64,000 nt of DNA from Lepraria neglecta. Taxonomy: Eukaryota; Ascomycota; Lecanoromycetes; Lecanorales; Stereocaulaceae. The notes beneath the pieces were generated by a model, which saw only the letters and a list, made by a program, of their open reading frames with translations, was not told where the DNA came from and did no database searches. Position numbers and translations under genes: made by a program. Shown in pieces: positions 1 to 64,000 of this stretch. Location: the NCBI GenBank assembly GCA_033220425.1, contig CM065648.1:1488001-1552000 (forward strand), in the 5' to 3' direction. The first letter of the stretch is position 1. Every line of letters starts with the position of its first letter.

Positions 1-1267
1 AGCTTTATATTAAATAGCTCTAGATTTATTTACCTAAGGAGTAGTAGACTAGTATCGATCTAGATAGGGAGACTACTAAGACTATTCTTAATAAGGACTT
101 ATTATATAAGATATAGTTAATAGAGTTCTTTAAGATAAATCGTCTTGCTAAGGAAGCCTTAGAGAATAATTAGCCTCTACCGTTTAGAAGAAAAAACGGG
201 TAACTATACCTTCTAGATATAAACCCCCTTGACTACCTATATAACGAATTTCCTATATATTTCATATAGGATAAGAGGAAACGGATATAGTTTATTCGCG
301 AGAAGGGGGAGGTAATTAGATATATATATATATATATAATTAGTTCTAAATAGGGTAATTTATACTATTACTAACTCCTTCTTACCTACTATTAGAGGGT
401 AATATTATTTAATAATCTACGGACTATTAACGGCGAGCTTCTAATATATAAAGTAGCCTATATTTAACTTGGATTAGTAGAGAATAATAAGTACTATATT
501 AAGGTACTAGAGGAAGCGAAGACTCTTTACTTACTAGTAGTACTATAAGGTCTTTTTATAATTATTCTATTAGAACTATACCCGGAGGACCCTTTAGTAC
601 TTTAGGAGAAATTTAAAGTAAGGTATATATCTATTTTTATTACTATAATCGTTATTTTTCTATCCAAGTTAGACTATATTCTATATCTAAGTTAGACTAT
701 ACTTAACTAAGTTGAACTATATTCTCTATCCGAGTTAGACTATATTTAACTAAGTCAAACTATATTCTCTATCCGAGTTAGACTATATATTCTAACTATT
801 AAAATAGTATATCGGACGACTATACTCGTATATTAAATAAGTATTTTGCCTACTATATAGATATTCTCTAGGACTATAAGGACGAACGCGTACAAGACCT
901 AGTATTTCAAGCTGAGCAATATACTCTATATTTAATTTCTAGCTAGTTAGACTACTAGTCTACCGCCGAAAGTAGCCTTAGCCTCGAGCTATTTAATCTT
1001 CCGCCGGTTATTATTCTATTTAATCTTCTATATAAATCGCGGATTTAGAACTATCTACTACGCGAAGAAATGTCTTATAATATTATACTAGAAGATATAG
1101 AGGTTAAATAGCAGAAGTTTAATACTAACTAACGCCTAGTAGCCGAAAAGATTATAGCGGTAGTAGATAAGAATAAGAATAATGAATTTAGTATAGGTAT
1201 ACTATTCTTTTTAAACGGCGCTGGAGGTATTAGGAAGACTATAGTCTAGAATACTATTCTAAAGAAG

Positions 1268-1678
1268 TATTAGAACCATTGGTTCTAACAGGACTATCCT
1301 ATAGGACACGGTACTATAGATAGGACTAGTAGCTAAAGCGATAAGCGCGACGAGCGCTAGCGCTTATGGCGCTTAGGAATGATAAGCGCAATGAGCGCCA
1401 GCGCTCATAACGCTTATAGAGTACTTGGTAGGATTTTATATATCTATATATACGGGGCTTTGCCTACTATTTAGAATAGTATATTCAACTTAGTTAATCT
1501 TCCTAGTACTCCTTGTACTATACTTTACTAGTTATTAATATAGAACGTATTGACTACCTATATACACGAAGACTGCTATTCTACCTAAGTGACTCCTCTT
1601 CTATAGAAGTATAAGATATACGAAACCTATACCCGGTTATTATACCGTTAGGTTAACGATTAGACGTAGGTCGTAACA
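1268..1678 (+). repeat. 5' LTR of gypsy element 1
   Basis: 411 bp, starting tattagaacc (ancestral TG converted to TA) and ending gtcgtaaca. It holds short GAGCGC-rich repeats and a TATA-rich stretch before ACGGGGCTTTGCC that probably served as promoter. The 3' LTR is its near copy. Confidence 0.9.
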
Positions 1679-1789
1679 CTTTGAATACCCTAAGGGATAA
1701 GTTCTTTAATAACTTCAGGTAGAAACCCTACCCTAAGTACCTTAATAGTTACTGGCTAGAGACGCTAAACTATAGATAAAGGATCTAGA

Positions 1790-4700
1790 AAAAGGATTAA
1801 GGTTATAGTACTAGACCTATACTACGGAGATAGGGATAAGCTTAAGCTATAGCTCACGCAAGTATAACTATACCTTCTATTCTAGGGAGACTTGCTCCTA
1901 GTAACTAGATATACTACCTTTACTATATCCTACCTATAAGGACGAGCCTAAAAGTAGGTCGAACCTTTCCTAAAGAAGTATATAGAAGACGACGACGAAG
2001 ACAGCGATATTAAATCTTGGATAGAGAGTATACCAAAGTTTATAGTCAAAATCCGCCGTATATTCGGACCTTCTAACAAGGTAAACGTAGTAATACGTAT
2101 TATCTAATATATAAAGTAGAAGAAGTCAGCGTTAGAGTTTTCAACTTAGTTTCAAATATACGCTACTAAGATAGGTTAGGATAATAATACGCTAATAATA
2201 ATATATTATTAAGGCCTTAAAGATAATATTAAAGACGAGCTTATAAGATTCGGAGGAGTAATTAATACTCTAGACGGACTTATTAAAAATACGATCGAAA
2301 TTAATAATAAGCTATTCGAATAGTCTATAGAGAAATAGTATAATAGAGGAGTTAGCGGAACCCGAAACGAAGGATTCTTCTTAAAGACGAAGAATTATAG
2401 ATAAGACTACGGGGAATATAATACTTACCGTAGTATAGTACTAATAGAGATTAACTTTATATAGATAGGAAAGAAGAAAGGAAACTTTAAAGGGAAAAAG
2501 TAGTACGGGGGAAAGAAAGTAATTACTTACTATAGCTATAGCAAACTAGGTTATATAGCTAGAGACTACAGGTCGAAGAATATAGTATACTAACTATAGA
2601 TTAACGTAATAGAAGGAGGACCTCTAGATAACGAGGAAGACTCTAAAGAAATATAGTAACCCTACGATAAAGAGAAATTCAGTTAGGATTCGGAAGATAA
2701 TACCTTCGAATTAGAATTCAATAAAGAAGTATAGAGGTATTACTATAGGGATAGTAATAGATCTTAATAATATAAGACGGATTAGGAACAACGGAAAGCT
2801 AGTCTAGAGAGACCAGCGTTAATACCCGAACCTAGATCTACTATATCCCAAGTAGAAGGAAAATTACTAGAAATTAAAGAACCTTAATCGGACGAAGATA
2901 AATATAAACTCTTCGACGAAATTAAAAGTAAAATATAAGGTATTCTAAACGAGTAATTATCTGCAAAACCCAAATAGGACGAACCTATACGAGACTATCG
3001 ATATAATAGGGAATATTAGTAATATAGCGAGATTCTATATACTAAATATATATTACCCGATTATTTAATATATAGAGAAGAAAGGGGCCGTTTAGTAAAA
3101 GAATATACGGTACCTCTACTAAAAAGAAGCTCTTATAGAGAGATATAGTAGTATAAGTATAAAGAAGATAGATATTAATAGTATCTTGTAAGTAAGAGGA
3201 AGTACTATTACTTCCTATACTTTATAGAAAAGTAGGAGAAGGAAAGAAATAACTTACTTAAAGTCTTTAAGAGAGGAGCTTATAACTAAGTACTATAGTA
3301 TAGCTACTTATACGACGAATATATTCCGTATAAGGGAATAAAGGAAGTATACGGATTCCTACTATTATAGGGAAAAGAATAATCTCTTATACTATAGGGA
3401 AGTATAAGGAGATTAATACGTTATTCCCTAAATAATAATTGTGTTCCGCCTAATATTATACTTATATTATTATACTAGTGAATATCGATAGATAGCGGAC
3501 CGTAGCGATAATAGATAGCGGGGCTATAGGAAATTTTATCTCAAGGAACTTAGTAGACTTAAGTAATCTACTAACCCGAAGGAAGAAATTATCCTATAAG
3601 CTACGCCTAGCTAATAGGTTAGTATTTTTAATAGGAAAAGTAGAGGAGGAAACTCGCTCCCTACTAGTAATAATTTAGTAATACTATAAGGAGATTATAT
3701 TCGATATAGTTAGGATAGCCACTTATAATATTATTTTAGGAATACCTTAGTTAAATAAATATAACCTAGAAATTAACTAGAAGATAAAAATACTTAAATT
3801 CGGACGATCTGGAGATATTACTAGTATTAGATCTATTAGTTAATAGTAGACGATAATAGATAAGAGAAAGAACCGAAGACCGGTTAAAGTATATATTACT
3901 TTATTCTTAAACGATAAGAGCGACTTCCAAGAGAGAAGGCTTAACTCCTTAGTTACTAGTAAGGGTTAGTAGAATACTAAAGAGAGAGCTACTAAAGGAA
4001 AAGACGAACCTTCTGCGATCCCTCGGGAATATAAATAGTAGGTATACCTATTCAAGGAAGAGACGAGCGTAAAAGCGTTGCCTAAGTACTAACTATAGGA
4101 TTATAAGATCGAACTTGAACCTAGTAAGGCGCCAATATTTGGACCTATCTATATATTATTAGAAAGGGAACTTACTATACTTCGCGGGTATATTAATAAA
4201 AACCTTAAGAAAGGATTTATTCGGGAATCTAAATCACTAGTAGGTTATCTAATCCTCTTCGCGCCGAAGAAGGACGGAAGCTTAAGACTATACGTCGACT
4301 ATCGAAAGTTAAACGATATTACTATTAAGAATAGATACCCTTTACCTAATATCAGCGAGCTATAGGATCGGCTTGGCAAGGCAAAGATATTTACTAAACT
4401 AGATCTTAGGGGTATATATAACCTAATTCGGATAAAAGAAGGCGAAGAATAGAAAACTGCCTTCCGAACTAGATATAGCTACTACGAGTATTTAGTAATA
4501 CCGTTTAGACTTACTAACGTACTAGTAACCTACTAAGTACTTATTAATAATATTATATAAGTATACTTAGATCGAATAGCGATAGTATACCTTAATAATA
4601 TCTTGATTTACTCTAAGAACAAGGAAGAATATATTAAGTATATATAGGATATTATCGAATGCCGATTATAAGCGGAACTACTCCTTAAACCGGAAAAGTA

Positions 4701-6860
4701 CGAATTTTACAGGGACTCTATTAAGTTCCTAGGATTTATAGTTAGTATAAAAGGTATTAGTATAAGTCTAGAAAAGATTAAAGCTATAGCGGAATAGCCT
4801 ATACTATAGGACGTTAAAGTAGTGCAAAGTTTCTTAGGATTTGCTAACTTTAATAGGAAGTTTATTAAGGGCTACTCCAAGAAAGTACTTCTACTTATAG
4901 ATATTACTAAGAAGAATATCGGATTTATATAGGGATAAGAATAATAAAAGTCGTTTAATATATTAAAGAAAGTATATATAGATCCTCTAGTACTCTATAC
5001 CTTTCAAGCTAATAAACCGGCTTATATCGAAATAGATACCTCGGATCTTGTAATAGGAGTATACCTTTGTCAGATAAAGGACTAAAAGTAGTATCTAGTT
5101 ACCTACTTTTCACGAAAGATATTAGTAGTAGAACAAAACTATAATATACACGATAAAGAACTACTTGCCGTAGTATATATACTTTAGAATTAGAGAGTAT
5201 ACGCAGAAAGCTACTTAGACCTAACTATCTTTATAGATTATAAGAATCTTCTTAACTTTATAATAACGAAAGAGTTAAATAGAAGATAAGTTAGATAGTT
5301 AGAACTACTCGGATAGTATAAGTTCAAGATAACCTATACCCTAGGAAAAGATAATAGTCGAGTAGATATACTTAGTAGGCAATCGGACTATATAGAAGAA
5401 AAGAATATTACGGAACGACTAATCCTAAAACGAGAAGCCGATAGATTATTAGTACTATATTAGGTATTAGTAATAACCCTTCGTATATTAGGACCCGATA
5501 CGACTAATAGGATTATAAAGGCCTACAACGACGATATATTCGTAATAAAGCTAAGATAGGATTAATAGGATTTAGTATTGCTCAGATATTAGGATAAAAC
5601 TTACTTACCTAATATATACGTTAAAGAAGTAATTAGGGATTACTACGATAATCTATTACAAGGTTACCCTAGAGTATCTAAGACTATAGAACTCCTAGGA
5701 CGAGGATACGTAGTACCGAAACTTCGGGTATACGTTAAATAATATATTAAGGAATATATTCAATACTAATAGAATAAGGCGGTACGATACGCTAAGTACG
5801 GGCAAATTTAGTTTATACCTATACTAGAATCACTATAGGATAATATTATAATAGACTTTATAGTCAAACTACTACCTTTAAAGGACCTAGCTATATAGGA
5901 TATCTTCGATTCAATTATAGTCATTATAGATAAACTTACGAAGTATATAGTTATAATACCTTTTAAGGAAATATATAAAGTAGATTAATTAGCTTTTATA
6001 CTCTTGGATAAACTAATAAGAGATTATAGTATACCTAAGTCGATAATATCCGATAGAGATAAATTATTCACTTCTAACTACTAGAGGATACTAATCGTAG
6101 TAATAGGAATAAAACTTTGGATATTAATAGTATATTACCTATAAACTAATAGATAAATAGAATATGCGAATTAAATAATAGAAGTATATTTAAGATATTA
6201 TATAAACTAGAAACAAGATAATTAGGTTTTACTACTTCTAATAGTATAACTAGCGTATAATAATAAGAGGTTAGATATAATAGGCCTGATACTATTCTTT
6301 ACTAACTATGGAAAGAATATAAATATATTTCTATAACCTAGGGAAGGACCTAATATAGAAAAAGCTTTAGTAAAAGTAGAAGAGCTAAAGAATTTATATA
6401 AGGATATATAAAGGTCTATTAAAAGCTCTAATAATAAATTAAAGGAACAGGTCGATAAAAGAAGAAAGAATATTCCTTAGCTTAAAGAGGGGGATAAAGT
6501 CTACCTCCTAATAAAGAATATAAAGATAATAAGACTAAGTAAGAAACTAGATTATATTAAGGTCGGATTATTCTTGATTAAGAAGGTAAAGGGGGCTGTT
6601 AACTATAAACTCGAGCTTCTACCTGACGCTAAGGTATATCCGGTATTCTATATCTTACTTCTAGAGCTAGTAGACTCTAATATACTACTCTAAGAGACGT
6701 TTTATTATAATATTAAGGAAGAAATAGAGTATAAGGTTAAGAGGATCCTAGATAGAAGAAATTAGTTCTATCTAGTTAAATAGAAAGGGTACGACGAAAC
6801 GGAAAGTACCTAGGAACCTCTTAGGAACCTTGCGGGGAATTGCGGGGAACGCCTATAAGA
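1790..6860 (+). pseudogene. Gag-Pol relic of gypsy element 1
   Basis: The translated fragments follow the chromovirus order. Gag motifs GLKDNIKDEL and INTLDGLIKN lie near 2210-2300. A CCHC zinc knuckle near 2523-2580 has its Cys and His codons changed to Tyr (YSYSKLGYIARDY). The protease motif DSGA is intact at 3514-3525. RT includes [12 protein letters not shown], and its catalytic YLDD is changed to YLNN at 4588-4599. RNase H has ITYTLGKDNSRVD near 5330, and integrase has KSIISDRDKLFTSNY near 6035-6085. The chromodomain lies near 6718-6850 (RILDRRN, LVK-KGYDETEST). Dozens of in-frame stops make it dead. It shows an element that once copied itself through RNA and targeted chromatin. Confidence 0.9.
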
Positions 6861-6872
6861 GTTTTATTAGAG

Positions 6873-7396
6873 ATAAGAGAAGACTAGTTAAAACTCTCGG
6901 GGCCCTTAAGGCTAGGGGGGAGGTCGAACTGCTCGGAGCTAACGTTAAATATTAGACCGTCGGGGGTATCAGAAGGAAGACCCTTATCCTTCTCCAGTTC
7001 CTCGATATTCTATAACTCGCGCTCGACTAGTCTTTTCTCTTTATCTTAGATATAATCGAATTATAATTAAAGGCGTATAAGTTTCGCCTATATTTCCTTT
7101 ATTTTAGACTAAGTATTATCGCGGACTTTCTTAATATAATATATCTTATCGATAGATATAATAAGGTCGTACTTCTTACCTATAGCTATATAGTTAGAAT
7201 AATAATCTAAACGGACGCCTACTAAGTATTACTTATTACCCTTTGTATAAAGAGTATAAGGATATATTATAAACCTAGATAATTCGCTAGAGAGTTCTTT
7301 ACGACGGATAAAGGGATCTTTAGAATAGATAGTTCGACGAGGAGGTATAAAGGATAGATAGTTTCTCAGGACGAGAAATCTAGAGGAGGGGGCTAG
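6873..7396 (-). pseudogene. Antisense Zn2Cys6-like/coiled-coil ORF relic in element 1
   Basis: On the strand opposite gag-pol, between the chromodomain and the 3' LTR, a long frame runs with few stops. Residues PYTLYTKGNKQYLVGV and following have Tyr at positions spaced x2, x6, x8, x2, x6 (7169-7258). The equivalent positions in sister copies keep Cys, which gives the C-x2-C-x6-C-x8-C-x2-C-x6-C pattern of fungal binuclear zinc clusters. A charged, probably coiled-coil stretch follows, then the shared tail motif LIFNVSSEQFDL. The pattern is seen directly. That it was a DNA-binding zinc cluster is inference. Confidence 0.62.
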
Positions 7397-7839
7397 TATT
7401 AGAACTATTGGTTCTGACAGGACTATCCTATAGGACACGGTACTATAGATAGGACTGTCCTGTAGGACACGGTACTATAGACAGGACTAGTAGCTGAAGC
7501 GATGAGCGCGACGAGCGCTAGCGCTTATAGCGCTCAGGAATAATAAGCGTAATAAGCGCCAGCGCTTATAACGCTTATGGAGTGCTTGGTAGGATTTCAT
7601 ATATCTATATATACGGGGCTTTGCCTACTATTTGGAATAGCGTATTCAACTTGGTTAATCTTCCTGGTACTCCTTGTACTATACTTTACTAGTTATCAAT
7701 ATAGAACGTATTGACTACCTATATATACGAAGACTGCTATTCTACCTGAGTAACTCCTCTCCTACAGAAGCATAAGATATACGAAACCTATACCCGGTTA
7801 TCGCACCGTTAGGTTAATAATCGGACGTGGGTCGTAACA
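7397..7839 (+). repeat. 3' LTR of gypsy element 1
   Basis: 443 bp. It is longer than the 5' LTR because a ~32-bp unit around tataggacacggtactatag is duplicated. It ends gtcgtaaca and is followed by the AGAAG target duplication. Confidence 0.9.
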
Positions 7840-9821
7840 AGAAGCTCTGTTCTTAGAAGCGTATTACTTTAGTAGTAGCCTCTTTAGGTATTACTATAAC
7901 CCTATTAGATAGTAGACGTACTACCTATTCGCGATTCAAGATCCTATTAGATACTAAGAGTACGTCCAGTTACGGTATTTAGAAAGGGACTAATCTCGCA
8001 GAGTTAATTAAGCGGGCTTATATCATCTTCTAGGACGAAGCGCCTATATAGAGTCATTTCGCTATTGAATACGTTAGCTATTCTTTATAGAATCTTTGCG
8101 GTAATAATAGTACTTACTTTGGTAGCAAGGTCGTTTGCTTTTGCGGCGATTTCCGTTAGACCTTGCCAGTAGTCCTAGGGGGGACCGTAGGCGTTATTAT
8201 TAATGCCTGTATCTAGAAGGCGGCGTTCTAGGACGAGGTAACTATTCTTCGCCTTACTACTAATATATATCTAAGTAATAGAGGTCTCATCGAAGAAGAT
8301 AGACGGCGAATAGTAGAATTTACCGAAGCTCTCCTATATATTAGTAATAGTAAAGGTAATATAGTCGACCTAATCACTAAGGATAAGAAGTCTCCCTAGA
8401 AATATAGATACCTACTAGGGAATACTATAGACGTACTAATTAATAAAATTTATCCTACTATTAGTAGAGATCTTCTAGACTAGTACTATCTAACTAAATA
8501 AGTAATTCTAGCTATTATAAACAAGAATGTCTAGAGAGTAAACAACTATATTCTTAACCGTATACGGGGCGACTACTATAAATACTAGAGTTTCGATCAA
8601 GCGGTAAACCCTAAAGAAAACGAGATATTCCCTAATAAGTACTAGAATAAATTCTATAAGCCCTTACTACTACCGTATAAGCTATAGTTAAAGGTAGGGA
8701 CGCCAGTAATATTAATAAGGAACTTAGATATACCCCGTCTCTATAATAGGACCTATATTCTACTTACCGAATATAAGAGATATATCCTTAAGGGTAATAT
8801 TATAGATAGGAGTTTCGACGGTAGCGAGGTAGTCTTATATAAGATCCCTTTATAGTCTAAGGATAGTAATAAGTATATCCCTACCCCGTTCACCCGCAAG
8901 TAGTTCCCTATACGCCCTACCTTCGTAATAACTATTAATAAGTTATAGGGGCAGTCGATATAGTATATAGGACTTAATCTATAGTCCCGTCTAGTATTTA
9001 CCTATAGGCAATTTTATATTAGTAACTCGCGCGTTACTATAGAGTTGAACCTATATATAATAGGTCTAGATTTAGATAACTATATTAGGTATAAGCTTAT
9101 AAGTAACCCGGTCTATAAGTAGATACTACTATAGGTCTAGTACTTGTAGAACGGTACTTATAGAATAGTTATAGCTAATAGGAGTTACTTAAAACGACGC
9201 TAAGCCTCTTTAGGAATATATATCAAACTTGTAGATTGCGGCAATCGACTTTTCAGTACGATTCAGGGTTAGATTTTACTTAGTATAGCTATTATTTAGA
9301 CTTAATAAATAGCGGTAACTATATCTTAACGCTTAAAGATATTAGCTAATAAGCTTGCAGGCGTATAGGTATAGGTTATATTATAGTCCCGGTATGGTTT
9401 CTCTATAAATAATCGCGATATTACTATTATATAACCTCGCCGTCGATAGGTATAAAAATATATATTTACACGTAGAAGTCTCAGCCCTATACCAAGCCCT
9501 ACGTTATAGCGCGCGTGTTTAGCCAATCGGGATTTCACAGGCCTAGTACTAGCTTAGGACTATAAAATATTTAGCTAATTAGCGCTAATTCTAGACCCGA
9601 GAAATAGCCAAGCGCGCGTTAAGGCCGCCCTTTAGTATTAAAATCTGAATATTTTAATAACTTTAGAAGTATTAGAGTTAGAGCTTAACTTTATATATAT
9701 AAAATATACTATAAATAGAGGGCTTTCTAACTCTACTTAAATTTTCTAAATCGAGTATAAAATAAGCGAGATATAGCCGGGTTTATAGTAATCTTCTATA
9801 AAGATTATAGATACTAACTTA

Positions 9822-10435
9822 TATAATAATAAGATATTAGATATAATAAAGCTAATACTATTCTTTACTAATTATAGAAAGAATATAAATACTTTTCTAT
9901 AATCTAGAGAGGGACCTAATATAGAAAAAGCCTTAGTAAAGATAGATAAGCTAAAGAATTTATAGAAGGATATATAAAGATCTATTAAAAGCTTAAATTC
10001 TAAACTAAAGAAAGGAATTAATAAGAAAAGAAAGAATATTCCTTAGTTAAAGAAGAGGGATAAAGTATATCTTCTAATAAAAAATATAAGAATAATAAGA
10101 CTAAGTAAGAAACTAGATTATATTAAGATTAGACTATTCTTAATTAAATAGATAAAAGGACCTATTAACTATAAACTTAAGCTTCTACCTAATACTAAGG
10201 TATATCTAGTATTCTATATCTTACTCTTAGAGCTAGTAGACTCTAATATACTCTTATAGGAAATATTTTATTATAATATTAAAGAAGAAATAGAGTTTAA
10301 GGTTAAGAGGATTCTAAACTAGATTAATTAGAAATATCTAGTTAAATAGAAAGGGTATAACGATACCGAAAATATCTAGAAACTACTTAAGAATCTTATA
10401 AACTACTAGGGACTTATATAAGAGTTCCGGGAGTA
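9822..10435 (+). pseudogene. Integrase C-terminus and chromodomain relic of gypsy X copy A
   Basis: The translation shows the post-catalytic integrase segment (ILFFTNYRKNINTF-like), the basic GPY-type region (NIPQLKKRDKVYLL-like) and a chromodomain near 10280-10410, with many TAG/TAA codons. It lines up with the same region of elements 1-4. Everything upstream of this point in the ancestral element is missing or replaced by the Helitron. Confidence 0.8.
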
Positions 10436-10575
10436 TTATAGAAGGAGGACTAATTAGTTCTATCTAGGAAGCTAAATTATTTAGATAAGATATTAAATAT
10501 CTAGCTATTAGGAATACTTAGGATAGACTACTAGTCTTCTTCTAACTCCTTAATATTCTATATCTCTTAGTCTAT

Positions 10576-11032
10576 TATTAAGACCCAAGGATATACTAGA
10601 GGGAACGCGCTGCGGGCGCACGAAGGGGCATGGGCTTGGCAGGGTCTAGTTCAGACGAATCGATGTTCGACTCGTTCGACCCGGACATAGTTTAGACGAA
10701 TCGATGTTCGACTCGTTCGACTCGGATATAGTTTAGACGAATCGATATTCGACTCGTTCGAATATAAAGACTTGGCAGGGATTTCCTATTGCTATATATA
10801 TAGAGTACTACTTACTACTTGGAGCATCGTGCTCAACTTCTGTTTACATCTAGTACTCTACTATATACGATAGATCTCTTAGGCTAGGCACTGAATATAT
10901 ACATCCTCTGATTATATACTAGACCCGCTTAGTATCACTTGAAGCCTACTTCATACTCTTGCTCTATTGTATACCTATCCTAGTGAGAATCAATCTACAC
11001 TACGACCACCGCACGTAACGTGGTTCGTAACA
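10576..11032 (+). repeat. 5' LTR of element 2 with triple U3 repeat
   Basis: 457 bp, from tattaagacccaagg to ggttcgtaaca. Three tandem ~50-bp units containing GACGAATCGATGTTCGACTC lie at about 10650-10762, a layout typical of U3 enhancer repeats. The segment gatagatctcttaggctagg is shared with the other gypsy LTR types here. Confidence 0.9.
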
Positions 11033-11069
11033 CTTTAAGCACCCTCAAGGATAAGTACTCTACTAAGAG

Positions 11070-14000
11070 ACCCTAGGGTACCTACCCCAAGCTCCTTAGG
11101 AGGAGGAAGCGGATAACGACGCCCGACTATTGACGAAGGACTCAGTAGGTATATTAAGATAGCCTAGCCCGACTTATACTATAGAGAGAGAGATAAGCTC
11201 GAGGGATAGCTATCCTAGGTATTATTATATCTGAAGTTCTAAGGGGACCTTATACCTATATAACGACACCCTACCTTCGCTATTACTTACTTACGTAGAA
11301 GGGCCCAAAAGTAGGTTAATCTATTCTTAAAGAAGTATATAGAAGACGACGACGAAGACGGCGAAATAAAACTATAGATAGAGAGTATAGCTATATTTAG
11401 ACTCGAAATCCGCCGTATATTCGGTCTATCGAATAAAGTCAATATAGCGATATAAACTATCCAGTATATAACCTAGAAGAAATCTATATTAGAGTATTCG
11501 ACTTAATTTCAATAATACGTAGTAAAGACTAACTGGGACGATAACGTATTGATAACTATATACCGGAGAGGTCTTAAGGACAATATTAAAGACGAGCTTA
11601 TAAGGTCAGGGATTATTATTAATACCCTAGATAAATTGATCGAGGAAGCAATCGAAATTGATAATAAGCTATTCGAAAGGACTATAGAGAAAAGGTATAA
11701 CGGAGGAGTCGGCGGAATGGGACGCTCAAGCTTTTTTGCTAAATCGAAGAGCTACCGCCTAGGACACAAGGAACGCGACCCTTATAGATATATACTAATA
11801 GAATTAGACTTCACAGAGAAGAAAGGTAAATAGGCCTTTAGGGGGCCAGCTAGGGGCAAGAAGCAGTAAGGGGGCAGAAAGAAAATACTTACGTGTTATA
11901 GCTATAGCAAACCGGGCCACTTCACTAGAGACTACAAGTCGAAAAACATAGTGTATCGACCGTAGCTAAATATACTAGAGAAAGTATAAACCTAGGATGA
12001 TATAGACGGTACGCCTAAGGAAGTTCTACTAATATAGGATAGAGTTGAAGAACACGTTAACTCCTGGTATAATAGGATAATACAAGAGTAATACAACTAT
12101 AAATTCGAAAGCGAGGACGAACTTATAGAGGACGTTAACTTGTAAACTAGAGAAGACCTAGATATTAGGGACGGTAGCGATACTTAGGAAGAATCCGAGT
12201 AGGATTAGGAAGAAGAGGGGATAGACCTAGAGTAGGAAGAAGCCCTTAGTACGTTAGAAGCTAAGTAGGAAGAAATACGACTACCAAGGGGATTAATACC
12301 TAGATCTACTACGTCTAAGGAAAAGAAGGACTCTAAGGAACTATAATAGGACGGTAAAAAGCCGGATTATCGATAAGATCGGAATCACCGAAAACACAAA
12401 GAGTTACCGTAGGAAGATTGTACCACGCTTCACTATATATAGTATAGCACGCCAAGAAATTGCAGAAAAGGACTAGTAAAGAAAGCTTACTATAGATAAG
12501 ACTTCTACTACAACTATAAAAGAAACGAATACAAGTTTTATCTAGTAATAAAAAGACTTTACTAGTTCTTCCTAGGAAACGATATAGATTAGTCGGAACG
12601 AGTAAAGAAAGAAATAATATACCATCCGTATACGGAAAAATGCTATCTAAAGGAATAGTATACCTGTTTATATAATAACTATATAGAATATATAGAAGTA
12701 AAATCCGAAGTAGGGTTCCTACTCCTAGTAGCAAAGCAGATAGAATCTATATCGGATTTCCTGCAGGGAAAAGAGTAATCCCTCGCGGTAGGGGTAGCCA
12801 CGAGGAGATCAATATATTAACCCCCAAATAACATCTATATTCCGCGCAATACGATACGCATGTAAAAATACTAGTAATCGTTAATAGATAGCGGACCGTT
12901 ACGATAATAGATTCTGGAGCTACTAGAAACTTTATCTTATAAGACTTGGTGCGAATAACTAGAATACTAACTCGGAAGAAGTTATAGTAGTATAACCTTT
13001 AGATGGCTAACGGGTTAATACTATCAATAGGAAAGGTAGACGAAGAGATACTTTCGTTACCTATTATAATTTAGCGCTACTATAAGGAGATTACCTTTAA
13101 TATCGTTAGGATAGCTATCTATTATATAATTTTAGGTATACCTTAGTTAAAGAAGCACAACCTAATAATCGATTAGGCTCGAGGAGTACTCAAGATAGAT
13201 TAATCCGGAAATATTACCAGGATTATATCTACGTATTAGCAGCGTTTAATAGTAGATAAGAAGTCGAACCGAAGACCGGTCGAGGTATATATTACCTTAG
13301 CTTCGCATAAGGACGGTACCAAAAGGTAGTCCGACTCTATAGTTACTAGCGAAGGTTAGCGGGATAATAAAGTAAGAGTTAGAGGAGGAACTAATATACT
13401 CTCTATCCCTCGGGAGTATAGTAGATAGGCGTACTTATTCAAGGAAGAGACGAATATAGAAGTATTACCTAGGTACTAGCTATAGAATTATAAGATCGAA
13501 CTCGAATCTAGTAAATAGCCGATATTTAGACCTATTTACGTATTATTAGAAAAGGAACTTAAGGTACTTCGCGGGTATATTAATAAGAACCTCAAAAAGG
13601 GATTTATTCGGGAATCTAAATTACTAGTAGGTTATCCTATCCTCTTTATACTAAAGAAGGATAGAAGCTTAAGACTATACGTCGACTATCGAAAGTTAAA
13701 CGATATTACTATCAAAAATAGATATTTATTGCTAAATATAGGGGAGCTATAGAATCGGCTCGGTAAAGCAAAGATATTTACTAAACTGGATCTTAGAGGC
13801 GTATATAATCTAATTTAGATAAAAGAAGGCGAAGAATAGAAAACTACCTTCCGAACAAGATATAGCCATTACGAGTATCTAGTAATACCGTTTAGACTTA
13901 CCAACGTACTAGTAACCTACCAAGCACTTATTAATAATATTATACGAGTATACTTAGATCGAATAGCGATAGCGTACCTCGATAATATACTAATCTATTC

Positions 14001-16255
14001 TAAGAACAAGAAAGAGTATATTAAATATATATAGGATATTATCAAATACCTGTCGCAAGCGAAACTTCTTCTTAAACTAGAAAAGTGCGAATTTTATCGG
14101 GAATCGGTAGAATTTCTAGGATTTATAGTTAGTATAAAAGGTATTAGTATAAGCCCGGAAAAGATTAAGGCTATCGCTAAATAGCCTATACTATAGGACG
14201 TTAAAGTAGTATAAAGCTTCTTAGGATTTACTAACTTTAATAGGAAGTTCATCGAGGGCTACTCCAAGAAGGTACTATCTCTAATAGATATTACGAAGAA
14301 AGATATTAGATTTATATAGAGAAAAGACTAATAGAAATCATTCGATATATTGAAGAAAGTATATACGGATCTACTAGTACTCTATACCTTTCAGGCCAAC
14401 GAACCGGCCTATATAGAAATAGATACCTCGGATCTTGTAATCGGAGTATACCTATATTAAATAAAAGACTAAAAGTAGTATCTAGTTACCTACTATTTAA
14501 GGAAGATATTAGTAGTAGAATAAAACTATAATATATACGATAAGGAGCTACTTGCCGTAGTATATACATTATAGAACTGGCGAGTATACGTAGAGAGCTA
14601 CTTAGACTTAACTATCTTTACGGATTATAAGAATCTTCTTAACTTTATAATAACGAAAGAGTTAAATAGAAGATAGATTCAATAGTTAGAACTATTAGGT
14701 CAATATAAATTCAAGATAACCTATACTCTAGGAAAAGATAATAGTCGAGTAGATACCCTTAGTAGGCGATTAGACTATATAGAAGAAAAGAATATTATAG
14801 AATAACTAATTCTAAAGAAAGAAGCGGACGGATCGCTAGTACTATACTAGGTATTAGCAGCGACCCTTCGTATATTAGGACCTAATACGACTAATAGGAT
14901 CGTAAAGGCCTATAACGACGATATATTTGCAATAAACCTACGAAAGGATCAATAGGATTTAGTATTACTTAAATACTAGGACAAGATCTACTTACCTGAT
15001 ATATACGTTAAAGAAGTAATTAGGGATTACTATAATAACCCTTTATAAGGTTACCCTAGAGTATCTAAGATAATAGAACTTCTAGGACGAGGATACGCGG
15101 CGCTAAAGCTTCGAGCGCGCGTTAAATAATATATTAAAGAATATATCGAGTGCCAGCAGAATAAAGCGGTATAATACGCCAAGTATAGACAAATATAATT
15201 TACTTCTATACTAGAGTTACTATAGGATAATATTATAATGGACTTTATAGTCAAGCTACTACTATTAAAGGACCTAGCTACGTAGGATACCTTTAACTTA
15301 ATTATAGTTATTATAGATAAACTTATAAAGTATATAATTATAATACCTTTCAAAGAAACCTATAAAGTAGATTAGCTAGCTTTCGTACTACTCGACAAGC
15401 TAATAAGGGATTATAGTATACCTAAATCGATAATATCCGATAGAGATAAGCTATTTACGTCTAACTACTTGAGAACGCTAATAGTAGTAATTAGAACTAA
15501 ACTTCGGATATTAATAGTATATTATCTATAGACTAATAGATAAATAGAACGTGCTAATTAAATAATAGAAGTATACTTAAGGTATTATATAAACTAGAAG
15601 TAGGATAACTAGATTTTACTACTCCTAATAGTATAACTAGCGTATAATAATAATAAGTTAGATATAATAGGCCTGATACTATTCTTTGCTAACTATAGAA
15701 AGAATATAAATATATTTCTATAACCTAGGAAAGGACCTAATATAGAAAGAGCCTTAGTTAAGGTAGAAGAGCTTAAGAATTTATATAAGGATATATAAAA
15801 GTCTATTAAAAGCTTAAATAGTAAGTTAAAGGAATAAGTTAATAAGAAAAGAAAGAATATTCCTTAGCTAAAAGAGGGGGATAAAGTATACCTCCTAATA
15901 AAAAATATAAGGATAAAGAGACTAAGTAAGAAACTAGATTATATTAAGGTCGGACTATTCTTAATCAAATAGGTAAAAGGACCTATTAACTATAAACTCT
16001 AACTACTACCCGACGCCAAAGTATATCCGGTATTCTATATCTTACTCTTAGAGCTAGTAGACTCTAATACACCTCTCTAAAAAACGTTTTACTATAATAT
16101 TAAGGAAGAAACAGAGTATAAGGTCAAGAGGATCCTAGATAGAAGGAATTAGTTCTATCTAGTTAAATAGAAAGGGTATAACGAGACGGAAAATACCTGG
16201 GAACCTCTTAGGAACCTTGCGGGGAACTGTAGGGAACGTCTACAAGAGTTCTATT
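11070..16255 (+). pseudogene. Gag-Pol relic of gypsy element 2
   Basis: Gag: a stop-free stretch of 94 codons at 11549-11833 holds RGLKDNIKDELIRSG and NTLDKLIEEAIEIDNKLFER, typical of chromovirus Gag. The zinc knuckle near 11891-11945 keeps one Cys and the His (CYSYSKPGHFTRDYKS). Protease DSGA is intact at 12910-12921. RT catalytic YLDD reads YLDN at 13975-13986. RNase H and integrase (KSIISDRDKLFTSNY-like near 15420-15470) follow, then a chromodomain near 16105-16225. Stops are frequent from the end of Gag onward. It encoded the structural and copying proteins of the element and is now inactive. Confidence 0.9.
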
Positions 16256-16809
16256 AGAAACAAGAGAGGACCAGTCGAAGCCCTCGGGGGCTTCTAAACT
16301 ATCGAGGAGATCGAAATATTCGGACGAGACGTTGAACGGAAGATTATTAGGATTAAGTAGAGCGGCTTCGTCGCGCTCTACCTCCTTAATATTTAGCAGC
16401 TCACGACGAACCAACAGATCTTCCTCCTCTTCAAGCTTCTTAACTTTACAGTTTAGCCTTGAAGTACGCGCAGTAAGCTCGGCTTACTTTCGGAGCGCTT
16501 TACGTAGCGCAGCTATCTTTTCATAGCGTTTCCTTTATATATAGCGAAGCTTGGCCTCGGAGAAGGCAAGCTTACAAGACAGCCCAGACGACGCGCACTC
16601 CACGCACGACTCCGATTCGGTCCTAATACAGTACTCCTTATCACGGCGAATATAGCACTTATACTTCCGTATAATAATAACGGCGGCACTCGAGCTAGCG
16701 AGAATGCGCTGCCTTCTAATTACTGATCTGGATAGGATCTCAGGGTTTGGTCGAGGTATAGAGGATAGCAGGTTATCCTCAGGACGAGAATTCTAGAGGG
16801 GGGAGCTAA
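16208..16809 (-). pseudogene. Antisense Zn2Cys6-like/coiled-coil ORF of element 2 (best preserved)
   Basis: The least damaged copy of the antisense gene. On the minus strand only about two stops interrupt roughly 200 codons, and the last 69 codons (16414 to 16208) are open. The cluster at 16574-16663 reads Y-x2-Y-x6-Y-x8-C-x2-C-x6-C: the last three Cys survive (SCVECASSGLSCK) and the first three are TAT/TAC, as expected from TGT/TGC after RIP. A Lys/Glu-rich probable coiled coil (LRKALRK, KKLEEEEDLLVRRELL) follows, then the tail LPFNVSSEYFDLLDSL. The spacing matches a Zn(II)2Cys6 cluster. The function is unknown; a regulator of the element or of host genes is conjecture. Confidence 0.68.
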
Positions 16810-17266
16810 TATTAAGACCCAAGGACATGCCAGGGGGAACGCGCTGCGGGCGCACGAAGGGGCATAGGCTTGGCAGGGTCTGGTTCAGACGAATCGATAT
16901 TCGACTCGTTCAACCCGGACATAGTTTAGACGAATCGATGTTCGACTCGTTCGACTCGGATATGGTTCAGACGAATCGATATTCGACTCGTTCGAACATA
17001 AAGGCTTGGCAGGGATTTCCTATTGCTATATATGCAGAGCACTACTTACTACTTGGAGTATCGTGCTCAACTTCTGTTTATATCTAGTACTCTACTATAT
17101 ACGATAGATCTCTTAGGCTAGGCACTGAATATATACATCCTCTAATTATATACCAGACCCGCTTAGCATCACTTGAAGCCTGCTTCATACTCTTGCTCTG
17201 TTATATACCCATCCTAGTGAGAATCAATCCATACTACGACCACCGCACGCAACGTGGTTCGTAACA
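16810..17266 (+). repeat. 3' LTR of element 2
   Basis: 457 bp, the same length as the 5' LTR, with the triple GACGAATCGAT-containing unit at about 16882-17000. It is preceded by a polypurine tract (agaggggggagc) and followed by TSD TCTAT. Confidence 0.92.
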
Positions 17267-17682
17267 TCTATAATCTTCTACTTTTTATTTTTAAGTTATT
17301 TATACTATATCTAAAGGTATATTAGTATAGCCTAAAGATATATAGACTCTTCCGTATTATAGGCTAACTCTTCGCGTATAGTTTTTAATTATAACTATAC
17401 TTCCTTTTATTCTATCTTAATATAATATATCTTAAGAGGTAATACTATAAGGTTATATTTCCTACTACTATCTATATAGTTAGAATATCTATTAGACCCT
17501 ATACCTATTAAGTACTACTTATCGCTAGTAATATATCGAGAATATAGCCGTATTACAACTTTAGTTAGCTTACTAGCTAATACCGTTTAGCGGATAGTTA
17601 GTTTATCTAAATATTTAGTATATTAGGGTAGTATAAAGGATAGATAGTTTCTTAGGACAAGAAATCTAGGAGAGGGAGCTAA

Positions 17683-19314
17683 TATTATAATTAGGAAATA
17701 TAATCAGGGATACGCTTAAGGAGTATAGTACCTATTATAGTTTGAGTTAACGAATTAGTATCCGACTTAGATAGACTCTAAAGGCTTAGTATACTAAGCG
17801 ATAAGCGTAGAGAGCGCAACGAGCGCAGTATAATTAGTGCGATCAATGCGATCAAGAATGCTTGGCATGGATTTCGTATATCTATATATACGGAGTACTA
17901 CTTACCACTTAGAGTATCGTGCTCAACTTACTTCTTACCTTTCGTATCTAAACTATATACGATAGATCTCTTAGGCTAGGCACTAAATATATATTATCTA
18001 ATTACAAGTGAGTGCCTGTAATCTTCACAGAAGATTACCGTAAAAATGGCTATATCTCGCTTATTTTATACTCGATTTAGGAAATTTAAGCGGATATAGA
18101 AAGCTATCTATTTATAGTATATTTTATATATATAAAGCTAAGCTCTAATCCTAATAGGACAAAAGTTATTAAGGATTTAGTATATTAGTACTTCGGGGGC
18201 GGCTGCGGGGGTAGCTTTAGGGAACTCCGCAGGTAAAAATATATTTTTTAAGCTTTCCTTAGCTAAATCTTTAGTTAGAAAGCGTATACTTAGTTCCAAA
18301 ACTTATAAAATTATCTTGATATTATATAACGTATATAGCGCGGGGTATCGCTGCGAAGAAGTTGCGGTGCGTATTCAACTTTCGATATTCTAGGTCCGGG
18401 GGTGCCTAGCTTAATACTTGGTATTTACTACCGAGCTTGCGCTACCCGCAAAACATAGCGAAAACACTTCTTTTACTTATAAGTTTTGCGTAAATAGACC
18501 GATTTTGAAAATTCTGACGGTGTTAGAAAGCGTATACTTGGCTCTAGAACCTACGAGATTATCTCGATATTATATAACGTATATGGCGCGGGGTATTGCT
18601 GCGAAGAAGTTGCGGTGCGTATTCAACTTTTGATATTCCAGGGTCCGGGGGCGCCAAGCTTAATACTTAGTATTTGCTACTAAGCTCGCGCTACTAGCAA
18701 AATATGGCGAAAACGCATCTTTTAGTCATAACCATTGCGTAAATAGGCCGATTCTAAAAATTCTTAATACGTAAGCAAGCTAGTAATTAAGTCCAAAGCT
18801 TATAAAATCCTCTCGATATTATATAGTGTATATAGCGCAGGGCATTACTGCGAAGAAGTTACGGTACGTATTCAACTAAGCTTGCGCTACCCGTAAAACA
18901 TGGCGAAAACGCTTCTTTTACTTATAACTATTACGTAAATAGGCCGATTCTAAAAATTCTTGATACGCAAGCAAGCTAATAATTAAGTCCAAAACTTATG
19001 AAATTATCTTGATATTATATAACGTATATAGCGCGGGGAAGTACTGCGAAGAAGTTGCGATACGAATTCAAGTTTTGGTAGTTGAAGGCGCTAGGCCGAA
19101 AAGCGTACTATCAGGGGGGAGAAGTATAGGGCTATTCTAATTGGCTATAAATGCGGAATTACTCCGAATATCGCGATAATCTATTATTAGAAGAAAGATA
19201 TACTAGACCCGCTTAGTATTACTTAAAGCCTACTTTATACTCTTATTAGATTATACCTCTATCTCTATTAAGAATCAATCTATATACGATACTAGTACGT
19301 AACGTGTTCGTAAC
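17683..19314 (+). repeat. 3' LTR of gypsy X copy A, split by a short Helitron
   Basis: The LTR runs 17683-18004 and 19199-19314 (438 bp). Joining the two parts gives atctaattatatactagaccc, exactly the uninterrupted sequence of the LTR near 63774. This proves a clean insertion with no target duplication. It ends ttcgtaaca. Confidence 0.9.
18005..19198 (-). mobile_element. Non-autonomous Helitron N1 (1194 bp)
   Basis: Read on the minus strand it starts TCTTTCTTCTAATAATAG and ends with the 9-bp-stem hairpin GTAATCTTC/GAAGATTAC, then ...CACTCACTTG. It sits between A and T of an LTR with no target duplication, as Helitrons do. Both ends match the RepHel copy at 22027-30750, so that family probably supplied the transposase. 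The interior has no gene. It consists of about four tandem ~200-250-bp units, each starting GCGCGGGGTATCGCTGCGAA or similar (at about 18336, 18583, 18834 and 19030). Confidence 0.85.
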
Positions 19315-20363
19315 ACTATTCCTATTATTAGTAGATATTAGCGATCTATATAGAAGAAGATTATTTATATACCCTATTATATTACTTACTTAAGGAAAAG
19401 AATACTAATCTAAAGCCTTTACTAATACGAGTACTATAGTATATTTATTTATTAATAAAATGGAAGTATAACTCCTATCCGATTACCTTAATATTATACC
19501 TATACCTCTCGCTAAACTATATTATCTCTATAGCTATAATAGTAAGATATAAAAGAAATCTATTATCTATACTATTTACCCTTCTATAAAAGTCTGCGAT
19601 TATCTTAAGTTAACTATACCTATACTTATTACTAACCTAGGTAACTAATATATTATCCTTAGTAAGCTATAGATGAATAAGTATAAGGTCCTACTAGATA
19701 TAGTAGATAACTATATTATCTTCTTACCTAGCTATTATAATTATACTAGAGCTCCTTAGACTCGCCTAAATACTTTAAAGGAACCTCTACTACCGCTCCT
19801 ATTACCTAAAGAAAATAAGGTACTTAATATCGCTGAGATTAGTACTATTATATTCTCTATATATATATATATAAGGAATCAAAAGAAGCGTAATATCTAA
19901 TACTTCTCTATAATAATAGCTAAGTTAGAGAAGGCCATCTAGAATAGATCTATACTAGACTAGATCTATAAGGTATCGGAGGTAATAGAGGGGATACTCG
20001 AGTAGAAGCTTCTCTAGGAATACTATAATCTTATTAATATCTTTGACCGGAGCAAAGTAAAGGAACTACTACTATATTAGTTATATAATTATAAAATTAA
20101 ACTAGAAGCTAGAAAGAAGCCCCTTTAGAGTTATCTATACTTAATATCTAGATTCAAGCTCTAGAAGGTAAAGGAATACTTAGACGATAATCTTAAGAAG
20201 GGCTTTATCTTACCTAGTATAGCTCTCTATATATTACTAGTCCTTTTTATCTAAAAGTATAATAGAAGTCTCTATTTCTATATTAACTATTGGAAACTTA
20301 ATACCCTTACAATTCGGAACTACTATCCTATACCGCTTATTAAGAAAATACTTACTTATATTA
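19315..20363 (+). pseudogene. Gypsy Y protease-RT fragment (spacer of the inverted duplication)
   Basis: A piece of a different Ty3/gypsy pol lies between two oppositely oriented gypsy X LTRs. The plus-strand translation shows a degraded protease active site near 19421 (NTSTIVYLFIN where DTGA would stand), the post-protease motif ILSKLWMNKYKVLLDIVDNY near 19655-19720, and the RT entry KVKEYLDDNLKKGFILPS with NYWKLNTLTIRNYYPIPL near 20160-20345. It is cut off at the LTR at 20364, before the YLDD box. Many stops are present. It is dead and truncated on both sides. Confidence 0.78.
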
Positions 20364-20862
20364 TATTACGAACACGTTACGTACTAGTATCGTATATAGA
20401 TTGATTCTCAATAGGGATAGAGGTACAACCTGACAAGAGTATAAAGTAGGCTTCAAGTAATACTAAGCGGGTCTAGTATATAATTAGATAATATATATTC
20501 AGTACCTAGCCTAAGAGATCTATCGTATATAGTTTAGATACGAAAGGTAAGAAGTAAATTGAGCACGATACTCCAAGTAGTAAGTAGTGCTCCGTATATA
20601 TAGACATACGAAATCTATGCCAAGTATTCTTGATCGTATTGATCGCACTAATCGCACTGCGCTTATTGCGCTCATTGCGCTCATTATCTATAATCGCTTT
20701 GATCGCACTAATCGCACTACGCTCGTTACGCTCTCTACGCTCATCGCTTAGTATGCTAAGCCTTCAGGGTCTATCTAAGTCAGATACTAATTCGTTAACT
20801 CGAACTATAACGGGTACTACGCTCCTTGAGCGTATCCCTAATTATATTTCCTAATTATAATA
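20364..20862 (-). repeat. 3' LTR of gypsy X copy B (minus strand)
   Basis: An LTR of the gypsy X type read on the minus strand, from tattataattagg (20862) to gttcgtaata (20364). It is 499 bp, longer than copy A because of an extra block of repeats made of GCGATCAATGCGATCA-like units (about 20625-20750). These repeats create a stop-free 74-codon stretch that I do not regard as a gene. Confidence 0.88.
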
Positions 20863-22026
20863 TTAGCTCCCTCTCCTAGATTTCTTGTCCTAAGAAACTA
20901 TCTATCCTTTATACTACCCTAATATACTAAATATTTAGATAAACTAATCGTCCGCCGAATAGTATTAGCTAGTAAGCTAACCAAAGTTGTAATACGGCTA
21001 TATTCCCGATATATTACTAGCGGCAAGTAGTACTTAATAGGTATAGGGTCTAATAGGTATTCTAACTATATAGGTAGTAGTAGGAAATATAATCTTATAG
21101 TATCGCCCTTAAGATATATTATATTAAGATAGAATAAAAGGAAGTATAGTTATAGTTAAAAACTATACGCGAAGAGTTAGCCCGTAATATAGAAGAGTCT
21201 ATATATCTTTAGGCTATACTAATACGCCTTTAGATATAGTATAAATAACTTGAAAATAAAAAGCGGAAGATTATAGACTAAAAGATATAGAATATTAAGG
21301 AGTTAGAAGAAGACTAGTAGTCTATCCTAAGTATTCCTAATAGCTAGATATTTAATATCTTATCTAAATAATTTAGCTTCCTAGATAGAACTAATTAGTC
21401 CTCCTTCTATAATACTCCCGGAACTCTTATATAAGTCCCTAGTAGTTTATAAGATTCTTAAGTAGTTTCTAGATATTTTCGGTATCGTTATACCCTTTCT
21501 ATTTAACTAGATATTTCTAATTAATCTAGTTTAGAATCCTCTTAACCTTAAACTCTATTTCTTCTTTAATATTATAATAAAATATTTCCTATAAGAGTAT
21601 ATTAGAGTCTACTAGCTCTAAGAGTAAGATATAGAATACTAGATATACCTTAGTATTAGGTAGAAGCTTAAGTTTATAGTTAATAGGTCCTTTTATCTAT
21701 TTAATTAAGAATAGTCTAATCTTAATATAATCTAGTTTCTTACTTAGTCTTATTATTCTTATATTTTTTATTAGAAGATATACTTTATCCCTCTTCTTTA
21801 ACTAAGGAATATTCTTTCTTTTCTTATTAATTCCTTTCTTTAGTTTAGAATTTAAGCTTTTAATAGATCTTTATATATCCTTCTATAAATTCTTTAGCTT
21901 ATCTATCTTTACTAAGGCTTTTTCTATATTAGGTCCCTCTCTAGATTATAGAAAAGTATTTATATTCTTTCTATAATTAGTAAAGAATAGTATTAGCTTT
22001 ATTATATCTAATATCTTATTATTATA
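20863..22026 (-). mobile_element. Gypsy X copy B, truncated relic
   Basis: The reverse-complement counterpart of 9822-10575 plus 17267-17682 without the nested element 2. It contains, on the minus strand, integrase C-terminus and chromodomain remnants (about 21440-22000), then the polypurine tract and LTR. It joins Helitron copy B at 22027 at the same base context as copy A joins Helitron A, so both arms descend from one composite. Confidence 0.85.
20890..21440 (+). pseudogene. Antisense Zn2Cys6-like ORF relic of gypsy X copy B
   Basis: On the plus strand (opposite to this copy's pol) the cluster region at 21001-21090 again has six Tyr codons in the spacing x2, x6, x8, x2, x6 (YSRYITSGK then YLIGIGSNRYSNYIGSSRKY). 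Charged residues and the tail follow toward 21330-21440. Several stops interrupt it. It is uninterrupted by insertions, so it gives the full layout of the gypsy X version. Confidence 0.5.
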
Positions 22027-22789
22027 TAAGTTAGTATCTATAATCTTTATAGAAGATTACTATAAACCCGGCTATATCTCGCTTATTTTATACTCGATTT
22101 AGAAAATTTAAGTAGAGTTAGAAAGCCCTCTATTTATAGTATATTTTATATATATAAAGTTAAGCTCTAACTCTAATACTTCTAAAGTTATTAAAATATT
22201 CAGATTTTAATACTAAAGGGCGGCCTTAACGCGCGCTTGGCTATTTCTCGGGTCTAGAATCAGCGCTAATTAGCTAAATATTTTATAGTCCTAAGCTAGT
22301 GCTAGGCCTATGAAATCCCGATTGGCTAAACACGCGCGCTATAATATAGAGCTTGGTATAGGGCTGAGACTTCTACGCGTAAATATATATTTTTATACCT
22401 ATTAGCGGCGAGGTTATATAATAGTAATATTATAATTATTTATAGAGAAACCACATCGGGACTATAATATAATCTATATCTATACGCCTATAAGCTTATT
22501 AGCTAATATCTTTAAGCGTTAAGATATAGTTACCGCTATTTATTAAGTCTAAATAATAGCTATACCGAGTAAAATCTAACCCCGAATTATACTGAAAAGT
22601 CGATTACCGCAATCTATAAGTTTAATATATATTCCTAAAGAGGCTTAGCGTCGTTTCGAGTAACTCCTATTAGCTATAACTATTCTATAAGTACTATTCT
22701 ATAAGTACTAGACCTATAGTAGTACCTACTTATAGACCGGGTTATTTATAAGCTTATACCTAATATAGTTATCTAAATCTAGACCTATT

Positions 22790-24570
22790 ATATATAGGTT
22801 CAACTCTATAGTAACGCGCGAGTTACCGATATAAAATTGCCTATAGGTGAATACTAGACGGGACTATAGGTTAAGTCCTATATACTATATCGACTGCCCC
22901 TATAACTTATTAATAGTTATTACGAAGGTAGGGCGTATAGGGAACTACTTGCGGGTGAACGGGGTAGGGATATACTTATTACTATCCTTAGACTATAAAG
23001 GGATCTTATATAAGACTATCTCGCTATTATTAAAACTCCTACCTATAATATTACCCTTAAGGACGTGTCTCCCGTATTTAGTAAGTAGAATATAGGTCCT
23101 ATTATAGAGACGGGGTATATCTAAGTTTCTTATTAATATTACTGGCGTCTCTACCTTTAACTATAGCTTATATAGTAGTAGTAAAGGCTTATAGAATTTA
23201 TTCTAGTACTCGTTAGGGAACATCTCGTTTTCCTTAGAGTTTACCGCTTAATCGAAACTCTAGTATTTATAGTAGTCGCCCCGTATATAGTCGAGAATAT
23301 AGTTGTTTACTCTCTAGATATCCTTATTTATAATAGCTAGAATTACTTATTTAGTTAGATAGCGCCGGTCTAGAAGATCTCTGCTAATAGTAGGATAAAT
23401 TTTATTAATTAGTATATCTATAGTATTCCCTAGTAGGTGTCTATATTTCTAGGGAGACTTCTTATCCTTAGTAATTGGGTCGACTATATTACCTTTGCCG
23501 TTACTAATATAGAGGAGAGCTTCGGTAAATTCTACTATTTACTACCTGTAAGGGCCGATTATAGAGATACTAGACTAGGTTCGGGAGACTATCCCTCTAG
23601 TGCGGCTATACGATAGCGCAAGTCGTATAGTGGATCGGTTTGATACGAGAGTATAATCTCCCTCGATAAATATATTGTCTCTAAGGACTCCCATTTGGGT
23701 TCCTTAGGATTTAGTCTATCTAGTAGCAAATCCACCAGTTGTATCAGTCACGCATACCTAGACCCCGTTACACCACCTACCTTCTTCGGTAAAACCTCTA
23801 TTACTTAGATATATATTAGTAGTAAGGCGAAGAATAGTCACCTCGTCCTAGAACACCGCCTTCTAGATACAGGTATTAATAATAACGCCTACGGTCCCCC
23901 CTAGGACTACTAGTAAGGTCGGACGGAAATCGCCGCAAAAGCAAACAACCTTGCTACTAAAGTAAGTACTATTATTATCGCAAAGATCCTATAAAGAATA
24001 GCTAACGCATTCAACGGCGAAATAACTCTATATAGGCGCTTCGTCCTAGAAGATAATACAAGCCCGCTTAATTAACTCTGCGAGATTAGTCTCTTTCTGA
24101 ATACTATAACTGGATATACTCTCAGTATCTAATAGGATCTTGAATCGCGAATAGGTAGTATATCTACTATCTAATAGGGTTATAGCAGTATCTAAAGAGG
24201 CTACTACTAAAGTAATATACTTCTAAGAATAGAGCTTCTTTAGAATAGTATTCTAGACTATAGTCTTCCTAGTACCTCTAGCGCCGTTTAAAAAGAATAG
24301 TACGCCTATATCAAATTTATTATTCTTATTCTTATCTACTACCGCTATAATCTTTTCGGCTACTAGGTATTAGTCGGTATTAAACTTCTACTATTTAACC
24401 TCTATATCTTCTAGTATAATATTATAAGACATTTCTTCGCGTAGTAGGTAGTTCTGAATCCGTAATTTATATAGAAGATCGAATGGAATAATAACCGGCG
24501 GAAGGTTAAATAGCTCGAGGCTAAGGCTACTTTCGGTAGTAGACTAGTAGTCTAACTAGCCAGAAATCAA
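22790..24570 (-). pseudogene. Pif1-like helicase part of Helitron B RepHel
   Basis: The minus-strand translation mirrors copy A: Walker A GAGGT/RKT coding at about 24262-24290, DEAP and CGDFRQTLPVV motifs near 23930-24060, and C-terminal LKVG-PVILIRNLD near 23110-23150. This copy is uninterrupted over the helicase, unlike copy A, but stops (TAG/TAA) occur throughout. Comparison with copy A shows that the two were mutated independently. Confidence 0.82.
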
Positions 24571-26216
24571 ATATAGAGCATATTACTCAGCTTGAAACAC
24601 TAGATCTCGTATACGTTCGTCCTTATAGTCCTAAAGGATGTCTATACGGTAGACGAAATACTTATTCAATATATAGATATAGTTATCCGATATACTATTT
24701 TAATAGTTAGAATATATAGTCTAACTCAGATAGAGAATATAGTTCGACTCGGTTAAATATAGTCTAACTTGGATAGAGAATATAGTTTAACTTAGTTAAG
24801 TATAGTCTAACTCGGATATAGAATATAGTCTAACTTAGATAGAAAAACAACGATTATAGTAATAAAAATAGATACGTACCTTACTTTAAATTTCTCCTAA
24901 AGCGCTAAAGGGTCCTCTAGGTATAGTACTAATAGAATAGTTACGAAAAGACCTTATAGTACTACTAGTAAGCAAAGAGTCTTCGCTTCCTCTAGTACCT
25001 TAATATAGTACTTATTATTCTCTACTAATCTAAGTTAAATATAGGCCACTTTATATATTAGAAGTTCGCTATTAATAGTCCGTAGATTATCGAATAATAT
25101 TACCCCCTAATAGTAGGTAAGAAGGAGTCGGCAATAGTATAAATTACCCTGCTTAGGACTAATTATATATATATATCTAATTACCTCCCCCTTCTCGCGA
25201 ATAAACTATATCCGTTTCCTCTTATCCTATATAAAATATATAGGAAATTCGTTATATAGATAGTTAAGGGGGTTTGTATCTAGAAGGTATAGTTACCCGT
25301 TTTTTCTTCTAAATAGCAGAGGCTAATTATTCTCTAAGGCTTCCTTAGCAAGATAATTTATCTTAAAGAACTCTATTAACTATATCTTACGTAATAAGTC
25401 CTTATTAAGAATAGTCTCAGTAGTCTCCCTATCTAGATCGACGCTAATCTACTACTCTTTAGGTAAATAAATCTAGAGCCGTTTAATATAAGGCTTAATC
25501 CCCCCTATACTAAACCCAAAGATCTTCTAGCAAGCCTTAGAGCTTCCTATCTAGCGACTTTTATAGAATTTAGTAACCTTATTAACTAATAGAGGCTCTA
25601 GCTATTACTGCCCCGGCGGTATAGGGTTCCCCTAAGGCACCGTTATTAATCGAGTAACTGAAATATTTACCTAGTCTAGACCCTTATAGATATACTTGAA
25701 TAAGTAAAATATAGACTTAATAGAGGTATAGATCTTAATATTTAGATAAGTACGGTACTTCTTTAGAAGCCAGGGGTTATAGGGAACAATCTATTAGTTA
25801 GTATAGCCCTCCGGAGTAGGCTCTATATACGGGCGTCGATAATATAGATATACTCCCTTAGGATTGAATAATAACTTATTATAAATATCCTTAGAGAAGA
25901 ACTTAGAGTACTAGTTCTTCTCTTTATCCTAGTAGATATTAGAGGCTAAGTAATAGCGATAGATTATATAAGTAGTTACTAACTTATAGAGTACTAGGTC
26001 CTTCGTCTTATCAGGAATAACGGCCTATATAGTATTATTGATCTAGGAGATATATCTAATTTTGTCCTCCTCACGAATAATAAGAAGGATATAGGCGTAT
26101 AGTAGACCTCGCTTTTAAAATTTAACCATATAGTAATAACTAATATAGATACCTAATATATATCTCTCGAAAAGATCCTTAAGAAGCTCCCTAAGCTTTA
26201 TATTAAAAACTCGTAC

Positions 26217-26400
26217 TATTAGGAGAAAGAAGTAAAAGAGCTCTCTATACTAATGTTTTGAATAATATATTGAATATATATAATAATGAGAAATCTATAG
26301 AGCAAATTCTGTATATAAGCATGCGCCAAGCTAGTGCTGAGATGTACCGTATGGTAGACTAAGATATGCGCCCATGAGGTATGCATATAGAACCATGACA
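26217..26400 (-). repeat. 3' LTR of the small Gag-only element
   Basis: 184 bp. It differs from its partner mainly by C-to-T and G-to-A changes (for example taggagaaagaagtaaaag against caggagaaagaagcaaaag), so it has picked up RIP-like changes that the other LTR lacks. Confidence 0.88.
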
Positions 26401-26585
26401 TTTGCCGCCAAAAAGAGAAAAAATGGCGACGTCCTCGTTGCCACAGCGATAGCAGGGGTCCATAGCATAGATTGACCAATTATATCATAGTATTCCAGCT
26501 TATACATATGCTCAAGCAGTATATAGCATAGCGCGAGCTTGTAATTGCCGAAGCATACGTGTAGCCAAGTCGCTCATATATAGAC

Positions 26586-27143
26586 TCAGCCAAATGCACT
26601 GAATCTGGCGACTAGCACTGAGGTCCAGGCACCACTACTAATGGTAGGATGCATAAGCTCATGTCTTCGGGGATAGCCAATGGCGTCGGTGCTCGGCGTT
26701 TGGCTGAATTGAGTCGGTGGAGTAACTTTTGGCTGAGCAAATTGGGTGGGATGCGGCTGAATTTGCTCAGGCGTAAAAGTCTGCATGCGGGGGCATTCCC
26801 ACTGATCACCATAGTTTGGTGGGGCCGTATCAGTCCGAGATGCTAGGGCATGCTCAGGAGCAAATTCCTGTGTTGCAGATGCAGAGGTTTCAGGTTCAGG
26901 CTCAGGGGCAAATTGCGGAGGTGCAGTAGTAGCTGCAGCTGCAGTAGCAATTCCAGCTGCGTATTGCGTCATAGCTTCTCTGATAGCAAGCTGAATTGAC
27001 TCATATAGCTCATATCTTTGCTGCGGTGTGAAACCTGGATATCGAGAGGCAGAACTCTCGTTCCAAGCTGAATAGTCCCATAACGTAGACATCTCATTTG
27101 TAGTGCTTTTTCCAGCTGATTTGGCAGCTGATTTGGCAGGCAA
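26586..27143 (-). CDS. Gag-like ORF of the small LTR element (185 aa)
   Basis: An uninterrupted minus-strand frame begins MPAKSAAKSAGKST and ends LVARFSAFG. The N-terminus is Ala/Lys-rich. A short amphipathic stretch near residues 40-65 (TPQQRYELYESIQLAIREAM) precedes an Ala- and Pro/Glu-rich linker (residues 66-100) and a Gln/Pro-rich tail. I recognise no zinc knuckle or enzyme domain. The place and orientation between the LTRs argue for a Gag N-terminal remnant that may package the RNA in partner particles. Codon use is normal and the absence of stops stands out against the RIP-damaged surroundings. Alternatively it is a chance open frame, which its length and composition make less likely. 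Confidence 0.6.
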   Translation of the reverse strand: MPAKSAAKSAGKSTTNEMSTLWDYSAWNESSASRYPGFTPQQRYELYESIQLAIREAMTQYAAGIATAAAATTAPPQFAPEPEPETSASATQEFAPEHALASRTDTAPPNYGDQWECPRMQTFTPEQIQPHPTQFAQPKVTPPTQFSQTPSTDAIGYPRRHELMHPTISSGAWTSVLVARFSAFG

Positions 27144-27236
27144 TTTGCTCGGTGATGTAGTTGGAGATGTCGCAGCAGCTGGTGCTCAGGGGGCGACACG
27201 ATTGGTTAGCAGTGAGTGCTGCTGTTGGCGTCTCTG

Positions 27237-27454
27237 GATCAGGGCAGGTGGGCGAGTATGTAGTTGGTTGGTAGTAGAGTGCTACCGTTGGCGTCTCTGG
27301 ATCAGGGCAGGTGGGCGTAGGATGTAATTGGTTGACAGCTTAGTGAGACTGTCTACAAACGAGTATCCAGCGAAGGAGTCGTTTGCTCGGCGAATAGATC
27401 AGGGCAGGTGGGCGTAATTCGATGTTGAGGCAGGGAGATCAGGGCAGGTGGGCG
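27237..27454 (-). repeat. Four copies of an 18-bp motif in the element leader
   Basis: GATCAGGGCAGGTGGGCG (plus strand) occurs exactly at 27237, 27300, 27397 and 27437, in the untranslated leader between the 5' LTR and the Gag-like start. Spacing is irregular, so they are dispersed rather than tandem. A packaging or regulatory role is possible but unproven. Confidence 0.75.
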
Positions 27455-27495
27455 AAGCTGATTGGTTGGTGGATACGGTGTCCGTTGCTACCAAT

Positions 27496-27679
27496 TGTCA
27501 GGAGAAAGAAGCAAAAGAGCTCTCTATGCTGATGTTTTGAATAATATATTGAATATATATGATGATGAGAAATCTATGGAGCAAATTCTGCATATAAGCA
27601 TGCGCCAAGCTAGTGCTAAGATGTACCGCATGGTAGACTAAGATATGCGCCCATGAGGTATATATGTAGAACCATGACA
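27496..27679 (-). repeat. 5' LTR of the small Gag-only element
   Basis: 184 bp, the better preserved of the pair, with TG...CA ends intact on both strands (tgtcaggag...ccatgaca). CGTAC follows. Confidence 0.88.
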
Positions 27680-30600
27680 CGTACCTATATCTTATAAACC
27701 TCAGTTATAGATAAACCGGGTCGAATTGAACGGCGTATATCGGCCTAGTTTAGGTTATATATAAAAGTTATAAAGAAGGCAGGATTACCTCGATACCGTA
27801 CTACTATTAAAGCGTCCTCTATATCTACCTTTATAGCTCTAGGGCTACCGGCTATACTAGATAGTAGAATGGTAACTTTACTACCGAGATCGCTGAGCCC
27901 TAGATCTAGATCCTTATATAGTCAATTAATTAAGCCTTTATAGCTAAGTACCCGAATTTTATACTAATACTTAATATACTAATTCAGGTTATTCTATTTA
28001 ATAGTAGTATAAGTATTAGTAACAAAGTAACTAAGGAGACGCCTAGAATAGAGTAATCGAGAGAATCTACCCTTGCGGTACTATTATAGTATTAGTAGAA
28101 GAATTCTTTAAAATATTAAAATTTGCGAGGTCTACCCTATAGAGAAATTTTATTTTGAAAACTCAAAAATATAAAAAATATAATATAAATTTGCTAGTCA
28201 TCGATTATTTTAGTACTATTCTTAGTAATATATTAATAGTTCTATATAAATTATATTTAGAACGAAATTCTTTCTAGCTTAGTTATATTAATATATATCT
28301 TCTATAACTATTAATAGTAATATCTAGAGCCTCTACTATAAAGCGCTATATATCTAGCGCTTATAGGGGTATTACTAAGATAGTATAGGAGGGGGCGGCG
28401 CTTCTTAGAAGAAAAATAATAGAAGATTATAATATCCTATATAAAGATATAAAGTACTAGAAAATATAATTTTACTAATATAAGGGCAGATATTTGAAAG
28501 ATATGAAATAGGCTCACCTATAGCTAATAGCGATAGATCTAACTCCTTATAACCCGTATAGACCCTCTACAACCTCTTAGAGCAGCTCTATCTCTTTTCG
28601 GCTCTTCCTCCTCGTCGCCGTACTTAGGCCGGTTAGGGTCCTAATATATATCGTAGTACTAAGTAGTTCCCTGCCTTATATTTAGCCTGCGGGTAGCGAA
28701 GAGATATCCTTCTAGGAGCCTATTATATCCCCGCAGCGGTAGACTATTATACTAGCTCTATTCCCTATAAGGGAAAGGTAGGATATACCGTAGGGCCATA
28801 TAGGATAAGTGCTATTCAGGCACCCTTATCAGGCCTCTACCCTTAACTTTAATACGAATATCTTATATAATACGTCCCTTAGTACTATCAGGAGGAGTAA
28901 TTATAATATAGACTACTTTACTAGATATAGGGCGATTATATATATCGCGATTAGTATATTTAGGGTCGTATTATATAATACGGACGTTTATAGTCTATAG
29001 AGGGTATCTTACCTTATTATCTAATAAGTATTCCCGGTAAGTCTTAAAGCTCTATATATAGGGGTTAATATCTCGAAGAAGTTACTAAAGAAGAAGTACT
29101 ATATCTATATTAATAGATCTTTCGACCTGCCTAGTATACGTTATATAGGTATCTACTTAATCCTGGCTATTATCAATAAAGTAGTACTAGATATATCTCT
29201 TAGTAATACCTTCTTTAGGCAAAAATGGACTAATAGTATAATATATCCCCCCTTAGATCTTGTATATAGTCCGTCTAACCCGGTAATCTATCTTATCTAT
29301 ACCCTTACTAGTAAAAGAAAGTAGGTTATTATAGTTTAAGGCTCTCTTAATAAATATAGTACTATAAGTAGTCCGTTTTATCTTATAATAGCCTGGCCCA
29401 AGTATATTATCGAGGGCACGACGGTTCTAGCTATCCCGTATATATTCTATCTTATAAAATAGCTTATTTAGTACAAGGACTCGATATTTAGAATTACCTT
29501 CGGGTAGTTATTCAAGGAATTCGAAGTTAGGTAAGTTAGGTACCTAGATCTTAATTATACTATTCTAATAATACTACTACCGTTTAGTAGAAAGACGCTC
29601 GCCCTTAAAAGAGAATATATAGTAATAAGGACATTTATTAGTTAGATTAAAGAACCACGGTAGTATAATATATTCTAGAAGATCGATATATACTTACGGT
29701 AGCCGAGCAATTAGATACGTACTAGGCAAAGTTCTGCTATCCTTATCTATAGTATTATAGCGCTAATACGGTCGACGGCGACGCCGCTGACGTAGTACAC
29801 GTTCCTCGCTATTCTCCTATACCTACTAGACGTATCTCTATTACTAGCGGAGGTTATATCGCAGTTCTAGCAGGGGTGCTTCCTCTTTAGAAGAAGAATC
29901 TCGGTACTTAGGTAGGCTTGAATCCTCTAGATTACAGGGCGGTACAACTACTTGGATAACTTATTAGACACCTGACTAGGTAGAGCGAGGCCTTAGATAG
30001 GCGTTCTACTACTATAGTCGAATGATCTGCCTCCTCTACGTATTTTGTATTTCTGCCTACTAGCTTATAGTAGTAATATCGATGTTCCTAGCGCTCTAAG
30101 CGGTTCTAGCGCGTTTCCCCCTTCCCCGATTAGTTATTCTATAGTTAACTATATTCTCTATAACATCTATAAGGGCGGTAGACGAATTCTGGCGCTTTTA
30201 ATGGTTTAGACACGAGGTAGGGGTAGGAATACTATTATCAATATATATCGCAAAAGTAGGCGTCTGGCGCCGCTAACGCGCAATAGTACGTTGGTTATAA
30301 ATACTATCACGAAGACTAAAGATATCTTATATCTCTAGGGCTATTAAATAGGGATAAGAGGTAATAGCGCCAAATATATATATATTACCTAGTATTTTTG
30401 GTCCGGGGGCGCGAAGCTTAATGCTTGGTATTTGCCACCGAGCTTGCGCTACCCGCAAAATATAGCGAAAACGCTTCTTTTACTTATAACTATTACGTAA
30501 ATAGGCCGATTCTAAAAATTCTTAATACGTAAGTAAGCTAATGATTGACTCCAAAACATATGAAATCATCTCGATATTATATAATATATATAGTATAGGG

Positions 30601-30750
30601 AAGTAGTACGAAGAAGTTACGATACGAATTCAAGTTTTAATAGTTAAAGGCGCTAGCCGAGAGAGGGAATACAGAATATAGGGCCAATCTGATTGGCTGC
30701 AAGTGCGGAATTGCTCCGAAAGTCCTCATAATCTATTATTAGAAGAAAGA

Positions 30751-31415
30751 TATGGCGCGGGGTATCGCTGCGAAGAAGTTGCGGTGCGTATTCAACTTTT
30801 GATGAGGTCCGGGGGCGCCAAGCTCAATGCTTGGCATTTGCCACCGAGCTTGCGCTGCCCGCAGAACATGGCGAAAACGCTTCTTTTGCTTATAAGTTTT
30901 GCGCGAATAGACCGATTTTGAAAATTCTGACGGTGTTGGAAAGCGCATACTTGGTTCCAGAACTGATGAGATTATCTCGATATCATATAACGTATATGGC
31001 GCGGGGTATCGCTGCGAAGAAATTGCGGTGCGTATTCAACTTTTGATGTTCCAGGGTCCGGGGACGCCAAGCTCAGTGCTTGGCATTTGCCAGCGCTGCA
31101 AAACATGGCGAAAACGCTTCTTTTGCTCATAACTATTGCGCAAATGGGCCGATTCTAAAAATTCTTGATGCGCAAGCAAGCTAATAATTAACTCCAAAAC
31201 TTATGAAATTATCTCGATATAATATCACGTATATAGCGCGGGCAAGTAGTGCGAAGAAGTTGCGATGCGTATTTCGATTTTGATATTCTTGCTTGGCGGC
31301 GCCAGGCCGAAGAAGGCAGTTTAGGCAAAGAAGTCTCGAAGTATAGGGCCATTCTAATTGGCTATAAGTGCGGAATGCCTCCGAAAGTCGCGATAATCTA
31401 TTATTAGAAGAAAGA
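30751..31415 (-). mobile_element. Truncated Helitron 5'-end fragment
   Basis: It repeats the family 5' end: on the minus strand it begins TCTTTCTTCTAATAATAG at 31415 and contains the GCTGCGAAGAAGTTGCG units. The family 3' hairpin is missing and it stops where Helitron B starts. Many CpA and TpG sites remain, so it is less RIP-altered than its relatives. The stop-free stretches of 70 or so codons inside it recur in several Helitron copies as by-products of the repeated unit and are not convincing genes. Confidence 0.7.
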
Positions 31416-32590
31416 TGGCTAGGAGACCTAGAAGATACTCTTCTATCGCGAAGTGATCTTATTAAGATAGCTGGCCAGGTATAGGTTGATCAAGATCTCT
31501 TAAATCATCTACTATACCGCAAAATGATTGAATTCGAAGGACGAAAAGTTTTTATAATATTATAAATAGAAGCTAGACTTTTTATTAGAGAAATGAAGAT
31601 AATATAGCGAATTAAGAATAATCAATTTAAAGCGGCAAAAGCGGCTTAATTTACTATCGGCCAAGCAGGATTTTCTTAACCAGGAATCGTTTAACCAGGA
31701 TTGGCTTAGCCAGGGGTCACTTAAATAGGAGTCGCTTAACCAGGATTCGTTTAACTAGGTATTACTCAACTAGAATTTGTGTAGCCAGGCGTCGCTTAAC
31801 CAGCAGTGAGCCAGCTAGCGGTTCCTTAAGTAGGAGTTACCCAGCTAGGATTCACCTAACTAGGAGCTAGTTAGCCAACTCAAGCTGATATAATCCCGTC
31901 CTCCGCAGTCCAAGCAATGATAGCCAGCGCGGTCTAACAGGCTATTCAACAATATCAACGACAATCGGCACCGGCCGTAGCTGCGTAGAAAATAGGATGT
32001 AGCAGAAGGGGATTAGAAATAGTAATTCCTTAGCCAATAAGACAATAATTAACGGAAGAAAATTATCAATATCTAATAGTATTAGCAGCTCTAAAATCGA
32101 TACTAATACTAATATTAACCCTTATTAACATCTATTCTATAACTATTAAATTTAGAGAGAATAAAATAGAGAGCCATTCGGCTTTAACGCTCGTTAGGAG
32201 CGCTCTACAAGCGTTCTATTATACTATACTATTATTTATACTTTATAGCAACGCCTTACAGCTCTTGTTAGTCTCTTCTAAGCGAAATTTTCTAGTAAAT
32301 ACTACCTCTTATTTAGTATTTTGTATTTACTATTAAATACTTATTAAAAATTATCTATTATTACTATACCTTAGCTTAATATTATAGAAATTATTTTCTA
32401 GTAAGACTATACCTCCGCTTGCTTAATATAATCTGATATGGACTATTCTTAACCATTAATACCGGGAAAAAAAGTCCCTTTACTATAAATCTATTATTAT
32501 AAGTTAGCCAAGACTGGTCAAGTATCTAGATGTGAGACTAATAAGGAGATTCCTATCTTAATTCTCGAGCAGAGAGAGTAGGGTTAGGAG
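31416..32590. other. Gene-poor stretch with a scrap of Gag-like sequence
   Basis: TA-rich sequence without an intact gene. Near 31880-31990 the plus strand reads PSSAVQAMIASAV then QAIQQYQ, with a TAG between, similar in style to retroelement Gag helices. The remainder (32000-32560) shows no domain I recognise. It is probably decayed transposon sequence. Confidence 0.4.
31659..31872 (+). repeat. 15-bp minisatellite, about 14 units
   Basis: Degenerate tandem units of the form TTAACCAGGATTCGC. In one frame they read as an (N/S)Q(E/D)S(L/F) pentapeptide series with some CAG turned to TAG, and they lead into the Gag-like scrap. It may be a former protein repeat or a plain minisatellite. Confidence 0.75.
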
Positions 32591-32770
32591 CGAGATTGGG
32601 GAGCCAGGTATAGCTGCGTGAGCCAAGAATGGAGCAGGGTAGGTAGAAGTGGATTAGGGGAGCTAGAAGTGTAACGGGGGAGTCAGAAATGGATTGGGGG
32701 AGCCGGAAATGGAGCCGGGGAGCCAGAAGCGGAGCAGGGGAGTCATAAATGGATTGGGGAATCAGAAGTG
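32591..32770 (+). repeat. 20-bp minisatellite beside the island
   Basis: Six regular 20-bp units at 32651-32770 (for example ggattgggggagccggaaat), preceded by irregular copies from about 32591. It ends 34 bp before the left inverted repeat of the 9.1 kb island. Confidence 0.8.
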
Positions 32771-32804
32771 GCTTGCATGTAACTGGTATCCACCTTATAG
32801 ACTA

Positions 32805-32848
32805 ACGTCCGTCCCTGCGTCGAGAGACGCACCCCGTAACGAGACAAA
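32805..32848 (+). repeat. Left terminal inverted repeat
   Basis: Starts ACGTCCGTCCCTGCGTCGAG and continues to cgagacaaa. It contains the perfect stem-loop TGCGTC-gaga-GACGCA (32816-32831). Its inverted partner lies at 41874-41917. Confidence 0.85.
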
Positions 32849-32869
32849 ATATAGGTACTTTAAATTTAA

Positions 32870-33428
32870 GCGGCTCTGATTCTGTGAACGCATCAAAATT
32901 TCTTGTAGTTTTATGTCAGTTATGTTGTGTGCCCCCTCCTGAACACTCCTAGCCCGCTTACTCCGAAAATTACGATCACGTCGTCGCCGCCCCTATGATT
33001 TGCGAAGAGCCTTTTTTCATGGTGTAATAGGACCCCTCAACCCACAGCACCACCATCGAGCTCTTTCCGCCTTTCAAACTCATAGAACGGTTGGATCTGG
33101 ATTTCCAAAGTCTCGCCACGATGCTGAGAAGTGTTTGTCAGCCCTGTGGTAACCAAGGAGTGCTGTGTCATGCGTCATCGCCACATGGGTTGGTACCTCC
33201 AAAGGCTCCAATCAAGCGATCAAGGGTCCCTGGTCACTTGGTAATACAGTAGAGGGGGATAGTGGTTACAGTAATTACAGCATATTTTATCTTACATAAT
33301 AAAGCCTGTGGCTACTAAGCGTGTGGCTGACACGTGTGCGTTTGCAAAATCGGATGTCAACTTCACCGCACAATCATTCTCGCCACTGCGAACGAGTCTG
33401 TTCGTCGTCGAAAGTGCTCGCGGTAGCC
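32870..33428 (+). promoter_or_regulatory. Upstream region of the NLR-like gene
   Basis: About 560 bp of balanced-composition DNA between the inverted repeat and the start codon. No other gene is visible. A cattata-like TA-rich stretch near 33278-33300 (catattttatcttacataataaa) could be a core promoter. The start is in a strong context, GTAGCCATGGCT. No specific factor site can be supported. Confidence 0.35.
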
Positions 33429-36400
33429 ATGGCTGACAATTCACCTGTTAAGGAGTGGTTAAAACGATTCATCAGACATGGTGGAAGGGATTCGGCGAAG
33501 TCAAAGAAGGAGGATGGCACCGTCTCCTCAGCGAACTCGTCGCAAAGTATTACACAGTGATGAAGCTCTGCTTTCTCGTCCTAACAAGCTCTAGCAAATG
33601 TCCTCCACCCTTCTAAGCAAGCCGCTCCATCAACCACGGCAATCCCAGCCATCCAGCGATTGACTATAGATGCCTCCGCTTCGCTTTCTGCGGCGGTGCC
33701 TTCTACCACATCCGACACGGCATTGCACAGCTCTCCAAACAACACTGGCGCCAAGGCTGCAACAGAGATATCCCAGAGAGCGTCAAGCGACCAAGTGGCA
33801 GACATCATAGAGGATTTGACCACAGACTGTTCCCTCTGGGATAGAGCATATGATATTCTTAAGAACGAAAAGGATAAGAGTCCCAATCTAATTGCCGTGT
33901 ATGAAGATATTTTGTCTAGGGTGCTCATCAGAGGTAAGCGTCCGCCCGGGCTTAGACAGCTTTCCCCAAAAGCTGACTCGAGGCAATATAGCCCAGATGA
34001 AGGCACCACCAGCCCCGAACGAGACAGAAGACGTCGGCGAGGTCACGAATCAAATCCCTCAGTACGATGCGATCGCACGACGAGAGAAGCTGAAAGAGAT
34101 AACGGAACTTGGTTTGAAGCATATGGAAGACAAGAAGGTCAGCACGACGCTGTTGGGACATGAGATCGTCCTGCAAGATGTCGTGGCAAACGTCGCCGGG
34201 GCTGTCAAATGGGCCGAAGACTACATCAAGGATGCTGTCAAAGACCTACCGTACGCGTCCATCGTTATGGCAGGTGTCTCTCTTGTCCTTCCACTCTTGA
34301 AGAACCCGACCGCCGTCGAAGCTGCAAACCAGGATGGGTTGACATACGTCACCTCCCAGATGCGATACTACGTCGCAATGGAGTCGCTGCTGTTACCTGA
34401 AGATATGGAGCCCGACCTGAAGGCCGATCTTACAGAGCGTCTTGTGGATCTGTTTAAACTCATCATTGAGTTTCAGGCGCAGAGCGTTATACGGTTCTAT
34501 CGCAGCCGAACCAAGAACTTTTTCAGAGGGGCCATCAACTACGACGGCTGGGACGAGAAGCTCCAGGACGTTAAGAATAGTGACGCTGCGCTTATTTTGA
34601 AGTTTGAGACGGCTATGTCTGGAAGTAGTCTTCAGGCGTTAAGGAAGCTTGATCGGGAAGCAGAGGCCTCGCGCAGAGCTCTCGACAGTTTGGTCATTAA
34701 GATGCAAGAGCATATCGAGGTCTCTCGAGATCAGCTAGGCGTTTTGCAGAAGATCGACCAGCATATTACAGATCCCCAGACACAAACGTGCCTAAAGGAC
34801 CTGCGGACGACCGATCCCCGCCATGACAAGAAGCGCATCGAGGAAACGAAAGGTGGCCTACTAGCGGACTTGTACCGCTGGGTTCTCTACAACGACGATT
34901 TCCAACGATGGCGCGACGATGGACAGAGCCCTCTGCTCTGGATCAAGGGAGATCCTGGCAAGGGCAAGACAATGCTGCTCTGCGGTATCATTAACGAGTT
35001 AGAGAAGTCAATTACCGATACCAAGACCCTTTCTTTCTTCTTCTGCCAGGCCACCGACGCGCGTATCAACAGTGCCACCGCTGTCCTACGCGGCCTGATC
35101 TACTTGCTCATCAACAGGCAGCCATCGCTCATCTCACACGTACGGGAGAAGTACGATCCTGCGGGGAAACAGGTCTTCGAGGACGCAAATGCCTGGGTGG
35201 CCTTGTCCGAGATTTTCACGAGCATTTTGGACGATCCAATCCTGCAGAGCACCTACCTGATCATCGACGCGCTCGACGAGTGTACCACAGACCTGAGCCT
35301 GCTTCTTGACCTTGTCGTTCAGAAGTCGCCCGCATACTCGCGCGTCAAATGGATCGTCTCTAGTCGCAACTGGCCGAGCATCGAGAAGGATCTCTACACT
35401 GCAACGCAGAAAGGAAGGCTGTGTCTTGAGCTGAACGAAAAATCCGTCTCTGCAGCTGTTACCACATACGTCCAGTTTAAGGTTGATTGGTTAGGGGAAC
35501 GAAATAGATACAACAATGATACGCGGGACGCTGTCCAGCGCTACTTGTCGTTGAACGCAAACGGCACCTTCCTCTGGGTGGCCTTGGTCTGCCAAGAACT
35601 CGCCAATATCCCCGGATGGAAGGTTCAAAAGAAGTTGACGGCGTTTCCGCCTGGACTCGATGCTTTCTATAGGCGGATGATGGACCAGATCTGCATCTCA
35701 GACGATGCTGAGCTCTGCAAAAGTATACTGGCCGTCGTCTCAGTCGTGTACCGGCCTATTACGTTGGAAGAACTGGCGTCCTTTGTCGACATACCCGACG
35801 GTGTCTCCAGTGATTATGAAGCTCTGGCGGAGATCATAGGGCTTTGTGGCTCTTTTCTGACACTTCGAGAACGCACCATCTCATTCGTTCACCAATCGGC
35901 GCAGGACTACCTTGTGGAGCAGGCAAGCACTGAGATCTTCCCTAATGGGCGCACAGAAGAGCAGCAACGAATAGTGTTACGGTCGATTGAGGCCATGGAT
36001 AAGGCACTGCAAAGGGATGTCTATAACTTGCTGCATCCAGGTTGTTCTATTAACAAAGTCGAACATCCCGATCCAGATCCACTCGCTCCGATTCGATACG
36101 CTTGTGTCTACTGGGTTGACCATCTTTGCAAGATCAAAAGCAGCCACGATGAAGTGGGCCTCTATGATAACGGTACGATCGATGTCTTTCTGAGGAAGCA
36201 CTTTCTTCACTGGCTAGAAGCTCTAAGCCTTATAAAAGGCATCTCAGACGGCGTTCTAGCAATAGCCAAGCTTATCGATTTGCTTACGGTTAGTTATTAC
36301 TTGACCAAAGTAGTATACTTGCGAATATTAATTGATCTAGAAAATTTCGTCTGAATCCCAACTTTTCCGTCTGGTTCAAGATGCACATCGATTTATTTTG

Positions 36401-38413
36401 TCTAGTAGAAACGTCATTGAGAATACTCCTCTGCAAGCATATTCGTCAGCCCTTCTGTTCAGCCCCGTCCATAGTTTGACGCGAGAGCTTTTCCAGGACG
36501 AAGAGCCAGACTGGATCACTACGAAGCCGGCCATGGAAGCCGACTGGGGTGCTTGCATACAAACGCTCTACGGTCACAGCGGTACGGTCTGGTCGGTGGC
36601 CTTCTCGCATAACGGCACCCAGGTAGTATCGGGATCAGTCGATAACACGGTCAAGATCTGGGATACCGGCAGCGGCGCCTGCTTCAAAACGCTCGAGGGC
36701 CATAGCGGTACGGTCTTGTCAGTAGCCTTCTCGCATGACGGCACCCAGGTAGTATCGGGATCAGACGATAACACGGTCAAGATCTGGGATACCGGCAGCG
36801 GCGCCTGCTTCAAAACGCTCGAGGGCCATAGCGATACGGTCTGGTCGGTGGCCTTCTCGCATGACGGCACCCAGGTAGTATCGGGATCAGTCGATAAGAC
36901 GGTTAAGATCTGGGATACCGGCAGCGGCGCCTGCTTCAAAACGCTCGAGGGCCATAGCGATATGGTCTGGTCGGTGGCCTTCTCGCATGACGGCACCCAG
37001 GTAGTATCGGGATCAGACGATAAGACGGTCAAGATCTGGGATGCCGGCAGCGGCGCCTGCCTCAAGACGCTCGAGGGCCATAGCGGTAGGGTCAGGTCGG
37101 TGGCCTTCTCGCATGACGGCACCCAGGTAGTATCGGGATCAGACGATAAGACGGTCAAGATCTGGGATGCCGGCAGCGGCGCCTGCCTTAAAACGCTCGA
37201 GGGCCATAGCGATACGGTCTGGTCGGTGGCCTTCTCGCATGACGGCACCCAGGTAGTATCGGGATCAGTCGATAAGACGGTCAAGATCTGGGATGCCGGC
37301 AGCGGCGCCTGCCTCAAAACGCTCGAGGGCCATAGCGATATAGTCTGGTCGGTGGCCTTCTCGCATGACGGCACCCAGGTAGTATCGGGATCAGACGATA
37401 AGACGGTCAAGATCTGGGATGCCGGCAGCGGCGCCTGCCTCAAAACGCTCGAGGGCCATAGCGGTACGGTCAGGTCGGTGGCCTTCTCGCATGACGGCAC
37501 CCAGGTAGTATCGGGATCAGACGATAAGACGGTCAAGATCTGGGATACCGGCAGCGGCGCCTGCCTCAAGACGCTCGAGGGCCATAGCGGTAGGGTCTGG
37601 TCGGTGGCCTTCTCGCATGACGGCACCCAGGTAATATCGGGATCAGACGATAAGACGGTCAAGATCTGGGATGCCGGCAGCGGCGCCTGCCTCAAGACGC
37701 TCGAGGGCCATAGTGATAGGGTCTGGTCGGTGGCCTTCTCGCATGACGGCACCCAGGTAGTATCGGGATCAGACGATAAGACGGTCAAGATCTGGGATGC
37801 CGGCAGCGGCGCCTGCCTCAAAACGCTCGAGGGCCATAGCGATATAGTCTGGTCGGTGGCCTTCTCGCATGACGGCACCCAGGTAGTATCGGGATCAGAC
37901 AATAAGACGGTCAAGATCTGGGATGCCGGCAGCGGCGCCTGCCTCAAAACGCTCGAGGGCCATAGCGGTACGGTCTGGTCGGTGGCCTTCTCGCATGACG
38001 GCACCCAGGTAGTATCGGGATCAGACGATAAGACGGTCAAGATCTGGGATACCGGCAGCGGCGCCTGCCTCAAGACGCTCAACATTGACCGGATAGTCTA
38101 TAATGTAGTGTTCGATACTACCAGTTCATATATTCTAACTGACACAGGCACTACCTTATGGGATATATCGTCGAATTCAAATACAGCGCTGGTTGCAACT
38201 GCTTTAGAAGAGCCTCAGCATCACGGCTATGGTTTAAATGCCGATCAGGCGTGGATCACATGGAATGGTCAGAATGTACTTTGGCTACCATTGGAGTACC
38301 GGCCATCATGTTCAGCTATCGCGTCAAACACTATCATCATTGGCTGCCCGTCAGGTCGGGTCTTAACAATCAACTTCTCGTTCAACAAGTCTCCTCTGAA
38401 CTGCTCTTCTTAA
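33429..38413 (+). CDS. NACHT-WD40 (HNWD/NWD-type, fungal NLR-like) protein
   Basis: Four exons fit in phase: 33429-33546, 33595-33933, 33992-36288 and 36341-38413 (4827 nt, 1608 aa). Introns are 48, 58 and 52 bp. The first two have clear CTAAC and CTGAC branch sites. Residues 1-118 are Ser/Thr-rich and probably disordered. SLWDRAYDILK (residue 119 on) opens a NACHT_N-type domain. Walker A is GDPGKGKT (472-479) and Walker B is LIIDALDE (575-582). Twelve 42-residue WD40 repeats follow (994-1497), then a decayed thirteenth and a C-terminal tail. In the family, ligand binding to the WD propeller triggers NTP-dependent oligomerisation and often incompatibility cell death (for example Podospora HET-E/HET-D). 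No HET, HeLo or kinase effector domain is visible at the N-terminus, so the output is unknown. Intact, unlike everything around it. It lies within an inverted-repeat-bounded segment. Confidence 0.9.
36566..38077 (+). repeat. Twelve tandem 126-bp WD40-coding units
   Basis: Exactly 12 units of 126 bp. Most codons are identical at the nucleotide level between units. Differences concentrate at unit residues 6, 7, 9, 25-27, 34 and 40: G/D, T/M/R/I, W/L/R, D/V, D/N, N/K, T/A and F/L. This is the pattern of concerted evolution with variation confined to the binding face of the propeller, as reported for HNWD genes. The first unit (LYGHSG, SHNG) is the most divergent. The long open frame on the opposite strand here is a by-product of the repeat. 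Confidence 0.95.
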
Positions 38414-38983
38414 ATTCTATTATATATATTTTATTATAATAACTTTGATAGAGAGGGTCCTAGGGGAGCTGATGTTTATATACTATTGAATGTTGCCACC
38501 GAATGTTGTCACCGAATGTTCTAGAAACTACGCCAAGAATATTCAACTGTTCACGTGTTACAGTAACATGACCAGTTCATTTCCAAGATCTATGTCTCTT
38601 CTTTAGCCACTGATACAATTGAACATTCAATGCTTTGGAACCACCAAAGCTAGTTAGCTAGGGCAGAACAGGTTTTATAGATCTATATTTTGTATCGACC
38701 ATATTAGCCAGATTAAGAAGGGCCAAAATTAGCTGACATGGTCTGTGCTCAGAATTTTTTTAAGTGTAATAGGAGGAAACCGATTTTGCAAGTGACTGTA
38801 CCGAAAAATTCTGTTTTCCCGATATACTCTGAGTTGTACTGTACCCTCTCAAACGGGAGCAAGAAGTGGCCGATGTTTTGCCAAAATCGGCTGTTTTCTC
38901 TTTCGGTTGAGAGATACCCCTCTGTCGCAACGAACTTTTACAGAACGATAAACCTCTACAGTTGTTAGCCCTGGTATCCATAG
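38414..38983. other. Downstream region of the NLR-like gene
   Basis: TA-rich immediately after the stop (tattatatatattttattataataa), suitable for 3' processing. The tandem gaatgttgccacc/gaatgttgtcacc occurs near 38490-38520. No coding signal is visible. A ~230-bp patch near 38740-38970 ending ctacagttgttag resembles the end of a small DNA transposon, but no partner end was found. Confidence 0.4.
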
Positions 38984-39175
38984 GGAATTCGCTCCTTTAT
39001 CGTCGCCGCCGCCACCCTGAATTCCTACGTTGCCTCCTTCGACGAGATGACCGTCCTCAAGTTTCCAGTTATGCCGCGCGAAGCGCGAATAGAATACCCG
39101 GCTAAAGTGCGAAGATATTTCGGGGTAGTGTTAGAGCTGCGTAGTGAGACTGCGATAACCTGGCGAAGACCTTAA
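38984..39175 (+). pseudogene. Orphan coding scrap, perhaps the start of a small fungal kinase
   Basis: 63 open codons without an ATG at the 5' side read RSFIVAAATLNSYVASFDEM then TVLKFPVMPREARIEY and end at TAA 39173-39175. The sequence resembles the V-x-x-x-DExTVLKFP beginning of many small fungal protein-kinase-like proteins, but the catalytic lobe is absent: a minisatellite follows. The assignment is weak. Confidence 0.28.
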
Positions 39176-39230
39176 TGGCGGTTCAGACGGTGACAACGTG
39201 GAAACGACTGCGAGCACGGCGGTGTGCACG

Positions 39231-39330
39231 ACGATATACGACGATACAAGACGATACAAGACGATACAAGACGATACAAGACGATACAAGACGATACAAG
39301 ACGATACAAGACGATACAAGACGATATAAG
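39231..39330 (+). repeat. 10-bp minisatellite (ACGATACAAG)n
   Basis: Ten 10-bp units, eight of them perfect (39241-39320). Because 10 is not a multiple of 3, all frames cycle through the same peptide, and stop-free frames on both strands result. I do not call a gene here. Confidence 0.93.
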
Positions 39331-39363
39331 CCGATGGAGGGAACGGCCACCAGAACATATAAC

Positions 39364-39446
39364 AAGGCATAATAGTGGGCATAACAATGACGAGCATAAC
39401 AGCGGGCACAACGATAGCGAGCACAACAGCGGGCACAACTATGGCG
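39364..39446 (+). repeat. 27-bp compound minisatellite
   Basis: Alternating 15- and 12-bp blocks (gggcataacaatgac, gagcataacagc and variants), about three 27-bp units. It follows the 10-bp array directly and reads HNSGHN-like in one frame. Confidence 0.75.
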
Positions 39447-39699
39447 GCAACGGCCATCGCAGGGCATATCAAAACACGGGCATGACAAGCACGGCAGAGG
39501 GACACCAAAGGCTGGCCTCTATCTCTATTTTGCCTGTCTGCACGACCATTACTATTATTGCGCCACAAGGGCGATGAAGACCAACTCTACTGTACAGCAA
39601 CAGGTCGCGAAGCCAGCGCGAGCCTGCCTCAAACCGATCTAAGCTGAGGATCAGTCCATTAATTCTCTATCCCTCGTACGGCATCTTTCGCATCTTCCG

Positions 39700-41340
39700 C
39701 TAATACATCCGCGCCACTGGGGCTCTCCATGGTTCTGGCACAATCTCATCTTCCGCAACCGGTGTTCCGCTCATCTGCACTACTGAGGCTCTCGTTGGCG
39801 CTGGCGCTTCGCTCATTCACCTTCGCATTTGGCTCTGGCGTATCTGCCTCTAGCGCAGCACTCTTGCGCTTCCGACCACGCTTGCCCTTGCCTTTGGCTT
39901 CTTTGGCAGCCTCTTTGTCAGCACGCTTCGCTCGTGCTTCCTCAAGGTCCTCATAGCTCATGACCTTCGCCTTCCCTAGTACCAACGACTTAGTTGATCG
40001 TCGAACTTTGGCTTCGTTATTAATTGTGTTCAAGAATTGAATTTGGTCCTCCTGGAGAGCATCCTTGACAAGGAACATTTGGCCAGCTTTAGTGAGCTTC
40101 AGTACGTGCCTCTCTAACTTCTGTTTACTCGTGTTATCAAGCGCATAAGCATCCTGCTTGATGATTAGATTTTGCAGCGATATGAAACCCTCTGCTGACA
40201 CTGGCGTCACAGGCGTTTATAGTACTACATCTTGCGGACAAGACCCCACCTTTACCTCATTGGCTTTTGGAACATTTAGGTCAGCGGGGGGCTTTGGTAT
40301 AGGTCTGAGTACTCTGTCTGGATTAACGGGAATAAACCACTCGCAGCGAAACCGGCCTTAATATTCTTTAGCGTAAATGCTTTTTCCCTTGCCGGGCTAA
40401 AGAGAGAGGTAAAGTGCTGCTTGCCAATTGTATTCACACCTCCTCGCTCTAGTCGATCAACCTGTTCGCGATAGGCTACCTTCAATAAGGTAAACACTGC
40501 GATATTACAAGGCTGGAGCTTGTAGGAGGTGTGAGAGGGGAGACGACAGAGGATAATATTATTTTCGAAACAAAACTCCAAGATTTCGAGTATCTTATAC
40601 GTTCCGAAGCCGTCATATATCAGCACCTGTGGCTTCTTATTAGCTCGCTCTTGAGTTTGGGGATGGAATATACGCTTAAGCCACTCTAAGCTAATCTTAG
40701 AGTCGGTATATCCAGATTCGGAGTACGCATACTCGATCGCAGTTACCGATGTTCGTTTAACACGCGCGCCTCTATAGTTTCGTTTGTCATCCTTACCTAC
40801 AAGGACTTTAACAGAGCCTGGCATGGATAACATAACCCCAGTCTCGTCCATATTATAGATATTCTCTGCTAGAATAGCAGGATCTTGTAATATCTTTCCA
40901 ATCACCTCAAACCAGTGTATAACCTTCTAATAGATATTTTTCTCGTGACGGTTCCAGTCTAACGCGCTAACTCTTCTCGCTTAGAGTACTAGATGGCGGT
41001 TTTCTAGAGCCTTCGCCCAGTTCCTCCCTGGAGGCTTGAGTGGTCTATCTACTATAGGCCGCTTGCGGGTGGCAATGAAAGCTATTGAAGGGATGAACTT
41101 TATCCGTATTGGTTGTCCAAGATCGGACATTTATAACAAGAACGTAACGACGACATCCTCTTCCCACGGGGTGAGTTACTGTTGGCTTTGGGCCTTCTCT
41201 TCTATCGAGCGTCATCCGCGAGCACGATGATGAAGGGTAGAGCAAGGGACATTACCATGATCTGCTAGCGCACGGTATGAATTAGGCACGCCATGAGGAA
41301 CGCCTTGCGCCAGCACTTGACTGGCTCTGTCTATATTAGC
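39700..41340 (-). pseudogene. Pogo-family (DDE_1) transposase, degenerate
   Basis: The minus-strand translation follows fungal pogo transposases: an N-terminal HTH-type region (VPHGVPNSYRALADHG, RARGRRSIEEKAQSQQ), the CENP-B-like linker (KPPGRNWAKALENRH), then the DDE core with IYNMDETG (near 40840-40860), a second Asp in LIYDGFG (near 40606-40622), and QPCNIAVF near 40494-40517. Relatives have Asp at that last place, here Asn. The C-terminus carries KVRRSTKSLVLGKAKVMSYE, a basic KGKGKRGRKRK stretch and the end APVARMY. Defects: at least four in-frame stops, an apparent ~33-codon loss after VTAIE, a 1-base deletion near 40320, and a ~5-base loss near 39800. It cannot make an active enzyme. 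It lies next to the right inverted repeat, oriented inward. Confidence 0.85.
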
Positions 41341-41873
41341 CTACCGTGGTGATGGTGTTGTGAACGAGACGAGTGGCAGGCAGCGGTTAGGCAACAGCGT
41401 ACCACCGGGCACGTGCCTATGGAAGGTTCGAGAAACATGCTATTTATACGCCACACGTTTAACGAAGTTTGGAATAGTGGGTCAATAAAATACAGCAAGT
41501 CTGGGCTGTAATAGCTAATGCTCGCTAAATACATGTGGCGTTTTGGGACACTCTTCTCGCACGGCGTTAGTCTCGGACTTCTTTATTCTCCTCTCCAATT
41601 GTCTTCAAAACTTGGGTTTATATTCTTTTTTTATAGAACCTTTCCCTAAGTGCTCCGAACTGCGAAGAGACTCTAATAGTCACAATTGAGCAGGGGGGAA
41701 CAGCTGAAACAGCGATTGATAGCGTCAACGAAACAATCGATAGCATGATCAACCCCAGTGATTTTCTCGTTGCAGACTAGTTTCCTAGGGGAAAAATAGT
41801 TGAAGAACAGTAATATATTGATAATAAATTTGTAGACTGGTGAGGAAGAGACTTGAGATACTTAAACCGTAGA
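41341..41873. other. Region between transposase N-terminus and right inverted repeat
   Basis: About 530 bp without a recognisable gene. It would be the 5' untranslated region of the transposase if the element is a unit. The first residues of the transposase cannot be placed because a TAG precedes ANIDRASQ in frame. Confidence 0.4.
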
Positions 41874-41917
41874 TTTGTCTCGCGACGGGGTGCGTCTCTC
41901 GACGCAGGGACGGACGT
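41874..41917 (-). repeat. Right terminal inverted repeat
   Basis: The reverse complement begins ACGTCCGTCCCTGCGTCGAG, identical to the left end for 33 bases, then cgcgagacaaa. It is followed by TA (41918-41919). The internal stem TGCGTC/GACGCA is conserved. Confidence 0.85.
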
Positions 41918-41919
41918 TA

Positions 41920-42237
41920 CTAGCAAGACTAGAGTAGTAGGAGCCTATATATCATCGTCGTCATCATCATCATTATCATCGGCGGAGCCAAGAGTAGAGG
42001 GGCGGGTATCTATTTTCGGGATTTCTGGAACGGATAATCTAATTAGTCGGTTGGTAGATTCTTGTAAACCATTACTAACTATATATCCAAACCTAGCCTT
42101 GAGAGATTTTCAGGTCGCCTAAGAGGATAATTAGGCAGCTAAAGTTCCTTGAATGGAAGGCTCGAGAATTCCTAGTATAGTACGCAAACTTAGTCTAATC
42201 GAAAGTTAGTAGGTTATTATATATATTAATATAGATT
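41920..42237. other. Right flank of the island, with a (TCA/TCG)n microsatellite
   Basis: Mixed composition, moving into TA-rich sequence. A trinucleotide run lies at about 41950-41985 (atcatcgtcgtcatcatc). An open plus-strand stretch to 42122 crosses the inverted repeat and the microsatellite, so I do not treat it as a gene. Confidence 0.5.
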
Positions 42238-42459
42238 TTAGAAGTTAGACACAAAGCTCTGCCAACTGGCTACAATAGTATCTACTATATCTATACCTAG
42301 ACTTACTTGCTTATAGATAGGTATAAAGACTCCCTATCCGAGGTACTCTTCTATAGAGATATAAGCTAGCTCCGATTTTACCTGATCTAGAGCTATAAAA
42401 ATCTTATTCATTTCTCTATAGTATCTATCTATATTACTCTTTAACTCCTTAGCTATTAG
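42238..42459 (-). pseudogene. Coiled-coil gene relic, C-terminal segment
   Basis: The minus strand reads LIAKELKSNIDRYYREMNKI, then ALDQVKSELAYISIEEYLG, and ends ASWQSFVSNF at stop 42238-42240. One TAG and few other defects are present. Upstream the frame continues at 48956-49235, on the other side of gypsy element 3. I do not recognise the family. The charged heptad-like sequence suggests a coiled coil. Confidence 0.5.
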
Positions 42460-42869
42460 TATTAGAACTATTGGTTCTAACAGGACTGTCCTATAGGACA
42501 AGGTACTATAGACAGGACTAGCAGCTGAAGCGATGAGCGCGACGAGCGCCAGCGCTTATGGCGCTCAAGAATGATGAGCGCAATGAGCGCTAGCGCTCAT
42601 AACGCTCATGGGATGCTTAGCAGGATTTCCTATATCTATATATACGGGGCTTTGCCCGTTGTTTGGAACAGCGTATTCAACTTAGTTAATCTTCCTAGTA
42701 CTCCTTGTACTATACTTTACTAGTTATTAATATAGAACGTATTAACTACCTATACTACGAAGACTGCTATTCTACCTGAGTGACTCCTCTCCTACAGAAG
42801 TATAAGACTATACGTATCTATACCTAGTTATCGTACCGTTAGGTAAACGACTAGATATAGGTCGTAACA
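42460..42869 (+). repeat. 5' LTR of element 3
   Basis: 410 bp, tattagaact to gtcgtaaca, with GAGCGC-rich repeats and a TATA-rich stretch before CGGGGCTTTGCCC. Confidence 0.9.
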
Positions 42870-42959
42870 CTTTAAACACCCTAAGGGATGAGTTCTTTAA
42901 CAACTTCAGGCAGAAACCCTACCCCAAGCACCTCAACGGTTACTAGCTAGAGACGCTAA

Positions 42960-45900
42960 ACTATAGACGAAGGATCTAGAAAAAGGATCAAGGTTATAGT
43001 ACCAGACTTATACTATAGAGATAGAGATAAGCTTGAGCCATAGCTTATATAAGTATAATTATATCTTCTATTCTAGGGAGACTTACTCCTAGCAACTAGA
43101 TATACTACCTTCGCCATATTATACCTACAAGGACAGGCCCAAAAGTAGGTCGAACCTTTCCTAAAGAAGTATATAGAAGACGACGACGAGGACGGCGACG
43201 TTAAGTTATAGATAGAGAGTATACCAAAGTTTATAGTTGAAATCCGCCGTATATTCAGACCTTCTAACAAGGTAAATATAGTAATATATATTATATAGTA
43301 TATAAAGTAGAAGAAGTCAGCGTTAGAGTTTTCAACTTAGTTTCAAATATACGCTACTAAAATAGGCTAGGATAATGACGCGCTAATAATAATATATTGT
43401 CAAGGCCTTAAAGATAATATTAAAGACGAACTTATAAGATTCGGAGGAGTAATCGATACTCTAGATAGACTTATTAAAAATACGATCGAAATCGATAATA
43501 AGCTATTTAAATAATCTATAGAGAAATAGTATAATAGAGGAGTTAGCGGAACCTGAAATAAAGGATTCTTCTCGAAGACGAAGAATTATAGACAAGACTA
43601 TAGGGAATATAATACTTACTATAGTATAGTACTAATAGAGATTAACTTTATTTAGATAGAAAAGAAGAAAGGAAACTTTAAAGGGAAAAAGTAGTACGGG
43701 GGAAAGAAAGTAATTACTTACTATAGCTATAGTAAACTGGGCTATATAGCTAGAGACTGCAGGTCGAAGAATATAGTATACCGACTATAGATTAACGTAA
43801 TAGAAGAAGGGCCTCTAGATAATAAGGAAGACTCTAAAGAAATATAGTTACCCTATAACAAAAAGGAATTCAGTTAGGATTCGGAAGATAATACCTTCGA
43901 ATCGGAATTCAATAAAGAAGCGTAGAGGTATTACTATAGGGATAGTAATAAATCTTAATAATATAAGACGGATCAGGAACAACGGAAAGCTAGTCTAGAG
44001 AGACTAGCGTTAACACCCGAACCTAGATCCGCTATATCCCGAGTAGAAGGAAAATTACTAGAGATTAAGGAACCTTAATCGGATAAAGATAAATATAAGC
44101 TCTTCGACGAAATCGAAGGTAAAGTACGAGGTATACTAAAAGAGTAATTATCTATAAAACCCGAATAGGAAGAACCTATACGAGACTATCGATACGATAG
44201 AGAATATTAGTAATATAGCGAGATTCTATATACTAAATGTATATTACCTGATTACTCGGTATATAGGGAGGAAAGAGGCTGTCTGGCGAGAGAATATACG
44301 GTACCTCTACTAAAGAGAACCCCTTATAGAGAGATATAGTAGTATAAGTATAAGGAAGATAGATATTAATAGTATCTTATAAGTAAGAGGAAGTACTATT
44401 ACTTTCTATACTTTATAGAGAAGTAGGAGAAAGAGAGAAATAACTTACTTAAAGTCTTTAAGAGAGGAGCTTATAACTAAGTACTATAGTATAGCTACTT
44501 ATACGACGAATATATTCCGTATAAAGGTATAAAGGAAGTATATAGATTCCTACTATTATAGGGAAAAGAATAATCTCTTATACTACGGGGAAGTATAAGG
44601 AGATTAACGCGTGATTCCCTAAATAACAATTATATTCCGCCTAATACTATACTTATATTATTATACTAGTAAATATTAATAGATAGCGGACCGTAGCGAT
44701 AATAGATAGCGAAGCTACAGGAAATTTTATCTCGAGGAATTTGGTAGACTCAAGCGGCCTACTAACCCGGAGGAAGAAATTATCCTATAAGCTACGCCTA
44801 GCTAATAGGTTAGTATTTTTAATAGGAAAAGTAGAGGAGGAAACTCGCTCCCTACTAGTAATAATTTAGTAATACTATAAGGAGATTATATTCGATATAG
44901 TTAGGATAGCTACTTATAATATTATTTTAGGAATACCTTGGTTAAATAAATATAACCTAGAAATCAACTAGAAGATAAAAGTATTTAAATTCGGACGATC
45001 TAGAAATATTACTAGTATTAGACCTATTAGTCAATAGTAGACAATAATAGATAAGAGAAAGAATCGAAGACCAGTTAAGGTATATATTACTTTATTCTTA
45101 AATAATAAGAGTGACTTCTAAGAGAGAAGGCTCGACTCCTTAGTTACTAGTAAAGGTTAGTAGAATACTAAAGAGAGAGCTATTAAAGGGAAAGACGAAC
45201 CTTCTACGATCCCTCGGGAATATAAACGGTAGGTATACCTATTCGAGAAAGAGACGAGTATAAAAGCGTTGCCTAAGTACTAACTATAGGATTATAAGAT
45301 CGAACTCGAGCCTAGTAAGGCGCTAATATTTAGACCTATCTATATATTATCGGAAAAGGAACTTACTATACTTCGCGGGTATATCGATAAGAACCTTAAG
45401 AAGGGATTTATTTAGGAATCTAAATTACTAGCAGGTTATCTAATCCTCTTCGCGCCGAAGAAGGATAGAAGCTTAAGGCTATATATCGACTATCGAAAGT
45501 TAAACGATATTACTATCAAGAATAGATATCCTTTACCAAATATCAGCGAGCTATAGGATCGGCTTAGTAAGGTAAAGATATTTACGAAACTAGATCTTAG
45601 AGGCGTATATAATCTAATCTGGATAAAAGAAGGCGAAGAGTGGAAAACTGCCTTCCGGACCAGATATAGCCACTATAAGTATCTAGTAATACCGTTTGGA
45701 CTCACTAACGCACTAGTAACCTACTAAGCACTTATTAATAATATTATACGAGTATACTTAGATCGAATAGCGATAGCGTACCTCGACGATATCTTGATTT
45801 ACTCTAGAAATAAGGAAGAGTATATTAAGTATATATAGGATATTATTGAATACCTGTTATAAGCGGGACTTCTCCTTAAACCGGAAAAGTGCGAATTTTA

Positions 45901-48055
45901 TAGGGACTCTATTAAGTTCCTAGGATTTATAGTTAGTATAAAAGGTATTAGTATAAGCCTAGAAAAGATTAAAGCTATAGCGGAATAGCCTATACTATAG
46001 AACGTTAAAGTAGTACAAAGTTTCTTAGGATTTGCCAACTTTAATAGGAAGTTTATTAAGGGCTACTTAGGGAGAGAACTTCTACTTATAGATATTACTA
46101 AGAAAGATATTGGATTTATATAGGGACAAGAATAATAAAAGTCGTTTAATACATTAAAAAAAGCATATACGAATCTACTAGTACTCTATACCTTTTAAGC
46201 TAACGAACCGGCTTATATCGAAATAGATGCCTCGGATCTCGTAATAGGAGTATACCTTTATTAAATGAAGGACTAAAAGTAGTATCTAGTTACCTACTTT
46301 TTACGAAAGATATTAGTAGTAGAATAAAACTATAATATATATAATAAAGAACTACTTGCCGTAGTATATACACTTTAGAATTAGAGAGTATACGCAGAAA
46401 GCTACTCGGACCTAACTATCTTTACGGATTATAAGAATCTTCTTAACTTTATAATAACGAAAGAATTAAATAGAAGATAAGTTAGATAGTTAGAACTACT
46501 CGGATAATATAAGTTTAAGATAACCTATACCCTAGGGAAAGATAATAGTCGAGTAGATGCGCTTAGTAGGCGATCGGACTATATAGAAGAAAAGAACGTT
46601 ATAGAACGACCAATCCTAAAACAAGAAGACGATAGATTATTAGTGCCATATCAAGTATTAGTAATAACCCTTCGTATATTAGGACCTAATACGACTAATA
46701 GGATTATAAAGGCCTATAATAACGATACATTCGTAATAAAGCTAAAATAATATTAGTAAGATTTAGTATTATTTAGATATTAGGATAAAACTTATTTACC
46801 TGATATATACGTTAAAGAAGTAATTAGGGATTACTACGATAACCTATTATAAGGTTACCCTAGAGTATCTAAGACTATAGAACTCCTAGGACGAGGATAC
46901 GTAGCGCCGAAACTACGGACACGCGTTAAATAATATATTAAAGAATATATTTAGTGCTAGTAGAATAAGGCGGCACGATACGCCAAGTACGGGTAAATTC
47001 AGTTTGTGCCTATACTAGAATCACTATAGGATAATATTATAATAGACTTTATAGTCAAACTACTACCTTCGAAGGACCTAGCTATATAGGATACCTTTAA
47101 CTCAATTATAGTTATTATAGATAAACTTATAAAGTATATAGTTATAATACCCTTCAAAGAAATATATAAAGCGGATTAGTTAGCCTTTATACTCTTAGAC
47201 AAGCTAATAAGGGATTATAGTATACCTAAATCGATAACGTCCAATAGAGATAAGTTATTTACTTCTAACTATTAGAGAACGCTAATCGTAGCAATTAGAA
47301 CTAAACTTCGGATATTAATAGTATATTATCTATAAACTAATAGATAAACGGAACGTGCCAATTAAATAATAGAAGTATACCTAAGATATTACGTGAACTA
47401 AAAACAAGATAACTAGGTTTCACTACTTCTAATAGTATAACTAGTATATAATAATAATAAGTTAGATATAATAGGCCTGATACTATTCTTTACTAACTAC
47501 GGAAAGAATATAAATATATTTCTATAACCTAGGGAAGGACCTAATATAGAAAGAGCCTTAGTTAAGGTAGAAGAGCTAAAGTATTTATATAAGGATATAT
47601 AAAGGATAATTAAGAGCTCTAATAGTAAGTTAAAGGAATAGGTTAATAGAAAAAGAAAGAATATTCCTTAGCTTAAAGAGGGGGATAAAGTATACCTCCT
47701 AATAAAAAATATAAAGATAATAAGACTAAGTAAGAAACTAGATTATATTAAGGTTAGACTATTCTTGATTAAGAAGGTAAAGGGAGCTGTTAACTATAAA
47801 CTCGAGCTTCCGCCTAACGCCAAAGTATATCTAGTATTCTATATCTTACTTCTAGAGCTAGTAGACTCTAATATACTACTCTAAGAGATATTTTATTATA
47901 ATATTAAGGAAGAAATAGAGTATAAGGTCGAGAGGATCCTAGATAGAAGGAATTAGTTCTATCTAGTTAAGTAGAAAGGGTACGACGAAACGGAAAGTAC
48001 CTAGGAACCTCTTAGGAACCTTGCGGGAAATTGTAGGGAACGCCTATAAGAGTTT
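42960..48055 (+). pseudogene. Gag-Pol relic of gypsy element 3
   Basis: Same domain order as element 1. The Gag helix GLKDNIKDELIRFGG lies near 43400-43450, and the zinc knuckle near 43715-43770 reads YSYSKLGYIARDCRS, with one Cys kept. The protease site DSGA is DSEA (44704-44715). RT retains an intact catalytic YLDD at 45779-45790, unlike the other three elements, together with [20 protein letters not shown]. RNase H, integrase and chromodomain (about 47908-48030) follow. Stops throughout make it non-functional. Confidence 0.9.
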
Positions 48056-48062
48056 CATCGGA

Positions 48063-48586
48063 GATAAGAGAAGACTAGTCGAAACTCTCAGGGCCCTCTA
48101 GGCTGGGGGGAGGTCGAACTACTCGGAGCCGATATTGAATATTAGACCGTTAGGAGTATCGGAAGGAAGATCCTTATCTTTCTCTAACTCCTCAATATTC
48201 TATAACTCGCGCTTAACTAACTTTTTCTCTTTATCCTAGATATAATCGAATTACGATTAAAGGCGTATAAGTTTCGCCTGCGTTTCCTTTATTTTAGACT
48301 AAGTATCGTTATAGACTTTCTTAATACGATGTATCTCATCGACGGATATAACTAGGTTATACTTCTTGCCTATAGCTACGTAGTTAGAATAACGATCTAA
48401 ATGGACGCCTACTAAGTATTACTTATTACCCTTCGTACAAAGAGTATAAGAATATATCACGAACCTAGATAATTTACTAGAGAGTTCTTTATAACGGATG
48501 AGGGGATCTTTAGAATAGATAGTTCGACAAGGAGGTATAAAGGATAGATAGTTTCTCGGGACGAGAAATCTGGAGGAGGGGGCTAG
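48063..48586 (-). pseudogene. Antisense Zn2Cys6-like ORF relic of element 3
   Basis: A minus-strand frame with few stops. The cluster at 48359-48448 reads Y-x2-C-x6-Y-x8-Y-x2-Y-x6-Y: the second Cys survives (YTLCTKGNK), while the others are Tyr. The spacing is identical to the other copies. A charged region and the FN-SS-tail continue toward 48120. Confidence 0.6.
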
Positions 48587-48955
48587 TATTAGAACTATTG
48601 GTTCTAATAGGACTATTCTGTAGGACAAGGTACTATAGATAGGACTAGTAGCTGAAGCGATGAGCGCGACGAGCGCTAGCGCTTATAACGCTTATAGGAT
48701 ACTTGGTAGGATTTCCTATATCTATATATACGGGGCTTTGCCCGTTGTTTGGAATAGTATATTCAACTTAGTTAATCTTCCTAGTACTCCTTGTACTATA
48801 CTTTACTAGTTATTAATATAGAACGTATTGACTATCTACACTACGAAGACTGCTATTCTACCTGAGTGACTCCTCTCCTACAGAAGTATAAGACTATACG
48901 TACCTATACCTAGTTATCGCACCGTTAGGTAAACGACTAGACGTGGGTCGTAACA
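48587..48955 (+). repeat. 3' LTR of element 3
   Basis: 369 bp, about 40 bp shorter than the 5' LTR because one GAGCGC repeat block is lost (near 48660-48690). It ends gtcgtaaca, followed by ATCAG. Confidence 0.9.
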
Positions 48956-49235
48956 ATCAGCTTCTACTTATATATATACTTCTTGAGTTTTCTATTATCT
49001 ATCTATAGCTACTAGATAGTAACTTTTAGTTTACTAGCTTCTAATTCAGCTAGTCGTCTCCTTTCCGACTCTATAGTAACCTAATATTCCTATTTACTAA
49101 TTTTACAAGTTAATCTAACGTTGTCCTAGTATAGGTTATTAATCTTTACTACAAAACTAACTTCCGGTCTAGGAAATTCTAGAAACTTATTAGGTAGTTA
49201 GCTAATCGTCGAATTAACAAGAACGAGTAGCGTAT
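48956..49235 (-). pseudogene. Coiled-coil gene relic, middle segment
   Basis: The minus strand reads FLEFPRPEVSFVVKI-like and then VTIESERRRLAELEASKLKV, allowing for RIP stops and one frame change, and joins the 42238-42459 segment across element 3. It shows the charged, Leu-periodic character of a coiled coil. The upstream part lies beyond element 4 at 58749 onward. Confidence 0.45.
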
Positions 49236-49680
49236 TATTACGATTAGGAAATATAATTAGGAATACGCCCTAGGGGCGTAGCGCCCGTTATGGTTCGAGT
49301 CGATAAATTAGTATCCGACTCGGACAGGACCCTGAAGCTTGGTATAAGCGCAATGAGCGTAGTACGATCAATACGATCAAGAATAATAAGCGTAATAAGC
49401 GTAGTATAATCAACGCGATTAAGAAAGGCTTGGTAGGATTTCCTATTGCTATATATACGAGTACTTACTTACTACTTAGAGTATCGTGCTTAATCTTACT
49501 ATTTAATTGTCTACTATATACGATAGATCTCTTAGGCTAGGCACTGAATATATATTATCTAATTATATATTAGACCCGCTTAGTATTACTTGAAGTCTAC
49601 TTCATCTCTTATATACTTATACCTCTATCCCTATTAAGAATCAATCTATAATACGATACTAGTACGTACGGTTTATAATA
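49236..49680 (+). repeat. 5' LTR of element 4
   Basis: 445 bp, tattacgattagg to a RIP-altered end tttataata (ancestral ttcgtaaca). It holds GATCAA/GAGCGT-type short repeats and a TATA-rich promoter-like stretch. Confidence 0.9.
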
Positions 49681-51370
49681 CTTTAAGTACCCTTAAGGAT
49701 AAATACTATACTAAGAGACTCTAGGGTACCTACTCTAAGCTCCTTAGGAGGAGGAAGCGGATAAAGGCGCCCTACTATTAATAAAGGACTTAGTAGATAT
49801 ATCAAGATAGCCTAGCCCGACTTATATTATAGAGAAAGAGATAAGCTCGAAGGATAGCTATTATAGATATTATTATATCTGAAGTTCTAAGGGGACTTTA
49901 TATCTATTTAACGATATTCTACCTTTACTATTACTTACTTATATAGAAGAGCCTAAAAGTAGGTTAATCTATTTCTAAAGAAATATATAGAAGATAACGA
50001 CGAAGATAGAGAGATTAAATAGTAGATAGAGAGTATAGTAATATTTAGGCTCGAAATCCGTCGTATATTCGGACTATCTAACGAAGTTAATATAGCGATA
50101 TAAACTATCTAATATCTAACCTAAAAGAAGTCTATATTAGAGTACTTAACTTAATTTTAATAGTATATAGTAAAGATAGACTAGGATAATAATATATTAA
50201 TAACTATATATCGAAGAGGTCTTAAGGATAATATTAAAGATAAACTTATAAGATTAGGGATTATTATAGATACCCTAGATAAGCTAATTAAAGAAGTAAT
50301 TAAAATTAATAATAAACTATTTAAGAGGACTATAGAGAAGAGGTACGACGAAGGAGTTAGCGGAATAGGATACTTAAGCTTTTTTACTAAATCGAAGAGC
50401 TACTACCTAGGATATAAAGGAGACCGCGACCCTTATAGATATATACTAATAGAACTAGACTTTATAGAGAAGAAAGGGAAACTAGTCTTTAGGGGTCTAG
50501 GAAGGGGTAAGAAGTAGTATAGGGGCAAGAAAATACTAAAGTGTTATAGCTATAGCAAACCGGGCTACTTTACTAGAGACTACAAGTCGAAAAATATAGT
50601 ATATTAATCGTAGCTAAATGTACTAGAGAAAGTATATACCTAGGATAATATAGACGATACGTCTAAGGAAGAACTACTAATATAGGATAAAGTCGGAGGA
50701 GATATTAGCTCCTAGTATAATAGGATAATATAAGATAAACTCGACGAAGAATCTAATAATAAGGACGAATTCGAAGACGAATCTAACTCTTATATTAGGG
50801 ACGAAAATAAAGAAAACCTAAGTATTAGAGATAGTAGTAATACTCGAGAAGAAAAGTATAAATAGGATTAGGATAAAGAAATAATTACTCTAGAGTAGAA
50901 AGAATCCCTCAGCACGTTAGAAGCTAAATAGGAAGATATATAACTACTAAGATAATTAATATCTAGATCTACTATATCTAAGGAAGAAGGAAACTCTAAA
51001 GAATAACTAGAATATATAGAATCTAAAGGGAAGTAAGAAGCAAAAGAGTAGAGGATAAGAGAGCTATAGGCAAGCATCGAAATCGAAAAAGACTATCGAT
51101 ATAATATCTTCTATCCGGACCACTAGAGAATAGAGTAGAGATACTATATAGACCGGCTATACCTATCGTATGAGCCAGGGAGGCAATATACCAATAGAGA
51201 ATTATCTAAAGGATATAGTTTCTAACGATAGATATACTATACTAAAGACTTATATAAATAGTACCTAGCTTAGAAGCGAAAATATTAGTACTTCCCGGGG
51301 TATAGTTAGATATAGATAAACAACTTATATAGAGAATTAATCTACGACCTATATATAGAAGAATATTATA

Positions 51371-53014
51371 TCTTCTTATAATAATAGATTATCGCGACTT
51401 TCGGAGGGTATTCCGCACTTATAGCCAATAAGATCGGCCCTATACTTCTCCCCCCTGATAGTACGCTTTTCGGCCTAGCGCCTTTAACTACTAAAACTTG
51501 AATTCGCACCGCAACTTCTTCGTACTACTTCCCCGCGCTATATATATTATATAATATCAAGATGATTTCATAAGTTTTGGAGTCAATCATTAGCTTGCTT
51601 GCGTATCAAGAATTTTTAGAATCGGCCTATTTACGCAATAGTTATAAGTAAAAGAAGCGTTTTCGCTATGTTTTGCTTGTGTACCGTAACTTCTTCGCAG
51701 GACTTCCCCGCGCTATATACATTATATAATATCGAGATGATTTCATAAGTTTTGGAACCAAGTATACGCTTTCTAACACCGTCAAAATTTCTTCGCACTA
51801 CTTCCCCGCGCTATATATATTATATGATATCAAGATGATTTCATAAGTTTTGGAGTTAATTATTAGCTTGCTTGCGCATCAAGAATTTTTAGAATCGGCC
51901 TATTTACGCAATAGTTATAAGCAAAAGAAGCGTTTTCGCTATGTTTTGCTTGCGCACCGTAACTTCTTCGCAGGACTTCCCCGCGCCACATACATCATAT
52001 AATATCGAGATGATTTCATAAGTTTTGGAACCAAGTATACGCTTTCCAACACCGTCAAAATTTTCAAAATCGGTCTACTTGCGCAATAGTTATAAGCAAA
52101 AGAAGCGTTTTCACTATGTTTTATAGGTAGTGCGAGCTTAGTAGCAAATGCTAAGCATTGAGCTTGGCGCCTCCGGACCCTGGAACATCAAAAGTTGAAT
52201 ACGCACCGCAACTTCTTCGCAGTAATGCCCCGCGCCACATATGTCATATGATATCGAGATAATCTTATCAGTTTTGGAACCAAGCATACGCTTTCCAATA
52301 CCGTCGAAATTTTCAAAATCGGTCTATTTACGCAAAACTTATAAGCAATATTCGCACATGGCGATATGGCGCCGGATTGCCTATTCGCACATGGCGATAT
52401 AGCGATCATGGCACCGGATGGCTCATTCGCACATGGCGATATGGCGACGGATTGCCTATTCGCACATGGCGATATGGTATAGGATTGCCCATTCGGCACA
52501 TGGCGATATGGCGGTAGATTGCCTATTCGCACAGTTGGCGATATGGCACCGGATTGGCTATTCGCACATGGCGATATGGCGGCAGGTTGGCTATTCGCAT
52601 ATGGAGATATGGCACCGGATTGCTCTATTCGCACATGGCGATATGGCGGTAGATTGCCTATTCGCACATGGAGATATGGCACCGGATTGCTCATTCGCAT
52701 ATGGCGATATGGCGGTATGCTGCCTATTCGTTCCGGGGGCATTCCAATGGCTTCCGGGGGCGAAAAGTATCCTGGAACCATCCAAACCATGCAAAGCTTC
52801 AAAGATTATTTCTGTATCCTAGAGCTATCTAAATAGCCAGCTCTTATATATACCAAAACCGTTACTATTATATAAAGTTATAGGTAAGCTTATAATTTAA
52901 TACTATAGATAGATTACTTTCTAATTTCGCTTAAATTTTCTAAATAGAATATAAAATAAGCGAGATATATCCGTTTTACGATAATCTTCTGTGAAGATTA
53001 CGGGCACTCACTTG
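51371..53014 (+). mobile_element. Non-autonomous Helitron N2 (1644 bp) with a minisatellite
   Basis: Starts TCTTCTTATAATAATAGATT after an A and ends with hairpin GTAATCTTC/GAAGATTAC-type sequence and CACTCACTTG before a T. It carries the same ~200-250-bp units as the other short copies and in addition a 33-bp tandem array (52351-52726), which accounts for most of its greater length. No gene is convincing. The longest open frame (204 codons, minus strand) is created by the array. Confidence 0.85.
52351..52726 (+). repeat. 33-bp minisatellite, 11 units, inside Helitron N2
   Basis: Units of the form TTCGCACATGGCGATATGGC plus 13 bp, 33-34 bp each (one longer). The unit is a multiple of three, so open frames appear on both strands (for example RTWRYGG repeats). 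Units alternate between two variants (cggattgcct and cggtagattgcct types). Confidence 0.9.
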
Positions 53015-56000
53015 TAATAGAATAGTATATATACCTCTATAAGAAATATCAAAAATATATAAGATAGAAAGAACTTATAGGATTCCTTCCCGTTTAGGGA
53101 AAAGAGTAATCCCTCGCGGTAGGGGTAGCCACGAGGAGATCAATACGTTAACCCCTAAATAATATCTATATTCCGTATAATATAATATATATATAAAAAT
53201 ACCGGTAATCGTTAATAGATAGCGGACCGTTATAATAATAGATTCTAGAGCTACTAGAAACTTTATCTCGCGAGACTTAGTACGAATAACTAGAATACTA
53301 ACTCGAAAGAAGTTGTAATAGTATAACCTTTAGATAGCCGATAGGTTAATACTATTAATAGGAAAGGTAGACGAAGAGATACTTTTATTACCTATTATAA
53401 TTTAGTACTACTATAAGGAGATTACCTTTAACGTTATTAGAATAGCTACCTACTATATAATTTTAGATATACCTTAGTTAAAGAAGTATAATCTAATAAT
53501 CGATTAGATAAGAGGAGTACTCGAAATTAGACGATTTAGCTATATTACTAAGATCGAATCTATATATCGATAGTATATAATAATAGATAAGAAGTCGAAC
53601 CGAAGACTAGTCGAGGTATATATTACCTTAGCTTCGTATAAGGACGGTACTAAAAGGTAGTCTAACTCTATAGTTACTAGTAAAGGTTAGTAGAATAAGG
53701 AAGTAAGAGTTAAGAGAGGAAATAATATACCTTTAGTCCCTTAGGAATATAGTAAATAGGTATATTTATTCGAGAAAGAGATGAATACGGAAGTATTACC
53801 TAAATATTAGCTATAGGATTATAAGATTGAACTCGAACCTAGTAAGTAACTAATATTTAGACCTATTTATATATTATCGGAAAAGGAACTTAAAGTACTT
53901 TATAGATATATTAATAAGAACCTTAAAAAGGGATTTATTCGGGAATCCAAATTACTAGTAGGTTATCTAATCCTCTTTATACTAAAGAAGGATAGAAGCT
54001 TATAACTATATATTAACTATCGAAAGTTAAACGATATTATAATCAAGAATAGATACCCTTTACCTAATATTGGCGAGCTAGAGGATCGGCTCGATAAGGT
54101 AAAGATATTTACTAAACTAGATCTTAGAGGTATATATAACCTAATTTAGATAAAAGAAGGCGAGGAATAGAAAACTACCTTCCGAACAAGATATAGCTAT
54201 TATAAGTATCTAGTAATATCGTTTAGACTTACTAACGCACTAGTAACCTATTAAGCACTTATTAATAATATTATATAAATATACTTAGATCGAATAGCGA
54301 TAGCGTACTTTAATAATATACTAATTTATTCTAAGAATAAGATAGAATATATTAAGTATATATAGGATATCCTTAGATACCTATTATAGGCGAAACTTCT
54401 TCTTAAACTAGAAAAGTACGAATTCTACAAGGAATTAATAGAATTTATAGGATTTATAGTTAGTATAAAAGGTATTAGTATAAGCCTAGAAAAGATCAAA
54501 GCTATAGCTAAATAGCCTATACTATAGAACGTTAAAGTAGTATAAAGCTTCTTAGGATTCGCCAACTTTAATAGAAAGTTTATTAAAGGCTACTCTAAGA
54601 AAGTACTACCTCTAACGGATATTATAAAGAAAGATATTAGATTTATATAGAGAAAAGACTAATTATTCGAGATACTAAAGAAAGTATACGCGGATCTACT
54701 AGTACTCTATACCTTCTAGGCTAATATACCGGCCCGTATCGAAATAGACGCCTCGGATCTCGCGATTAGAGTATATTTATACTAAGAGAAAGATAGAAAA
54801 TAGTATCTAGTCGTCTACTATTCAAAGAAGATATTAGTAGCGGAATAAAACTATAATATACACGATAAAGAACTACTTACCGTAGTTTATATACTATAGA
54901 ACTAGCGGGTATATATAGAAAGCTACTTAGATCTAACTATCTTTACGGATTATAAGAATCTTCTTAATTTTATAATAATAAAAGAGTTAAATAGGAGATA
55001 AGTTCGATAGTTAGAGCTATTAGGTTAATATAAATTTAAGATAACCTATACCCTAGAAAAGGATAATAGTCGAGCGGATACCCTTAGTAGGTAATTAGAC
55101 TATATAGGAGAAAAGAACGTTACGGAACGACTAATCCTAAAGAAGGAAGCCGACGGATTATTAGTACTATACTAGGTATTAGCAATAACCCTTTATATAT
55201 TAGGACCTAATATAACCGATAAGATCGTAAAGGCCTATAGTAATAATATATTTATAACTAATCTACGAAAGGATTAATAGGATTCGATATTACTTAAGTA
55301 CTAGAATAAGACTTACTTACTCGATATATACGTTAAGGAAGTAATTAGAGATTACTATAACAACCTATTATAAGGTTACCCTAGAGTATCTAAGATAATA
55401 GAACTCCTAGGACGAAGTTACGCGGCGCCGAGATTTAGAGCGTATATCGAATAATATATTAAGGAATATATCTAGTACTAGTAGAATAAAGCGACACGAT
55501 ATACTAAATACGGACAAATATAATTTGCTCCTATACTAGAGTCGCTATAGGATAACGTTATAATAGACTTTATAGTTAAACTACTACCTTTAAAGGATCC
55601 CGCTATATAAGATACCTTTAATTCAATTATAGTTATTATAGATAAACTTACGAAGTATATAATTATAATACTATTTAAGGAAACCTATAAAGTAGATTAA
55701 TTAGTATTCGTACTACTAGATAGGCTAATAAGGGATTATAGTATACCGAAATCGATAATATCTAATAGAGATAAATTATTTACCTCCAATTATTAGAAAA
55801 CGCTTATAGTAGTAATTAGAACTAAACTTCGGATATTAATAGCGTATTATCTATAGACTAATAGATAAATAGAGCGTACAAACCAAATAATAGAAGTATA
55901 CTTAAGATATTACGTGAAATAGAAATAGGATAACTAGGTTTTACTACTTCTAATATTATAACTAGCGTATAATAATAAGAATTTAGATATAATAGGCCTA

Positions 56001-56590
56001 ATACTATTCTTTACTAACTATAGAAAGAATATAAATACTTTTCTAGAACTAAGGGAAAGCCCTAATACGGAAAAAGCCTTAGTTAAGGTAAATAAGCTAA
56101 AGAATTTATATAAGGATATATAAAGGTCTATCTAAAGCTTAAATATAAGGTTAAAGGAATAAATTAATAAGAAAAGAAAGAATATTCCTTAGCTAAAAGA
56201 GGGGGATAAAGTATATCTTCTAATAAAAAATATAAGGATAATAAGACTAAATAAGAAACTAGATTATATTAAGGTTAGACTATTCTTGATTAAACGGATA
56301 AAAGGACTAGTTAACTATAAACTTTAACTTCCACCTAACGCTAAAGTATATCTAGTATTCTATATCTTACTCCTAGAGCTAGTAGACTCTAGTATACCTC
56401 TCTAAGAAATATTTTACTATAATATTAAGGAAGAAATAGAGTATAAGGTCAAGAGGATCCTAGATAGAAAGAATTAGTTCTATCTAGTTAAATAGAAAGG
56501 GTATAACAAAACGGAAAATACCTAGGAACCTCTTAGGAACCTTGCGGGGAACTATAGAGAGTATCTATAAGAGTTCTATCGGAGATAAGA

Positions 56591-58303
56591 GAAGACCAGT
56601 CAAAGTTCTCGGGGGTATCTAGCCTATTAGGGAAATCGAAACGCTTAGAACTAATATTAAATATTAAGTTACTAGGAAGCTTAGGAGTAACGTATTAGTC
56701 CTCCTCTAGCTCTATAATATTCTATAGCTCTTAGTCTACTATCCTCTTCTTCTTATCTTTCTTCTAATAATAGATTATCGCGATATTCGGAGCAATTCCG
56801 CACTTATAGCCAATTAGAATAGCCCTATACTTCTCCCCCTCTGATAGTACGCTTTTCGGCCTAGCGCCTTTAACTACCAAAACTTGAATTCGTACCGCAA
56901 CTTCTTCGCAGTACTTCCCCGCGCTATATACGTTATATAATATCGAGATAATTTCATAAGTTTTGGACTTAATCATTAGCTTGCTTGCGCATCAAGAATT
57001 TTTAGAATCGGCCTATTTACGTAATAGTTATAAGTAAAAGAAGCGTTTTCGCTATGTTTTACGGGCAGCGCAAGCTTAGTTGAATACACACCGCAACTTC
57101 TTCGCAGCAATGCCCCGCGCTATATACGCTATATAATATCGAGAGGATTTCATAAGCTTTGGACTTAATTATTAGCTTGCTTGCGCATCAAGAATTTTTA
57201 GAATCGGCCTATTTACGCAATAGTTATGACTAAAAGATACGTTTTCGCCATATTTTGCTGGCAGCGCGAGCTCAGTAGCAAATACCAAGTATTGAGCTTG
57301 GCGCCCCCGGACCCTGGAACATCAAAAGTTGAATGCGCACCGCAACTTCTTCGCAGCAATACCCCGCGCCATATACATAATATAATATCAAGATAATCTC
57401 ATGGGTTCTAGAGCCAACTATACGCTTTCTAACACCGTCAGAATTTTCAAAATCGGTCTATTTACGCAAAACTTATAAGTAAAAGAAGCGTTTTCGCCAT
57501 GCTTTGCGGGCAGCGCAAGCTCGGTAGTAAATACCAAGCATTGAGCTAGGCGCCCCCGGACCTAGAACATCGAAAGTTGAATACGCACCGCAACTTCTTC
57601 GTAGCGATACCCCGCGCTATATACGTCATATAATATCAAGATAATTTTATGAGTTTTGGAACCAAGTATACGCTTTCTAACTAAAGATTTAGCTAAGGAA
57701 AGCTTAAAAAACATATTTTTGCCTGCGGAGTTCCCTAAAGCTACCCCCGCAGCCGCCCCCGAAGCACTAATATACTAAATCCTTAATAACTTTTGTTCTA
57801 TTAGGATTAGAGCTTAGCTTTATATATATAAAATATACTATAAATAGATAGCTTTCTATATCCGCTTAAATTTCCTAAATCGAGTATAAAATAAGCGAGA
57901 TATAGCCATTTTTACGGTAATCTTCTGTGAAGATTACGGGCACTCACTTGTCCTTAATAGAATTTAGCTACGCCTAAAGACATACTACTTTTACGAGCGC
58001 GTTGGTTATTTCATCTTGTAATTCGTTGCGCCGTCTTTCAACACGACGTATTTCAAGGACCGACACTATAAAGTCGTATTTTCTACTACTATTAATATAG
58101 TTGGAGTATCTATCGGAATTAGCACCTATAAGGTACTATTTGCCGCTGGCGATATATCGGGAGCAGGGCCGTATCACAAATCCGCTTAGTTCGCTAGCCA
58201 GTTCCGTTCGACGGATGGTTGGGTTCTTTAAACGTTTTATACAATAGGGTAGTATAAAGGATAGATAGTTTCTCGGGACGAGAAATCTGAGGGAGGGAGC
58301 TAA
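56591..58303 (-). pseudogene. Antisense Zn2Cys6-like ORF relic of element 4, split by Helitron N3
   Basis: The minus-strand frame starts near 58303 and is interrupted by the Helitron at 56756-57950. The cluster at 58076-58165 reads C-x2-Y-x6-Y-x8-Y-x2-Y-x6-Y: the first Cys survives (RPCSRYIASGK). After the Helitron the frame resumes with a charged stretch and the tail LIFNISSKRFDFPNRLDTPE. Confidence 0.6.
56756..57950 (+). mobile_element. Non-autonomous Helitron N3 (1195 bp)
   Basis: Starts TCTTTCTTCTAATAATAG after an A and ends at CACTCACTTG before a T, with an intact hairpin GTAATCTTC-tgt-GAAGATTAC 13 bases from the end. It is nearly the same length as N1 (1194 bp) in opposite orientation, with four internal GCTGCGAAGAAGTTGCG-type units. 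Lack of target duplication and end structure support Helitron identity. Confidence 0.87.
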
Positions 58304-58748
58304 TATTACGATCAGGAAACATGATCAGGAATACGCCCTAGGGGCGTAGCGCCCGTTATGGTTCGAGTCGACAAATCGGTATCTGACTCAGAAAGGACCC
58401 TGGAGCTTAGTATGAGCGTAATAAGCGTAGTACGATTAATGCGATCAAGAATGATAAGCGCAATAAGCGTAGTGCGATCAACGCGATCAAGAAAGGCTTA
58501 GCAGGATTTCCTATTGCTATATATACGAGCACTTGCTCACCACTTGGAGCATCGTGCTTAATCTTGCTATTTAATTGTCTACTATATACGATAGATCTCT
58601 TAGGCTAGGCACTGAATATATATTATCTAATTATATACCAGACCCGCTTAGTATCACTTGAAGCCTGCTTTATCTCTTGTATACTTGTACCTCCATCCCT
58701 ATTGAGAATCAATCCATAATACGATACCGGTACGCACGGTTCGTAACA
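58304..58748 (+). repeat. 3' LTR of element 4
   Basis: 445 bp, preceded by a polypurine tract (gagggagggagc) and followed by CGTAT. It keeps more CpA than the 5' LTR, ending with an intact ttcgtaaca. Confidence 0.92.
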
Positions 58749-59300
58749 CGTATATAGACTCTTCCCTATCCTATACCCGGGGTTCTAATTAAAACGAGGC
58801 CTTCTAGATAGCTATAAACGATTTATTAATACTATTATATAAATCCTTAAGCTGGCCAATCGAAAGATTACTTAGATTTTTCGAGAATAGATACTCCTTT
58901 TCGTCTAGTTTTTCCTATATATAAGGGTTATCCGTATTAGTTTTAAGCTATACCTATAATATTTCTATTATAATTCCGAGCCTTCTATCTTTACTTATAT
59001 TAGTAATAGCTACTATAGAAGATAATAGCTCTTATAAATATATACTAATAGTTTCTCTCTATATTTCTTATTCTACTCTATTTACTTTATATTATTAGGT
59101 TAATAAGAGGCTATTTTTTCTTTAGATTATTTAGAGAGTAAATTAATTAGAATTCCTAAAGGAGTAATTAGCTATTATTTTAGTAAACTTAATATTATTA
59201 TTTAAAGAATCTAGGTATAAATAGAAGCTAGATTAGACGTTAGAAGCTTTTAACTCTTTATAGGGCTCTAGATCTAGTACCCTCTCTTAGGGAGCTAAAA
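58749..59300 (-). pseudogene. Coiled-coil gene relic, N-terminal segment
   Basis: The minus strand near 58750-58960 reads EKLDEKEYLFSKNLSNLSIG then QLKDLYNSINKSFIAI, with only a few RIP stops, and joins 49235 across element 4. Farther upstream (58960-59300) the sequence is too decayed to read with confidence. It is the same relic gene as at 42238-42459 and 48956-49235. Confidence 0.45.
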
Positions 59301-59636
59301 TTAGAGCCCTAAATCGAAGGAACGGAGGTGAAAATCTAGATACCTGCGTTGATTGGAGGTTTTTTTTAATCTATACTAAAGTCCTCCTATTATTATAAGC
59401 TAACTATAGACTATATAGACCTACTCTAAAAGTATAGTCTTAGGGCTATTATCTTGTTGATATATAATAAATGGACCTAGGATTCGAGCGACGGCGGTTA
59501 CCGAATTTAGAGCTAGGATATAAAGTATTATACGTATTTAACCTGGTTACGAAATAGCTAATATAGAAATTATCTGAGGTTTCCCCTCTTTCTACTTTAT
59601 AACTACTATCTATCCTTTCCTATTATACCTATATAA
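59301..59636. other. TA-rich stretch with no gene seen
   Basis: A short non-coding interval up to the LTR of the BIR-Gag element. It could include the former start or promoter of the coiled-coil relic gene on the minus strand. Confidence 0.4.
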
Positions 59637-59827
59637 TATTATAGACTAGGCTTATACTATTTCCTTCGTTGCCTTACCAATAGTACTCTAGCCCTATCGG
59701 GTCTAGCTCTAGGGGCTACCGTAGCCGTATACTTATATAGATCCTTCGCGCGCTCCTTTAGAGCTTTCCTCCTTAGCTTTAGTATCCTCGTCTATATATC
59801 TACTATACTATTGGCTAGACTCTGACA
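59637..59827 (+). repeat. 5' LTR of the BIR-Gag element
   Basis: 191 bp, from tattatagactagg (ancestral tgttacgggctgg) to ctctgaca. It differs from the 3' LTR mainly by C-to-T and G-to-A changes. Confidence 0.9.
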
Positions 59828-60311
59828 TTATACTAAAGCTCCAACCAAGCTATAGAGGTATATCACTATATATACCTCACTAGCTATCTTAGGCCGATAG
59901 TACTGGTATTCGCCAACTAGGTCCTTTATAGGAACACGGTATATACTAACTACCTAACCACCATCCCTTGCCCTGGATAAAGCAACAGGTTAAACAGCTT
60001 TAGATCAGACTATCACTAACTCATCCGTCCAACTATCTAACCATCTAACCATCCAACCATCTACCGACCCTATTACCTAACGCCTCACCGCTAGATCGAT
60101 CTCTTTACTAAGCCGTCGATATAGATATCCTTCCTACTAATAAACCTTCCTCCCTACCTTAGAGCCCTGCTTAATACCCTGCCTTAGAGCTCTGCTCAAT
60201 ATATTAGCTACTCTACTAAAATCCTTAACACCAAGATTCGATCCTTTTACTAGATCGTCGAATCCTCACCGAGTCCTCTACCTCTTACCGACATCCTTAC
60301 CCCCGTCCAAG

Positions 60312-61667
60312 ATGTCGATATACGAGGAACGCCTTGCCTCGTTTACCGATTGGCTATATAGCCTATATGCCTCACCTACACCTGAAGATCTTGCAGATGC
60401 TGGGTTCAGCCATCAGCCTACAAGCAAGGATCTAGATACGGTTGTATGCCAGGTATGCAAGACCTCCCTATACGATTGGGAGCCAGAAGACGATCTAATG
60501 GAGGAACACTATTCCCGCTCAAAAAGCTGCATAAGATTCCCCTCGAAATCATTCCCAACAATGATGATGTTTGTTCAAGATGTTACGGCATTACTATAGA
60601 AAAATTCACAAGCATCATCACCGCAGGCATCGCTGATAGCTCCGCAGCCATCGCCAAAAGATATCGGATTTCTGGATCCATCGCTGCAGCATGACTTTCC
60701 TGAGCTATACTTATTTCATGATGCCCATACCTTCTGTGACCGCATTGAGCGCTGCAGATCAGAATCTGGATTCCTAGGAGCCGATATCCTAGAGCTCCTA
60801 CCGAAATGTCTGCGCGGTGAAGCTCTGAAATGGTTCCGCCAATCAGACTATCAGGATCTTGCAGCATGCTTGCAAGCTTTGAAAGCTAGGTTTTCGCAGG
60901 CATCGCAGCTATGGCCGCATGAGGCTCTGCGGGAGGCTCCGCAGGAAGCTCCGCAAGCAACAGGCCGATCAGCATGTCAAGCTTCTGAATATCACTATTG
61001 CAAGCTCTGCAACGCCTCGTTTTCCTCAATGGCACGTCTTATGCGACATACGCAGGAAAACACTTGCAACAAGCCATCCTACAGGCACTGTGAAATGGTA
61101 TTTTCGTCAAAAAATCGGCTGTACCTACATCTGCGCGAGGAATGCCAAAAACAGATGTATAGGAGATCCTTATCTAGATCCTTATCGATATCCTTACCCC
61201 AAATCCTTTTACCCGCATCACAGCCTAAAGAAAATAGGGCATTACTACCACCATCACCCGCATACTTATCCTTATCCTTACTACCCCTATTACCGCCGCC
61301 GATATATCGATTGTTATCGCCTCCGCTACCTATATATAAGGTCGTCAAGAATTACCTCATCGTCGAAGACCTATATATAAGATATACACCCCGATATCTG
61401 AAAATAGACGATTTATTTCGTATATTCGGACGATGTTCCGCTCCTACTAAATCCTCTACTCGTTCCTCCGCCATTTCCGCTGTTTCTACCTCCGCTGCTC
61501 CTACTGTCGCCCCTGGGCATCCATCTATAAGGCATCGAGGACGGCGCCTAGCTAAAAAGGGGGACAGAAGCACTAAAACACCTAAAACACCTAAAACACC
61601 TAAAACAACAACAACAACAAAAAATCCTCCTTTTCCTGGAACACCTCTCCAGCTGATACCACACTAA
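60312..61667 (+). pseudogene. BIR domain - Gag-like - zinc finger protein with one in-frame stop
   Basis: One frame runs from ATG 60312 to TAA 61665-61667 with a single TAG at 60597-60599, probably a RIP-changed CAG. Residues about 8-80 form a BIR domain: EERLASFTDW, then LADAGFSHQP, and zinc ligands in exact BIR spacing C46-x2-C49-x16-H66-x6-C73. After the stop, residues about 115-195 are Gag capsid-like (FHDAHTFCDRIERCRS, LRGEALKWFRQSDYQDL). Two zinc-finger-like motifs follow near 60998-61135 (YCKLCNASFSSMARLMRH and HCEMVFSSKNRLYLH; one Cys of the second is Tyr). The tail is Ser/Pro-rich with a TPK repeat. BIR domains bind peptides or caspase-like partners in IAP and survivin proteins. Its role on a Gag is unknown. 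Confidence 0.75.
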
Positions 61668-62761
61668 TTAGTACCGCTGCTATAGAGATCTCGTACAAGG
61701 AGCTGCCCTGTCGCAACACCTTATCCTACGCGAGCTCCGCCCTATTTACTAGAACATCTCTCCTGTCAACACTATACGAATCGGTACTACTACTACGGAG
61801 ATCTTGTTCCACCAAAGCGCCCAATGGTAACACCTCACTGCCTTCCGCCCCCATGCGAGCTCCGCCCCAAAGCTCGCAATACCATTGGCATTAGATCTGC
61901 TGCGCATCAGAACCTAGATGCTTACTATATGCATTAGGCCACTGATGCCCTACACCTAGCATACTTGCCCCGAAGCGGCATGCTCATACATCTTAGTCAA
62001 CTAGACGATCCTTTCGATAGGCTGTTCGTCTTACTATTCCCTTGCGAAGCCACTGATTCCGAATCTTCACCGCCGAATCCTTACTGATGGCTTCGAAAAA
62101 GCTAAGAAAGAGTATGGGTCTATATCAAAATCTACATTTATATGGGAATAAGAATTGGGAATAGCCATACCAGCTACTACCAAGTTCTGCGGGCGCAATT
62201 TGTTCTTCCCCGCAGCACTGTATATCCCAGTATCACCGCAGACCTGCACCGTTGCTCAACCCCAATAAGAGGCAAGCTATACCAGATTTGGCCTAGTCCG
62301 GATGCCAAGCAGGTGGAACGCTACCATTTTTACTGCTTGCAAAGCGCTGCGCGCGAAACACACATTCTTTTCGACTTTTCGACTTTTCGATTTTGAATCC
62401 TAGGGGTAAGCCAAGCCATCCATCAACATTGGCTTAGTCCTTTAATATCCTAATACCTGCCTTCGCTCATCATGGACTATCCGATACCTCAGAGCCACTA
62501 TTCACAAGTGTTTAGGTGGTTGCTGTTGCCTATATCGCTGTCACCATATCCTGACTTCTAGAGAAGGAATCTTGGCATTCCGCAGAGCCGTAACTCCGTA
62601 ACTGCTCCTGTCAACCACCGCCAACGCCATAGACGTCATAGATAGATGAATGTTGGATAGATGGATGGATTGATTAATGGATAATGGATAATGGATGTTC
62701 TGTTGGATGAATCGTCGCCTGCAGGCATCAGGGTCGATGCCTAGTAGAGGTGGGGGGGTAA
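61668..62761. other. 3' internal region of the BIR-Gag element, no pol seen
   Basis: Balanced composition, little RIP, no frame with recognisable protease, RT, RNase H or integrase motifs on either strand. Simple runs tttcgacttttcgacttttcga (near 62370) and atggatggattgattaatgg (near 62660) are present. It may be untranslated sequence or an unrelated insert that replaced pol. Confidence 0.5.
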
Positions 62762-62952
62762 TGTTACGGGCTGGGCTTGCACTGTTTCCTTCGTTGCCTT
62801 GCCAACAGTACTCTAGCCCTATCGGGCCTAGCTCCAGGGGCTGCCGCAGCCGCATGCTTATATAGATCCTTCGCGCGCTCCTTTAGAGCTTTCCTCCTTA
62901 GCTTTAGTATCCTCGTCTATATATCTACTATACTATTGGCTAGACCCTAATA
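62762..62952 (+). repeat. 3' LTR of the BIR-Gag element
   Basis: 191 bp starting tgttacgggctgggc, followed by TATAA. It is better preserved than the 5' LTR over its first 100 bp, and the two are nearly identical over the last 90 bp. Confidence 0.92.
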
Positions 62953-63461
62953 TATAATATAAAGATCTTGTGTTGAATCCAATCTTTTGAAAGTAATAAT
63001 CCGATAGATATTCTATACGTATATTAGAATGTAACAAGATAAGATAGTATATATTATCTATCTAAGATAGTCACTTTGCTTTTCTATTGATACTAGTAAT
63101 CTTATTATATTCAAGTTGTCCGAGCGTATAATTACGATGCTACTAGAATAGATACCTTCCTTCTAGATGGCCGCTACTAGTAGAAAATAGTTTTTTTAAG
63201 TCTAGTAGTATTAAAACCTCTAGATTATTAAGGATAGCCTTAATATTAATAACTAGCCTATAGCTAATACGGACTTCTTTAGTAGCCTTATTAAAGTTAT
63301 ATAATTTAAGATAGACGAAGAATAACTAACGTAGTTCCTTACTCTAAATAGTGAAATCTCCTAATATATTACTAGGCTAAAGTATTAGATAATTCTCCTT
63401 ACCTCCCTTTCTCTAGGAACTATAGTAGTACTTTTCTAGGTTATAGCCTATTAGAATAGAG
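62953..63461. other. TA-rich interval, no gene seen
   Basis: Roughly 500 bp between two LTR elements, with RIP-type composition. No open frame or repeat beyond short TA runs is visible. It is probably an old RIP-damaged sequence. Confidence 0.4.
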
Positions 63462-64000
63462 TGTTACGATCAGGAAACATGATCAGGGATGCGCTCAAGG
63501 AGCGTAGCGCCCGTTATAGTTCGAGTCGACGAATTAGTATCCGACTCGGACAGACCCTAAAGGCTTGGCATATTAAGCGATGAGCGCAGTGGTCGCAATT
63601 AGCGCAGGTGCGATTAGTGCGATCAGTGCGATCAAGAATGCTTGGCATGGATTTCGTATATCTATATATACGGAGTACTATTTACCACTTGGAGTATCGT
63701 GCTTAATTTACTTCCTATTTATAGTTTACTATATATAATAGATCTCTTAGGCTAGGCACTAAATATATATTATCTAATTATATACTAGACCCGCTTAGCA
63801 TCACTTGAAGCCTACTTTATACTCTTGTTAGGTTGTACCTCTATCCCTATTAAGAATCAATCTATATACGATACTAGCACGCAACGTATTTATAATACTT
63901 TAAGTACCCTTAAGGATAATACTATACTAAGAGACTCTAGGGTACCTACCTAAGCTCCTTAGGAGGAGGAAGCGGATAGAGACACCCTACTATTAACGAA
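63462..64000 (+). mobile_element. 5' end of a further Ty3/gypsy element, running off the window
   Basis: A 5' LTR (63462-63897, 436 bp, starting with an intact TGTTACGATCAGGAAAC) is followed by the internal start ctttaagtacccttaagg. It matches the beginning of element 4 for the remaining 103 bp, including the gag leader ctccttaggaggaggaagcgg. Its LTR gives the uninterrupted sequence that proves the Helitron N1 insertion at 18005. Confidence 0.85.

What the first reader, a model, noticed from the sequence alone, without database searches (positions are those of the whole stretch)
6873..58303. Antisense Zn2Cys6-like gene inside the 3' region of every gypsy element here
Between the chromodomain and the 3' LTR, on the strand opposite gag-pol, each copy has a frame with Cys or Tyr at six positions spaced x2, x6, x8, x2, x6: 7169-7258, 16574-16663, about 17456-17545, 21001-21090, 48359-48448 and 58076-58165. 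Element 4 keeps Cys 1, element 3 keeps Cys 2, and element 2 keeps Cys 4, 5 and 6. Tyr codons are TAT/TAC, the expected RIP products of TGT/TGC. Only position 3 is Tyr in every copy. The implied ancestor has C-x2-C-x6-C-x8-C-x2-C-x6-C, the spacing of fungal binuclear zinc clusters, followed by a charged region and a shared FNxSSxxFD tail. A retrotransposon carrying an antisense transcription-factor-like gene would be notable: it could control its own sense RNA or act on host genes. Sister copies in several LTR subfamilies share it, so it is part of the element and not a chance capture.
Basis: partly seen in the sequence, partly recalled or inferred. Interest (0 to 1): 0.88.

Follow-up and report, generated by a model that had tools for sequence, protein, structure and literature searches.

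The report
Antisense zinc-cluster gene in fungal retrotransposons
Gypsy retrotransposons in this fungal genome carry, on the strand opposite their own genes, a small conserved protein gene with a zinc-cluster-like pattern of six cysteines, which may let the element regulate its own activity.

Summary
The gene is real. Uninterrupted homologs exist elsewhere: 44 of 55 covering the region have all six Cys, the other 11 differ only by Tyr. In this genome 30 of 31 copies analysed have only Cys or Tyr there. Counting only transversions, which RIP does not make, N/S is 0.17 [0.13-0.23] for the antisense frame, 0.24 for the adjoining pol frame and 0.76 for an upstream control. So this is a selected, protein-coding antisense gene between chromodomain and 3' LTR. 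Antisense ORFs in this place are known in plants and in Botrytis Boty (brtn), so the arrangement is not new; I found no report of a zinc-cluster version. Membership of the Gal4-type family is not shown: Pfam's cut-off is not met, resemblance beyond cysteine spacing is not significant, and no fold could be computed. Most likely it is a DNA-binding regulator of the element's own LTR. Repeats in the U3 half of the LTRs fit this, but there are no expression or binding data.

The parts
16211..16759 (-). Antisense gene of element 2 (best preserved window copy); the codon at the start position is ATA at 16759; zinc-cluster frame 16574-16663
   Evidence: tblastn to P0001, 48% identity, 16672-16211; start-position codon; cluster YYYCCC
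6824..7348 (-). Antisense gene of element 1; ATA at 7348; cluster 7169-7258
48107..48538 (-). Antisense gene of element 5; ATA at 48538; cluster 48359-48448
56536..58255 (-). Antisense gene of element 4, split: N-terminal part with cluster 58076-58165 and ATA at 58255, C-terminal part 56536-56730, with a 1.2 kb repeat at about 56754-57951 between them
17300..17634 (-). Antisense gene remnant of element 3; cluster 17455-17544
   Evidence: limits approximate, counted by hand from the translation
20911..21277 (+). Antisense gene remnant in the inverted copy of element 3; cluster 21001-21090
   Evidence: limits approximate, counted by hand from the translation
10572..11032 (+). Element 2 5' LTR
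   Evidence: LTR pair 10572-11032 / 16806-17266, 93.9% identity
16806..17266 (+). Element 2 3' LTR; begins 47 nt from the start position of the antisense gene; U3 half holds 41-bp tandem repeats at 16881-16995
1264..1678 (+). Element 1 5' LTR (approximate start)
7395..7839 (+). Element 1 3' LTR (start set by likeness to the element 5 LTR; the BLAST pair begins at 7451)
42457..42869 (+). Element 5 5' LTR
48584..48955 (+). Element 5 3' LTR; begins 46 nt from the start position of the antisense gene
49233..49681 (+). Element 4 5' LTR
58301..58749 (+). Element 4 3' LTR; begins 46 nt from the start position of the antisense gene
16117..16245 (+). Chromodomain-like end of pol in element 2 (approximate; named by eye from its motif, equivalents start at 6730, 47921, 56442), facing the antisense gene tail to tail

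Best explanation
Each of the six gypsy copies in the window carries a third gene in antisense between the end of pol and the 3' LTR. In its uninterrupted homologs it encodes a protein of mostly about 145-220 residues: an N-terminus that is basic in most, a six-cysteine cluster with the order and spacing of fungal Zn2Cys6 domains, a long charged region likely to form a coiled coil, and a conserved tail. Shown by computation: it is protein-coding, has homologs in other genomes and is under purifying selection. Inferred: the cluster binds zinc; transcription starts in the 3' LTR, because the start position lies about 46 nt from it. Inferred: the protein forms a dimer, enters the nucleus and binds the short repeat arrays in the U3 half of its own LTRs, setting the balance between sense genomic RNA and antisense RNA, in the manner of the antisense regulator of HTLV-1 but with an unrelated domain. 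The direction of the effect, repressing or activating, is open.
For: Six-Cys pattern in 63 of 123 homologs against 0.15 per shuffled set; 44 of 55 covering proteins CCCCCC, the rest only Tyr. Transversion N/S for the antisense frame is 0.17 [0.13-0.23] over 16 disjoint pairs and 0.25 over 279 pairs; pol 0.24 [0.13-0.46], upstream control 0.76 [0.48-1.79]. In 150-nt bins the selected frame switches from pol to antisense at +300..+450. At least 150 copies in the genome (150 scored of 393 candidates). LTR-pol-antisense-LTR order in 3 of 6 fetched loci, pol tail to tail with the gene in 5 of 6. Antisense and pol distances correlate (31 copies, r 0.25, Mantel p 0.0005). U3 halves of 7 of 7 LTRs tested hold more direct 8-mer repeats (3-115 pairs) than shuffles (means 0.2-1.3); the other halves do not. 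N-termini have five or more K/R in 32 of 46 homologs with one. One homolog is named Zn(2)-C6 fungal-type in UniRef.
Against: Pfam Zn_clus does not reach its cut-off (21 bits) in any of the 84 homologs scanned: 1 of 84 at E<=0.01, 16.4 bits; 39 later homologs were not scanned. Profile similarity to eight recalled Gal4-type domains (score 19.5) is reached by 4 of 60 controls with shuffled non-Cys columns. The cluster profile has no PDB match below E 0.56 (a ferredoxin-like protein); three proteins that I recall as Zn2Cys6 appear at E 2.1-4.5. The arginine and proline invariant in the recalled set are not conserved here. CGG triplets, the usual Zn2Cys6 targets (recalled), are not enriched in the LTRs; inverted 8-mers exceed shuffles in only 2 of 7 U3 halves. 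14 of 46 homolog N-termini are not basic. U3 repeats may serve host factors. No RNA, binding or structure data. One of six fetched loci (L044) shows no adjacent pol.
Confidence: 0.55

Rival explanations
1. The protein is a zinc-binding nucleic-acid chaperone or particle or pre-integration accessory factor that acts on the element's RNA or cDNA, not a transcription regulator.
For: Small basic zinc-cluster proteins often bind RNA (recalled); the accessory-factor idea for antisense ORFs is raised in PMC7264820. Resemblance to Gal4-type DNA-binding domains beyond Cys spacing is not significant.
Against: Cys spacing and order are those of the fungal Zn2Cys6 domain, followed by a charged region with 3.5-3.6-residue periodicity in 4 of 5 homologs tested; U3 repeats provide candidate DNA sites.
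Confidence: 0.2
2. The protein is an anti-silencing factor that binds the element's own repeat arrays and protects it from host silencing, as VANC proteins do for plant VANDAL transposons.
For: Short repeats in U3 of 7 of 7 LTRs tested; the antisense gene is more diverged than pol (mean transversion distance 0.152 against 0.032, local alignments), as expected in an arms race. The VANC comparison is recalled.
Against: No silencing data; the window elements are heavily RIP-mutated all the same, so any protection failed against RIP.
Confidence: 0.15
3. Only the antisense RNA matters (for example dsRNA-mediated silencing) and the open frame is incidental.
For: Antisense RNA alone is proposed as regulatory for plant elements (PMC7264820).
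Against: Strong protein-level selection in the antisense frame and conserved cysteines in homologs from other genomes.
Confidence: 0.03
4. The conservation is a mirror image of a sense frame whose wobble positions coincide with those of the antisense frame.
For: Sense frame 2 also shows lowered N/S, 0.35-0.40.
Against: Antisense frame 0 is lower (0.17; 0.25 against 0.39 over 279 pairs). Its middle codon position changes least, as in coding sequence; read as sense frame 2, the middle position changes more than the first (3717 against 2631 over 279 pairs; only 72 against 62 over 17 disjoint pairs). The pol frame itself is sense frame 1, with N/S 2.53 here. Predicted proteins of other genomes match the antisense reading.
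Confidence: 0.02
5. A recently captured host transcription-factor gene without function in the element.
For: The Zn2Cys6-like cluster is a fungal host domain type.
Against: At least 150 diverged copies, selection, pol-correlated divergence, and no match to the Zn_clus model at its cut-off in 84 homologs scanned.
Confidence: 0.05

Closest known systems
Antisense additional ORFs (aORF-3R) of plant gypsy elements: Grande gene23, RIRE2, Retand TRP28, PvRetro13
   Same: Antisense ORF between pol and the 3' LTR, conserved, function unknown; a nuclear or DNA-binding role is suspected (PMC7264820, PMC11963269).
   Different: Plant proteins with other domains (TRP28, SMC); no six-cysteine cluster is described in the passages read.
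brtn of Boty-like elements, Botrytis cinerea (Zhao et al. 2011, Virology 417:248)
   Same: Antisense gene in a fungal gypsy element whose gag-pol has a CHROMO domain; nearest known case and possibly homologous.
   Different: Paper and sequence not held, so homology and a zinc cluster could not be tested. Seen only through citations and passages.
HBZ of HTLV-1
   Same: Antisense gene of an LTR element; antisense promoter in the 3' LTR (HTLV, passage); nuclear localisation (passage).
   Different: HBZ is a bZIP protein (recalled); unrelated domain and host.
Fungal Zn2Cys6 (Gal4-type) transcription factors, PF00172
   Same: Order and spacing of six cysteines, followed by a likely coiled coil.
   Different: Below Pfam's cut-off; the arginine and proline invariant in the recalled set are not conserved; small protein.

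Membership tests
Zn2Cys6 binuclear cluster (PF00172) | CX2CX6CX5-12CX2CX6-8C cysteine pattern (recalled) | tested here: met
   44 of 55 covering homologs CCCCCC; of 63 homologs matching a tolerant pattern 41 have spacing 2-6-8-2-6, the others vary by 1-2 residues
Zn2Cys6 binuclear cluster (PF00172) | Score at or above the Pfam gathering cut-off (21 bits) | tested here: not met
   1 of 84 at E<=0.01, that one 16.4 bits; P0001 10.7 bits; window copy none
Zn2Cys6 binuclear cluster (PF00172) | Profile similarity beyond Cys spacing | tested here: not met
   4 of 60 controls with shuffled non-Cys columns score as high; the yardstick was eight recalled sequences
Zn2Cys6 binuclear cluster (PF00172) | Gal4-type fold with two metals | not tested
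Zn2Cys6 binuclear cluster (PF00172) | Zinc and DNA binding | not testable with these tools
   Needs protein work
Zn2Cys6 transcription factor | Coiled-coil dimerisation region after the cluster | tested here: inconclusive
   Hydrophobic period 3.5-3.6 in 4 of 5 homologs, 4.05 in one; weak matches to assorted coiled-coil families
Antisense additional ORF (aORF-3R) of LTR retrotransposons | Antisense between pol and 3' LTR | tested here: met
   Window elements; pol tail to tail in 5 of 6 fetched loci, complete order with LTR pair in 3 of 6
Antisense additional ORF (aORF-3R) of LTR retrotransposons | Present in most copies of the element | tested here: inconclusive
   Six of six window copies and at least 150 copies in the genome, but elements without the gene were not searched for
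Antisense additional ORF (aORF-3R) of LTR retrotransposons | Conserved about as well as other element proteins | tested here: met
   N/S 0.17 against pol 0.24, though more diverged overall
brtn of Boty | Sequence homology to BRTN | not testable with these tools
   Sequence and paper not held
HBZ-like antisense regulator | Antisense transcript from the 3' LTR | not testable with these tools
   No RNA data; start position 46-47 nt from the LTR in elements 2, 4 and 5; in element 1 103 nt from the BLAST boundary, or 47 if the LTR start is set by the element 5 LTR
HBZ-like antisense regulator | bZIP domain (recalled) | tested here: not met
   No bZIP family in the Pfam scans

The most novel reading that the evidence does not exclude
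A broad group of fungal gypsy chromoviruses encodes its own antisense zinc-cluster transcription factor that binds family-specific arrays in the U3 part of its LTRs, a self-contained regulatory or anti-silencing circuit that evolved independently of HBZ and uses a divergent form of the fungal binuclear cluster.
Probability: 0.45. Interest if true: 0.82.

Novelty: new variant of a known kind. Interest (0 to 1): 0.66.

Why it matters
Antisense genes of LTR elements have been listed for years without a known function (PMC7264820). This family gives a concrete biochemical lead (a zinc cluster), natural uninterrupted homologs to test, and candidate binding sites in the element's own LTR. If it regulates the element, fungi have a counterpart of retroviral antisense regulators. 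If it is a transcription factor, it is also a possible source of host regulators and of misleading Zn2Cys6 gene annotations.

Tried and rejected
Literature: ten paper searches (one search was an input error) listed no title or abstract on a zinc-cluster antisense gene in a fungal retrotransposon. Most subscription papers are not held, so this is weak evidence of novelty.

Related DNA elsewhere: the viral-contig scan found 33 pattern matches but no relative. The genomic surroundings of the homologous proteins could not be fetched, so it is not shown that they too lie antisense in gypsy elements. Only two homologs are listed with a species: Lasallia pustulata and Cytospora mali.

CGG triplets as binding sites: not enriched. 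hhalign to Gal4-type domains: not above controls. A homolog label such as RNase H-like nuclease (P0068) was disregarded as automatic. The invariance of the six Cys in the 17-member alignment and the 20-piece alignment is by choice, since I took the members from the 44 with all six Cys; I do not use it as evidence.

Rows dropped: one search left out hits covering fewer than 91 residues of P0001 and identical copies (35 kept), so the short remnants of elements 3 and 4 are not in those counts. The loci are the best matches, not a random sample. leave out one of the 17 disjoint pairs, whose second member lies near the end of its locus. One search left out 4 of 35 copies for lack of alignable pol flank. 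One search tested 7 of the 13 LTR sequences printed, one per element; elements 1, 5, L039 and L042 have alike LTRs, as have element 4 and L041.
Full report
What was checked. The window is part of a 42.0 Mb genome in 11 contigs (window = G000:C3:1488001-1552000); I take it as fungal from RIP and the named homologs (inference). Corrections: 17456 should read 17455, and the 21001 copy is on the plus strand because that element is inverted.

Anatomy. Self-comparison gives LTR pairs for elements 1, 2, 4 and 5; element 2 is inserted into element 3. Pol ends in a chromodomain-like stretch, and the antisense gene faces it tail to tail. In six fetched genome regions the last pol piece matches opposite the end of the antisense gene in 5 of 6 (overlaps of 38-128 nt, computed from the match ends). 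In 3 of 6 a clear LTR pair encloses both, and L044 shows no adjacent pol. At the position of the homologs' initiator Met, four window copies have ATA (7348, 16759, 48538, 58255), the expected RIP product of ATG. This is 46-47 nt from the 3' LTR in elements 2, 4 and 5, so any promoter probably lies in or beyond the LTR (inference). The element 4 copy is split by a 1.2 kb repeat.

Homologs. A search with the 16.5 kb frame found three uninterrupted proteins, 49-51% identical, E 3e-27 to 2e-24. All have C-x2-C-x6-C-x8-C-x2-C-x6-C, then a charged region, VRRELQNIEELEKDE and FLFNVSSESF. Profile searches gave 84 and 52 hits, 123 distinct proteins in all. Of the 84, 55 have letters at all six columns: 44 are CCCCCC and 11 differ only by Tyr (20 Tyr, no other residue); 29 lack a letter at one or more columns. 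Of all 123, 63 hold a tolerant six-Cys pattern, against 0.15 per shuffled set. Named homologs are from Lasallia pustulata, called Zn(2)-C6 fungal-type in UniRef, and Cytospora mali.

Own genome. P0001 matches 150 places (150 scored of 393 candidates, so a lower bound), each with at least one in-frame stop, nearly all TAG or TAA. In 35 copies analysed, 30 of 31 with all six positions have only Cys or Tyr there. The antisense frame has the fewest stops of the six frames, 147 of 5060 codons, 2 of them TGA; the next lowest has 174 of 5025. The number of Tyr rises with the RIP index.

Selection. RIP makes transitions, so I counted single transversions as amino-acid-changing or silent, against those possible, on DNA alignments made without frame information. 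Over 279 pairs the ratio is 0.25 in the antisense frame and 0.39-1.95 in the others. Over 16 disjoint pairs with bootstrap: antisense gene 0.17 [0.13-0.23], pol 0.24 [0.13-0.46], upstream control 0.76 [0.48-1.79]; in the overlap (+330..+456) neither frame is clear (0.54 and 0.48 with wide limits). In 150-nt bins the selected frame is pol at +450 to +1050, antisense from -150 to +450, and neither clearly further upstream. The lowered value in sense frame 2 (0.35-0.40) is read as the wobble mirror: its middle codon position changes more than its first, unlike coding sequence. A caveat is that the copies are the best matches, most of them chosen by protein similarity to P0001, which may favour conserved ones. 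Antisense and pol distances correlate (r 0.25, Mantel p 0.0005, 31 copies, 349 pairs), which fits joint descent; the correlation is modest.

Is it a Zn2Cys6 domain? The spacing fits. But Pfam Zn_clus stays below its 21-bit cut-off (10.7 for P0001, 16.4 at best), PDB matches of the cluster profile are weak, and the hhalign score to eight recalled Gal4-type domains (19.5, probability 39.8%) is reached by 4 of 60 controls. I therefore call it Zn2Cys6-like, not a member. No fold could be computed because the machine stayed busy (23 attempts).

How it may work. The U3 half of 7 of 7 LTRs tested holds direct 8-mer repeats above shuffles (3-115 pairs against means of 0.2-1.3; 0-3 of 200 shuffles reach the observed number), while the other half does not. 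Inverted 8-mers exceed shuffles in 2 of 7 (elements 1 and 5). Palindromes differ between LTR families, and CGG triplets are not enriched. A dimeric DNA-binding protein acting on such arrays is the simplest reading, but U3 repeats could equally serve host factors. Of 46 homologs with 25 or more residues before the cluster, 32 have five or more K/R there and 14 do not (counted).

Known background. A review states that antisense ORFs between pol and the 3' LTR occur in plant elements and in Boty of Botrytis and Sclerotinia, function unknown (PMC7264820, parts 1-2 of 3 read). Retand elements of plants have an antisense TRP28 protein predicted to bind DNA (PMC11963269, passages). The Botrytis gene is brtn (PMC8365987, PMC4227169 and PMC5987419, passages); its paper is not held. 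In term look-ups of PMC3441728, PMC3248453, PMC4112212 and PMC10787394 I saw no antisense ORF. Whether brtn belongs to this family is open and bears directly on novelty.

Verdict. It is a new variant of a known kind: the place is known, and the zinc-cluster protein family in it was not described in anything I could search.

Noticed in passing
33892-38413 (+): GC-rich NACHT-WD40-like gene (name recalled, no family scan; two open frames) with about 12 nearly identical 126-bp repeats (95% matches), not RIP-like (TpA/ApT 0.75) amid RIP-mutated repeats.
   Followed up: partly
18004-19200 and 56754-57951: A 1.2 kb repeat, 96% identical between the two places and inverted, with internal 196/249-bp tandem units; it splits the antisense gene of element 4 and adjoins LTR-like sequence of element 3. 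Related arrays at 30393-31416 and 51364-52348.
   Followed up: partly
10572-17266: Element 2 sits inside element 3 (8309-10571 seems to continue at 17267), and a 96% identical inverted copy of part of element 3 lies at 21270-23539.
   Followed up: partly
16881-16995 and 10647-10761: U3 of element 2 holds 41-bp tandem repeats with TCGA palindromes; other LTR families have different arrays.
   Followed up: partly
39746-40905 (-): Two open frames resembling a DDE (pogo-like) transposase by eye; not scanned.
   Followed up: no
1-1267 and 24235-25495: Inverted pair, 92% identical, nature not examined.
   Followed up: no
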